Positions 1 through 42,984 of a stretch of 42,984 nt of DNA are shown here, in pieces; the first letter of the stretch is position 1; every line of letters begins with the position of its first letter. This DNA comes from a virus. The notes under the pieces were generated by a model. It did no database searches. It had not been told where the DNA came from and saw only the letters and a program-made list of their open reading frames with translations. Both the position numbers and the translations under genes were made by a program. The DNA is taken from positions 1 to 42,984 of IMG/VR virus record IMGVR_UViG_3300036846_000026. The stretch is one strand, 5' to 3'.

Positions 1-365
1 ACATTAAGTTTCTCGCCAGTCTTCTCAAGCATTTCCATTAGCTCTGGATACTGCTTGCCGGATGTTCCAGTAATTCCCATCGACTTAAGCTTTGCTGCTA
101 ATGCTGCTTGGCTTGTAATCAAATCTTCATAATCTTCCTGAGCCGGAGCGCGGCGATAAATCTTATCAAACTTCTCATTCTCAAGTACGTTCGTGTGTGC
201 CTGGGTTCCGAATGCTAGCGCCTTACTTTCTGTGCGCTCCTTAAATCTCCATGCTGCCGGGCAGCTACTAAAGATATCTGCCAGAGATGAACCAGAGATG
301 TGCTCAGTCTCTGCGTGATATTGCTCATTACTCATTTCTTCATTTAAGTATGCTTTAAAAGTCAT
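1..365 (-). CDS. RecE-like exonuclease (PD-(D/E)XK), N-terminal part
   Basis: This gene runs off the left edge; 121 codons are visible. The start is the ATG at 363-365, preceded by an AAGGTGG ribosome site that overlaps the end of the small gene at 367. The N-terminus reads NEQYHAE..ISGSSLADI..CPAAWRFK, followed by ALAFGTQAHTNVLE. That is the opening pattern of the exodeoxyribonuclease VIII / RecE C-terminal nuclease family, and the His in GTQAH matches the family's first conserved His. Such 5'-3' exonucleases make single-stranded ends for phage recombination, usually with a RecT- or Erf-type annealing protein encoded nearby. The catalytic D/E..K residues lie outside the window. The assignment rests on pattern recognition of the N-terminus only. 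Confidence 0.75.
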   Translation of the reverse strand, partial: MTFKAYLNEEMSNEQYHAETEHISGSSLADIFSSCPAAWRFKERTESKALAFGTQAHTNVLENEKFDKIYRRAPAQEDYEDLITSQAALAAKLKSMGITGTSGKQYPELMEMLEKTGEKLN

Positions 366-366
366 C

Positions 367-549
367 TTAATCCACCTTAACAAATTTCAGTGATTTCTTT
401 TCCTGGTCTGTGAAGTTCAGGAAGTCCAGCGCATCTTGTTTGCTATCGAATCGCTCAGCTTCTGACTTCTTATCTGTGTAACCAGTGTCGCCACCAATCC
501 AAACATCTCCGAACAGTGCGTTGCCATTCTCTTTAACGATGTAAGCCAT
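367..549 (-). CDS. Small hypothetical protein (60 aa), first gene of the exonuclease transcript
   Basis: A 60-residue acidic and lysine-rich protein that starts MAYIVKENG and ends LKFVKVD. I do not recognise a family. The ATG at 547-549 follows an AGAGAGATAGAG purine run. Its stop codon lies one base before the start of the exonuclease, so the two genes are almost certainly co-transcribed from the promoter at 589-618. No membrane segment or cysteine motif is present. It may be a small regulator or host-takeover protein, but that is only context. Confidence 0.65.
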   Translation of the reverse strand: MAYIVKENGNALFGDVWIGGDTGYTDKKSEAERFDSKQDALDFLNFTDQEKKSLKFVKVD

Positions 550-588
550 TTCTCTATCTCTCTATGTGTGTTTGCTTTCGATGGAATA

Positions 589-618
589 ACTATACCAATC
601 AGTGAATCCGTCCTCCAA
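589..618 (-). promoter_or_regulatory. Leftward promoter for the exonuclease unit
   Basis: On the minus strand TTGGAG (613-618), an 18-bp spacer and TATAGT (589-594) are followed by the shared leader TTATTCCATCGAAAGC. This -10/leader module recurs at many other promoters in the window. No TAGCA-N5-TGCTA dyad is present here. Confidence 0.55.
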
Positions 619-639
619 TTGATTGTACCTATTAATAAA

Positions 640-1035
640 TCGATGTGTACTCGTCCATCTTGTACATTTCGTGTATTTCAAAAGTGTACAGCGTGAAGCC
701 GCATAAACACTGGCTGTACATCTCGTACAAGCCGTACAACCAACTTTTAGGGGGTGGATGCCCCTGCACCCCTCTTTTTATCCCTTTTTGATGCTAAGTT
801 ATTGATATTGTCCTTTTCATAAAAAATATACCAGAAATGGTAAAAGGTAGGTATACAGAGTGTACAGAGTAGATATATACATATTTATATAATAATAATA
901 ATAATAAAAACCCTTATATTATATATAGATAGATAAAAAGTGTACTGTATTCCGCCGAGTGTACACGTACAACTTTATCAAAAGAGGCAAAAAGTGGACG
1001 CTGTTGTACAAGCGATACGTGTACAACTTCTGTGA
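640..1035. other. AT-rich, GTAC-box region between divergent genes (copy 1); candidate replication origin
   Basis: This non-coding stretch separates leftward genes (1-549) from rightward genes (1124 on). It holds about eleven GTAC-centred boxes, such as TGTACA, CGTACAA and GTGTAC, at about 646-739, 860, 941-970 and 1013-1026. It also holds an (AAT)n run at 890-906 and the AT block TATATTATATATAGATA near 916-932. The region at 27070-27470 has the same order of elements in the same orientation. The 16-mer CGTACAAGCCGTACAA at 724-739 recurs inverted at 27427-27442. Repeated boxes beside an AT-rich block are typical of phage origins or of a multi-site regulatory region. The function is inferred. 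Confidence 0.5.
751..779 (+). terminator. Possible rightward hairpin terminator inside the AT-rich region
   Basis: GGGGTG (751-756) pairs with CACCCC (767-772) across a 10-base loop, then TCTTTTT follows. No rightward gene precedes it in the window, so it may end a small non-coding transcript or simply be a structural element of the region. Confidence 0.3.
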
Positions 1036-1059
1036 GAGTTATTGATAGGCACATCCGAT

Positions 1060-1110
1060 TAGCGTCAAGATTCTTGCTGTCGTATAGTTATCCCATCGAA
1101 ACGAAATGAC
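1060..1110 (+). promoter_or_regulatory. Rightward promoter and shared leader for the 1124-2660 operon
   Basis: TATAGT at 1083-1088 is followed by TATCCCATCGAAACGAA, the same leader module seen downstream of the -10 at 32667, 37012, 26023 and 27657. There is no clear -35 box and no TAGCA-N5-TGCTA dyad at the usual distance. Confidence 0.5.
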
Positions 1111-1123
1111 TGAGGAATACAAA

Positions 1124-1468
1124 ATGAAAAAGGTAATCGCAACTGTAGTTCTGGCTTCAATCTCTTTATCTCTTCTTGGTGGCATCGGTTACAAGATTCA
1201 CCACGACAAAATTGATATCGACGGTGAGGTTGTTACTGAGTCAATCTGTGAGCGTCGTGCTGTAGTTGCTTACGAAATCTTTAAGATGCGTGACGAGGGG
1301 TTCCATAAGTTTAACGTTGCAAAGCAGATTGATGATATGCCTGACAATGGAACTAGCCGTGCCTACTTCCAGATGTATAATGAGCAGGCTCACAGTGTAA
1401 GCAAAGATATGCCTCCACAGGGTGCTTACTACGCAGTTAAAAAATCTTGCATGGCAATGGTGAAATAA
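1124..1468 (+). CDS. Small exported or membrane-anchored protein of unknown function
   Basis: This 114-residue protein starts MKKVIATVV and has a hydrophobic stretch to about residue 22. That gives a Sec-type signal peptide or N-terminal anchor. The in-frame ATG at 1106 lacks a ribosome site, whereas 1124 is preceded by TGAGGA at good spacing, so I chose 1124. The mature part has two cysteines and is mixed in charge; I do not recognise a family. It is the first gene of a tightly overlapping trio with a lipoprotein and a tail-type protein. A role in the envelope of the infected cell, such as superinfection exclusion, is a context-based guess. Confidence 0.7.
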
Positions 1469-1704
1469 TGAAAAAGTTAATCGCAGTAGTAATTATGGCA
1501 ACGGCTTTCCTGACTGGTTGTACTTCAGCACCAAAACCAGATGGCTTCTGTAAAATGCACACAAACGGCGTATGCGTACTTAAGTGGAAAGGTGGCGTGG
1601 TTGTACCAGCAGGTGAAGTTGATATTCGCTACGACGGCCTGAAGAGCTCTGGTGATGGATTCTCTGGCTCAGTTAAAGATTACGGTTCTAAGGAATACAA
1701 ATAA
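1468..1704 (+). CDS. Small lipoprotein, possible Cor/Llp-type superinfection-exclusion protein
   Basis: A 78-residue protein that opens [18 protein letters not shown], a signal peptide with an LTGC lipobox (Cys18). The mature domain is short and carries two further cysteines (GFCK..GVCVLKW). The start at 1468 overlaps the previous stop (TAATG), and its stop overlaps the next start in the same way. Small phage lipoproteins encoded beside the tail-tip gene (Cor of T1 and phi80, Llp of T5) block the outer-membrane receptor after infection. Size, lipobox and position fit that class, but I see no diagnostic sequence match, so the function is inference. Confidence 0.7.
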
Positions 1705-2660
1705 TGGCTCAAGGCATACTCATCGACTTAAATGATGGTAGACCACCAATGCAGATAACAGCAGGATTAAGGGCGCCGTCAGTAACTGGAGCAATACAGG
1801 CAGATGGATTTGATTCAGCTAATAGCACATGGGATTTTGGTTTATCAATGACATCTGGCTCTACTGCTTTTTGCCTACCAAGTCAGGCTGTTTATGTTGA
1901 TGATGCTGATGTTGTTCCAGAGGTTTATTACCTCAACAGCTTCTCAAAGGTTAGCGACTCTGTAGGAAGGATTGGCATATCAAACTTTAATGGAAGCTCT
2001 GGTAGGTTACTTAGATTTTACGGTTCGTGCTTTGAGGTTTTAGGGGCATCAACTGGTCAGGGTATACTTGTTGAGAGCTCAACTAACTTCGTAGCTATAA
2101 CAACAAACTCAAGGTTAATGACGGCTCAGTTTGTTGGTACTGTGCAGGTTAATGGAACTTATAATCTCCCTGTTTCAGGTATACCATTTGGTAGATGGAG
2201 TGACCCAAATGTCACTATAGAGTCAAATGGAAGTCAGTTGATATGCAGAAGCAACACATATACTGGCATTGATGATGTAGCAGCATCTGCGACCATTGAC
2301 CTTGTTGTTTTCTCTAACACCCCTCCAGCTGGAGGTCCTGGACTCAACATTGTTAACCCTCAAGGACAGGTTGTATTCTCTTCGCAAAGAAGGCCATTTG
2401 TTCTTGGTGGTTTCATATCAATATCGAATTCATTCCAAAGCATAGGAAGTGGATACTTTCCAATATTGAGATGCGGTGCATTCACAAGGGTTACTGGTGG
2501 TTATAACAACTTGAGGTATAAAGGTATAGTTATGTCTGGCGGCTCAGTAAGAGCGGCGCCTGGAAGTGTGATAGGTAACTACTCCACACAAACTGGAGCT
2601 CAGTTCCCTTTCGACACAAACATAGCAATGCCATTACCTTACCTGCCAAACATGTATTAA
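1704..2660 (+). CDS. Probable tail-associated protein next to J
   Basis: A 318-residue protein, opening [21 protein letters not shown] and rich in Gly, Ser, Thr and Asn. It has no signal peptide, and the pattern suggests beta-sheet. The opening LIDLNDGRPPMQIT resembles phage proteins of unknown function encoded beside lambda-J-type tail tips (I recall these as DUF6453, not verified). It overlaps the lipoprotein stop by one base (TAATG). It converges on J, and the two genes share the terminator at 2665-2690. It may be a tail-tip accessory protein or a short side fibre. It lies on the opposite strand from the rest of the tail operon. Confidence 0.6.
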   Translation: MAQGILIDLNDGRPPMQITAGLRAPSVTGAIQADGFDSANSTWDFGLSMTSGSTAFCLPSQAVYVDDADVVPEVYYLNSFSKVSDSVGRIGISNFNGSSGRLLRFYGSCFEVLGASTGQGILVESSTNFVAITTNSRLMTAQFVGTVQVNGTYNLPVSGIPFGRWSDPNVTIESNGSQLICRSNTYTGIDDVAASATIDLVVFSNTPPAGGPGLNIVNPQGQVVFSSQRRPFVLGGFISISNSFQSIGSGYFPILRCGAFTRVTGGYNNLRYKGIVMSGGSVRAAPGSVIGNYSTQTGAQFPFDTNIAMPLPYLPNMY

Positions 2661-2664
2661 AGAT

Positions 2665-2690
2665 AAAGCCCCTTTCGGGGCTTTTGTTTT
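2665..2690. terminator. Bidirectional terminator between the tail-associated gene and J
   Basis: AAAGCCCC-TTTC-GGGGCTTTT forms a strong hairpin with T runs on both strands, between two convergent stop codons. Confidence 0.85.
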
Positions 2691-5600
2691 AGAATGTGCC
2701 AACAACGACACGACCTCCATTTGGTAAGTTAACTGTAATTCCGTTTCCGTTAATCTGTACCGTGTTGCCACTGCCATTAAAAGCAAACTGACCTTCATTT
2801 GCGTAGACTCTTCCTCGGAACTCAGCATCTCCAGACTTATCAATCCTCCATCCGGAGCTTCCTTGCACATAGTTGTTAGACTGAATGAAGTTACCAATCT
2901 TCGCGTTAGTGATTGAACCATCACGAATCACTGCGCTCTGAATGAACACCTGGTTATTATCAACCAGGAAAGGTAACTGCCATTGTCCACTTCCGCTACT
3001 AATTCCATTAGATATTGCGAATCTGTTGGCATCGAACACGAATTGACTTCTAACATTGCCACCGTTACTAACAAGCTCAATACTCATTCCTGCGCCGTAT
3101 TGAATTCCATCATACTGCAGACCAAGTCTAACTGAGTACTGAACGCCGGTCTGCTCAGCGTTAGCGAATGCATCAAGCTTCTGATTAATCGCAGCAGTGT
3201 TCTGGCCAACGCTTGCTGTTAATGCAGTATCAGCAGTTGCTCGCGCGCTTTCCTCTTCTGCGAGTGCCGTTCTAACTTCAGTAATCTGTGCAAGAACGTT
3301 ATCGTTAATCTCAGCTCTTAAGTCCTCAACAGCTTCTACCCGTGCTTGCGTTTCATCTGCGATTAAGTTTACAGCCCTTGTGTACTGCGCCCTACTGTTA
3401 GCACTCTCACGTTTAAGCCTGAATACATCACCATCATTTGCTAAAGCATTCTCTATAATTGCTTCTGCGTTTGCCTGAACGTCAGCATTGGCAAGTATTG
3501 CGTTTTGCTCAAGAACTTTGAACGCCTCAGAATCCTCTATATCGATTCGTACGACCTCCAGAATCTTGTCAACATCATCACTAGCCATGCCACGAACAAC
3601 ATCACTCCATGGCGATTGGTTGCCGATACGGTCAATAGTGCGTGCTCTATACCAACCAACATAACCTGCCGGGAGAACTGTATGGAAATATTCACCCTGA
3701 GGGTAAGGTACTAGGCTAAGCAAGCTTGCGCCTTCAATCAAATAACCACCCTGACCATCATCTGGAACTAACTGCAATTCAGTGTATGCAGTATCTCCTG
3801 AACCTTCAGGGAATCCCCATCTTACTCTAATGCCAAAGACCTCATCGTTCGTGGCAAAGATATTAATAGGTGCGCTTGGCTCACCAATCTTTCCTGTCAG
3901 AGATACGGTTGTGATTGCTGACCATCCTGAGTAGTTCTCTGTATCCGAAATAGAACGAACTCGAACATCATAAATGCCAGCATAGATGCCATCAATCTCA
4001 GCCTCAGTTGCAGCCACTGGAGGAATGTTAATCCAGTTGCCATTGTTCTTACGCCATTGAATCTGGTAAGTCTTGGCGTACTGAACCTTATCCCACGAGA
4101 TAACCATCGTCTCAACAGAAACACCCTGTAGAACTCTGCTGTAGCTACTTACCTGAACATTAGTTGGAGCTTCAAGTCTGTCTGGTTGCACGATACTTGT
4201 CGGACGGTCCTGAATGTTTACGCCAGTATCAATCTCAGCATATTTGTTTGGGTCATACTGGACTGCCGTAATACTGTAGATGAAGTCAGTATCAGATTCA
4301 GCTTTTTGAATCCCGGTCACAATATACTGCTGCAATGCCAGGTTCTGCTTATCGATAGCGAAAACGGTATCAACCTGCGGTGTGAATGTGAACCCAACGT
4401 TCAAGTTAATCGTTCTTCCATCCTCAGATACACTAGCAATAGTTCTGCGCTCCGGGTTTCCATCTGGCTTGTTAATCAGGATGAAATCACCAGGTTCTGC
4501 ATCAACTTTAAACGGCGTAAACACCTGTAAGCCGCTATAACTTTCAATACGACCAGATAGGTTAAGCGTGTAGTTTGAGCTCCATGCTGCGTCGTTTACG
4601 GCGATTACATCACCAATGCTTGGAATCATCCCTTCAAGCCCAGTAGAGAAGCTGATGGTTTCTGATGCCAGGTTTGTTTTCAGCATCCAACGACCGCGGC
4701 GGTTTGCCTCGCTACGCTTAACACAACCAATTGCTGTCAGGTCTACTGGATTGTAACCAAATCGACGGGAAGCCTCCAAATCAAACACTGGCTCAACATC
4801 CTGGGCATACTCGTTCTGCTCATCATCAAACTTCACGTTACAAATTGTGTACAGTGACTTGTCTGATGCAAAAGAGCGGTTAAACAATCCATCAACTACG
4901 TTGTCGTTCGTAAAGATGTAGCTAGGGTCGCGTGGTCTATCCACAACAATCGCAATCTTCTCACCATCATAGAATGTCAGTCCACGGAAGATTGAACAGA
5001 TGTCACGGATTAGCGAGTAAGCCTCAACCTGATTCTGAACAACCATGTTACATGTGTAACGAGGTTCCATTCCGCCTTTTCCATCTGGAACTAACTGGTC
5101 GCAGAATTGAGCTGCTTCGTAAAGCGCCCAGATATCAACATCAATACCTAAACCTTTTTGGTCAAGACCATAACGCTGGTTTTTAATCAAGTCATATAGA
5201 ACCCATGCTGGATTATCAGTCCAAGCCATCTTGAATAAACCATTCCACACCCCATTATAACTACGCGTTTCCGGGTCGTAGTTAACAGGTACCTGAATAA
5301 TCTTCCATCTCTTCTTTATTGAGATTGGAGGAATCTGGTTTGGGAACAAGTCACTACCGAACTCAACATACACAAGACCAGTCAGGGGATATCTGAACTT
5401 GGCATCAATTACTTCTTGGTAGGTGGTAATCTGCATCGTGTTGTTAAGCAATGAACTAGCTGAATCTGGCGTAGTCTTGCTAATTCGAATCTGTGCCGAC
5501 TGAAAACCCTGAGGCAAGTTAACTCGAATGCTGCGGTCATAACCAGAGGTGGTCTTACCCACTGCCGCACCAGTTAAGTACTCAGTGTAAGAGCCGCCGT

Positions 5601-6054
5601 CAGTTGCAATCTCAATTCTGTAATCGCAGCGAGTACCGTTAATGTCACCGTTAGATTCCTGCTGAACAAGTCGAGGCCAGAACAACTTCACACGGACTGC
5701 TGACAGGTTGCTATTATTTACTGCAATAACATATGGAGTTGAGTTAGTAATATCACGAGTTACTTGAAACTCAGAGCTTACACCATCCATACCTTGAATA
5801 TACGATTGAGCCTGTGTTCCAGGCCTGAACTCTGTATATATGCCATCGTAGTTAAGTGATCCGTCAGCATTGCGAACAGGAACACCATCAAGATATAAAT
5901 CACGGTCACTATATGTTCCTTCAACTTCACCATCAGATACGGCAAGTAGAACTTTTACTTTGTTGAATGAAACAAGGTTATCCGGCTGCTCTACTGGTTG
6001 GCTTTGCTTTGAAGAGCCACCCTTGGCGCCACGGATTACTAAATTTTCAGACAT
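2689..6054 (-). CDS. J: Tail tip / host specificity protein J
   Basis: An 1121-residue protein, close to lambda J (1132). It opens MSENLVIRGAKGGSS, and its early part reads VLLAVSDGEVEG..DLYLDGVPV, the hallmark of the J family. Regions around residues 630-810 (PTNVQVSSYSR..VSWD and SAPINIFA) look like fibronectin type III repeats. A long helical, Ala- and Glu-rich section follows at about 840-960. The end is a Gly/Asn-rich beta segment (ANEGQFAFNG..INGNGITV). J forms the tip of the tail and contacts the outer-membrane receptor. The gene is last in the leftward late operon, behind a terminator-like hairpin at 6107. The C-terminal end is the part expected to determine receptor choice. Confidence 0.93.
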   Translation of the reverse strand: MSENLVIRGAKGGSSKQSQPVEQPDNLVSFNKVKVLLAVSDGEVEGTYSDRDLYLDGVPVRNADGSLNYDGIYTEFRPGTQAQSYIQGMDGVSSEFQVTRDITNSTPYVIAVNNSNLSAVRVKLFWPRLVQQESNGDINGTRCDYRIEIATDGGSYTEYLTGAAVGKTTSGYDRSIRVNLPQGFQSAQIRISKTTPDSASSLLNNTMQITTYQEVIDAKFRYPLTGLVYVEFGSDLFPNQIPPISIKKRWKIIQVPVNYDPETRSYNGVWNGLFKMAWTDNPAWVLYDLIKNQRYGLDQKGLGIDVDIWALYEAAQFCDQLVPDGKGGMEPRYTCNMVVQNQVEAYSLIRDICSIFRGLTFYDGEKIAIVVDRPRDPSYIFTNDNVVDGLFNRSFASDKSLYTICNVKFDDEQNEYAQDVEPVFDLEASRRFGYNPVDLTAIGCVKRSEANRRGRWMLKTNLASETISFSTGLEGMIPSIGDVIAVNDAAWSSNYTLNLSGRIESYSGLQVFTPFKVDAEPGDFILINKPDGNPERRTIASVSEDGRTINLNVGFTFTPQVDTVFAIDKQNLALQQYIVTGIQKAESDTDFIYSITAVQYDPNKYAEIDTGVNIQDRPTSIVQPDRLEAPTNVQVSSYSRVLQGVSVETMVISWDKVQYAKTYQIQWRKNNGNWINIPPVAATEAEIDGIYAGIYDVRVRSISDTENYSGWSAITTVSLTGKIGEPSAPINIFATNDEVFGIRVRWGFPEGSGDTAYTELQLVPDDGQGGYLIEGASLLSLVPYPQGEYFHTVLPAGYVGWYRARTIDRIGNQSPWSDVVRGMASDDVDKILEVVRIDIEDSEAFKVLEQNAILANADVQANAEAIIENALANDGDVFRLKRESANSRAQYTRAVNLIADETQARVEAVEDLRAEINDNVLAQITEVRTALAEEESARATADTALTASVGQNTAAINQKLDAFANAEQTGVQYSVRLGLQYDGIQYGAGMSIELVSNGGNVRSQFVFDANRFAISNGISSGSGQWQLPFLVDNNQVFIQSAVIRDGSITNAKIGNFIQSNNYVQGSSGWRIDKSGDAEFRGRVYANEGQFAFNGSGNTVQINGNGITVNLPNGGRVVVGTF

Positions 6055-6106
6055 AGAACTTTATCCTTATTAATGTTTGCCAATTTGTGCCATTCTACAC
6101 CATTAA

Positions 6107-6130
6107 TAAAAAACCCGCACTAGGCGGGCT
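6107..6130 (-). terminator. Intrinsic-terminator-like hairpin between I and J
   Basis: On the minus strand CCCGC-CTAGT-GCGGG is followed by TTTTTT. There is no recognisable promoter between it and the J start, so J needs read-through. Confidence 0.75.
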
Positions 6131-6137
6131 GTATTGA

Positions 6138-6710
6138 TTAAGAAATGTCTTCTGCATAGCTACCAGAAGAGAACACGGAACCACCAACAGTTCTGTATCC
6201 ATATGGTAAGCAGACTGGGTAACCAGCAGCTACCGTGTTTACCGCAGAGCCAAATGCATAGCTTGCCCTGTTCTCTGCGCTCTCGCTTTCATTCTGGAAG
6301 CCTGTTGCCTGTGGTGAAAGCAGTTGAGCAACGCCGCCAGCAGCAAGAGATATACCAGCACCAACAAGGTAGTACTGCTGGAACACGACACCAACAACAA
6401 TCAGGGCAGCACCTAGAACTGTCTGAAATAATCCGCCCGACTTTCTACCTTGAGGGATTGGCATAATGCGAATCTCCTTCATTGGCTTATCTGCATCAAG
6501 TCGGTGCTCGTTGATATTCTTACCATCAACAAAGATAGCAAAGTGACTGTTCTGCCCGACATGGCTTCCCATGTATTCCTTAAATCCTGGAACCTGTGAT
6601 GATAAAGCGCGAATGGCCTCCTTAGCATCACCAACCGCAAACTCATGTACTCTTCCAAATCTACGGCCAAGGCCAAGACCTAGCTTAATCTTAATCAGTT
6701 GACGCATCAT
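6138..6710 (-). CDS. I: Tail assembly protein I
   Basis: A 190-residue protein in the lambda gpI position between K and J. It has a ubiquitin-like N-terminal half (VHEFAVGDAKEAIRAL, then MKEIRIMPI). Two hydrophobic, Gly/Ala-rich stretches follow (TVLGAALIVVGVV and LVGAGISLAAGGVAQLL), which is the usual pattern of the family. I chose the ATG at 6708-6710 because GAGGG stands ten bases upstream; a second ATG follows directly. It overlaps the 3' end of K by 20 bases. It takes part in assembly of the tail tip and is not expected in the finished virion. Confidence 0.88.
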   Translation of the reverse strand: MMRQLIKIKLGLGLGRRFGRVHEFAVGDAKEAIRALSSQVPGFKEYMGSHVGQNSHFAIFVDGKNINEHRLDADKPMKEIRIMPIPQGRKSGGLFQTVLGAALIVVGVVFQQYYLVGAGISLAAGGVAQLLSPQATGFQNESESAENRASYAFGSAVNTVAAGYPVCLPYGYRTVGGSVFSSGSYAEDIS

Positions 6711-7440
6711 AACCAGCACCCTCCGGTAAATCTTTGTGTCGCACAATTCTTACTGTGCGTTGTTGATAGTATTCGCTATAGAAGTCTAACTTGCTAAGCT
6801 TGCCATATAAATGATGAAGGAACATGCCACCACCAACATAAATCCCAGCATGGTTTGTCTTTTCACTTTGCACCTGCATCATAATCATTGAGCCAACAGG
6901 AATATTGCTGTAGTCATTGATAATCTCGAACCCTTCAGACTCCCAGTTCTCATCATATATGTTGTCTGGGTATTCATTTTGCCACCAGGGATAATCTACG
7001 CGATAATCCTTAAGCTTAACTCCATGCTTCTCGTGGAACGACATCACCAGTCCCCAGCAATCGAAGGTACCAAGCGACCAGGGTCGACCAACAAGACTCA
7101 TCTTCTCTGGCTGCAGGATTCGCATGTCACCTTCAGGCAGGCTAACTATCACATACGTAATCTCGCACTCATTACACGAACAAATGTCAGCGGCTGATGG
7201 CTTTGTAGTGGCGCCATCTCCAGTGTGTGAGTGAACGATATAGGCAGGCTCACGGTCATCGCAAATTTCTGCGAATTCATTGCTGTCGAGAACGAATGCC
7301 TTCTCTGGCTCTCTAGCCACATTGGTTACTCGATGGTAAGTCTGAACTCTACCTTTCTGAGTGATTACTCCGCAGCACTCTTGCGGGTAAACCTCCCGCG
7401 CATGGCGGAAGATTTCTAGTGTGATTTTAGGGTTTATCAT
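6691..7440 (-). CDS. K: Tail tip protein K (JAMM + NlpC/P60 peptidase)
   Basis: A 249-residue protein with two enzyme-like domains. The N-terminal part carries a JAMM/MPN motif: Glu21 (PQECCG), His70 and His72 (VHSH), and Ser82..Asp85 (PSAAD). The C-terminal part is an NlpC/P60 domain with Cys128 (TFDCWGLV) and His197 (NHAGIYVG), with HH at 209-210. Lambda K has the same plan. The protein is thought to cut peptidoglycan during tail penetration or to process tip proteins. It overlaps the end of L by four bases (ATGA type) and the start of I by 20. Confidence 0.92.
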   Translation of the reverse strand: MINPKITLEIFRHAREVYPQECCGVITQKGRVQTYHRVTNVAREPEKAFVLDSNEFAEICDDREPAYIVHSHTGDGATTKPSAADICSCNECEITYVIVSLPEGDMRILQPEKMSLVGRPWSLGTFDCWGLVMSFHEKHGVKLKDYRVDYPWWQNEYPDNIYDENWESEGFEIINDYSNIPVGSMIMMQVQSEKTNHAGIYVGGGMFLHHLYGKLSKLDFYSEYYQQRTVRIVRHKDLPEGAGYDASTD

Positions 7441-8192
7441 CGATTGCTATTTCCAATTGTCGCCGTAGCGCATCCACCAAAGTCGAGCTCCTGGTTTGCT
7501 CCAAAGCGGAGTCTACATGCCTGAACGTTTCCAATACAGTAATCTAGCGATGGGTCTGAAACAGGCTCGTTATCTTTGTTGAAGTAACGAGTTCCGTTAT
7601 AACCACATCCATTACCTGAACGGTATAACCCTTTCTGCGCCCAGTAACAAACAGTCTGAACCTGGCGAGCTGGAATCATAATGCCATCCATGTCCATTGG
7701 AGATGTGAGCTCGAAGCTAGCAGTCTGGTAATCAACCGCTTTAGGTCGCTCAATGTAGTAGACGAGTCGACGGAAGTCGCCATCAGCAATTGACCCGTCA
7801 GGATTGATGTTGCTTCGTAGTGTAATCCAGATTGTAACCCTTGCCTGCACAAGCCCGTTGTAAGTACGAATAAGTGCGCTGATTGCCTGGTCAACGTTAG
7901 ATACGGTTAACTCAATCTTGCTAGCCTTACCGTCTGATGTAAGGTTAATGGCTCCTATACCAAAGGGTCTTGGCCCATAAGTCTCACCTCGGAATGTAAT
8001 GTTCTTAACTGGAAGTGGTGTTCCATTAGTCTGGGATTCAAGAATCTCCTCGGCTGTGAACTGAATGTTCTCCCCGTGAAAGCGATAAGTCCTAGCACCA
8101 AACCTTGCCCCATCCACCTCAATAAGTGTAACAATCTCACCAGGGAAAAGGCTCTGTAGCTGGTTACTAAATCTTGTACTTGTAGTTGCCAT
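7437..8192 (-). CDS. L: Minor tail protein L (Fe-S type)
   Basis: A 251-residue protein in the lambda L position. The N-terminal half is beta-rich (FPGEIVTLIEVD, ITFRGETYGP). The C-terminal part holds Cys182, 196, 219, 226 and 241, with the YYIERP and SPMDMDGIMIPAR stretches typical of the family. Lambda gpL binds a [4Fe-4S] cluster through C-terminal cysteines, so cluster binding is likely here. It starts shortly downstream of the terminator-like hairpin at 8204-8227 and is translationally coupled to K. Confidence 0.92.
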   Translation of the reverse strand: MATTSTRFSNQLQSLFPGEIVTLIEVDGARFGARTYRFHGENIQFTAEEILESQTNGTPLPVKNITFRGETYGPRPFGIGAINLTSDGKASKIELTVSNVDQAISALIRTYNGLVQARVTIWITLRSNINPDGSIADGDFRRLVYYIERPKAVDYQTASFELTSPMDMDGIMIPARQVQTVCYWAQKGLYRSGNGCGYNGTRYFNKDNEPVSDPSLDYCIGNVQACRLRFGANQELDFGGCATATIGNSNR

Positions 8193-8203
8193 AATATCCT
8201 CAT

Positions 8204-8227
8204 AAAAAAAGACCCCGTTAGGGGTCT
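8204..8227 (-). terminator. Intrinsic-terminator-like hairpin between M and L
   Basis: On the minus strand AGACCCC-TAAC-GGGGTC is followed by TTTTTTT. It lies between the stop of M and the ribosome site of L. Confidence 0.85.
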
Positions 8228-8230
8228 AGT

Positions 8231-8581
8231 TTAACTCGCTGAGGTGAACACTTCAACAAACTCCATTGTTATAGTCTGCACGCCACTCGAGATTGGTGAT
8301 ACTGAAATGGAATCCTGACCTACACGGAATACTGCTGTGTCACCTTGGGGTGTCTTCCAGAAGAACGGAGTAATGATATGGTTGTATAAAAAACCAAGTA
8401 CCTCATTATAGTTCTTTCCGGTATATGTCATCGAGTAAGTTCTGCGGTTAGTCCTGTAACCTCCAGTTCCAACCTGTTCATAGCCATTTCCAAATTGAAC
8501 GCGACGAGCATTGCTCTCATTACTGTAGCTTCCGGCCCCTCCCTGGACCTGAGTACAGAACGTAAACGTCTGTAATGCCAT
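8231..8581 (-). CDS. M: Minor tail protein M
   Basis: A 116-residue protein in the lambda M position, near the family length (109). It contains RRVQFGNGYEQV and YSMTYTGK, and ends MEFVEVFTSAS. It starts on the last base of the tape measure stop, so translation is coupled. It joins the tail tip with L and K. A strong terminator-like hairpin follows its stop. Confidence 0.9.
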   Translation of the reverse strand: MALQTFTFCTQVQGGAGSYSNESNARRVQFGNGYEQVGTGGYRTNRRTYSMTYTGKNYNEVLGFLYNHIITPFFWKTPQGDTAVFRVGQDSISVSPISSGVQTITMEFVEVFTSAS

Positions 8582-11349
8582 TAACCATACCCCTTAACGT
8601 AGTTGTAGATTCGACCGCCTTGCTGGACGGACTTGCTTAACTCGTCTGCAATTATAGCACGAACGCCTTGTTCTACACCTTTAGGGTCACCACCATTATT
8701 TACGTTAACTGTAATTCCTTCAGCATTAACAACCACACCATCCTGGCCAGTTACGTAACCACCATTAGCGTATCCGCTTGTTGGCGTTGAGCTTGAGCGA
8801 TTTGAGTAACCGCGCATCAGCTTGTAAAGGTTACCAACTCCAATCCTGCTTGTCGCCTCCTTAGTGAAGACGAACTCACCCTTATGTACGGTACCAGCCG
8901 CCTGATACTTTCCACCATCACCAGTATAGCCACCACTAGCAAACCCAACAGAGCTGGCAATTGAACCAAGAGCACCTCCAGCACCACCACCAAAGCTAGA
9001 GATTGTTGCCTCAATGGCGCGAACCAAAAGCAATCTAGTGATAATCTTAGCAATCTCAGAAAGAATGCTTGCTGTAAACTCTTTAAAGCTAGCCTGTCCA
9101 GTTGTAACAAGACTTGTTATCTGGTCTGCTATTCCATTAAACGCCGTAGTTACAAGACTACCTGCAACGTTAGCGTAGTTACTTGCTTCCTCTGTGATGT
9201 TGGCAAAGGCGGAGCGAGCACCAGCTTGCCAGTCTTCTCGTTGCGCCGTTTCTGCATCGTAGAAGGCCTGATAGCTTTGCAGGATTCTTTGGAAATCAGG
9301 AGCATTTACATCACCGCCAGCTGACACCTGATTGGCCTCAAGCTGAGCAATCTGCTGAGCAAACTGACGCTGCCTGTCAGATAATCCAGTCCCAATATTC
9401 AGAGATGCAGTCTGTGCGTTAATCTTCTCCAGAGTTGTGGCGTTCTGGCGAGCAAGATTGTTAACTCGTGTCTGCTCTTGAATCTGGTCACCTAACTCAG
9501 CTTTCTGCTGTGCAAGTGCAAGGATTGTATCCTTCTCTGCAAGAGTACGTTGCTGCGCTCTGGTTAGTGTTCCTGCAGCATTCCTACGCTCAAGTACAAT
9601 AAATCTAGCCTGCTCATCATAAAGCGCTTTCCTTTCTCTGCTTAATTCGCTCGTGACACCAACCTGGCTTCTGAGGGCTTGGAGTTGAGCTTCAAGAGCA
9701 ATAACACCAGACTCGTAAGCCTGAGTCTCATCTCTATATTCTCTTGTTGTTGGCTTCCTAGCTTCTCTTGTGCGGGGGTTGTTAATCCTGTCTTCAGCTT
9801 TTACTGCAGCATCATACTCACGCTGACGTAAGCGAAGGATGTTTTGTGCTGAGCGAATTGCGTCCTGGTCGCCGCCACGCTGAGCTTTCCTTAATTGCTC
9901 CTGGGCATTGTTTAGGTCGCGCTGTGAACTCTTAACGCCATCAAGCGCTAGCTCTTGCTCCTTGATAGCCTGAACTGTCTTCGCATACTGCTGGTTTCCG
10001 TAGATAACAAGGTCATTCGCATCTTTCTGAGTATTGCTTAATAGCTCGTTTACAGCAAGAAGTCTAAACTCAACTCTGTTCTGCAGTGGTCCATTAATTA
10101 AGCCTTGTTGCGCTACTGCGTTATTGTAACCACCAACTGCTGCTACGTTTTCTGTCCACGCTCTGCTAATCTGGTTTGTTTGCTCAAGGTGCGCCTGAAT
10201 AGCTGCGTTAACTTGAGTAAAGTCAGATGAGTCTTTGTAGTTATTTACTGCGGCTGTCGCTTCCTCATAAGTGTAACCAACTTCGATTAACTTAGAGATT
10301 GCAACATCTGCACCATCAGTAGTTGCAACAAAAGACTTTGCGATGTCAGCAGCTGACTTACCTGAGGCATCTGCGATGTCTGCGATTGAGCGAGAAAGTT
10401 GTCTAGCAGACTCATCGGACAATCTAAGCGTCTGGTCGATTGCTTCTCTTGCCTGGCGAATTCCCCTTTCAGCATTGAATGCAGCAAGCGCAGCGGCACC
10501 AAGCCCAGCACCAACAATAGCAAGAACACCAGTCAGAGGATTAAGAGCTGCAAGCAGGAATCTTGCCGTGTTAGCTACACCACCAAAGCTATCCTTAATC
10601 TGGCCACCCTGCTGGATTGCAATCAGCCAAAGTGGAATACCGCCAGCGATTGAAGTACCAATATCTGTAATTTGCGCTGGCAATGTACGTATAGCGTTTC
10701 GATACTGGCCAACTGAGAGGCCTGAGCGACGAATCGCTTCTGACTGGCGACCAAATGCATCAATGTTTCTTTCTGTTGCCTGGGAGATTCTATCAAGATA
10801 AGGGGCAGCCTCAGAAGATACGCCAAGTTGCTGGGCTCGAAGCTTGTTTAACTCATCTCTAGTTAGCTCCGCTGCCTCTGCATGACGCTGTAGTGAGCGC
10901 AGGAAAGTTTCAGCCTGTCGTGACGCTCTCTCTTTCTGCTTTGCTTCCTCGGCTGCTGCTCTACCTTCCTCTGTAAGTAACGATGCACTTCGGCGTAGTG
11001 CATTGTTTTGCGTCTCAAGAACTTCACCAAGTCTAAAGAACTCACGGTCAGGAACAACGCCAGCTTCAAATGCACGGTCAAGCTGCTGAGCTGCCGCCGT
11101 TAGCTTATTTAGCTTGCTAGCTGTTGGGTCGATAATCTGCTGAAGTCTCTGAAACTCAACTCTTTGCTCCTGAACATATCTTGCCGTATCCCTAGCCTGG
11201 TTCTTTGCTACCTGCTCAGCATTAACGAAGGATTGAACTCCTTGTGCAGCCTGTTCATTTGCCCTCTTGAATTGTTCCAATGATTGCGTCGCCGTTTGAA
11301 CCTGGCGTACATCAACCGCTAGTGTAATTCCGGCCACTTCATTTGCCAT
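8581..11349 (-). CDS. H: Tape measure protein
   Basis: A 922-residue protein. The N-terminal 200 residues and residues 450-650 are charged helical, coiled-coil-like segments rich in Gln, Arg and Ala. A hydrophobic Gly/Ala section lies near 255-295 (LLAALNPLTGVLAIVGAG). The C-terminus has ASGGYTGDGG..GTVHKGEFVFTKEA, a motif seen at the end of lambda gpH-type proteins. The length sets the tail at about lambda size if 1.5 Angstrom per residue holds. It follows the G/T chaperone genes and a terminator-like hairpin at 11365-11385, and has a GGAGG ribosome site. Confidence 0.93.
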   Translation of the reverse strand: MANEVAGITLAVDVRQVQTATQSLEQFKRANEQAAQGVQSFVNAEQVAKNQARDTARYVQEQRVEFQRLQQIIDPTASKLNKLTAAAQQLDRAFEAGVVPDREFFRLGEVLETQNNALRRSASLLTEEGRAAAEEAKQKERASRQAETFLRSLQRHAEAAELTRDELNKLRAQQLGVSSEAAPYLDRISQATERNIDAFGRQSEAIRRSGLSVGQYRNAIRTLPAQITDIGTSIAGGIPLWLIAIQQGGQIKDSFGGVANTARFLLAALNPLTGVLAIVGAGLGAAALAAFNAERGIRQAREAIDQTLRLSDESARQLSRSIADIADASGKSAADIAKSFVATTDGADVAISKLIEVGYTYEEATAAVNNYKDSSDFTQVNAAIQAHLEQTNQISRAWTENVAAVGGYNNAVAQQGLINGPLQNRVEFRLLAVNELLSNTQKDANDLVIYGNQQYAKTVQAIKEQELALDGVKSSQRDLNNAQEQLRKAQRGGDQDAIRSAQNILRLRQREYDAAVKAEDRINNPRTREARKPTTREYRDETQAYESGVIALEAQLQALRSQVGVTSELSRERKALYDEQARFIVLERRNAAGTLTRAQQRTLAEKDTILALAQQKAELGDQIQEQTRVNNLARQNATTLEKINAQTASLNIGTGLSDRQRQFAQQIAQLEANQVSAGGDVNAPDFQRILQSYQAFYDAETAQREDWQAGARSAFANITEEASNYANVAGSLVTTAFNGIADQITSLVTTGQASFKEFTASILSEIAKIITRLLLVRAIEATISSFGGGAGGALGSIASSVGFASGGYTGDGGKYQAAGTVHKGEFVFTKEATSRIGVGNLYKLMRGYSNRSSSTPTSGYANGGYVTGQDGVVVNAEGITVNVNNGGDPKGVEQGVRAIIADELSKSVQQGGRIYNYVKGYG

Positions 11350-11364
11350 TGAATTGCCTCCAAT

Positions 11365-11385
11365 AAAAAACCTCCCGAAGGAGGT
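11365..11385 (-). terminator. Intrinsic-terminator-like hairpin upstream of the tape measure gene
   Basis: On the minus strand ACCTCC-TTCG-GGAGGT is followed by TTTTTATT. It ends only about 16 bases upstream of the tape measure start codon. Confidence 0.8.
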
Positions 11386-12016
11386 TATTTGTTTGCACGA
11401 TGCATCATCTTTAAGGCTGCAGCCTCAAGTACACGCAAGTCATTAAATACCAACTCTCTGTCATCTATTTTATATAGTTCCATGAGAAATGGTAGTGATG
11501 AATAATCTAATCCTGTTGCGCCGTTCATTCCAGACCTCCATTGAGTGCTCATTGCAAAGTAAACGTCCAAGGCCTGGTCCATCTCTTCATCAACATGAAT
11601 CTCTTCTGGTGGTTCATCCTCATAGTCTGAGCGCCTCATGCCGATTGCTTCTAGTTCAGCATCTGAGGGCTCAGCTTGATATTGTAACTGGACGACGCGC
11701 TTTAGTTTTTTGTTCGCTGACCTGCGAGTGCCTTCATGTACTCATTTGTAAGGCTTAGCACTGAGCTAGGGAACAAACCACAAAGTTCTTCAATATTTTC
11801 ATCATTAAACTCCTCTTCAAGGTCCCATGCTACGCAAAGTTCCTTAATAAACTCAGCTTCAGACATACTATCGCGCTGAAGGATTTCCTGAATGTCTTTG
11901 CTCTTGCGATGCTTAGCAGTGAATGTGATTGTGGCTTTCTCGCCGTTAATCATTACAAATTCAATTGGTAACTTAAAGTCAGGCAGAGCGCCCAATACTA
12001 ATTTAAACTTCGCCAT
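11385..12016 (-). CDS. Tail assembly chaperone G-T, made by -1 frameshift
   Basis: The -1 product of the gene at 11702-12016. Reading shifts at the A AAA AAC site (11705-11711) just before the TAA of G and continues through an open frame to 11385. The linker reads LKRVVQLQYQAEPSDAELEAI and is followed by the T domain. That domain, from MRRSDYEDEPPEE, contains the MSTQWRSGMNGATGLDYSSL pattern typical of DUF1799/gpT-like domains. The minor fusion product binds the tail tube protein and tape measure during assembly in lambda. The ATG within the T frame (11637-11639) has no good ribosome site, which also favours the fusion. Confidence 0.82.
11702..12016 (-). CDS. G: Tail assembly chaperone G (main, non-shifted product)
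   Basis: A 104-residue protein, MAKFKLVLGALPDFKLPIEF, ending AGQRTKN. It sits between the tail tube and tape measure genes, as expected for lambda gpG. It is acidic in its second half (DLEEEFNDENIEEL). Translation normally ends at TAA 11702-11704; some ribosomes slip at the preceding A AAA AAC. It is a chaperone used only during tail building. Confidence 0.85.
   Translation of the reverse strand: MAKFKLVLGALPDFKLPIEFVMINGEKATITFTAKHRKSKDIQEILQRDSMSEAEFIKELCVAWDLEEEFNDENIEELCGLFPSSVLSLTNEYMKALAGQRTKN
11705..11711 (-). promoter_or_regulatory. Programmed -1 ribosomal frameshift site (A AAA AAC)
   Basis: The zero frame reads ACA AAA AAC TAA. The heptamer A AAA AAC is a canonical slippery site placed directly before the stop, and the -1 frame is open across it into the T domain. 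Confidence 0.85.
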
Positions 12017-12066
12017 GTCTTATCCTCTATATGTTTACTGTCATTGTTGGATTTCATTATACACAC

Positions 12067-12094
12067 AAAAGAAAAGCCCCTCAAGCGAGGGGCT
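12067..12094 (-). terminator. Terminator-like hairpin after the major tail protein
   Basis: On the minus strand AGCCCCTC-GCTT-GAGGGGCT is followed by TTTCTTTT. It separates the highly expressed tail tube gene from the low-level chaperone genes. Confidence 0.85.
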
Positions 12095-12099
12095 AAGTT

Positions 12100-12759
12100 T
12101 TACGCATTAACTACAGCAGACAGGAAGCTGTAACGACCACGGACTGTAATAACTACAGACAAGGTCTCAACTTCGTTTACTGCAACCTGCGGTGTTTCGT
12201 TGAATGCCAGGGTGCCAGTCCAGAGGCGCATTTCCTGAGCGCGTGGAACGTAAGCACGAACAGCAATCAGCTCACCACTTTCATCCAACTGACGAAGAAT
12301 CGGATAAACCGGGTTCGTGTAGTCATGGGCAAATGTGTAGGTAGTGGATACTGCAGACTTATAAGTAGGGATAGTCTGCTCACGGTCATCGCTTAAGCAC
12401 TGAAAGGTAATGCTCTGCTGCTCGCCACCATCAGTGGAAACGTCAGTAACACACGGCAGCTCGAACCAAGACAGAATTTTGTGAACAACTGCGTTACCTG
12501 GTGCTGGGAATGATGTTGTGGAAGTGGTATCGATACCTTCTACAGTTACTGCGCTGCCAGATACAGCAACAACACGAAGCTGCTTCTCTGCCAGGCGAGA
12601 CCAGTTAGAAGAAGTGACGATAATGTAATCACCAACAACCAGGCCAGAATCGGCGATAGTCATTACTGGACGCGCTGCGTTAGATACAGCCGTTACGGTA
12701 AGCTCAGGACCGCGAGAACCTTCAACAAAAATCTGAGTGCCATTCGATAAATGGGCCAT
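12100..12759 (-). CDS. Major tail (tube) protein
   Basis: A 219-residue, Ser/Thr/Val-rich protein, MAHLSNGTQIFVEG, between a tail terminator-like gene and the chaperone genes. That is the position of lambda V. An AAGGAG ribosome site stands just upstream and a strong terminator-like hairpin follows. The N-terminal half contains a beta-rich domain (VGDYIIVTSSNW..RLAEKQLRVVAV), and the C-terminal part (QEMRLWTGTLAFNETP) matches tube-type proteins. It stacks into the hexameric rings of the non-contractile tail. Confidence 0.85.
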   Translation of the reverse strand: MAHLSNGTQIFVEGSRGPELTVTAVSNAARPVMTIADSGLVVGDYIIVTSSNWSRLAEKQLRVVAVSGSAVTVEGIDTTSTTSFPAPGNAVVHKILSWFELPCVTDVSTDGGEQQSITFQCLSDDREQTIPTYKSAVSTTYTFAHDYTNPVYPILRQLDESGELIAVRAYVPRAQEMRLWTGTLAFNETPQVAVNEVETLSVVITVRGRYSFLSAVVNA

Positions 12760-12770
12760 TAAAAATCTCC

Positions 12771-13169
12771 TTAATCAATACGTACGTAGAATCTTACAGG
12801 AATAAACCAACCGGATTGGGATTTCACTACGGGGTTAACAATTCCTCCCTCGTAAATGTAGCCGCTGTCAAGTATTGTACCATCAACGAATGATTGTGCC
12901 AATGAGCTTGCAACCTGGCGAGGTCTGTCAACACCAATACCTGGCGAGAAGTGGACACCAACTTGAACCATGCCAACATATCTACGGCAGGTCCTTTGAA
13001 GAGACCATGTCACTGTCTCTACCTCAGTGTAATCAAACTTCAACCACATTGACCCATCAGCAGGTGGTGTGAATGCAACGTTCTCGCAGGCAACTGGAAG
13101 TGGTGTTGATAATCCTCTCGCAACTCTTGCTACTAAAGCACGTGCGGCAATACTTAATTCATAATGCAT
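12771..13169 (-). CDS. Tail terminator / minor tail protein (DUF4128-like)
   Basis: A 132-residue protein, MHYELSIAARALVARV, located immediately upstream of the tube gene, the lambda U position. The pattern AFTPPADGSMWLKF..GMVQVGVHFSPGIG matches the U-like / DUF4128 family, which caps the tail tube and joins it to the head. Its start overlaps the last base of the previous stop. A ribosome site for the next gene follows at the end. Confidence 0.8.
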   Translation of the reverse strand: MHYELSIAARALVARVARGLSTPLPVACENVAFTPPADGSMWLKFDYTEVETVTWSLQRTCRRYVGMVQVGVHFSPGIGVDRPRQVASSLAQSFVDGTILDSGYIYEGGIVNPVVKSQSGWFIPVRFYVRID

Positions 13170-13597
13170 TATCTTACCTCACTCAATGCTTTCTGGAAGT
13201 AACTGCCAAGTCTGCGGCTTACAATCCCAAGAACACCTGCTGGCGCTTGTTGAGATGAGCCGTACTCAAGGTTCTGCGCATAGGTCAGTCTGTTTGTAAG
13301 GTAAATAACTGAGGTGCTTGTACTATGAGCTGCTGCATACGCTTGTCGGCGAATTGATGTACGAGTCTCATTACCATCCTTATCATAAACAGCAAGGCTC
13401 TGTGCCGCCGGAGCGTTTGCTGTTACCTGCCAGTTACCACGAAATCTGCCTGTATCAACAGGCGATAGTCTCACGGCATCGTCACCAGCCTGCGTAATGA
13501 CGCTTGTAATAATATCAACCTGCTTCTCTTTTGCCTCTTCAATCCAGGCTGTGATAGAGCCACTGAATCTTACCAGGTCGTTATTTAAACTAGCCAT
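13169..13597 (-). CDS. HK97 gp10-like head-tail connector
   Basis: A 142-residue protein starting MASLNNDLVRF. The longer in-frame start at 13633 lies in the preceding gene and lacks support, while GGAGGG stands ten bases before 13597. It contains AVRLSPVDTGRFRGNWQVT, the signature of the HK97 gp10 family, and later TYAQNLEYGSS. Members are small neck or tail-completion proteins. Its start lies within the end of the upstream gene (ATGGCTAG), which suggests translational coupling. Confidence 0.88.
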   Translation of the reverse strand: MASLNNDLVRFSGSITAWIEEAKEKQVDIITSVITQAGDDAVRLSPVDTGRFRGNWQVTANAPAAQSLAVYDKDGNETRTSIRRQAYAAAHSTSTSVIYLTNRLTYAQNLEYGSSQQAPAGVLGIVSRRLGSYFQKALSEVR

Positions 13598-13961
13598 AAA
13601 GCGCAACCCTCCGCAGAATTGGTCGATAAGCAATCACTGTGCCGGTCGGCTTAACTGGGCGCGGGTCAACTACAGTATACTTCTCTCCATCTATTGTAAT
13701 CTTGTATCCGAACTCAATTACTACGTCCGCAGTGAAGATACCTCTCTTATCTCCAAACTTAATATACTCACCATCAATATCTCGGCGATTGATATCGCGA
13801 ACTAATCCCTTAATCTGAACGTTCCCTGTAGGGTAGTAAACCTCCTGGCCATTAATAATACTTACACCACCAGAAGAGTTCTCCATTGTGAAGACACCTT
13901 GAGAATCAGATGAGATGTTGATGCCTTCGGTTATTAAAGCCCTGACAGCTCCAAAGTTCAT
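13590..13961 (-). CDS. Putative head closure (stopper) protein
   Basis: A 123-residue protein starting MNFGAVRALI, with AGGAGG nine bases upstream. It contains KRGIFTADVVIEFGYKITIDGEKYTVVDPRPVKP, a beta-rich pattern seen in phage neck proteins. It sits between a DUF4054 adaptor and a gp10-like protein, where head closure proteins are found. It overlaps both neighbours (ATGA upstream, ATGGCTAG downstream). The specific role comes from position more than from sequence. Confidence 0.68.
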   Translation of the reverse strand: MNFGAVRALITEGINISSDSQGVFTMENSSGGVSIINGQEVYYPTGNVQIKGLVRDINRRDIDGEYIKFGDKRGIFTADVVIEFGYKITIDGEKYTVVDPRPVKPTGTVIAYRPILRRVALYG

Positions 13962-14353
13962 CGGCAGCAACCTCCTGAATGGCGGGATGTAATTAAACCA
14001 AACCCACCACCTTTCTTACGTAGAAGCTTAGAGTAAAGCTTACCCCATGGTGTTGTGCTAAGGTTGCTTGAGTTGGCGCTGGCATTTGCGTAGGTGATAG
14101 AGAATTCACCGCTGAGGGAGTAACTGGCAACTTGCTTGCTATAATCTGCAATATCGTTAGTCTGCTTGAAGGCACCATCAGCGAACATAATGTGCAAAGC
14201 ATAAAGAGCAACCGCAGTGTTATAACTATCACCAAACTTTCCATCACAGACGAAGAGCTTTGCCATATCAACCCAAGGCTGCAACTGCGCATCTGGCACA
14301 TTCACCAGGCCAGGTACGTATTGACGCATGATGGCGTAAATTTGTTCGTTCAT
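13958..14353 (-). CDS. Head-tail adaptor (DUF4054-like)
   Basis: A 131-residue protein starting MNEQIYAIMRQYVPG; GGAG stands just upstream of the ATG. The body reads VPDAQLQPWVDMAKLFVCDGKFG..YNTAVALYALHIM, and it ends PWGKLYSKLLRKKGG..SGGCCR. Both are characteristic of the DUF4054 / gp6-like adaptor family, including the odd Cys-Cys-Arg end. It binds below the portal. It follows the small gene at 14396 across a terminator-like hairpin. Confidence 0.85.
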   Translation of the reverse strand: MNEQIYAIMRQYVPGLVNVPDAQLQPWVDMAKLFVCDGKFGDSYNTAVALYALHIMFADGAFKQTNDIADYSKQVASYSLSGEFSITYANASANSSNLSTTPWGKLYSKLLRKKGGGFGLITSRHSGGCCR

Positions 14354-14368
14354 ATCTGCTCCATACAA

Positions 14369-14392
14369 TAAAGGACGCCGAAGCGCCCTTTG
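14369..14392 (-). terminator. Terminator-like hairpin upstream of the adaptor gene
   Basis: On the minus strand AAGGGCGC-TTCG-GCGTCCTT, with one mismatch, is followed by TATTG. The U-run is weak, so it may be a leaky terminator or a transcript stabiliser. Confidence 0.55.
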
Positions 14393-14395
14393 TGG

Positions 14396-14638
14396 TTATT
14401 TGAACTCGCCACCGTCTTCGGCTTCAGCGATTGATTTCTTAACTTTCTTTTTCTTAGAGTTAATCTCTTCAGCAATTTCTTTAGTTGCGGAGCGGTCATC
14501 TTCAATCTCAAGGTCACCCTCTGCAATCTGACGCTTCTCGAAATCACCGATTTCATCTTTCTCGTAAGACTGACCAGGGAATACCATCTCGCCGTCAGCA
14601 GTAAAGATAGTGTGATTGCCAATATTTAAGAACTTCAT
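14396..14638 (-). CDS. Small acidic structural-region protein (80 aa)
   Basis: An 80-residue protein, MKFLNIGNHTIFTADGEMVFPG. The first 35 residues look like a small beta domain, and a highly charged Lys/Glu-rich tail follows (NSKKKKVKKSIAEAED). It is flanked by terminator-like hairpins and sits between the major capsid and adaptor genes. Small proteins here often act as head-completion or capsid-associated factors, but I do not recognise this one. GGAGACAA upstream is a good ribosome site. Confidence 0.7.
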   Translation of the reverse strand: MKFLNIGNHTIFTADGEMVFPGQSYEKDEIGDFEKRQIAEGDLEIEDDRSATKEIAEEINSKKKKVKKSIAEAEDGGEFK

Positions 14639-14692
14639 TGTTGTCTCCTTTGTTTCTCGATTTTGTGATTATAACCTTAACCAGCTTCATAA

Positions 14693-14718
14693 ACAATAAT
14701 AGCGCCCTTAGGCGCTAT
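14693..14718 (-). terminator. Hairpin after the major capsid gene
   Basis: ATAGCGCC-CTTA-GGCGCTAT forms a perfect 8-bp stem followed on the minus strand by TATTGTTT. Almost the same stem recurs at 33425-33444. Confidence 0.65.
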
Positions 14719-14735
14719 GTTTTATTGCTTTCTTC

Positions 14736-15683
14736 TTAAGCCAGAGTGATGCCGCGCATTACGGAAACAGTCATCGGACGGTAGATTACCAGACCAGTAG
14801 TCTTAGAGGTAACAGGGATTTTAAAATGAAGGTCCTTAGGCTGCGCTGGAAGAGCGTTAACAGCTTCGGTAACTTCGATGCTCAGGTTCAGCGGGTCAAA
14901 CTCAAATGCGATTGCTGCCTTGCCGCCTGCACCATCGTAGTTGTCCAGAGAGTTCAGATAAATCAGCTGTACGCCCTGATTGTTCTGCTGGAAAAGCTGC
15001 TGATAGCTAATGCCAGTCTGCGGAACCAGAGTCTGCATCAGGCGACGAACAGATGCCGGAAGCATAATGCGGTTAGCCATGTGAACACCACGAGTAGCCA
15101 GATCAATAGAGTCAACCAGGCGGTTAATCGCAGCACTTGCATCTTCAGCAGTAGACCATGCGGCGCCAGGTTCAACGCTGTTGGTGTTCGGTGCGGTAAA
15201 GATGCTGTTAATGCCGTGGGCCGGGCTACCACGCCAAACCAGTTCGTCAACCTTGTTACGGTGAGCTTCGAAAGCCAAAGTCTGTTTACGAGTAGACAGG
15301 TTGGAGTTCAGTGCTGCACCAGCTTTGATTTCGTCGATAGAAATCAGGAATGCGTTACCCATACGGAATACTCGGCCAGTCTGCTCAGTTGCCAGTGCAT
15401 CAATCAGCGGCAGGTCATTAGCGTAATCAGTAATAATCTGCGCCAGGCCAACACCGTCAAAAGAAGGATAGCTGAAGTACTTAGCGTAATCAGGAATCTC
15501 GTTCGTGACAGGGAACAGGCTCAGTGCGTTGTTCGGTGGAACTTCTGATTCGTAAGCGCGATTGAGAGCAGCGGTAAGTTGGCGAGTGGTCCATACGCCA
15601 GCCGCATCAGCTTTATCAACACCCATCTTGCGCAGATGGTTAGTAATTTCAGCCTGCTCAACAGCGTCTAATTTCATAGTCAT
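14736..15683 (-). CDS. Major capsid protein (DUF2184-like, HK97 fold)
   Basis: A 315-residue protein, MTMKLDAVEQAEITNHLRK. The order PNNALSLFPVTNEIPDYAKYF, then EAHRNKVDELVWRGSPAHGINS, then RIMLPASVRRLMQ, and the end MTVSVMRGITLA match the DUF2184 family of major capsid proteins. The coding strand uses few rare codons, as expected for the most abundant virion protein. It is preceded by an AAAGGATGG ribosome site and followed by a stable hairpin. No cleaved N-terminal scaffold is visible; the scaffold appears to be part of the upstream protease gene. Confidence 0.88.
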   Translation of the reverse strand: MTMKLDAVEQAEITNHLRKMGVDKADAAGVWTTRQLTAALNRAYESEVPPNNALSLFPVTNEIPDYAKYFSYPSFDGVGLAQIITDYANDLPLIDALATEQTGRVFRMGNAFLISIDEIKAGAALNSNLSTRKQTLAFEAHRNKVDELVWRGSPAHGINSIFTAPNTNSVEPGAAWSTAEDASAAINRLVDSIDLATRGVHMANRIMLPASVRRLMQTLVPQTGISYQQLFQQNNQGVQLIYLNSLDNYDGAGGKAAIAFEFDPLNLSIEVTEAVNALPAQPKDLHFKIPVTSKTTGLVIYRPMTVSVMRGITLA

Positions 15684-15776
15684 TCTTTAGTCCATCCTTT
15701 TAGTTAATAGGTTACGGAGTCATTATACACTAGATTTGATAGGCGGCAACTATTAGCCCATCCTTGGGCTTAAGTT

Positions 15777-17294
15777 TTACACTGCCGTTGTAAATGTTTC
15801 TGCTTTAATTACATATCTTACCGCAGTTGGTGCCAGTGCTGCCTGCCCAGCAATGTAGCAGCTAAATACGTGAAGCACGTTGTCAGTCACATTGTATGCG
15901 TGAACCGTAAATTCTCTTGGCGTAAGGATTCCATAGCCAGTTGTAATTTGACTCATCATATTGACAGCTATAGTTGACTGCTCAACAGACCTCCTCTCAT
16001 ATACAGATGTCCCAGCATTGAAGAACTCATGATGGCCATTTGCAACAATAGGTGCAGTTCCGTAATTACCAATAGAGATAAGAGCAGCGTTAGCACTAGT
16101 CGTGTTAATGATCAGCCTAAGCTTCTGGTTTGCGCCTGGCGGTGGGAACTGATGACCACTACCAATTGCGTTAAGGAAGCCAGTGTAATATATAACATTC
16201 TGAGCCGCACCCCTAGGGCCCTGAATGCCTTGAACACCCTGTGGACCTGTAGCTCCAGCAACACCTTGAGGACCAGCAGGGCCTTGAGGACCTACAGCGC
16301 CAGTTGCGCCAGTATCTCCCTTGTCACCTTTAAGACCTTGAGGTCCAGTTAGGCCTTGAGCACCAGTTGCGCCATCATTACCAGTTAATCCACGCAAACC
16401 TTGCGCACCCTGCTGACCTTGAATGCCTTGCGGGCCTTGGGCTCCATCATCACCTTTCGGACCCTGAGCTCCCTGAGGACCGGTAGGACCAGTAGCTCCG
16501 GTTGGACCCTGCGGACCAGTCGCACCCTCAGCTGCAAGAAGAGCCCAGTTAGCAGAGTTATCAGGCTGCTCGTTAGTGTTTTGATTTAGAGCAAAGTACG
16601 TAGAGCCATTGTACGCAACCGCGTCGTTAGGCAAGTAAGTCTGAACAGTACCCCAGCCGCCACGGAATGTTAATCCAGTAGCACCCGCCGGACCAACAGG
16701 ACCCTGAGAACCAGTAGCACCTTGCGGGCCTACGGGACCTGCTGGACCTTGCTCGCCACGCTCACCTTGAGGACCAGTGTTACCGCGGGCACCCTGTGGA
16801 CCTTGCGGGCCAACATCACCTTGTGGACCAGTTAAACCGGCTTCACCTGCCGGACCTTGTTGACCATTCAGACCATCACGCCCAGGCTCACCTTGCGGAC
16901 CTTGTGGGCCAGTGAATCCTCTCTCACCCTGAATACCTTGGGGACCCTGAGGTCCAACAGCACCAGTGCCATTACCTGCCAATTGCTGACCACGAACAAG
17001 TGCGGCGATATACTGTGGGCCGTAGCTGTCAATGTGGCCCATTACTGCCCATTGATTATCATCAGCAATGATTGCGTTTACCAGCTGAGTTAGTTTCTGT
17101 CTTGATGGTGCGTTTACTGCCTGGAAGTCATAAATCTGTGAGTCAATATTAGTGCCCATTGAGATTGCTACAGTCTGAGGTCCATCCACAGAGATGTTAC
17201 CTACTGGCTGATAGCCTTGTTGAATCATGGCATTAACTTTAGTGTTTAGTTCCCACGTGCTGTATGCGGTAACCTGAATGTACTGAACGGCCAT
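15777..17294 (-). CDS. Collagen-like head or virion fibre with CBM-like module
   Basis: A 505-residue protein with distinct parts. Residues 1-110 form a globular N-terminal domain (QYIQVTAYSTWELNTKVNAMI, DUF1737-like in feel) that probably anchors it. Gly-X-Y repeats run from about 112 to 200 (GPQGPQGIQGERG). A module of about 50 residues follows (FRGGWGTVQTYLPNDAVAYN..STYFALNQNTNEQP), resembling a chitin/carbohydrate-binding CBM5/12 fold. A second Gly-X-Y block runs to about 365. The C-terminal 140 residues form a globular head. It has a very strong GGAGG ribosome site and lies beside the capsid gene, so it is likely a capsid-surface fibre. Confidence 0.83.
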   Translation of the reverse strand: MAVQYIQVTAYSTWELNTKVNAMIQQGYQPVGNISVDGPQTVAISMGTNIDSQIYDFQAVNAPSRQKLTQLVNAIIADDNQWAVMGHIDSYGPQYIAALVRGQQLAGNGTGAVGPQGPQGIQGERGFTGPQGPQGEPGRDGLNGQQGPAGEAGLTGPQGDVGPQGPQGARGNTGPQGERGEQGPAGPVGPQGATGSQGPVGPAGATGLTFRGGWGTVQTYLPNDAVAYNGSTYFALNQNTNEQPDNSANWALLAAEGATGPQGPTGATGPTGPQGAQGPKGDDGAQGPQGIQGQQGAQGLRGLTGNDGATGAQGLTGPQGLKGDKGDTGATGAVGPQGPAGPQGVAGATGPQGVQGIQGPRGAAQNVIYYTGFLNAIGSGHQFPPPGANQKLRLIINTTSANAALISIGNYGTAPIVANGHHEFFNAGTSVYERRSVEQSTIAVNMMSQITTGYGILTPREFTVHAYNVTDNVLHVFSCYIAGQAALAPTAVRYVIKAETFTTAV

Positions 17295-17330
17295 TTAATA
17301 CCTCCTCTTTTTAGGTGGATTCATGATAAC

Positions 17331-17351
17331 AAAAAACCCGCCGAAGCGGGC
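17331..17351 (-). terminator. Terminator-like hairpin between the SGNH hydrolase and collagen-like genes
   Basis: On the minus strand GCCCGC-TTCG-GCGGGT is followed by TTTTTG. Confidence 0.85.
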
Positions 17352-17358
17352 TTAATTT

Positions 17359-18705
17359 TTATCGAGCTGAAACCTTCCAACCTTCTGATTGTGGATATTG
17401 CTCAAGAACGTACTCAAATGCCGCCTGCTGAGATGCTGCGGATTGCTTAACAATCATCTCCTGACGGTAATACATCATTTGCTTAACTACATCAAACTCG
17501 TATTCAACTCTTACTCTTGGTTCTGGCAGTTGTCTTTCTTCTGCGGTTGCAGCTGCCGCTAACATATATCCTCTAAACTTGTGTCCAGCTTCGTTAGGGT
17601 GAACGTTATCAGACGCAGTATAAAGCGTTGAGTTCGTTGCGGTAACTGCATCTGAAACATAGAACAAGGTAACGCCCTGCTCTCTGCAGACCTGAGCAAC
17701 TGTATCAATTACGTTCTGAATGTTACTGGTGATTCCCTTTGGAGTAGCACAGGAGAAAGCTACAATCTCAACGCCTGGGAACTCTCTGCGAATCAACTTA
17801 ATGCCGAGCGTCATGTTATCGTAGATTCTTTTCTTCCCAGCGTCGTTAGTTGCAAGCGATTCGTCATTATAACCCAGCGCCAAAGAAATGAAGTCTGGTT
17901 TACGGTTTAACTGACCGAGTCTCTGAGGTACTCGCTCTTGCATAACCCTGCCCGTCTGAGTTGAAGTCCAGCCACTACCACCAATCCCTTCAGCCAAACC
18001 ATTCAGTCCAAGCTTGTGACACATCTGACGGAAATCATTAATACCAGGCTGAGCTGCGCCGGTACCGAAGGTGTAGCTATCACCCATTTGCCAGATGAAA
18101 GGCTGCTCGTTAGATTGTCCAGGCTTGATTGTGAACTGGGGCATTACGGAGACGCCAGCAAATGAAGTGTTGATGCCAAGAATCTTGATGTCTCTCATCT
18201 TCATTACGTGTGCTGCGTTTACTACGTCAGTTCCAGCAGCGCCAACTTCACCAGTGATTGCTGTATCAAGTCTAACCAGAATCTTGTGTGCTGCGCCTGT
18301 GGCGTCAGTGGTAATTGTTGGTGTAGCAACTAAAGATGATGCGTTAATACCTTTGGCAATTGTCTCACCATCGATAATGATGTCGTACTGGCAGTTAAGG
18401 CCAAGAGCGCGAAACTCGAATTGATTAGCATCAGTTCTGAATTCAATCATGCATTGAGCACCATTCGCCGTGCCATTGCCAAGGTGATTACTAGCTAGCG
18501 CCAGGTTATAGCCAGTTACTCTGAATTTGGTTTCATCAACATAACCTTTAGTTGTATCCCATACTGAGTGGTAGGTACTTCCTGTTAACTGCGTGGTTGC
18601 TGACTTGACTGTCTTATATGTGTAGTACTCGTTAGCTCTAAGCTCCGCGCGCAAATCAACCTCACCATCCCGCATCTTTTGCTGCATTAACTCTTTAAAG
18701 CCCAT
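17359..18705 (-). CDS. SGNH/GDSL hydrolase, probable virion-associated esterase
   Basis: A 448-residue protein starting MGFKELMQQKMRDG; AAGGAAAC supports this ATG over the one at 18750. Residues 1-200 are a beta-rich domain, probably an anchor. The C-terminal 250 residues are an SGNH hydrolase: block I GDSYTFG with Ser210, block II IGGSGW (241-246), block III GYND with Asn280, and block V DNVHPN with Asp366 and His369. All four expected catalytic elements are present. Phage SGNH enzymes remove acetyl groups from capsule or O-antigen. This one lies between decoration and collagen-like fibre genes, not with the tail, so it may be displayed on the head. Confidence 0.85.
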   Translation of the reverse strand: MGFKELMQQKMRDGEVDLRAELRANEYYTYKTVKSATTQLTGSTYHSVWDTTKGYVDETKFRVTGYNLALASNHLGNGTANGAQCMIEFRTDANQFEFRALGLNCQYDIIIDGETIAKGINASSLVATPTITTDATGAAHKILVRLDTAITGEVGAAGTDVVNAAHVMKMRDIKILGINTSFAGVSVMPQFTIKPGQSNEQPFIWQMGDSYTFGTGAAQPGINDFRQMCHKLGLNGLAEGIGGSGWTSTQTGRVMQERVPQRLGQLNRKPDFISLALGYNDESLATNDAGKKRIYDNMTLGIKLIRREFPGVEIVAFSCATPKGITSNIQNVIDTVAQVCREQGVTLFYVSDAVTATNSTLYTASDNVHPNEAGHKFRGYMLAAAATAEERQLPEPRVRVEYEFDVVKQMMYYRQEMIVKQSAASQQAAFEYVLEQYPQSEGWKVSAR

Positions 18706-18761
18706 GATAGTTTCCTTAAGTAAAATTAATGTGAGAAACCATATTACCATCTTTTGGGCAT

Positions 18762-18783
18762 AAAAAAACCTCCCGAAGGAGGT
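18762..18783 (-). terminator. Terminator-like hairpin after the decoration protein gene
   Basis: On the minus strand ACCTCC-TTCG-GGAGGT is followed by TTTTTTTA, the same stem as at 11365-11385. Confidence 0.85.
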
Positions 18784-18800
18784 CTTTGAGACTAACTACA

Positions 18801-19295
18801 TTACATCTGGCGAACTTGAACTTCTACCAGAGGAACGCCATCCGGAGATTCAGCCGCCGGAATATAACCACCAGCAAAAGTAATACGAGTACCAGCAGTG
18901 GCAGCAGCAGCGCCAAGTGCAGTAACTTCACCATTAACGATAGTAACAGCAGCGCCGATTACAGTTGCAGCAGTAACAGCAGCGGTAGCTCGAGCCCAGA
19001 TGCGACCAGCAGAAAGCACGTTAGCCGGAGACTGAGAAACATAAGCGCCAGTTTCAGATTCATAAGAAGAACGAACCAGAACGCCGTAAGCAGCAGCTTC
19101 AGTAGCGGCGGCAGCAAGTACCTTATACTGACCAGAGCCACCAATTACGCCGGCGGGAGCAGTGTCACGAGTTACAGAAACAAAGCTACCAACCTGAACT
19201 GGTGCAGCAACAGTGCCCATCACGCAAGCACCATCGATATTATACAGGGAGGTATCAGACAACATACCAGCAGTTGCAGCAAAACGAATAGTCAT
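18801..19295 (-). CDS. Capsid decoration / structural cement protein
   Basis: A 164-residue, Ala/Val/Thr-rich protein, MTIRFAATAGMLSDTSLYN. The order VGSFVSVTRDTAPAGVIGGSGQYKV, AAAYGVLVRSSYES and ending PLVEVQVRQM fits small head-decoration or cement proteins (Gp24-like) found with DUF2184 capsids. It directly follows the protease/scaffold gene and precedes the esterase. Twelve bases separate it from the upstream stop. The identity is inferred from composition, size and position. Confidence 0.75.
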   Translation of the reverse strand: MTIRFAATAGMLSDTSLYNIDGACVMGTVAAPVQVGSFVSVTRDTAPAGVIGGSGQYKVLAAAATEAAAYGVLVRSSYESETGAYVSQSPANVLSAGRIWARATAAVTAATVIGAAVTIVNGEVTALGAAAATAGTRITFAGGYIPAAESPDGVPLVEVQVRQM

Positions 19296-19306
19296 TATCT
19301 AACTCC

Positions 19307-19783
19307 TTATTTGATTAATTTCTTGAGTGCGGTACGAGGGTCGATAAGGCCATCCGCAGAATCTTGTTTAACTTCTTCGACAATGGTAGTTGCCTTGCGG
19401 GCCTCAGCCATGCCATCTTCTTTAGCGAAATCGAATGCAGCGTCGATGTAAGCGTCAGACTTCTCGGAAACATCCTTGCCAGCAACTTCTTTAACGTAAG
19501 CTACTTTAATGCCTTTAGCATCCAAGCCGTCGCACTTAACGCCAGCAATCACTGCTTCTGCTTTAAGTTCTGCCAGAGCTTCCATGTCAGCTTTAGCTGC
19601 TTCAACCGCCTCAGCAATCTTGGCATCGATACCATCAACTTTTTCTTTCAGAGCGTCGCGCTCAGCTTCGAGAGTGTCGGCTTTAGTTTTCGCTTCTGCG
19701 ATAGCGCCGTCGAGCTTCTCGATGTGGGTTTTAACCTCGGCGGAGACTTCAACTTCAACGCCGTCCATTTTAATCTTGAACAT
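19307..19783 (-). CDS. Nested scaffold protein from an internal in-frame start (predicted)
   Basis: Inside the protease gene an ATG at 19781-19783 is preceded on the minus strand by AGAGG with an 8-base spacer, an almost ideal ribosome site. It would give 158 residues, MFKIKMDGVEVEVSAEV, exactly where the protease domain ends and the coiled coil begins. Lambda makes Nu3 from the C gene in this way. Internal translation is inference from sequence only. Confidence 0.55.
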   Translation of the reverse strand: MFKIKMDGVEVEVSAEVKTHIEKLDGAIAEAKTKADTLEAERDALKEKVDGIDAKIAEAVEAAKADMEALAELKAEAVIAGVKCDGLDAKGIKVAYVKEVAGKDVSEKSDAYIDAAFDFAKEDGMAEARKATTIVEEVKQDSADGLIDPRTALKKLIK

Positions 19784-20392
19784 CTCATTGTCCTCTTTAT
19801 TTAAGTTAACGGTGTCATTATATGGGCTTTCTTGCTCGCCGTCCAGTCGTAGCTTAGCAATACCTGCGCGCCCTTTATAGACCATAGCAATGTGGTTGAC
19901 GCGAATGTTAGTCTGCACTGCGTCGAACTCAACCCATCCTTCTGGCTGCTCTGGCGAATCTTTCTTGAATACATACTCACCAGTTGATTCATTGCCCCAG
20001 CCAGGCTGCTCGATGTCTGTAGTTGTATATCCAACTGAAAGCTCACCAGCTACTCCAGCCTTAGCCTGCTCAATTGACTTCTTGTCGTAGATTGTTAGCG
20101 GAACTCTAACGCCAATACCGTCTGCCTTGCCAGCACCAGAGCACGCACCAACAACTACATCTTTTGCGTTATCTGCGTTAACTGTGACGTGGCCAAGAGT
20201 AATTGGCTTGCCCTGATAGGTAGATAGAGAATCAGCCTTGAATACTTCATCTGCTGGTCGAAACTCTCTACGCTCACCAGTTGGTGTCTGGTAAATCTGA
20301 AGCCCAACACGAGCTACGATTGGCTCATCAACAAGGAAGCCATTCTCATCAACCTTAGCCTTAACCTCAGCGCTGTCATAACGTTGTTTCAT
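19307..20392 (-). CDS. Prohead protease fused to scaffold (DUF2213-like)
   Basis: A 361-residue protein, MKQRYDSAEVKAKVDENG. Residues 20-185 read ARVGLQIYQT..FRPADEVFKADSLSTYQGKPITLGH, with GELSVGYT and VNHIAMVYKGRAG. That is the DUF2213 family, the putative head maturation protease. Residues 215-360 form a charged, coiled-coil scaffold-like section (AEAKTKADTLEAERDALKEK). A protease-scaffold fusion beside the portal matches lambda C/Nu3 organisation. An internal start with its own ribosome site at 19783 probably makes the scaffold alone. Confidence 0.82.
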   Translation of the reverse strand: MKQRYDSAEVKAKVDENGFLVDEPIVARVGLQIYQTPTGERREFRPADEVFKADSLSTYQGKPITLGHVTVNADNAKDVVVGACSGAGKADGIGVRVPLTIYDKKSIEQAKAGVAGELSVGYTTTDIEQPGWGNESTGEYVFKKDSPEQPEGWVEFDAVQTNIRVNHIAMVYKGRAGIAKLRLDGEQESPYNDTVNLNKEDNEMFKIKMDGVEVEVSAEVKTHIEKLDGAIAEAKTKADTLEAERDALKEKVDGIDAKIAEAVEAAKADMEALAELKAEAVIAGVKCDGLDAKGIKVAYVKEVAGKDVSEKSDAYIDAAFDFAKEDGMAEARKATTIVEEVKQDSADGLIDPRTALKKLIK

Positions 20393-20424
20393 TTATACCT
20401 CCTTATGTGGTGATTCATAATAGC

Positions 20425-20450
20425 AAAAAGGCCACCAAATGGCAGCCTTA
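20425..20450 (-). terminator. Terminator-like hairpin between portal and protease genes
   Basis: On the minus strand AAGGCTGCCA-TT-TGGTGGCCTT, with two G-T pairs, is followed by TTTGC. Confidence 0.65.
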
Positions 20451-20454
20451 ATGA

Positions 20455-21711
20455 TTACAGCACTGTAACTTCTTCTTGTTGAACTGCTTGAGCTACTGCC
20501 TGAATCTCACCATCCTTAAGCTTTAACTCTGGAGAGATAGAACGAAGTGTATCTCTTGCCTCCTCATTGTCGATTACTCCTGCAGATTTGGCTGCAACAA
20601 CTGAAGCGACGTTCTTCTCAAGAATATCCGCCACATCTTTATTGCTCGGTACGCTAAGCGGCGAAAACTCTATACTCCACTCTGTCTCAGAAATCACGTA
20701 CGGCAGCAAAAACTCAAGTAATGGACGGTAATCCTCCTCTCTTTTACGCTCAACCAGCTTATAGTATGTCTCAAGCGCTGTATTCTGGCTGGCACTTACA
20801 CCACCAACGTTCTTACCCTTAAGGATAATCTCGTGAATACCAGATAGAGCTACGATTCTGTTGAACTTAGACTCAAGAAACTCAGGCACACCAGAGATGG
20901 AGCCGTTCAGAAGAGTAAATGTCTCTTCGCTAGCATCAATCCCAATCGCATTCCCAACGCCAGAGTTGTTATCAACCTGAGCAAGACGAACACGTGCGGC
21001 ATAAGTCCCTTCATCATCCTCACATAACTCAGCCAGACCCTTGGCTCCCCAAACTGCCTGCTGCATACGGCGCAGCAACTGGGTGGATAGCTGCTCGCTA
21101 TAGTCGTAATCGTAGATAGCTTCAATTAGTGACTTGTTTAGTACCGAGCCGCCCCATCCACCATTGGCTTTACGAACCTGTGGAGTTACTCGCTCTCCAT
21201 CGCAGATGTGAACTCGCGACCAATGCACGTCGTACTCGCCAATATCAGACTCAGCCATGATTGTGTAAATCTCTGGCTTGCCATATCGAACGCTGCGAGG
21301 GTTTGCATCACGAGACTTAACGCGGACCTGGAATCGGTCATAGATGCGGACATCCTCAAGCTCAGCACCTTCGCGCGCTGGATTGGTTAATCGACGACCA
21401 TCCTTCAGCAAAAGTACAACAGCCGAACCGCCGAAAAGGTTTGACCATACAAGTGCTTCAGTCAGCTTTGAATTGAGGTCCAGGTCATCCCACTTGCTAC
21501 GGAACTCTGACTCGTCCTCTACGCCAGTTACCTTAAATCCAGCTGTGACCATCTCTTCTGGGACCACATCTACAATGCGCTTAGCGATGGCATTCTCATT
21601 ATAGAACTGACCAATAAGATAGTTATTGCCCTGCATAAAGAATGGCTGTGGCGCGCCGGATGACGAGCCGTTAAAGATATCGTTATAGCCATCTGTCTTG
21701 ACTACTTTCAT
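20455..21711 (-). CDS. Portal protein (DUF1073-like)
   Basis: A 418-residue protein starting MKVVKTDGYNDIFNG. The ATG at 21711 has GGAG eight bases upstream, while the ATG at 21723 lies directly behind a hairpin with no ribosome site. The pattern NENAIAKRIVDVVPEEMVTAGF, then TEALVWSNLFGGSAVVLLL, DYDYSEQLSTQLLRRMQQAVW and FNRIVALSGIHEIILKGKNVGG matches DUF1073 portals. It forms the twelve-fold ring through which DNA enters and leaves. It is followed by a hairpin and then the protease gene. Confidence 0.9.
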   Translation of the reverse strand: MKVVKTDGYNDIFNGSSSGAPQPFFMQGNNYLIGQFYNENAIAKRIVDVVPEEMVTAGFKVTGVEDESEFRSKWDDLDLNSKLTEALVWSNLFGGSAVVLLLKDGRRLTNPAREGAELEDVRIYDRFQVRVKSRDANPRSVRYGKPEIYTIMAESDIGEYDVHWSRVHICDGERVTPQVRKANGGWGGSVLNKSLIEAIYDYDYSEQLSTQLLRRMQQAVWGAKGLAELCEDDEGTYAARVRLAQVDNNSGVGNAIGIDASEETFTLLNGSISGVPEFLESKFNRIVALSGIHEIILKGKNVGGVSASQNTALETYYKLVERKREEDYRPLLEFLLPYVISETEWSIEFSPLSVPSNKDVADILEKNVASVVAAKSAGVIDNEEARDTLRSISPELKLKDGEIQAVAQAVQQEEVTVL

Positions 21712-21724
21712 TGTTGTCTCCATT

Positions 21725-21749
21725 AAAAAAGGGAACCAAAAGGTTCCCT
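21725..21749 (-). terminator. Terminator of the accessory gene at 21772
   Basis: On the minus strand AGGGAACC-TTTT-GGTTCCCT is followed by TTTTT. With the promoter at 22138 it closes a one-gene transcription unit inserted between terL and portal. Confidence 0.9.
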
Positions 21750-21771
21750 AGATTGTACACTGGATTAGTTA

Positions 21772-22110
21772 TTACTCAAAGCGAACCTCAAGTTTAATAG
21801 ATGATGTATCAACGCTATCATCTTCCCATGCTGTCTTCATTACCCATACATTTTTAAACTCACTTTCTACTACAGGAAAGCCATTGATAAAGTACTTAAG
21901 CGATGGTTTCTCTTCACCAACAAGCTCATCATCATCAACCAGTTCTAAATTGTACATATTTTTATATGCATAACATTTATCACCATTTTCATCTTTAATA
22001 ATCTTAACAATCTCTTCTCCTGCATCAAATGAACCTACGACATCGTAAAGATTACCAACATTAAATTTGAAACGACTCTCTATATTGCAACCCAAAAACT
22101 TAGCTTTCAT
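21772..22110 (-). CDS. Accessory (moron-like) protein of unknown function
   Basis: A 112-residue acidic protein, MKAKFLGCNIESRFKFNVG, with a Leu/Asp/Glu-rich middle (ELVDDDELVGEEKPS). I do not recognise a family. The start NVGNLYDVVGSF resembles the small KGKIYEA-type proteins at 27978 and 28145, which may share a fold. It has its own promoter, the TAGCA-N5-TGCTA dyad and a terminator, so it is regulated apart from the structural genes around it. A GAGGAG ribosome site stands upstream. Confidence 0.75.
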   Translation of the reverse strand: MKAKFLGCNIESRFKFNVGNLYDVVGSFDAGEEIVKIIKDENGDKCYAYKNMYNLELVDDDELVGEEKPSLKYFINGFPVVESEFKNVWVMKTAWEDDSVDTSSIKLEVRFE

Positions 22111-22137
22111 TTTTTATCTCCTCGTTAAGTTGAGATA

Positions 22138-22180
22138 AGTATAGGCCATCCGTGGCGATTTTGTTTAGCAATTCATGCTA
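22138..22180 (-). promoter_or_regulatory. Dyad-type promoter for the 21772 gene
   Basis: On the minus strand the dyad TAGCATGAATTGCTA (22166-22180), 22 bases and TATACT (22138-22143) precede a leader ending CTTAACGAGGAG. There is no -35 match. The dyad overlaps the stop of terL. Confidence 0.7.
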
Positions 22181-23740
22181 CTTGATTCCCGCCAGCCGTT
22201 TGAATTTTGCCTTAGGGTCATCTCTTAGGTTCAGCTCAAGGTTGACTGCCATGGTCAATGTATCCACCTGATCGTCATGCTTGTGAGTCCCGTCCGCTGT
22301 GAACCCAGCAATCTCGCTCATCAATGAGTTAACCCATGGTGACTCTTCCGGAAGTACAACATTACCAGCCTTAATCTGTGGCATAGCAGAAAGCACGCGA
22401 GTTAGCTTATCTGTGTCAGGGATGAACTCCTCGATTGGTGTTCTCATCTTGCGCCCTGCTGACTGGATAAGACCAATACCAGATGCCTTCTTCTCGATAA
22501 CAACCTTGCGAAGTATTCCCTCAGTCTTATTGGAGAACCTTGCCGACTCCTCCAATTCCATTAGCTCAGACTCAAGCTCTGGGGCTTCCCACTTCCCACG
22601 CTTCTGGTCCAGTAAGTAAATCTTGCCATCCTTATATCCCCATAGCTGCAGTACGCTAAAGTCACTGTATGACTTGGTCGTCAGTGCCGTATCCGCCGTA
22701 ATGAATCGGTAGTCGTACTTCGCTGGAGGTCTGTTCTCAGAACCGTATCGAGCAAACATATCCACGGTCATCAAATTACCGCCGAGTGCTATTGGCTCTT
22801 GCTGATACTGAGACATAAATGTGTAATTGTCACTATCCATCATGGCAACTAGGTCATGAACGGATTCCTTGGCTGGGAAATAGCTATAGTAACGCTCTCC
22901 ATCACGCTCTACATATGGAGATGAAAGGACTTGCTCCCTAAACATTGGCTTCAACCAATCAGGAAGTTCATTCTCGTATTCCTGCGTAACTAAGGCTGGT
23001 ATCTTAACAAGGTCAAAGTTAATACCCATACCACCATCAAGCATAAACTGAGTGCAGTCTTGAACGTGAAGCCTCTGCTGGATAAGGACTATTGGAGTAG
23101 ATTTTCCTTCAACGGACATCGCCCTACGAGAACGTATAGTGTTCTTTAGCAATGTATTTACAGCCTCTCGCCTAACTTTGCTAAATGCATCGTCTGGCTT
23201 TAGCGGGTCATCTAAAAGAATAATGCCGCTATAGTCATCTGTCATATACCCGCCACGGCTACCTGTAATCTGTCCAGCCATAGATTTAGATATGGATTCA
23301 AACTTAACTTTCCCATTCTCATCAAGGACTTGTATTTCATCGTCTCGGCATGTGCCAAAGTTGCTAGGCCATAACTCCTGGAACTCATTGCTTTGAATGA
23401 GGTCTCGAACTCGTTTGGAGTTGCGCTTAACGAGTGAATCAGAGAACGAAAGGCTAAGGTTCCTAACCTTGCTCACTTTTAGGAAGCTGTATACAGGAAA
23501 GTGAATGGAGAAAATCTCGGTCTTTCCGCCGCCAGGAGGGCAGTTAATAATCGTATCCTTACGCTCGCCTTTAATTAGCTCATCAATAATCCTGCACAAG
23601 TAAAGGTGGTGCCATGAAGGAATGTACTTTTCTGACTGTGTAATCTGGAACCACAGTCGCAAGAAGGTGCCGAAGTCATGCAAAGAGAGGCCTTTGATAG
23701 CCTCTTTTTGCTGTGAAGATAAATCTTCCCAAACTATCAT
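22178..23740 (-). CDS. terL: Terminase large subunit
   Basis: A 520-residue packaging motor. The ATPase half shows Walker A CPPGGGKT (67-74), Walker B IILLDDP (173-179) and the adenine/arginine region VLIQQRLHVQD (218-228). The nuclease half shows FITADTALTTKSYSD with Asp350, and DDQVDTLTM (489-497). These are the RNase H-type acidic residues. It starts on the last base of the small subunit stop. It cuts concatemers and pumps DNA through the portal. The sequence does not show cos or pac type. Confidence 0.95.
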   Translation of the reverse strand: MIVWEDLSSQQKEAIKGLSLHDFGTFLRLWFQITQSEKYIPSWHHLYLCRIIDELIKGERKDTIINCPPGGGKTEIFSIHFPVYSFLKVSKVRNLSLSFSDSLVKRNSKRVRDLIQSNEFQELWPSNFGTCRDDEIQVLDENGKVKFESISKSMAGQITGSRGGYMTDDYSGIILLDDPLKPDDAFSKVRREAVNTLLKNTIRSRRAMSVEGKSTPIVLIQQRLHVQDCTQFMLDGGMGINFDLVKIPALVTQEYENELPDWLKPMFREQVLSSPYVERDGERYYSYFPAKESVHDLVAMMDSDNYTFMSQYQQEPIALGGNLMTVDMFARYGSENRPPAKYDYRFITADTALTTKSYSDFSVLQLWGYKDGKIYLLDQKRGKWEAPELESELMELEESARFSNKTEGILRKVVIEKKASGIGLIQSAGRKMRTPIEEFIPDTDKLTRVLSAMPQIKAGNVVLPEESPWVNSLMSEIAGFTADGTHKHDDQVDTLTMAVNLELNLRDDPKAKFKRLAGIK

Positions 23741-24240
23741 TACAATTCTCCTAGCACTGACTTGATTGCGTCCTGAATAGTCTCACCATCATTGACGACA
23801 TTACTATTGTTTAGGTTAATCTCTGCACCCTTATCAATACCAAGGTCCTTACCAATGAGGCTGGCGTTGATTACTCCATTTGCTGCAAGCTGATACTTCT
23901 GCTCGAACACCACATTATCAATCCACTCCATGATGTGTGCATATGCCGGGTCCTTGCGGAACCTAGAAAATGTTGCCATTGATAATCCAGTGAACAGCAC
24001 GAGTCCATTGATAGTGAAAACTCTAGGCTTAGTAACAAGGCTCTGTGTTACTTTGCCCTGGAATGCTGCATTCTCGCACGTCTTAATCTGATTGGTATCC
24101 GCCCATTCGAAATATGATATTGCCAATGCCTCGAATTGCTCAGGCGTAATATCGCTACTGCGGGTTCGCTTTTTATATAACTCTTTAAAGCTACCGCCAG
24201 ATGCGCGGCCAGTCTCTTCATTCTTTGTTAATTCACTCAT
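23740..24240 (-). CDS. terS: Terminase small subunit
   Basis: A 166-residue protein starting MSELTKNEETGRASGG; GGAGG stands five bases upstream, whereas the longer frame to 24312 would begin inside a terminator. Residues 35-140 (YFEWADTNQIKTCENAAFQ, then TKPRVFTINGLVLFTGLS and FEQKYQLAANGVINASLIGKDLGI) match the small terminase family of P22 gp3. It binds the packaging start site and loads the large subunit. Confidence 0.9.
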   Translation of the reverse strand: MSELTKNEETGRASGGSFKELYKKRTRSSDITPEQFEALAISYFEWADTNQIKTCENAAFQGKVTQSLVTKPRVFTINGLVLFTGLSMATFSRFRKDPAYAHIMEWIDNVVFEQKYQLAANGVINASLIGKDLGIDKGAEINLNNSNVVNDGETIQDAIKSVLGEL

Positions 24241-24285
24241 ATCATCCTCCGTTATGTTGAATCTAATTGTAACAGATGACAGGCA

Positions 24286-24309
24286 TAAAAAAAGCCTCCC
24301 GAAGGAGGC
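24286..24309 (-). terminator. Terminator after the tRNA/small-gene unit, upstream of terS
   Basis: On the minus strand GCCTCC-TTCG-GGAGGC is followed by TTTTTTTATG. It ends the transcript from the 24708 promoter unless read through into the packaging genes. Confidence 0.88.
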
Positions 24310-24323
24310 CAATAACGAGGGTA

Positions 24324-24503
24324 CTACATGAACTTAACGAGAACAACTGTGAACTTGTGGTAGCCTGGGTCAGCACCAGACTGAACCTTAGCGATGGCTA
24401 CAGCTTCTTCCGCGGACTCTGCTGCAACTGACGCCATGTATGTCGATGAGCATGACTTGCACTGCCTACCCATGAGTTGAATCTTTAAATGAACCTGCCA
24501 CAT
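24324..24503 (-). CDS. Small protein with CxxC pair (59 aa)
   Basis: A 59-residue protein, MWQVHLKIQLMGRQCKSCSS, ending KFTVVLVKFM. AGGAG stands ten bases before the ATG. Cys15 and Cys18 form a single CKSC pair, followed by an Ala/Glu-rich helix (AAESAEEAVAIAK). The beta-helix-beta plan looks like a small ligand- or RNA-binding fold, but I do not recognise the family. It lies directly behind the tRNA, on the same transcript, and is followed by a strong terminator. Confidence 0.7.
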   Translation of the reverse strand: MWQVHLKIQLMGRQCKSCSSTYMASVAAESAEEAVAIAKVQSGADPGYHKFTVVLVKFM

Positions 24504-24521
24504 GGCAAATCTCCTTGAAGT

Positions 24522-24598
24522 TGGCGCACCGAACAGGATTCGAACCTGTAACCAATGAGGTAGAAGCTCATTGCGCTATCCAATTGCGCTATCAGTGC
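24522..24598 (-). tRNA. tRNA-Arg (anticodon UCU)
   Basis: All arms can be folded by eye. The acceptor GCACTGA pairs with TCGGTGC (one G-T). The D stem is GCGC/GCGC, and the anticodon stem ATGAG/CTCAT holds the loop CTTCTAC. The T arm is ACAGG-TTCGAAT-CCTGT. The discriminator is G, with CCA encoded. UCU reads AGA and AGG, which are rare in enterobacteria and appear often in this phage's coding regions. It lies downstream of a sigma70-like promoter at 24708-24737. Confidence 0.95.
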
Positions 24599-24707
24599 GA
24601 AGGCTGGTTACGGGTCTCCAGCGAGCTTTCCACAATGCTCCGATGATTTAAGTAGCTAATCCGCTTAGTGCGTTCCGTCTTGGACGGCTCTCTGTGCTAC
24701 GGGATTA

Positions 24708-24737
24708 ATGATATACCAGTCAGGAATCCCTGGTCAA
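24708..24737 (-). promoter_or_regulatory. Sigma70-like promoter for the tRNA unit
   Basis: On the minus strand TTGACC (24732-24737), 18 bases and TATCAT (24708-24713). The leader between it and the tRNA contains a CCGTC-CAA-GACGG hairpin. This promoter has a good -35 and no dyad. Confidence 0.72.
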
Positions 24738-24839
24738 TCACTTCTTACTCAAGCTATTGTGAATCAGCATCAACAGCCCAATGTTTAAGCAGATAATGCC
24801 AGCTGAAGTGATAACCTCATACCATGCGATGCTATTCAT
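24738..24839 (-). CDS. Tiny membrane protein (33 aa)
   Basis: A 33-residue protein: MNSIAWYEVITSAG, then a hydrophobic span IICLNIGLLMLI and a short basic end SLSKK. One membrane segment with the positive end in the cytoplasm is likely. Its ATG overlaps the stop region of the gene at 24832, so translation is coupled. Its function is unknown; small membrane peptides of this type are common in phage early regions. Confidence 0.6.
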   Translation of the reverse strand: MNSIAWYEVITSAGIICLNIGLLMLIHNSLSKK

Positions 24840-25071
24840 AAATCGACTCCCCGTTTTCGCGCTTACCAACGATGCCGTTAAGGTTACCAGCAATCCAGCA
24901 GAACTTTAGCTTGTCTATAATCGTTGCAACTGGTGCATGATGTGCACTAATAACTTGAGCGACTAGCTTGTCGTTCTTGCGGTCAGCCTTATCGAGTCGG
25001 CTAAAGGATTCGTTGAGCTTCTTAGCCTGAGCCTTTACTGCGTTAAGTTCCGCTTCGTTTAATCCGAACAT
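24832..25071 (-). CDS. Small hypothetical protein (79 aa)
   Basis: A 79-residue protein, MFGLNEAELNAVKAQAKKL. Its first 60 residues are charged and helical (SFSRLDKADRKNDKLVAQVI), followed by FCWIAGNLNGIVGK. I do not recognise a family. It overlaps the upstream 44-aa gene and the downstream membrane peptide, forming a compact three-gene string from the promoter at 25224. Confidence 0.7.
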   Translation of the reverse strand: MFGLNEAELNAVKAQAKKLNESFSRLDKADRKNDKLVAQVISAHHAPVATIIDKLKFCWIAGNLNGIVGKRENGESIYE

Positions 25072-25193
25072 TGTTTACCCTCTCTCTCTTTCCACATATT
25101 CATAAGCTCAAAGTACTGCATCGCTTCTTCACCATCTTTAGCGTTGTCCATCATGCGCTTGCACCATGCGCTAGGTAATTCGTTCACAGCCAT
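25059..25193 (-). CDS. Small hypothetical protein (44 aa)
   Basis: A 44-residue protein, MAVNELPSAWCKRMMDNA, ending EREGKQCSD. TGGAG stands just upstream of the ATG. Its 3' end overlaps the start of the next gene by 13 bases. It is the first gene behind the dyad-type promoter at 25224. No domain is recognised. Confidence 0.65.
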   Translation of the reverse strand: MAVNELPSAWCKRMMDNAKDGEEAMQYFELMNMWKEREGKQCSD

Positions 25194-25223
25194 TCTCCAT
25201 TATTGTTTGCTTTCAATAAGGCC

Positions 25224-25266
25224 ACTATACCAATGGCCTTTCGGAAAGTCTTAGCAAAAAGTGCTA
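25224..25266 (-). promoter_or_regulatory. Dyad-type promoter for the 25193-24738 genes
   Basis: On the minus strand the perfect dyad TAGCACTTTTTGCTA (25252-25266), 22 bases and TATAGT (25224-25229). The TAG of the dyad is the stop codon of the gene at 25264. Confidence 0.72.
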
Positions 25267-25410
25267 TTTGATGTTCTGCGTCTTCATTACTTCGATAACC
25301 TTTCCACCAAGAACCTCATGTTGCTTGATGGCTGACTCTTTAGTCTCATGGACGCGCACGTGCTCGACGCTGTTAAACTTGCCTGTGTAGTAAGTGTGTA
25401 TGTAAATCAT
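25264..25410 (-). CDS. Small hypothetical protein (48 aa)
   Basis: A 48-residue protein, MIYIHTYYTGKFNSVEHVRV, ending EVMKTQNIK. It follows a beta-helix-beta pattern like its two upstream neighbours, which begin MKYYTIM and MKYYVYL; the three may be diverged duplicates. TGGAG precedes the ATG, which overlaps the upstream stop (ATGA). The stop is part of the operator dyad. Confidence 0.65.
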   Translation of the reverse strand: MIYIHTYYTGKFNSVEHVRVHETKESAIKQHEVLGGKVIEVMKTQNIK

Positions 25411-25547
25411 TTTGTCTCCAGAATCTTAACTTCAGTGAATCGTGTTTTTAATGCCCTGGCGAAGTATATCGCCGTATCTTTGTCGACGAACTGGCTATGC
25501 TCTAACCATTCCTCTCGAACCTTAACCATTATTGTATAGTACTTCAC
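25407..25547 (-). CDS. Small hypothetical protein (46 aa, GTG start)
   Basis: The reading from GTG at 25545-25547 gives 46 residues, MKYYTIMVKVREEWLEHS. The GTG overlaps the upstream stop (GTGA) and AGGTGA stands just before it, so I prefer it over the ATG six codons on. The N-terminal MKYY is shared with the next gene upstream. No family recognised. Confidence 0.6.
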   Translation of the reverse strand: MKYYTIMVKVREEWLEHSQFVDKDTAIYFARALKTRFTEVKILETK

Positions 25548-25690
25548 ATGTCACCTATTATGTAAGATTCATATCCTTCGAAGTACAGACACTCTGAATG
25601 GTCACTTGCTTCCTCATACGACTTATACTCACCAACAAGGATGTCATCACACCCATTTTCATCACGCTCAAGATATACATAGTATTTCAT
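25544..25690 (-). CDS. Small hypothetical protein (48 aa)
   Basis: From the ATG at 25688-25690 this encodes 48 residues, MKYYVYLERDENGCDDILVG, very acidic and Tyr-rich. AAGG lies nine bases upstream. A longer version starting at 25756 (MLDLILNDIALQRG, 70 aa) overlaps the stop of the gene upstream and could be made by coupling, but has no ribosome site. The MKYY start repeats in the next gene. Confidence 0.6.
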   Translation of the reverse strand: MKYYVYLERDENGCDDILVGEYKSYEEASDHSECLYFEGYESYIIGDM

Positions 25691-25748
25691 CTTGCTAACC
25701 TTTGGTCTGTATGCCCCACGCTGCAGGGCAATGTCGTTAAGTATCAAA

Positions 25749-25991
25749 TCAAGCATTGTACGTTTTAGTATGAGGTCCAGCCATAAGCTCACCAACCTGA
25801 GCGCCTGCGAGTGCCACTGAAAGCGCCTCATACTGTCGCCAAGCGTTGCAATCATCGAAGCTAAGGGGTTTTACCACCTTGCGAGTTAATTGCTCTACAA
25901 CCTCACTTACGCACTCTGTAGCTGCACATCTTGATTCGAGTTGCTCGAGTAAATCTGAAGCCTGTGCTTCGGTGATATTGATAGTAATCAT
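25749..25991 (-). CDS. Small hypothetical protein (80 aa)
   Basis: An 80-residue protein, MITINITEAQASDLLEQLES, mostly helical, ending GELMAGPHTKTYNA. GAGGG stands before the ATG. It is the first gene behind the dyad-type promoter at 26023. No family recognised; it has two cysteines in CAATEC. Confidence 0.68.
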   Translation of the reverse strand: MITINITEAQASDLLEQLESRCAATECVSEVVEQLTRKVVKPLSFDDCNAWRQYEALSVALAGAQVGELMAGPHTKTYNA

Positions 25992-26022
25992 TTTGTAACC
26001 CTCGTTTGTTGTCGATGAAGTA

Positions 26023-26065
26023 ACTATAGCAAACTCCCTCCGTGGAGTTTTAACAAAAAGTGCTA
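26023..26065 (-). promoter_or_regulatory. Dyad-type promoter for the 25991-25264 genes
   Basis: On the minus strand TAGCACTTTTTGTTA (26051-26065), 22 bases containing an ACTCC/GGAGT hairpin, and TATAGT (26023-26028), then TACTTCATCGACAACAAACGAGG. Confidence 0.72.
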
Positions 26066-26066
26066 T

Positions 26067-26384
26067 TTAGTCCTTAACAATGATGTTTTGCTTCTTGTTG
26101 TATTCATTAAGCTTTTTCTCTGCATTAAACATGGCAATAGCCTTTTTTTCATTGAGAGCCTTAACCTTAATGTGCCTCTTTATTTTATATTCATCTTCGT
26201 TTTTAATCATCCCTAACTCAAACTTAGCGTCAAGCTTGTTAATCTGATTTGTAATTCTTGTTATTGCTTGCTTGTCTACAGTCTCCATCATACTCATGAT
26301 TCTATTGTTGTGTGCATCTCTTGTGATGTAGATTGGTACATTCATATCACGCTTAACTTGAGCTCCAAAGTTGAAAACTGACAT
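26067..26384 (-). CDS. Hypothetical basic helical protein (105 aa)
   Basis: A 105-residue protein, MSVFNFGAQVKRDMNVPIY, Lys-rich and helical after residue 40 (NQINKLDAKFELGMI, then KKAIAMFNAEKKLNEYNKK). It starts on the last base of the upstream stop, so it is coupled to the 198-residue protein. Nucleic-acid binding is possible from charge alone. Its stop is one base from the dyad. Confidence 0.7.
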   Translation of the reverse strand: MSVFNFGAQVKRDMNVPIYITRDAHNNRIMSMMETVDKQAITRITNQINKLDAKFELGMIKNEDEYKIKRHIKVKALNEKKAIAMFNAEKKLNEYNKKQNIIVKD

Positions 26385-26980
26385 TACATAATCTCCTTAA
26401 TCAAACCGTTCAGGGAATCTTCCAATTGAGCTACAGTCTTCTTATACCCAGAGAACTCTTCCGCGCTAAAGTCACTAGCATCAACTCGCTTAGCCATGTC
26501 CTTAATCCTTTGCACAAGCTCAATAATCTGTTCTTTGTTGACGGTTGACTCTGACTTGCGCTTAGGCTTTGATACTCCTTCTTTAACTGTTACAACGAAG
26601 TACTTGCTTGGCTCACCTGGTAATGTGTCGTGAAGGTCGCTACCAATGCAGAACTTGCTCTTGATGACTGCCGACAAACCTCTGCGCCCAAGGTGACGAT
26701 TAATTGTGTTCTTAACATAACTGGTACTAATGATGTGTTTAAGATACTCTTCTGCGTCCATGTTAAGCTCGTTAATCTTTACTTCAGAATGGTCCATGCC
26801 ATTCTCTACTGCTTCAAGCTGAGCATTCTTGAACAGAATGTAGTTAACACCGAAAGCGAACTCACCAATGCCCTTGTCAACATAGTAGTCACAGAACTCA
26901 CGAATGAAGTCTGCTGGCGATTGCTTTCTATAGAACTTGGAAACCTTACTCTCAATCTCGATTTTCATATCTTCAGTCAT
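26384..26980 (-). CDS. Hypothetical early protein (198 aa)
   Basis: A 198-residue protein, MTEDMKIEIESKVSKFYRKQ. The first 130 residues look like one folded domain (ADFIREFCDYYVDKGIGEFAFG). A basic linker (KPKRKSESTVNKEQ) and a C-terminal coiled coil (IIELVQRIKDMAKRVD..YKKTVAQLEDSLNGL) follow. I do not recognise it. It is the first leftward gene beside the AT-rich region at 27 kb and has a promoter with a real -35 box, so it is probably expressed very early. Confidence 0.75.
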   Translation of the reverse strand: MTEDMKIEIESKVSKFYRKQSPADFIREFCDYYVDKGIGEFAFGVNYILFKNAQLEAVENGMDHSEVKINELNMDAEEYLKHIISTSYVKNTINRHLGRRGLSAVIKSKFCIGSDLHDTLPGEPSKYFVVTVKEGVSKPKRKSESTVNKEQIIELVQRIKDMAKRVDASDFSAEEFSGYKKTVAQLEDSLNGLIKEIM

Positions 26981-27021
26981 TTCGTAATCCTCGTTAATCC
27001 GACCATCTTGCCGGTGAGATA

Positions 27022-27050
27022 ACTATACTAAAAGTGAACATTGTATGCAA
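27022..27050 (-). promoter_or_regulatory. Leftward early promoter with -35 box and no dyad
   Basis: On the minus strand TTGCAT (27045-27050), 17 bases and TATAGT (27022-27027). It has the same -10 context as the dyad promoters but carries its own -35. Confidence 0.7.
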
Positions 27051-27069
27051 CATGTATTTTAATGTAATT

Positions 27070-27470
27070 ATCACATGTACAGAATGAGATTGGAAATTAT
27101 CCTTATAAAGCAATTGATTGCATCCCTGTTCATCTAGTTCAACTTCGTACACCTATCCGAAAGGGGGTACCTTTATATTTACCTTTATAAATTGCCTTTT
27201 TAGCCTGAAAAGTAACCAATATGTCCCTTTTCTTGAAAACTAACCATTTCCCAATATCTTGACATATACAGGTGAACACATGCCATTTATGTCTACTATT
27301 TATATATTTATAATAATAATAATAATAAAAAAGCTATATATTATATATAGATATAGTAAAAGTTGTACGCGTTCACTTCTGGCGTATAGCGTTCATCGAC
27401 CCAAAAAAGGAGAAATTTGAACACATTTGTACGGCTTGTACGCAATAATGGCGTACAACATCACTGAGAG
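27070..27470. other. AT-rich, GTAC-box region between divergent genes (copy 2); candidate replication origin
   Basis: No gene is supported here. The (AAT)n run at 27311-27327, the block TATATTATATATAGATATAG (27336-27355) and GTAC boxes at about 27078, 27150, 27166, 27366, 27430, 27439 and 27453 repeat, in the same order and orientation, the layout at 840-1030. TTGTACGGCTTGTACG (27427-27442) is the inverse of 724-739. Leftward genes lie on one side and rightward genes on the other. Direct evidence for an origin is lacking. Confidence 0.5.
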
Positions 27471-27567
27471 AGAAAAAGTTGACACATATATAGATGAAAT
27501 CCACCTCCCCATTCCATATCTCAATCATCTCCACATACCAGGACTGTAAAAGTCACAATCCAATTAT

Positions 27568-27585
27568 ACATACAGTAGTGTATGT
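27568..27585. repeat. Inverted repeat CATACA-GTAG-TGTATG
   Basis: ACATACAGTAGTGTATGT has a 6-bp inverted repeat (CATACA/TGTATG) with a 4-base centre. It lies about 70 bases upstream of the rightward -10 at 27657, so it could be a second operator type. It occurs once. Confidence 0.4.
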
Positions 27586-27618
27586 AAAAGTGATGTCTAA
27601 AATGAGAAAGCTAACCGA

Positions 27619-27662
27619 TAGCACTTTTTGCTAAAGACAGGATGATTCGACATGGCTATAGT
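27619..27662 (+). promoter_or_regulatory. Dyad-type rightward promoter for 27687-28539
   Basis: The perfect dyad TAGCACTTTTTGCTA (27619-27633), 23 bases and TATAGT (27657-27662), then TAGCTCAACGAAACGAACGAGG. The -35 position reads AAGACA (4 of 6). Confidence 0.75.
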
Positions 27663-27686
27663 TAGCTCAACGAAACGAACGAGGAA

Positions 27687-27788
27687 ATGGCAATGACAAT
27701 CAATAACGGGCAGGCAATCATCATAGCGGCATGTGCAATCCTGACAGGTATCCTTTCAATCATTAGCAATGGCGGCATCAACTTATGA
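27687..27788 (+). CDS. Tiny membrane protein (33 aa)
   Basis: A 33-residue protein, MAMTINNGQ, then a hydrophobic span AIIIAACAILTGILSII and a short end SNGGINL. GAGG stands just before the ATG. It overlaps the next gene (ATGA). One membrane pass is likely. It is the first rightward gene beyond the AT-rich region. Its function is unknown. Confidence 0.62.
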   Translation: MAMTINNGQAIIIAACAILTGILSIISNGGINL

Positions 27789-27967
27789 GCAACAACTTCA
27801 AGAAGCGCCTTAAAGCAGCCCTGGACGCAGGAATTGAGTACGACCTGGCAATGACAGTTGCATACGGATTAATCGAGCCAGAGACTGCATTAAAGATGCA
27901 GAATGACCATTACGAGGCGAAGCACACATGCCAGCCAATTAACCCATCAGCATACATTCCATTTTAA
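27785..27967 (+). CDS. Small hypothetical protein (60 aa)
   Basis: A 60-residue protein, MSNNFKKRLKAALDAGIEYD, with a helical N-terminus and LAMTVAYGLIEPETALKMQ. Its start overlaps the membrane peptide stop by four bases. It contains no recognisable domain. Confidence 0.65.
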   Translation: MSNNFKKRLKAALDAGIEYDLAMTVAYGLIEPETALKMQNDHYEAKHTCQPINPSAYIPF

Positions 27968-27977
27968 GGAGATTTAC

Positions 27978-28148
27978 ATGAAAGTTAAGCTAACACAACC
28001 AAATGAAGGCAATAGCAAGTTTGAGCAGTTCGGTTACAAGTCTGGAGATATTCTTGAGGCTAGTTACTACAAGCACGATGATATAATTGGTGTTCTTTGT
28101 GAAGGTAAAGTGTTCTTTAAAGGTGAATATGAGGTTATTGAAGAATGA
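27978..28148 (+). CDS. Small beta-rich protein (56 aa), related in pattern to its neighbour
   Basis: A 56-residue protein, MKVKLTQPNEGNSKFEQFGY, ending FFKGEYEVIEE. AAGGAG stands seven bases upstream; the longer frame from 27903 lacks support. The body KSGDILEASYYKHDDIIGVL recalls the next gene (KGKIYEARYEPGSFSGQLL), so the two may be diverged duplicates of one small beta-barrel fold. Confidence 0.68.
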   Translation: MKVKLTQPNEGNSKFEQFGYKSGDILEASYYKHDDIIGVLCEGKVFFKGEYEVIEE

Positions 28149-28369
28149 AATTATTATGCAAAGGTGTTATTGAATCAACAGATAAGAAAGTAGTTACTCC
28201 ATTCACTAAAGGAAAGATTTATGAAGCACGATACGAACCAGGGTCATTTAGCGGGCAACTTCTTGGTGAGCGAGACAAACGAGGTAGCAATCCAGAATTC
28301 CAGATTGTCCGCACTTTTGATAATGCATGGATTTGCCTTGGTGTCGCTAAGTTTGTGGAGGCTGATTGA
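28145..28369 (+). CDS. Small beta-rich protein (74 aa)
   Basis: A 74-residue protein, MKLLCKGVIESTDKKVVTPF, with TKGKIYEARYEPGSF and ending AWICLGVAKFVEAD. The start overlaps the previous stop (ATGA). The KGKIYEA..: short beta-barrel pattern also fits the proteins at 28596 (KEGKRYQVK) and 21772 (NVGNLYDVV). No function is known. Confidence 0.68.
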   Translation: MKLLCKGVIESTDKKVVTPFTKGKIYEARYEPGSFSGQLLGERDKRGSNPEFQIVRTFDNAWICLGVAKFVEAD

Positions 28370-28371
28370 TT

Positions 28372-28539
28372 ATGTTACTTCCGTCTGATTTAGGTTATTT
28401 CGACAACGAAATCATAGCAAAGATGTCTGGCCAGGGGTGGTATCCATGGGACCACAAGACTCAGCTTGAAGACTTACTATCATCAAGAGAGATTGTAATT
28501 AAAGCCATCGAGAAAGCCCAAAAGAGCACCAATAGCTAA
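28372..28539 (+). CDS. Small hypothetical protein (55 aa)
   Basis: A 55-residue protein, MLLPSDLGYFDNEIIAKMSG, with WYPWDHKTQLEDLLSSR and a helical end EKAQKSTNS. TGGAGG lies about a dozen bases before the ATG. It ends the first rightward unit. Confidence 0.6.
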   Translation: MLLPSDLGYFDNEIIAKMSGQGWYPWDHKTQLEDLLSSREIVIKAIEKAQKSTNS

Positions 28540-28563
28540 AACAACTACGCAAGGATGCGTTAC

Positions 28564-28596
28564 TATAATTTCAACGACAACGATAGGGTAATACAA
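28564..28596 (+). promoter_or_regulatory. Promoter for the 28596 gene
   Basis: TATAAT at 28564-28569 is followed by TTCAACGACAACGATAGGG, a variant of the shared leader. A degenerate dyad GAGCA-CCAAT-AGCTA stands at 28524-28538, 25 bases upstream; it is too weak to count as a site. Confidence 0.5.
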
Positions 28597-28982
28597 TGAC
28601 TACTAAGAACTTCGTAACTTCAGAAAACAAACTTGTTAAAGCTCGTATTAAAGATATGATAAAGGTGAGCGAAATTGGTGAAATTATTTACTACCCTGGA
28701 GTTGAGCAACTTAAGATTGATGGAAAGTGGGTTAATCGTGATGGATTGCCTGGTGCTTACATTAAAACTAAAACACTATTAGTTACACGAGTTGATCACT
28801 CAACGCAAGTTAAGAAATCATTCAAAGAAGGCAAGCGTTACCAGGTTAAAATGAATGCCAGTCTTGCATCAAATGCTGGGTACATTTACGACGAAGATGG
28901 CGACGGATGGCAGCTTTTCAGAGAAGATATTGGCTTTTCTGCTGGTTTTGGTGTGTATGAGTTCGAGGCTCAATATAAATAA
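28596..28982 (+). CDS. Hypothetical protein (128 aa), beta-rich
   Basis: A 128-residue protein, MTTKNFVTSENKLVKARIKD. The C-terminal half has VKKSFKEGKRYQVKMNASLAS and YEFEAQYK, the KEGKxY pattern seen in the smaller neighbours at 27978 and 28145. The TAA stop is directly followed by the dyad. I do not recognise a family. Confidence 0.7.
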   Translation: MTTKNFVTSENKLVKARIKDMIKVSEIGEIIYYPGVEQLKIDGKWVNRDGLPGAYIKTKTLLVTRVDHSTQVKKSFKEGKRYQVKMNASLASNAGYIYDEDGDGWQLFREDIGFSAGFGVYEFEAQYK

Positions 28983-28983
28983 A

Positions 28984-29027
28984 TAGCACTTTTTGATAAT
29001 GACAATTATAAGCGAGAGGGGTATTAT
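28984..29027 (+). promoter_or_regulatory. Dyad-type promoter for the DUF3987 gene
   Basis: TAGCACTTTTTGATA (28984-28998), 23 bases and TATTAT (29022-29027). Here a good -35, ATGACA (28999-29004), abuts the dyad with a 17-base spacer. Confidence 0.75.
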
Positions 29028-29057
29028 CCTTCTCGTAAATTAACGAGAGGAATAAAG

Positions 29058-30632
29058 ATGTTTAACTTTGGTACAAGCAACAAAGCAAGCGTTCAGGATA
29101 TCATGGCAACGGCTGAGGCTACTAAGACTTCACCTATTAAAGTTGCAATTAACTCAAATGGATATGGTGACTCACGGTCATTCTGGGGGCAGATTAAGGA
29201 TAATGATAATGAGGTTAAATCTAACTATGCGAACATTTCTATTTGTAACTCTTTCGACGTTGTTGGCAAGTATGTATCTGCTCTTTCAGAGTCCGTACAA
29301 TTCCCTCGCTCTTCTGCTTATGCTCACTTTGTTGGTTGTATCAGCGCTGCTATGTTGGGTCGATTCTCTGTAGAGTACTATGGTAAGAAGCAACCAACAG
29401 GACTTTACTTTGTTATTGCCCAGCCTCCTTCTTCTGGTAAGTCAGCTATTAATGAGTCAGCCATTGAGCCAATGATTGCCGAAGTTGAACGTCTTAATGA
29501 CCTGCGAAAGAAAGAGCGCACTGCATTGAATGCAAAGTTGGCACAGCTTAAAGCTGAATTGAAAGCTGAGCAGTCGCCTTCATCTTTGCAGAAACTTTAT
29601 GAGGACAAAGCTGAGCTTGAAGATAAGATTGCACGAATGAATCCCATTGTATTCCCGGTCTCAGATACTACACCTGAAGGTCTGGCGCGCATTAACGCCA
29701 ATCAGGGTTCATTTGCAGTTATCTCTGATGAAGCCACAGCAATTAACTCATTACTAGGTATGACTTATGGCGATGCATCTCGCAAAACGAACTCTGAACT
29801 TGTACTTAAAGCATGGGACTCTGGTCACGTTTCTATTACTCGTGCTAATGCTGAAAACAACATGTCTTTTGTTGCTATGGGTGCAATCTCTGTAATCGCA
29901 CAGGATGAAACAATCAACTCAATCATGTCTGCTGGTGAGCGTGGTATTGGTGTATCAGAGCGTTTTGGTTTGGTTCGTGAAGCCCCATTACTTGGTACTC
30001 GCGTGTTCTGTGATGCGAATGGCGAATCAACGTTTAAACCTGTACCTATTGAGCTAAAGACTCAGTACTTCAAGTTAATTCACAATATTATGAGTGAGAG
30101 TAATATTGAGCTTAGGGTTAGCCATCGTGCTGCAACTCTACTTAACCTCGCCAAGCAAGAGATGGAAGAGAAGCTTAAGGATGGTGGCGAATATGGTCAC
30201 ACAATGCTCCGTGGCGCTATGGGTAAGTTTGATAAGCAGACTACGCGTATTGCTGCTGTTCTTCATGTAATCCGTAACTGGTGTGATGGTGGCTTGCGCG
30301 ATAAAGAGATTAGCTATGATACTATGTGCGAAGCAAAGATGATATTTGATGAGCTATCTCGCACTTATCTTGCTTCGGCCGAGTCATCTGGATTTGCTGG
30401 TGATAAGACTGAAATGAAGTCTGTTAAAGAACGAGTAATAGCTATGGGTAAAGCCGGCAAGGGTCGAGTATCTCGCCGTGCACTGATTGAAGCGTGCCAG
30501 AAAGTGAAGCCATTTATTAACCAGCAAGGTACGCCAGATAAGGTAGATAAGGCCCTTGAGAAATTAGAGAAAGAGAACTTTGTATGCGTATGCTCTGATA
30601 GTGTTTATATCAACCCGACTTTACTGGGGTAA
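29058..30632 (+). CDS. DUF3987-type ATPase, replication-associated
   Basis: A 524-residue protein. After an N-terminal lead, FVIAQPPSSGKSA (118-130) gives a P-loop with Gly127-Lys128-Ser129. A coiled-coil section follows at about 140-195 (ALNAKLAQLKAELKAEQ). SDTTPEGLARIN and VISDEATAI form the second conserved block of DUF3987. The C-terminal 70 residues look like a winged-helix (SRRALIEACQKVKPF). DUF3987 proteins resemble the ATPase part of primase-helicase proteins and are common in phage and plasmid replication modules. Here it has its own promoter. GAGAGG precedes the ATG. Confidence 0.83.
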   Translation: MFNFGTSNKASVQDIMATAEATKTSPIKVAINSNGYGDSRSFWGQIKDNDNEVKSNYANISICNSFDVVGKYVSALSESVQFPRSSAYAHFVGCISAAMLGRFSVEYYGKKQPTGLYFVIAQPPSSGKSAINESAIEPMIAEVERLNDLRKKERTALNAKLAQLKAELKAEQSPSSLQKLYEDKAELEDKIARMNPIVFPVSDTTPEGLARINANQGSFAVISDEATAINSLLGMTYGDASRKTNSELVLKAWDSGHVSITRANAENNMSFVAMGAISVIAQDETINSIMSAGERGIGVSERFGLVREAPLLGTRVFCDANGESTFKPVPIELKTQYFKLIHNIMSESNIELRVSHRAATLLNLAKQEMEEKLKDGGEYGHTMLRGAMGKFDKQTTRIAAVLHVIRNWCDGGLRDKEISYDTMCEAKMIFDELSRTYLASAESSGFAGDKTEMKSVKERVIAMGKAGKGRVSRRALIEACQKVKPFINQQGTPDKVDKALEKLEKENFVCVCSDSVYINPTLLG

Positions 30633-30635
30633 GTT

Positions 30636-30968
30636 ATGCTTCTTCTTGACCTATACAAATTCTGTGAATCACATGTCAACTACACAAGGCAGCACATAGC
30701 CAGGCTGATATACACTCACCCAGACACAAAGCAGTTAGCGATTGGTGCTGGCATGACAGAGAGAGAGATGGCCTCAGCGATGAGCAAGGAGTTTATGGCC
30801 AGGTCAATGACGCAGGGTTATATGGATATGAGTGGAGGATTTGCTAAGGTAAACATCAACAAGCGGCCCATTACTTTTAAGTTCCACTGCTTAAATGGAT
30901 TCGCTGATGATTACACAAGGGAGATGCGTGATATAGGAAGCATGACAGACGACGAATTGTTCTCATAA
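30636..30968 (+). CDS. Hypothetical protein (110 aa) paired with the DUF3987 gene
   Basis: A 110-residue protein, MLLLDLYKFCESHVNYTRQ, mostly helical, with TEREMASAMSKEFMARSMTQ and ending IGSMTDDELFS. It begins three bases after the DUF3987 stop, with GGGGTAAGTT as a weak ribosome site, so it is probably coupled. Its function is unknown; a partner of the ATPase is possible. A terminator shared with the lysis operon follows. Confidence 0.72.
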   Translation: MLLLDLYKFCESHVNYTRQHIARLIYTHPDTKQLAIGAGMTEREMASAMSKEFMARSMTQGYMDMSGGFAKVNINKRPITFKFHCLNGFADDYTREMRDIGSMTDDELFS

Positions 30969-30969
30969 A

Positions 30970-30993
30970 GAAAGGGCCTTATTGGCCCTTTTT
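30970..30993. terminator. Bidirectional terminator between early and lysis genes
   Basis: AAGGGCC-TTATT-GGCCCTT with T runs on both strands lies between convergent genes. Confidence 0.85.
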
Positions 30994-31362
30994 GCTTTTG
31001 TACAATGTGAAGGAGAGTGATACAGCTAGTAAAATTGACATGATGATCATCATGATTGCAGAACCTTCGATACCTGACTGGTTAATCTCCAGCTTATCAG
31101 CATTTATCACCCCAGCATTAAGCACCTCAGTCTTCTTGCTGGATGAATCAACCTTACCTACCTTTGACTCCTTGATAGTATTACCAGTCTCTGCTGAGCT
31201 ATCATTACTTGCAGATACACCCACACCCTGCTTTGTATTTGAAGCGCCAATTTGTGCTGTTGCATCAACCCCATCCTTGGCTGGCAGGATATCACCAATA
31301 GATGACAGGGCAGAGCAACCGGTCAGAGTAAGTGCTGCTATTACTATAAGTCCTTTAAACAT
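30979..31362 (-). CDS. Unimolecular spanin (u-spanin)
   Basis: A 127-residue protein with two membrane anchors. The start MFKGLIVIAALTLTGC is a lipoprotein signal peptide with lipobox LTGC (Cys16). The end ASAIMMIIMSILLAVSLSFTLY-type hydrophobic span (about 101-122) is followed by KSKKGQ. Between them is a Ser/Thr/Asn/Lys-rich linker. A lipid anchor in the outer membrane plus a C-terminal span in the inner membrane defines u-spanins such as T1 gp11, which fuse the two membranes at lysis. The gene overlaps the endolysin end by 19 bases. Confidence 0.85.
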   Translation of the reverse strand: MFKGLIVIAALTLTGCSALSSIGDILPAKDGVDATAQIGASNTKQGVGVSASNDSSAETGNTIKESKVGKVDSSSKKTEVLNAGVINADKLEINQSGIEGSAIMMIIMSILLAVSLSFTLYKSKKGQ

Positions 31363-31826
31363 AATTCACGCTCCGCATTACGGCGATTAACAAGCCCCTT
31401 AACGACCACTTTTTTACCCTTTACAGTTGCCTTATTCCACATTAATAATGCGTCACACGCACCTTTTAGGTCGCCTCTGTTTGTTCTTTTCAGAACTGTC
31501 GAGCTCCTGTATCCATTGACTCCAACGTTGTAGCTGAAGCTAATCATTGCTGCGCGGAATGAGTCAGGCACTTTTACTTTGATTGCCTTATCAACTGCAT
31601 TCTTATGAATTGCAATGTGCTTGTTTAATAAAGATTGGCACTCGCTACGCGTGTACTTCTTCTTCATGTCAACGTCATTGCCAGTGATGCCCGCGCACAC
31701 AGTAGGAACTCCGGCGATGTCGATGTATGGCTTAAGCTCAACTCCCTCATGTGTTTCAAGAAAGGGAATAACAAGAGCAATGGCGCCACTAAGCGCACCA
31801 ACACTAAGGCGAGTCTTAATACCCAT
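31344..31826 (-). CDS. Endolysin, T4/P21-type lysozyme with SAR-like N-terminus
   Basis: A 160-residue glycoside hydrolase family 24 lysozyme. The catalytic triad spacing E-8-D-5-T is intact: Glu27 (THEGVE), Asp36 (YIDIAG) and Thr42 (PTVCAG). The first 23 residues (TRLSVGALSGAIALVIPFL) form a weakly hydrophobic, Gly/Ala-rich segment, as in signal-arrest-release endolysins such as R21. It would reach the periplasm through Sec and be freed when the membrane is depolarised. The ATG follows directly after the holin stop. Confidence 0.92.
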   Translation of the reverse strand: MGIKTRLSVGALSGAIALVIPFLETHEGVELKPYIDIAGVPTVCAGITGNDVDMKKKYTRSECQSLLNKHIAIHKNAVDKAIKVKVPDSFRAAMISFSYNVGVNGYRSSTVLKRTNRGDLKGACDALLMWNKATVKGKKVVVKGLVNRRNAERELCLKDL

Positions 31827-32042
31827 TTACTTATTCCTCCGCAGGATTGCCCCCTTTAGGTCTCCCGCTTCAATGGCCTCACGAATTGCTTTGCTGTCTC
31901 TGTACTTCCAGTAAGCACCCCAGGCACCAAATGCTGCCATTAGAATCAATCCAACGATTGCTACAACGAGTTGCCCCATACCAACTCCACTAGCTGTTAC
32001 GCCAGCAGAACTAGCCGTAGCAGCGTTAATGAAGTCGCGCAT
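31827..32042 (-). CDS. Holin
   Basis: A 71-residue protein, MRDFINAATASSAGVTASGV, with one clear membrane span (MGQLVVAIVGLILMAAFGAWGAYW) and a charged tail ending LRRNK. The N-terminal part is Ala/Ser/Gly-rich and could form a second weak segment, as in P21 pinholins. Position, size and the adjacent SAR-type endolysin support this role. It sets lysis timing at the inner membrane. The start has only a weak ribosome site (CTGGA), which may keep its level low. Confidence 0.82.
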   Translation of the reverse strand: MRDFINAATASSAGVTASGVGMGQLVVAIVGLILMAAFGAWGAYWKYRDSKAIREAIEAGDLKGAILRRNK

Positions 32043-32101
32043 AGTCTTAGTCCAGGTTAAAAGTTTTGAATGTGAGCTTAATTATGGGCTTTATACAGGC
32101 G

Positions 32102-32130
32102 AAAAAAAAGGCATCCCAAATGGGACGCCT
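32102..32130 (-). terminator. Terminator of the 32155 gene, upstream of the lysis operon
   Basis: On the minus strand AGGCGTCCCA-TT-TGGGATGCCT, with one G-T pair, is followed by TTTTTTTT. A CATAAT sequence downstream (about 32080-32085) could serve as -10 for the lysis genes, but no -35 is clear. Confidence 0.88.
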
Positions 32131-32154
32131 CTTATTGAAGGTTGGGTAACTTGC

Positions 32155-32334
32155 TTATGGAAGGATAACAAATTCCAGGTACTTCCCGTTGAGCGCAACT
32201 AGTACTTTCGAACCATCATTACCTTCGCACCAGAAGTATCCGTCACCATTGTTAGTTGCAGTATAAACTCCGTTTACAGCGAAAGGTAAAGTCTTGGAGT
32301 CGTTACGGATGCACTTGAAGTATACGTTAGTCAT
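32155..32334 (-). CDS. Small hypothetical protein (59 aa)
   Basis: A 59-residue protein, MTNVYFKCIRNDSKTLPFAV, ending LNGKYLEFVILP. CGAGG stands ten bases before the ATG. The beta-rich pattern with NGVYTATNNGDGYFWCEG resembles the KGKIYEA-type proteins at 28 kb. It is followed by a strong terminator. No function is known. Confidence 0.68.
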   Translation of the reverse strand: MTNVYFKCIRNDSKTLPFAVNGVYTATNNGDGYFWCEGNDGSKVLVALNGKYLEFVILP

Positions 32335-32356
32335 TTTTAAATCCTCGTTAGTTTTG

Positions 32357-32626
32357 TTAGATTTTGCCTTCTTGCATTAAGCCTTCAACAAGACTCATGC
32401 GATACTGCTGTGGTTTGTATTTTTTAATTGCGTTCTCTGCACCCTTGGCTGTCTTATAGACTTTGTTGAGGCTAGGTACGCCGGTTTCTGAGATGCCAGC
32501 TCCGTAACCATAGTCAATTTCTTCCTTAACCATAAATCCACCATCAACAGCTTTAACAACAAGACGTTTAAAGTAATCATTACCAGTTTCAGTGTTTTTT
32601 GACTTCTTGAGGTACAAAGTAAACAT
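32357..32626 (-). CDS. Hypothetical protein (89 aa)
   Basis: An 89-residue basic protein, MFTLYLKKSKNTETGNDYFK, with SETGVPSLNKVYKTAKGAENAIKK near the end. AAAGGTG precedes the ATG; the in-frame GTG three codons earlier overlaps that ribosome site and is less likely. It is transcribed from the dyad-type promoter at 32667. No family recognised. Confidence 0.7.
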   Translation of the reverse strand: MFTLYLKKSKNTETGNDYFKRLVVKAVDGGFMVKEEIDYGYGAGISETGVPSLNKVYKTAKGAENAIKKYKPQQYRMSLVEGLMQEGKI

Positions 32627-32666
32627 TTCAATCACCTTTTTTTGTTCGCTTCGTTTCGATGGGATA

Positions 32667-32709
32667 ACTATACGTCATCCCTAAATTTATTTTTTAACAA
32701 AAAGTGCTA
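32667..32709 (-). promoter_or_regulatory. Dyad-type promoter for 32626-32155
   Basis: On the minus strand TAGCACTTTTTGTTA (32695-32709), 22 AT-rich bases and TATAGT (32667-32672), then TATCCCATCGAAACGAAGCG. Confidence 0.75.
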
Positions 32710-32934
32710 TTTATTGTTTTCCAGGAATTTCTTCATTTTCTCAATTGATTCAATAGCTTCGTTAAGGTCTGTCGTTACATCCTTGTGGCCACGTAATCCC
32801 ATGCAGAGAAGCTTCTTGAGCCCGTGCTGTAATGCTGGGTCAGTGATGTCGAAAGCTCTCAAGCAATCATACACATCTATTACAATTGATTCGCCAGCAA
32901 TGTTAGTGATAGTGCGGTTATATTTGTTTGTCAT
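32707..32934 (-). CDS. Small phage protein (75 aa), conserved-looking
   Basis: A 75-residue protein, MTNKYNRTITNIAGESIVID. The core IDVYDCLRAFDITDPALQHG and KKLLCMGLRGHKDVTTDL is a pattern I have seen in small proteins of many unrelated phages; its function is unknown. The ATG overlaps the HNH gene stop (ATGA), so the longer upstream frame is not needed. Its stop lies inside the dyad at 32695-32709. Confidence 0.72.
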   Translation of the reverse strand: MTNKYNRTITNIAGESIVIDVYDCLRAFDITDPALQHGLKKLLCMGLRGHKDVTTDLNEAIESIEKMKKFLENNK

Positions 32935-33395
32935 TTTCCGTGCCTCTCTGTAAAGCCTTCTTTTGTTGAATATATGTACTTGGCGTGAGCAACAGCTTCC
33001 TCCTTTGTTAGGAACGCCTTGGAGTGAGTTTTGTTGTTCCATTGTATCTGGACTAGCCATTGCTTACCATCTTTCCTCAACCTCTTCATAAAGTAAACGC
33101 CAGTGAACCCGGTTGAATTGTCTTTCCTCATAGCTGCATTCTTGCAATTTTCAAACCTGTCAACAAGCCTAAGGTTTTCAATTCTGTTATCGTGCTTAAT
33201 CCCATTGATGTGGTCTATTTCCATTCCCTCTGGCTTCTTCATACAATTGTGCATCTCCCATACAACTATGTGTGCAAATGTCATCTTCGCCTTGTACTTT
33301 GTTCGCCAGTAACCACGCAAATCCTTGTAACCAGAAATCTTTCCATTCCTATAAAGGTATCCATCTTTGTAAGTATATATCTCATTCCAGTTCAT
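32931..33395 (-). CDS. HNH endonuclease with AP2-like C-terminal domain
   Basis: A 154-residue protein starting MNWNEIYTYKDGYLYRNG; GAGG stands upstream of this ATG. Residues 40-80 carry the HNH motif: HIVVWEMHN, MEIDHINGIKHDNRIENLRLV. After KNAAMRKDNSTGFTGVY comes an AP2-type DNA-binding segment (WLVQIQWNNKTHSKAFLTKEEA). This is the plan of free-standing phage homing endonucleases. It is inserted between dyad-regulated genes and shares a transcript with the 75-aa protein. No intron is visible. Confidence 0.88.
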   Translation of the reverse strand: MNWNEIYTYKDGYLYRNGKISGYKDLRGYWRTKYKAKMTFAHIVVWEMHNCMKKPEGMEIDHINGIKHDNRIENLRLVDRFENCKNAAMRKDNSTGFTGVYFMKRLRKDGKQWLVQIQWNNKTHSKAFLTKEEAVAHAKYIYSTKEGFTERHGK

Positions 33396-33421
33396 TTTTA
33401 TATCCTCGTTAAGTTGAAACA

Positions 33422-33464
33422 ATAATAGCGCCTTTCGGCGCTATGTGTTTAACAAAAAGTGCTA
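33422..33464 (-). promoter_or_regulatory. Dyad-type promoter for HNH and 32707, with hairpin spacer
   Basis: On the minus strand TAGCACTTTTTGTTA (33450-33464), 22 bases and TATTAT (33422-33427). The spacer holds the stem ATAGCGCC-GAAA-GGCGCTAT (33425-33444), almost the same as after the major capsid gene, so the previous transcript may end within this promoter. Confidence 0.7.
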
Positions 33465-34592
33465 TTAGAACATATCTGGACGACAAATGAATCGACCAAC
33501 TTCACCAAACTCTTTACTGTAAATAATTACTGCAGCCTGACGACGTGATCGCCAACCACCACGCGCAGAGTAAGCATCAGGAGAACCAAGCTGTCCATGA
33601 ATCTCATCAATACCCAAGTTACCTTCTGTAACTGTTTGTGAGTGCCAATGACCGCTATGCGTGTAAACATGCTTAGACTTACCAAAGTCTTCTCTCCAAT
33701 CAGATGCTGCTGCTTCAAGTCTAGTGCTTGCTTTACGCATTGTGTGACCATGAGTAAATGCCAGGAATGTAGCACCATATTGAATGTGATGCATGATGCG
33801 TGGCGACGTTTCAACAAATACACGCTTGTCATCTTCATAGAAAGCGGCCATTGCAGCACGTAGCCAAATCATTGAGGACTCATCGTGATTTCCTTCAATA
33901 ATACAAACACTTACCTTTTTGTGCTTGCTTAACATCTTATTAATAGCTCGACGAATTGAGCGCATTGCAACATAAACTAGCTTAGCAAATCGGCTATCCT
34001 GGTCAAGGCTATGTCCTGAAGCTGGAGTCACAGAATCTAGTCCGTCGGAATGAAGCAGGTCACCTCCAATTAATAGTACTGCCTCTTCTGAGTTTGGTGC
34101 CTTGTTTACTGCATAATCAAAGTAGCCATTCATAACTTCTTCTGCCATGGCGGTATTGTAGTTTGCTCCACATTCATGCTTATGAGCCATAGCGCCAATG
34201 TGTAAGTCAAATACAGGATAAAGAGCAAGCGTCTCATCAAAGTCAATACTTGGCATCTCTGATGCTTCAGCCTTCTCAATGCTAGAGTTAAGAGCATCAA
34301 CTACTGCCTGCATCATCTGGATTTCATGCTGCTTATCCTGACTGGACTTAACCCATTGAAGCTTAATGTTTCCTTCATCATCAACCATGCTGCTAACACC
34401 TTTAACAGCATAACCATCAGGAATAAGCTTACTTACATCACGACCATGGCCAACGCCAGACTTAGCAAGCTTGCTACGACGAAGCTCAACGTTACGAATA
34501 TTCATACCATACTTCTCTGCAATAGCCTTATTGGTCATGCCCTCTTCCAGCTCTGCTTTAAGCTGCTCATTAGTAATCTTTGCAATAGCCAT
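33465..34592 (-). CDS. Metallophosphoesterase with N-terminal HTH (intact copy)
   Basis: A 375-residue protein starting MAIAKITNEQLKAELEEG, with AGGA nine bases upstream. Residues 5-45 form a helix-turn-helix (TNKAIAEKYGMNIRNVELRR). The C-terminal 250 residues are a calcineurin-like phosphoesterase: Asp129-x-His131 (DLHIG), Gly177-Asp178 (GGDLLHS), GNHD (234-237), HGH (281-283) and GHWH (314-317). All metal ligands are present. SbcD-like nucleases and phosphodiesterases share this set; a role in phage DNA processing is likely. A second, broken copy lies directly upstream. Confidence 0.87.
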   Translation of the reverse strand: MAIAKITNEQLKAELEEGMTNKAIAEKYGMNIRNVELRRSKLAKSGVGHGRDVSKLIPDGYAVKGVSSMVDDEGNIKLQWVKSSQDKQHEIQMMQAVVDALNSSIEKAEASEMPSIDFDETLALYPVFDLHIGAMAHKHECGANYNTAMAEEVMNGYFDYAVNKAPNSEEAVLLIGGDLLHSDGLDSVTPASGHSLDQDSRFAKLVYVAMRSIRRAINKMLSKHKKVSVCIIEGNHDESSMIWLRAAMAAFYEDDKRVFVETSPRIMHHIQYGATFLAFTHGHTMRKASTRLEAAASDWREDFGKSKHVYTHSGHWHSQTVTEGNLGIDEIHGQLGSPDAYSARGGWRSRRQAAVIIYSKEFGEVGRFICRPDMF

Positions 34593-34647
34593 TTCAAATT
34601 CCTGTTTAGTTAGTGGTTTCAATCAGTTGTTCATAATCAGTTCGTAC

Positions 34648-34690
34648 ATAATACCAAATGCGAATGGTAGTGTTGTAGCAAAAAGTGCTA
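34648..34690 (-). promoter_or_regulatory. Dyad-type promoter for the intact metallophosphoesterase
   Basis: On the minus strand the perfect dyad TAGCACTTTTTGCTA (34676-34690), 22 bases and TATTAT (34648-34653). About 80 bases here are near-identical to the promoter of the second copy at 35900. Confidence 0.75.
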
Positions 34691-35844
34691 TTATTGATAA
34701 TCTTTGACATGCAAATCCTTAAGCATTTCAAATGGGATTGTTACGCGACCAACTTCACCATAACTTTTGTGATACGTGATTACGCTAGCACTACGACCAG
34801 CAAAGTAACCACCACTAGCGGAGTAATCATCCTTAGAAGTTAGAGTCTGGTGCATTTCAACAATAAACATATTTCCCTCTTTAACCTGGCGATTATGGAA
34901 GTGCCCGATGTGAATATAGCCAAACTCTGTTTCACCAAACATCTTAAGGTACTTATCTGCAAATACTGTTTCTAGCTTATCTCCTCTAGCACAATGCTCA
35001 TGATTAACACCAATAAAGCATTTGCCGTGCTTAATGGCGTAATAGACACCCTGCTCACCATGAACTTCAATTCTTGAGTTTGCCTCATAAACATGCTTAA
35101 ACATCTCGCGCAACCAAATACTTGAAGCATTATCATGATTTCCAGTTACAATCAACAAGTTAACCTTCTCATGCTTTGTTAAACAGAAATCAACAGCAAG
35201 TCTAATTGTTCTAATTGCAGTTTGAACAACCTAAAGAAACGAGTGTCAGCATCAAGCAAATGCCCAGAAGTTGGCGTTACAGCTTTAAATGAATCAAAGT
35301 GCATCCAGTCGCCTTGCTTGTTAATAATGCAATCCTTTGATTTTGGACTCATCTCAACTGCACTACGTAACCAATCAGAAATAAGCTGCTCTGCAATCTT
35401 GGTATCATAGTTGCTACCAGTTTCTTCAGTGCAAGCCATCATACCAATGTGCGCATCTGTAATCGTATATAATCTAAGCAAGTTCTCATCTTGCTTCGTT
35501 ACTTTTAGGTCAACTTCTTTGTACACAGGCATTTCATCGCAAAGAGCATCTACTGCAGCCTGCATAATTTTTGTTTGAGCTTCTTTATCAATATCACTCT
35601 CAACCCACTGACCTTTAACCTCACCTTCAGAAACAAGCAATGTACTAACACCTTTAACAGCATAACCTTCAGGAATCAATTTACTTACATCACTACCATA
35701 TCCAACGCCAGACTTAGCCAACTTGCTACGACGCAGCTCAACTTTGCGAATGCTCATTTCATACTTCTCTGCAATAGCTTTATTAGTCATGCCAGCTTCA
35801 AGTTCTGCTTTCAATTGATTGTTAGTAATCTTTCCAATAGTCAT
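34691..35844 (-). pseudogene. Second metallophosphoesterase copy, broken by one-base frameshift
   Basis: A tandem paralogue of the gene at 33465. The first part (MTIGKITNNQLKAELEAG, HTH, DAHIG, QGDWMH) reads 35844-35179 and stops. The rest (LLIVTGNHDNASSIWLR, NHEH, IGHFHN) continues in another frame to 34691. Alignment to the intact copy shows one base missing in a short A run (TTT at 35221-35223 on the plus strand). Restoring it joins RLFK to TAIRTIRLAVDFCLTKHEKV without a stop. It may be a real inactivation, a sequencing error or an unusual frameshift. The ATG at 35158 is not a true start. Confidence 0.8.
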
Positions 35845-35899
35845 TTAAAATTCCTGTTTAGTTATTATTTTCAATCAGTTGTTCATAATCAGTGCGTAT

Positions 35900-35942
35900 A
35901 TAATACCAAATGCAAACGCCGGTGTTGTAGCGAAAAGTGCTA
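35900..35942 (-). promoter_or_regulatory. Dyad-type promoter for the second metallophosphoesterase copy
   Basis: On the minus strand TAGCACTTTTCGCTA (35928-35942), 22 bases and TATTAT (35900-35905); one base differs from the perfect dyad. Confidence 0.72.
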
Positions 35943-35944
35943 TT

Positions 35945-36208
35945 CTAATCATTTAATTCTTTTAACCAGTAAAGTAGCGGCTCTTCATAATCTGGGCCCA
36001 GGTCAACATGCATCATTGAGTTGCTAGCTGGTGAGTAATACATAAGCGCGAGCTCATTAGTACCATTGAATACATAAACATCTTCGTAATCTGGTGGCAT
36101 CCAGTCCTCAAATGGAATCATTGCATAATACTTAAAGTCACTGAGCTCAACCTTCTCATACTTGCTTACATCAAAATCCAAGCCATTCAGGTAACAATCC
36201 ACAATCAA
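35945..36208 (-). CDS. Hypothetical acidic protein (87 aa)
   Basis: An 87-residue protein, MIVDCYLNGLDFDVSKYEKV, Tyr- and Asp-rich, with PFEDWMPPDYEDVYVFNG and ending LYWLKELND. It overlaps the previous gene by four bases (ATGA). No family recognised. It is the last gene in a string of five small genes from the promoter at 37012. Confidence 0.68.
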   Translation of the reverse strand: MIVDCYLNGLDFDVSKYEKVELSDFKYYAMIPFEDWMPPDYEDVYVFNGTNELALMYYSPASNSMMHVDLGPDYEEPLLYWLKELND

Positions 36209-36453
36209 TCCTTACTCTTAGTAATCTTAAACTTAAATCCCTCAGACTTAAGGAATTCATTAGTATCAATTCTAACGCCTGGCTTTACCCTGACGTACTT
36301 ACGTGGCCTTTCATCCATGTAGCTGAACTTTCCGTTGTAAACCACGCTGATATCCTTTATTTCGAAGTACTTTGATATCATCTTTATGTCATCCTGAAGA
36401 CTGGCCTCACCGCAGTGAGACCACACCTCTGCCCTACCCGTTACGACGATCAT
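36205..36453 (-). CDS. Hypothetical protein (82 aa)
   Basis: An 82-residue basic protein, MIVVTGRAEVWSHCGEASLQ, with DIKMISKYFEIKDISVVY and ending FKFKITKSKD. It overlaps the 42-aa gene at its start and the 87-aa gene at its end. No recognised domain. Confidence 0.67.
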   Translation of the reverse strand: MIVVTGRAEVWSHCGEASLQDDIKMISKYFEIKDISVVYNGKFSYMDERPRKYVRVKPGVRIDTNEFLKSEGFKFKITKSKD

Positions 36454-36562
36454 AATATGCCTTCAAGTAAATCATAGCCATGTTCCAGTGCCAGTCTCTA
36501 TTAGCCATATCTTCAAAGGCTCTGCGTGCATGGTGCTGTGCCACTTCAAAGTAAATGTTCAT
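36434..36562 (-). CDS. Small hypothetical protein (42 aa)
   Basis: A 42-residue protein, MNIYFEVAQHHARRAFEDMA, rich in His, Arg and Trp. It overlaps the stop of the upstream gene (ATGA) and runs 20 bases into the next. GAGGA lies about eight bases upstream. Its function is unknown. Confidence 0.58.
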   Translation of the reverse strand: MNIYFEVAQHHARRAFEDMANRDWHWNMAMIYLKAYYDRRNG

Positions 36563-36783
36563 TTGAAATCCTCTGGGCATTCTTCTTTAAATAACTCAAG
36601 CTCAAGGTCAATTTTGTGCTCATAATCGCAAGGGTCTAGGTTTAAGTAATCACTCTCGAAGCTCCAATCCAGTGATTCAGCCATCTCAAACACATCATGC
36701 CTATAACCAGCTCCTTTTAACTTAGATGACACTAATCCAAGGAACATCGCCCACTTCATGTCAAATGTTAATACGTAGCTCAT
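36559..36783 (-). CDS. Hypothetical acidic protein (74 aa)
   Basis: A 74-residue protein, MSYVLTFDMKWAMFLGLVSS, strongly acidic towards the end (DYLNLDPCDYEHKIDLELEL). Both neighbours overlap by four bases. An acidic DNA-mimic or inhibitor role is conceivable but not supported by a motif. Confidence 0.67.
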   Translation of the reverse strand: MSYVLTFDMKWAMFLGLVSSKLKGAGYRHDVFEMAESLDWSFESDYLNLDPCDYEHKIDLELELFKEECPEDFK

Positions 36784-36971
36784 TCTGAAACCTCATCAAA
36801 TTTTTCGCCGTAGCAGTTTTTAACAGTGTCTAAATCATCTTTGTAAGTCGCGCTAACTTCAAATGCGTAACCTTCACCATCATCAAGAACATAACCTTCA
36901 TCAGTAATAACCATTTCGTAAGTGTAACCAGTCTTGCGTGACTCGTAAGTTTTTCCAGTGTAAATCGCCAT
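36780..36971 (-). CDS. Hypothetical protein (63 aa)
   Basis: A 63-residue acidic, Tyr-rich protein, MAIYTGKTYESRKTGYTYEM, ending GEKFDEVSE. AAGG stands eight bases before this ATG; an earlier GTG overlaps the ribosome site. It is the first gene after the dyad-type promoter at 37012. The GKTYESR pattern again recalls the KGKIYEA-type small proteins. Confidence 0.67.
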   Translation of the reverse strand: MAIYTGKTYESRKTGYTYEMVITDEGYVLDDGEGYAFEVSATYKDDLDTVKNCYGEKFDEVSE

Positions 36972-37011
36972 TTCGTTCACCTTGTTTAGTTCGTTTCGTT
37001 TCGATGGAGTA

Positions 37012-37054
37012 ACTATACCCCATCTTTTGAAATCGTCTTTAGCAATTCGTGCTA
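37012..37054 (-). promoter_or_regulatory. Dyad-type promoter for 36971-35945
   Basis: On the minus strand TAGCACGAATTGCTA (37040-37054), 22 bases and TATAGT (37012-37017), then TACTCCATCGAAACGAAACG. The dyad is inside the last codons of the VRR-NUC gene. Confidence 0.75.
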
Positions 37055-37452
37055 TTTAAACAATCTTTAAATGCAGCCTTGAATGCTTCTAATCCATATG
37101 CTACCGAAGCAAAGCAACCACGCTCGCGACAACCACGGAGGAAAGCCTTCTGTTCTTCGCTGACTGGTGATGCTTGAGTCTTACCTGCACGCTTAAGCTC
37201 TATAGCTGCAAACATGCCGTTAGGAAGGATAATAGAAAAGTCTGCAACGCCTTTAAGTAAACCAGCCTGCTCATCCCTTAATGCACTATGCATTGTCTTC
37301 TTTCCTTCATTAACTGCGTGAAAAACAATGCACTCAGGGTGATTGTACTTAACCCAAGCAACTGCGTTAATTTGCTCTATATCTTCCTTGACGCACGTTT
37401 TAACTGGGCCAGCATAATACTCAATATAATCACCCTTGTCTGTAATATTCAT
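37039..37452 (-). CDS. VRR-NUC domain nuclease
   Basis: A 137-residue protein starting MNITDKGDYIEYY; GGAG stands eight bases before the ATG. The PD-(D/E)XK-type VRR-NUC core is clear: GVADFSII with Asp71, FAAIELKR with Glu85 and Lys87, and SEEQKAFL with Gln101. These small nucleases cut branched DNA in phages and often sit beside a helicase. Here a DECH helicase gene ends just one base upstream. The last residues (NSTNC) are encoded by the operator dyad itself. Confidence 0.87.
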   Translation of the reverse strand: MNITDKGDYIEYYAGPVKTCVKEDIEQINAVAWVKYNHPECIVFHAVNEGKKTMHSALRDEQAGLLKGVADFSIILPNGMFAAIELKRAGKTQASPVSEEQKAFLRGCRERGCFASVAYGLEAFKAAFKDCLNSTNC

Positions 37453-37453
37453 G

Positions 37454-39358
37454 TCAAATCTCCTCGCTGAAGTTCTTCTTAGCAATCAAGTCATCACCTT
37501 TAGCATTCTTTCGGTGAGTAACCAATTTCGGCGCCTGGATGAGATGTTTGTATTGCATAATCTTCTGCGCGTTACGACATCCAATCAGGAAGCTAGCAAT
37601 CTTCTTATCAACTACATGTGGTATTACTCCCTTCAGTTTCCACAGGTTCTTGCAAATCTGGCTATCAGATTCTGGGAAGAATCTCTCATAAGCTTTAAAA
37701 ACTTGGCCATCACAACCTTCCAGTTCGTACTTGAATATTATACCCGTCTGGTTTTTGGTCATAGTGACTTCAAAATTATGAACCTTGTGCCAATCACCTT
37801 TCCTGTACATCTTCCCGCTAAGCTTCTCGTTAGGGTCAAGAAGAACTCCATCACACTTGCGGCAAACCTTAGCTACAACATCATTTTGCGTTTTGCATTC
37901 TGGGCACTCGCGGCTGGTCCAGAAGTACTCGCATCTCTCATTATCGATTACATTCATACAGCGACGAGCGTAAAAGCTGTTTTCCATAGAGCAAATCGGA
38001 CATTGCTTAGGGTCTTTGCCTTGAGTGTATCGACGCTGAAACTGTGCTTGCTCAAGCATTGGATCGAAGTATAGGTCCCCTAACTCATCCATGCATCCAG
38101 TGTAATCCAGAACCAGTCCATCTTCCTTCACGATTCCAGCCTCAACCTGATGCTTCTTAAGCTTACGTATTACTCGGCCTATTAACTGAATAAGGAGCGT
38201 TAGACTTCCAATCTTACGCAGGATTACGCAAGTATCCCATAATGGGATATTAACCCCAGTTGTAAGTGCCATCACCTGGAATGTGTACTTAATCTCACCA
38301 CGAGCAACTTTGTCCAGAATATCCTTTCTCTGCTTTGCCCCAGTCTTATCAGTAATAATAGCGTAAGTGACACCCTCTGGAAGAGCCTCAGCAGCTTCCT
38401 TGCAATGTCTTTGTCCGGCGCACGTAACCAGTACTGCATTTCTGTTTAATGCTATCTTGTGCACCTGAGCCATGATTTGCTGGGTCATTGACGCAGACTC
38501 ATGAATCTTCTCTTCCATCTTCTTCATTGTCTTGGCATCGAAGTCTGCAATGCCATCATTACCATCCGAGTGGAACTCTGAAAGGTCATATCCAACACCT
38601 TCAGTTGCTCCAAATGTTGTTGGCACTACCGCACCGAAATCAACAAGGTAGTTGGTGTCGATATCAACAGGCGCCTCACGCCAAAAACCGAACTCCTTAG
38701 GGTTATCAATCACAATTGGCTCAGTGCCGCGAAATGCCGAACCAGTTACACCAAAGATACGCAACTGTCTACCATGCTTCTCCAAACATCTACGCTGAAG
38801 CTCACGAACAATCATAGTGTATTGAGTTCTTTTCTGGTCTAGCATCTGATCCCACGACTCATCGGCGTCAATTGATTCCTTAAGGTCTTTCCATTCCAAC
38901 TGGTGGCATTCATCAATCCCAAGAACCATTGGCGAGAAGTCACCAAGTGCTTTAAATAAACCGTTCACGACAGATCCATGCGAACCAACAACGATTGGGA
39001 AGTATGCAGACTTTGTGTTTAAACCTGCGCAATATACAGAGTTGGGTATACCAAAGTTTGTAATCTCTTCTGCATCCTGAGATACAATCTCAGCTTGACG
39101 GCTAAGCACCATCATTGAAAGGCCCATTTCTTTGCAGCGAGAGGCAATCATCGCGAGCATGATTGTTTTACCAGCTGATACGCTAGCCTTAATAACAAAT
39201 GGATGTTTGTACTTAGCAATGCGCTCAGAGATACGCTGATACACAACCGCTTGATAAGGATAAGGAACGATGTCACCAAAAGTGAACTTCTTCTGAATCT
39301 CTGCAATTTTCTCTACGCCAAGTTCATCAATCTGCTTTTGGATGCTAACAATCTTCAT
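37454..39358 (-). CDS. Superfamily 2 DECH-box helicase with zinc ribbons
   Basis: A 634-residue protein. Motifs in order: Walker A SAGKT (61-65), DECH (149-152), VTGSAFR (204-210), TTGVNIP (366-372) and QLIGRVIR (391-398). Two four-cysteine clusters follow, C453/456/467/476 and C485/488/499/502. These are probably zinc ribbons, and a C-terminal domain comes after them. It unwinds DNA, probably in phage replication or repair together with the adjacent VRR-NUC nuclease. Its promoter at 39393 is divergent from the HTH gene and contains the dyad. Confidence 0.9.
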   Translation of the reverse strand: MKIVSIQKQIDELGVEKIAEIQKKFTFGDIVPYPYQAVVYQRISERIAKYKHPFVIKASVSAGKTIMLAMIASRCKEMGLSMMVLSRQAEIVSQDAEEITNFGIPNSVYCAGLNTKSAYFPIVVGSHGSVVNGLFKALGDFSPMVLGIDECHQLEWKDLKESIDADESWDQMLDQKRTQYTMIVRELQRRCLEKHGRQLRIFGVTGSAFRGTEPIVIDNPKEFGFWREAPVDIDTNYLVDFGAVVPTTFGATEGVGYDLSEFHSDGNDGIADFDAKTMKKMEEKIHESASMTQQIMAQVHKIALNRNAVLVTCAGQRHCKEAAEALPEGVTYAIITDKTGAKQRKDILDKVARGEIKYTFQVMALTTGVNIPLWDTCVILRKIGSLTLLIQLIGRVIRKLKKHQVEAGIVKEDGLVLDYTGCMDELGDLYFDPMLEQAQFQRRYTQGKDPKQCPICSMENSFYARRCMNVIDNERCEYFWTSRECPECKTQNDVVAKVCRKCDGVLLDPNEKLSGKMYRKGDWHKVHNFEVTMTKNQTGIIFKYELEGCDGQVFKAYERFFPESDSQICKNLWKLKGVIPHVVDKKIASFLIGCRNAQKIMQYKHLIQAPKLVTHRKNAKGDDLIAKKNFSEEI

Positions 39359-39391
39359 TCTTCTATCTCTTCAATGTTCGTCCGATTTGTG

Positions 39392-39434
39392 TATAATACA
39401 TTCTATCGACAATATGTTTTAACAAAAAGTGCTA
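39392..39434. promoter_or_regulatory. Divergent promoter with shared -10 and one dyad
   Basis: GTATAATAC reads TATAAT rightward (39392-39397) and TATTAT leftward (39393-39398). The dyad TAACAAAAAGTGCTA (39420-39434) is 21 bases upstream of the leftward -10. For the rightward HTH gene it lies just after the predicted start of transcription and eleven bases before its ATG. Confidence 0.7.
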
Positions 39435-39445
39435 TGGAGGATTAT

Positions 39446-39910
39446 ATGACAGATAAATTAGAGAGTATCTATACCGCAACCATCAAAAAGGACGGCACTC
39501 CAAGAAAGCGTCCAACAAAATACTTTGTACTAAAGGATGAAGTAAAGGAAAGCCTTCGTGTAAGAATGATGGAGGTTATCAGATATCATGGCGGCCCTTA
39601 TCGCCTGGCCAAGAAATTAAGGATTGGCACTCAGGTTGTCAATGAGTGGGTTAAGCGTGGTAAGATATCATCACAAGGTGCACAGAAGATTCACAACCTA
39701 TATAAGAGGGAGGATTGCCAGGGTTATCGTGCATCATTCTGTCGACCTGACCTTGAGTTCACACCTAACGGAAAGCCACTAACCCTGAAGTGCAAGAAGC
39801 AACACATGCTTCGTATGGTTAAAGAAGAGGAACTCGCTCTTAAGCCAATCGTTCCTCGACACAAAAATAGACACAAGTACGAGAAGGAAACAGCACAAAA
39901 AGACAAATAA
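39446..39910 (+). CDS. Cro/YdaS-like HTH DNA-binding protein, candidate phage regulator
   Basis: A 154-residue basic protein starting MTDKLESIYTATIKKDGTP, with TGGAGG seven bases upstream. Residues 44-86 read VIRYHGGPYRLAKKLRIGTQ and then VVNEWVKRGKISSQGAQKIH, a helix-turn-helix. The following GYRASFCRPDLEF resembles the LRPDIF end of YdaS/Cro-like proteins. The C-terminal third is strongly basic. The TAGCA-N5-TGCTA dyad lies in its own leader, as expected for autoregulation. It is the only clear Cro-like HTH protein in the window, so it is my candidate for the dyad-binding factor. This is untested. Confidence 0.78.
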   Translation: MTDKLESIYTATIKKDGTPRKRPTKYFVLKDEVKESLRVRMMEVIRYHGGPYRLAKKLRIGTQVVNEWVKRGKISSQGAQKIHNLYKREDCQGYRASFCRPDLEFTPNGKPLTLKCKKQHMLRMVKEEELALKPIVPRHKNRHKYEKETAQKDK

Positions 39911-39915
39911 TATTT

Positions 39916-39950
39916 AGCGGTGAGGGATACACTTCCTTCATCGCTTTTTT
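39916..39950 (+). terminator. Terminator-like hairpin after the HTH gene
   Basis: AGCGGTGAGGGA pairs with TTCCTTCATCGCT (two G-T pairs), followed by TTTTTT. It lies just before the ribosome site of the primase-like gene. Confidence 0.7.
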
Positions 39951-39963
39951 ATTGAGGTTTTAT

Positions 39964-40881
39964 ATGCACTTTCAGAAGACAGATGTTCTACCAGCAATGC
40001 GTGGTTTATGGGCTAGAGCTTTCGTTGAGTTGTGTGGGGTTAGCCCTGCTGTATTTCAGACTAAGAAGCATGGGCCATGCATGTATTGTGGCGGCAAGGA
40101 CCGTGCAAGATGGACTGATAAAGTCTCAGAGCCTGGTGATGGCGGCTATATGTGCGCACAATGCGGAGGTGGTGCTGGCATAGACTGGATGGTAAGGATG
40201 CGTGGTGAGGGATTCGCTGAGGCGATTGATACCCTTGGTTCTTGGCTTAACCTTCAACCAACTGAAGTTATAACGAAAGCCAATAAGAAGGCGTCAAGAA
40301 CAAGTCTTTACAAGATGGGTTCCCAAGCAGAGCATGAGCAATGTCAGGCTGTTATTGATAGATGCAAGAAAGATGATTACCCAAATGTTATGCGTTATGA
40401 GGGATTCTATGATGGACGTGAGTTCCTGATTGGTGAGAAGGATAGTAAGCAGACATTAGTTTATCCATGTCATAAGGTTTTCAATGATGGTCTTGATGAA
40501 GAGGTTTGTAACTTACTTTTTATAAATGAGGAAGGAAATGAAAAGTTCTACGCACGTGATTATACTCGGCAGTCTGTTTGTTCCGTTGGTTCTGATATTG
40601 ATGATGGCCCAATTTATCTTTGTATTGGTTTTATGGATAGTTTGCACGTTAGCACTTGTGTTGGATCTCGCCAGGTCTATTGTTGCTTTACCAGTTACAA
40701 CCTTGAGATGGTCGCTTATGCCATCAAGAACAGGGAGGTTAGAATTGCTTGCTGGCGTCAAGATGATTTGGCGCTCGCTGTAGCTGATGATAGAGGGTTA
40801 AAGGTAGTGATTCCAAATGATGGATTTAACTTCAAAACGGGACTACAAAAAAGGTTATTTAACCCAGCAGATTTAACATAA
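39964..40881 (+). CDS. Zinc-ribbon primase-like protein with degenerate TOPRIM
   Basis: A 305-residue protein starting MHFQKTDVLPAMRGLWARAF; GAGG supports this ATG over the one upstream. Residues 38-75 are a zinc ribbon with Cys39, 42, 64 and 67 (PCMYCGGKDRARW, MCAQCGGGAGIDWM), as in phage and plasmid primases. The region 214-300 follows a TOPRIM layout, with IYLCIGFMDSL in place of the usual EG..D and ACWRQDD in place of DxD. The first catalytic Glu is missing. It may be a primase with altered chemistry or a DNA-binding partner of the DUF3987 ATPase. Confidence 0.8.
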   Translation: MHFQKTDVLPAMRGLWARAFVELCGVSPAVFQTKKHGPCMYCGGKDRARWTDKVSEPGDGGYMCAQCGGGAGIDWMVRMRGEGFAEAIDTLGSWLNLQPTEVITKANKKASRTSLYKMGSQAEHEQCQAVIDRCKKDDYPNVMRYEGFYDGREFLIGEKDSKQTLVYPCHKVFNDGLDEEVCNLLFINEEGNEKFYARDYTRQSVCSVGSDIDDGPIYLCIGFMDSLHVSTCVGSRQVYCCFTSYNLEMVAYAIKNREVRIACWRQDDLALAVADDRGLKVVIPNDGFNFKTGLQKRLFNPADLT

Positions 40882-40902
40882 ACCCTCTTCGGAGGGTTTT
40901 TT
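40881..40902 (+). terminator. Terminator after the primase-like gene
   Basis: AACCCTC-TTCG-GAGGGTT is followed by TTTT, a textbook rho-independent terminator that overlaps the stop region. Confidence 0.92.
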
Positions 40903-40913
40903 ATTGCCTACAC

Positions 40914-40945
40914 TATGATAGAATTGATTTTAGCAAATTGTGCTA
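40914..40945 (+). promoter_or_regulatory. Tailspike promoter region with downstream dyad
   Basis: TATGAT (40914-40919) could be the -10 for the tailspike. The perfect dyad TAGCAAATTGTGCTA (40931-40945) lies about 12 bases downstream, over or just after the transcription start. This differs from the -42 position of the other copies and would suit repression. Confidence 0.55.
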
Positions 40946-40968
40946 ATTTACAATAATGGAGTTTACTA

Positions 40969-42984
40969 ATGGCAATTTATGATGCTGGAACGGCGAGCAT
41001 TGATTCAGATGGAAGAATAACTGGCGTAGGAACAACCTGGAGACAGCCTTTAACGCTAATCCGTGTTGGTGCTACTATCGTTTTTAAAACTAACCCAGTT
41101 AGCATCTTTACAATCTCTGAAATTATCAGTGATACAGAGATGAATGCATTCAATAATGATGGCATTTCAATTCCAGCAGGGACTGGTTATGCAATTCTTG
41201 CCCACGATGGTATTACTGTTCAGGGCTTAGCTCAGGATGTTGCTGAGACACTTAGATACTATCAATCAAGAGAAACATCAATTCAGGAGTTTCTGACGTT
41301 TCTTGAGTCATTCGATATTGATGAGTATGAAAACATTGTCCAGCAAACATTAGATAACGCAAATGCTGCAGCGGCAAGTGCAACACAAGCGGCAAATAGT
41401 GAAGCAGCATCTCAATCCAGCGCCCAGAACTCAGCAACTAGTGCAGCTGCATCTCAAGAGTCATACCAGATGACGTCTGACATTATTGCAAATGCTGGAG
41501 ATGCTGGAACATTGGTTACACTTGCTGGCTACGGTATTGCAAGCGACTCCCCACTTGTCAGTGGATTCGATTGGCAGTTAATGTCATTTGTTGCTGGTCA
41601 ATCTTTGCGCACAACATATTCACAAATGATTAATACACCAGATGGATTAGTTTATACTCCAAATGATCTTAATTTATGGATAACTGTTGAAGCTGCTAGC
41701 ACTAACATATTTGAGTTAAGGGTTATCCCAATTACTAGCGTATCATCTAGATTCAGAACGTATGCAGTCAGAGTTTCAGGAGCGGCTGGCAGTAGAACAT
41801 TTCAGGTTAGAGAAGAACTCTCTTCCGCCATCCCTGTAACAATTGAACAAGGTGGTACTGGTGCTGTAAGCGCTTTAGGTGCGCTGTCAAACTTTGGTCT
41901 TACAGCATCATCTGGTTCATCTTTTATTGGTTATGGATCAAGAACTGTTGAGGCAAAGTTAAATGACACAGCAACGCTTGAAGATTTTGGTGGAGCAGCG
42001 GATGGCGGCGTAACAGATAACAGCCTTGCATTTAGACGTGCAATTGATGCAGGTAAACGTAGAATCCTGCTTGCTGGAGCTGGTGTTTATGGCATTGCAA
42101 CGCCAAACATTGAGCTGCCAGAGAACTTTGTAATAGAAAGCACTGGTCAGGGTACATGTGAGATTAAGTATTTTGGCACTGACTCATCTTTCACAGCTTT
42201 TACAATTACTGGCGCGCAAGGTCCATCATCATGGAAGAATGGCCCAACAATAAGAAATGTAACTCTGTCATCAGACACGCAGATAAACTTTATTGTTGCA
42301 ACATACTGTCAGAACGTTAACTTTAGCGAGGTGTTCTTCTATAATGCAAAGGTTGTTATGAATGACTTCCATTATGTAAACTTTGCTAATTGCAGACTTA
42401 TCGCTAGTGATTTCGTGGGTAGAGCAAACATTGATGGAGCGGTAGTTAGCGAATCTCCAAAATTTGTTCAGTGTTTCTTTAGTAACTCACCAATAGACAT
42501 TAGAGACACGGCAGACCTTATGCTGATTGGTTGTACGCTGTTTGCTGGCGAGTTTATGGTTAGAACAGGTACTGACAGACAGAATGTTGTGTCACCAGAC
42601 AGAGCTAAAGGATTCCCTGTTCTCTTTGCGAACACGGTTTTTGATGCGTCTCAAGGAAATGCATGGGACCTTAGTAACGTTGCATATGCAAGTATCACAA
42701 ACTGCTTTATTAGTTGTGGAAGAACGACGAATCAGGATGGTGGCTTCATTCGCAATATGTATAGCAGCAATATATCTAACTGCTCATTCACTTACTGCGG
42801 TAGATTTGGTCTCACAATTGAAGATTCATTGCATGTTGGTATATCAAACTGTAACTTCAATGGTAATCAGTCTGGTGGATTATCACTGATAAACTGTGAT
42901 GGAGTTTCTGTAACTGGAGGCTCTAATGGTAACACTTATGTTCAAGGAGGTTACTATGTTCAGCCTGTTGGCATTACATCGCCA
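40969..42984 (+). CDS. Tailspike / tail fibre with beta-helix, 5' part (cut by window end)
   Basis: 672 codons are visible and the frame is open to the edge. The N-terminus MAIYDAGTASIDSDGRITGVG, with TTWRQPLTLIRVGATIVFKT and HDGITVQGLAQDVAETLRYYQSRE, is a virion-attachment domain shared by many enterobacterial phage fibres. A helical, Ala/Ser-rich section (about 120-165) follows. At about 335, LEDFGGAADGGVTDNSLAFRRAIDAG opens a pectate-lyase-like right-handed beta-helix with repeating Ile/Asn/Cys rungs (ISNCSFTYCG, ISNCNFNGN). Such spikes bind or cut surface polysaccharide. Catalytic residues and the C-terminal trimer domain are not visible. Confidence 0.88.
   Translation, partial: MAIYDAGTASIDSDGRITGVGTTWRQPLTLIRVGATIVFKTNPVSIFTISEIISDTEMNAFNNDGISIPAGTGYAILAHDGITVQGLAQDVAETLRYYQSRETSIQEFLTFLESFDIDEYENIVQQTLDNANAAAASATQAANSEAASQSSAQNSATSAAASQESYQMTSDIIANAGDAGTLVTLAGYGIASDSPLVSGFDWQLMSFVAGQSLRTTYSQMINTPDGLVYTPNDLNLWITVEAASTNIFELRVIPITSVSSRFRTYAVRVSGAAGSRTFQVREELSSAIPVTIEQGGTGAVSALGALSNFGLTASSGSSFIGYGSRTVEAKLNDTATLEDFGGAADGGVTDNSLAFRRAIDAGKRRILLAGAGVYGIATPNIELPENFVIESTGQGTCEIKYFGTDSSFTAFTITGAQGPSSWKNGPTIRNVTLSSDTQINFIVATYCQNVNFSEVFFYNAKVVMNDFHYVNFANCRLIASDFVGRANIDGAVVSESPKFVQCFFSNSPIDIRDTADLMLIGCTLFAGEFMVRTGTDRQNVVSPDRAKGFPVLFANTVFDASQGNAWDLSNVAYASITNCFISCGRTTNQDGGFIRNMYSSNISNCSFTYCGRFGLTIEDSLHVGISNCNFNGNQSGGLSLINCDGVSVTGGSNGNTYVQGGYYVQPVGITSP

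Follow-up and report, generated by a model that had tools for sequence, protein, structure and literature searches.

Putative class II marbox promoters of a lytic T1-like phage family, probably activated by host Rob, MarA or SoxS

In bacteria, the absence of a -35 element is a known property of the class II promoters of MarA, SoxS and Rob, and the published mean -35 match of such promoters in Salmonella is 1.9. The site bound by these regulators, the marbox, has the published consensus GCAHWWWWTGYYAAA, and Rob has been reported as a low-specificity DNA binder. In phage T4, the middle promoters combine a MotA box with a -10 and lack a -35, which is replaced by the activator site.

In the T1-like phage TLS, a 21-nt repeat was published in 2024 as unexplained and was also noted for T1, Rtp and Rogue1 (PMC11447400). 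The repeats are oriented with transcription and lie near -45, some 76 nt ahead of the start codons; just three sigma-70 promoters were found besides them. The authors named three of the four core classes described below and proposed that the repeats act as stoperators, enhancers or UP elements (PMC11447400). A search of the open-access literature found no paper linking T1-like phages to the marbox or MarA, and no transcription-start data for these phages were found in the literature.

The window analysed here is the whole 42,984-nt stretch of virus record IMGVR_UViG_3300036846_000026. The original prediction, made from the letters of the window, listed twelve copies of TAGCA-N5-TGCTA, and all twelve positions are correct (six perfect, six with one mismatch). 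At up to one mismatch, the window holds 16 matches, against a mean of 2.36 and a maximum of 7 in dinucleotide shuffles. Eleven of the twelve copies do have a -10 box (TATAGT, TATTAT or TATACT) 21-23 bp downstream and read TAGCAC...TTGYTA in the forward direction; the distance is 22 bp at eight sites, 23 bp at 27619 and 28984 and 21 bp at 39420. The copy at 40931 is reversed, has no -10 at 21-23 bp and is immediately upstream of the tail fibre gene. The placing of the dyad centre at about -42 holds if +1 is the conserved A six bases past the -10.

The element had been read as a symmetric dyad, which the alignment of 101 promoters contradicts by giving the asymmetric AAATAGCACnnnTTGYTAAAa. Conservation of both arms had also been proposed; in 79 sites from seven phages it stands for the 5′ TAGCA (87-100% per position) and fails for the middle base of TGCTA, which is kept in 56% while its partner in the 5′ arm is kept in 99%, so that the two arms are not equivalent. 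The AAA extends beyond the dyad on the 3′ side, the flanks have no symmetry, and near-invariant positions are found at -47 to -44 (GCA(C)) and -38 (G). The centre varies as described, with the recurring classes TTT, GAA, AAA and TAA.

By every sequence test available, the repeats are marboxes, the asymmetric type of site of MarA, SoxS and Rob. A MarA matrix, derived from 32 E. coli ChIP-seq sites only, finds 14-25 sites per phage genome above the ChIP median, against 0.6-2.4 in shuffles, 0 in lambda and 3 in T7; neither lambda nor T7 has a MarA-matrix site with a -10 at 19-21 bp. Phage sites chosen by dyad and -10 alone correlate with the ChIP matrix at 0.915 in one register and strand, the next best value being 0.54. 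Exact IUPAC matches to the published consensus number 3-12 per phage and zero in T7 and lambda, and some phage boxes are letter-identical to E. coli ChIP sites, such as GCACTAATTGCTAAA (yneO) and GCACTAAATGTTAAA (pheP). The ChIP matrix does not recover the E. coli promoters of fumC, inaA and sodA, host class II promoters with degenerate boxes in which it detects no strong class II box; hence the phage boxes are closer to high-affinity MarA sites than to typical Rob or SoxS sites. The boxes and promoters of the window, with MarA-matrix scores, are as follows.

6076..6090, minus strand: marbox, not class II; tail gene J (2689-6054), whose presumed start site it overlaps; score 15.0
22138..22178, minus strand: class II marbox promoter; box 22164-22178 (GCATGAATTGCTAAA), 20 bp, -10 TATACT 22138-22143; score 17.0; virion structural protein gene 21772-22110 (phrog_14592)
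25224..25264, minus strand: class II marbox promoter; box 25250-25264, 20 bp, -10 TATAGT 25224-25229; score 14.6; small ORF 25059-25193
26023..26063, minus strand: class II marbox promoter; box 26049-26063, 20 bp, -10 TATAGT 26023-26028; score 16.8; ORF 25749-25991 (phrog_8335, without assigned function)
27621..27662, plus strand: class II marbox promoter; box 27621-27635, 21 bp, -10 TATAGT 27657-27662; score 17.3; small early ORFs, the first at about 27694
28526..28566, plus strand: probable additional class II marbox; box 28526-28540 (GCACCAATAGCTAAA), 20 bp to TACTAT; score 15.6; ORF 28596-28982 (phrog_2684)
28986..29027, plus strand: class II marbox promoter; box 28986-29000, 21 bp, -10 TATTAT 29022-29027; score 11.9; DNA helicase gene 29058-30632 (phrog_2373)
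32667..32707, minus strand: class II marbox promoter; box 32693-32707, 20 bp, -10 TATAGT 32667-32672; score 16.8; ORF 32357-32635 (phrog_27467)
33422..33462, minus strand: class II marbox promoter; box 33448-33462, 20 bp, -10 TATTAT 33422-33427; score 16.8; HNH endonuclease ORF, about 32931-33398 (phrog_99); the spacer contains a hairpin
34648..34688, minus strand: class II marbox promoter; box 34674-34688, 20 bp, -10 TATTAT 34648-34653; score 13.2; DNA repair exonuclease gene 33465-34592 (phrog_704)
35900..35940, minus strand: class II marbox promoter; box 35926-35940, 20 bp, -10 TATTAT 35900-35905; score 12.1; second exonuclease copy, split (phrog_704 twice)
37012..37052, minus strand: class II marbox promoter; box 37038-37052 (GCACGAATTGCTAAA), 20 bp, -10 TATAGT 37012-37017; score 18.6; ORF 36780-36980 (phrog_6031)
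39393..39432, minus strand: class II marbox promoter; box 39418-39432, 19 bp, -10 TATTAT 39393-39398; score 16.8; replicative helicase gene 37454-39358
39446..39910, plus strand: gene of a conserved phage HTH protein, phrog_2856 ('transcriptional regulator')
39893..39933, plus strand: weaker class II marbox of the DNA primase; box 39893-39907, 20 bp to TACACT; score 12.8
40929..40943, minus strand: marbox, reversed, not class II, upstream of the tail fibre gene; score 17.6

Two of these class II candidates, at 39893 (before the primase) and at 28526 (with a weak -10 at 20 bp), were missing from the original list and came from the matrix scan, as did the box at 6076-6090. A further AraC-type box, at 30734, is intragenic and was probably matched by chance.

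The spacing to the -10 was examined by a weight-matrix scan of the phage genomes, a check of the kind that had been suggested, and a fixed distance of 20 bp was found in the forward orientation. Exactly 20 bp separate 78 sites from their -10, while any distance outside 19-21 bp holds at most 5; 200 column-permuted matrices reach 21 sites at best, and reversed boxes have no distance peak in the same scan. In E. coli, the class II promoters micF and lpxC-P2 also have 20 bp between box and -10. The predicted lack of a recognisable -35 hexamer is borne out by a mean -35 match of 1.81 out of 6 over 99 phage promoters, 14 of which match at four or more positions, whereas three is the maximum among published class II promoters. 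The proposed class II activator site is thus strongly supported, with a geometry identical to that of micF and lpxC-P2, which also lack a -35. Judged by sequence and spacing, this lytic phage family very probably uses class II marbox promoters that host Rob, MarA or SoxS activates.

Other promoter architectures were rejected. Hairpins are enriched around the -10, and because column-pair complementarity places them at two centres with variable sequence, they do not represent a common protein-binding operator. A sigma-54 promoter was discounted, its GG/GC spacing being too short by two bases; N4-type hairpin promoters were also ruled out on sequence.

It is very improbable that the boxes serve as stoperators, as UP elements or as repressor operators covering the -35 region instead of activator sites. 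The TLS repeats run along transcription close to -45, about 76 nt before start codons (PMC11447400), and a few boxes overlap late promoters, which would suit such a role. However, stoperators of the mycobacteriophage L5 type are asymmetric and require no fixed distance to the -10, which is fixed here at 20 bp, and UP elements consist of A/T tracts in the region of about -40 to -60 with no specific G/C core, at odds with the invariant GCAC. A repressor site over a promoter that lacks a -35 would protect one that is weak to begin with. The repressor over the -35 region, offered as the alternative in the original prediction, leaves the strict 20 bp and the single orientation unexplained.

An operator proper to this phage is not supported, and the marbox is carried by the whole T1-like family: the box and -10 module is present in all eight T1-like (Drexlerviridae-type) genomes examined, with about 20 strong boxes per 45-50 kb genome. 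The same boxes occur in phage PsgS01F, recorded from Pseudomonas syringae, a species outside the Enterobacteriaceae in which the MarA, SoxS and Rob regulators have been described, which counts against activation by them. The targets are replication genes (two helicases and the primase), nucleases and many small accessory genes. A class II box precedes the replicative helicase and the DNA primase in seven of seven phages, and a box is found upstream of the DNA helicase phrog_2373 in six of seven, one of them weak. The boxes are not restricted to accessory and early genes: both helicases and the primase are included, and boxes occupy non-activating positions before some late genes. The box at 40929-40943 is near or downstream of the presumed tail fibre start site, at the same place as in T1, Msk and Vet; boxes comparable to 6076-6090 lie upstream of tail J in T1 and TLS. 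At the T1 terminase, the box overlaps or sits just downstream of the start site, and in the major head promoter of T1 and TLS a reversed box lies between the -35 and the -10.

The box at 39418-39432 also lies upstream of the HTH regulator gene of the opposite strand, at a distance of 13 bp. This regulator, phrog_2856, a protein present in 818 phage records and carrying a weak HTH_17/YdaS-like domain (Pfam), was first favoured as the reader of the boxes, as a box directly precedes its gene in all seven phages compared; it would activate the early promoters and control itself. It was dropped because its presumed recognition helix diverges in the seven-phage alignment (TQVVNEW, PQAVEEW, NQTVQGW, LKTVWGW) while the box is constant. 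Furthermore, the box is asymmetric and fits the matrix of an unrelated host activator, including the AAA beyond the dyad, and the copy before the phrog_2856 gene also serves the divergent helicase promoter. Control by phrog_2856 is accordingly improbable.

The activator is most likely a host protein. An AraC-type HTH_18 domain is absent from the seven phages tested and present in the E. coli control genome. By analogy with host promoters, the activator would occupy the box, displace sigma-70 region 4 from the -35 region, contact RNA polymerase and recruit it to an otherwise weak -10. Rob is made constitutively and is for this reason the first candidate, while MarA and SoxS (RamA in Klebsiella) would increase the output in stressed or drug-resistant cells. 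The T1-like family hence appears to run about twenty promoters with a host activator of stress response and antibiotic resistance.

A main role as decoys, in which about 20 high-affinity marboxes per genome absorb MarA, SoxS and Rob and blunt the host stress response, activation being secondary, is the most improbable of the readings considered. The boxes are strong and are multiplied by replication, and Rob abundance was reported to drop in cells infected by the unrelated siphovirus Dhillonvirus EE09. Yet a decoy would work at any distance from the -10, in either orientation and without a conserved position in front of the same replication genes.

Returning to activation by the host regulators, a speculative and rather unlikely extension is that their titration acts as a copy-number clock setting the early-to-late programme of this lytic family. 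Class II boxes would turn on replication and accessory genes, while boxes at or after late start sites (tail J, tail fibre, T1 terminase), and likewise the reversed box of the head promoter in T1 and TLS, would restrain late genes. Once replicated into the thousands, the boxes would titrate the regulator, so that early promoters fall and late ones open.

T1-like phages are common laboratory contaminants and phage-therapy candidates, and a concrete, testable account of their transcription is proposed here. If it is true, a major phage family relies for its gene expression on regulators that set multidrug efflux as well; antibiotics, salicylate, redox cyclers and mar, sox or rob mutations should then alter phage growth, with a bearing on phage-antibiotic combinations and on host escape through loss of these regulators.

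The TLS repeat aaATAGCACnnnTTGnTAAAA corresponds to the same element, with identical direction, start-codon distance and core classes (PMC11447400). aaATAGCACnnnTTGnTAAAA reads along transcription and precedes the start codons by about 76 nt, and box starts in the window lie at -71 to -77 before the helicase and primase genes. The repeat itself was already known, the TLS paper giving neither a binding protein nor a fixed -10 distance (PMC11447400).

Compared with micF and lpxC-P2, the phage promoters have the same consensus, the forward orientation, a centre near -41/-42, the 20-bp spacing and no recognisable -35. Unlike the class II MarA, SoxS, Rob and RamA promoters of Enterobacteriaceae, they belong to a lytic family with about 20 near-consensus copies per genome and drive replication and accessory genes, their dependence on the regulators being putative. 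In T4, the phage itself encodes MotA and AsiA, with a MotA box centred near -30, whereas the activator here is apparently supplied by the host and sits near -42.

In the window, the motif TAGCA-N5-TGCTA occurs 16 times with at most one mismatch, against 2.36 expected (none of 100 shuffles was as high), and all twelve copies listed in the original prediction were found. The fixed promoter position that it had assigned to most of them also stands, as 11 of the 12 have a -10 hexamer downstream, at a distance of 22 bp (21-23); the exception, at 40931, is reversed and precedes the tail fibre gene. It occurs throughout the family and has in part been described already. T1, TLS, Msk, Veterinaerplatzvirus T145P1, Klebsiella phage PG14 and phage A127 carry about 20 copies each, with the spacing seen in the window, and as a repeat it is not new, since the TLS reannotation (PMC11447400) described an identical 21-nt repeat, aaATAGCACnnnTTGnTAAAA, at 21 places, its role being left undecided among a stoperator, an enhancer and an UP element.

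In one reading direction, its sequence agrees with that of the marbox, the asymmetric 15-mer bound by the host AraC-family activators MarA, SoxS and Rob, reported as 5'-GCAHWWWWTGYYAAA-3' (PMC6900184) and as the consensus GCACTAATTGCTAAA (PMC5684230). To avoid circularity when testing the phage boxes, the weight matrix was built from E. coli ChIP-seq data, namely 32 MarA sites also bound by MarA in vitro. At the median ChIP score, the counts were 14 sites for the window, 25 for T1, 21 for TLS and 18 apiece for the four other phages, compared with 0.6-2.4 in shuffled phage genomes, 3 in T7 and 0 in lambda. The same matrix missed the known low-affinity E. coli boxes of fumC, inaA and sodA. At a score of at least 11, the box is separated from a downstream -10 hexamer by exactly 20 bp at 78 sites, while distances outside 19-21 bp hold at most 5 sites each, reversed boxes show no peak at 20 bp, and 200 column-permuted matrices never gave more than 21 sites at this distance. 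Phage sites picked by the dyad and -10 only correlate with the ChIP matrix at 0.915, in a single register and strand, and the T1 box at 8365-8379, which precedes the gene for the small terminase subunit, agrees letter for letter with the E. coli pheP MarA ChIP-seq site GCACTAAATGTTAAA.

The symmetric phage operator initially proposed gives way here to a marbox. When 101 promoters were aligned, GCA(C) in the 5′ half proved near-invariant, the 3′ half showed one variable position (C 51%, T 37%) and an AAA ran on past the apparent dyad, the symmetry of which is explained by the GCA-N5-TGC within the marbox consensus itself.

No AraC-type HTH_18 domain was detected in any of the seven phages searched, window included, although the same search was positive in the E. 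coli control. A box lies upstream of the gene for the phage HTH protein phrog_2856; this protein was rejected as the reader because its recognition helix varies among phages while the box is constant. On sequence grounds, the simplest reader would be a host activator. Rob is constitutive and, for this reason, is our preferred candidate. Phage PsgS01F (PP134917.1), the host of which is recorded as Pseudomonas syringae, has 18 strong marboxes, most with class II spacing; either the recorded host is open to doubt or the box can be read by some other activator.

Class II boxes lie upstream of the replicative helicase and primase in all seven phages, of the second helicase in six (one box being weak), and also of nucleases and many small accessory genes. 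Some late genes have boxes at other positions: in reverse orientation upstream of the tail fibre gene (window, T1, Msk and Veterinaerplatzvirus T145P1), close to the tail J start site (window, T1 and TLS), at a non-class II position before the T1 terminase, and before the major head gene as follows.

About 15069-15085 (T1) and about 15025-15041 (TLS): reversed marbox between a -35-like TTGACG/TTGAAC and the -10

The latter arrangement would predict repression of a late promoter, and repression is likewise predicted for the other late-gene boxes.

The window, a virus record of 42,984 bases, encodes a terminase, portal, tail J, two helicases, a primase and the HTH regulator of the family. Its DNA matches T1-like coliphages only in patches and its HTH protein is less than 60% identical to every phage record; it is read here as a new member of the Drexlerviridae, probably at genus level. 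The DNA repair exonuclease phrog_704 is tandemly duplicated (33465-34592 and 34691-35844), each copy with its own class II box, the second being broken into two ORFs (34691-35158 and 35179-35844). Two further features were located.

24522-24598, minus strand: gene for tRNA-Arg (TCT), flanked by the terminase region and the accessory genes; an arginyl-tRNA is also reported for other T1-like phages
26999-27045, minus strand: marbox-free promoter (TTGCAT, 17 bp, TATAGT) before ORF 26384-26980, read directly from the sequence

This promoter could be of the immediate-early kind and need no host activator. Between the box and the -10, or around the -10, there is a strong enrichment of inverted repeats, both at 22138-39933 of the window and in six related genomes: of 78 promoters, 41 have a perfect stem of at least 6 bases, and shuffles give 7.4. 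The repeats vary in sequence and have their centres near -21 or -13; they may represent terminators of the preceding gene that have been built into the spacer of the promoter.

Published class II promoters average 1.9 matches to the -35, none exceeding 3 (PMC10268841), and in the Rob- and SoxS-micF complexes sigma region 4 is pushed off the -35 region. The 99 phage promoters average 1.81 matches, 14 of them agreeing at 4 or more positions, and their general lack of a -35 is a feature shared with the published class II promoters. Judged against the open literature, the new point is that the unexplained repeat of the T1-like family corresponds to a class II marbox both in its sequence and in its geometry. 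This strongly supports the class II reading first suggested for the element: the 20 bp from box to -10 in the phage promoters is also that of the E. coli micF promoter and of lpxC-P2, a class II MarA promoter (PMC12052159).
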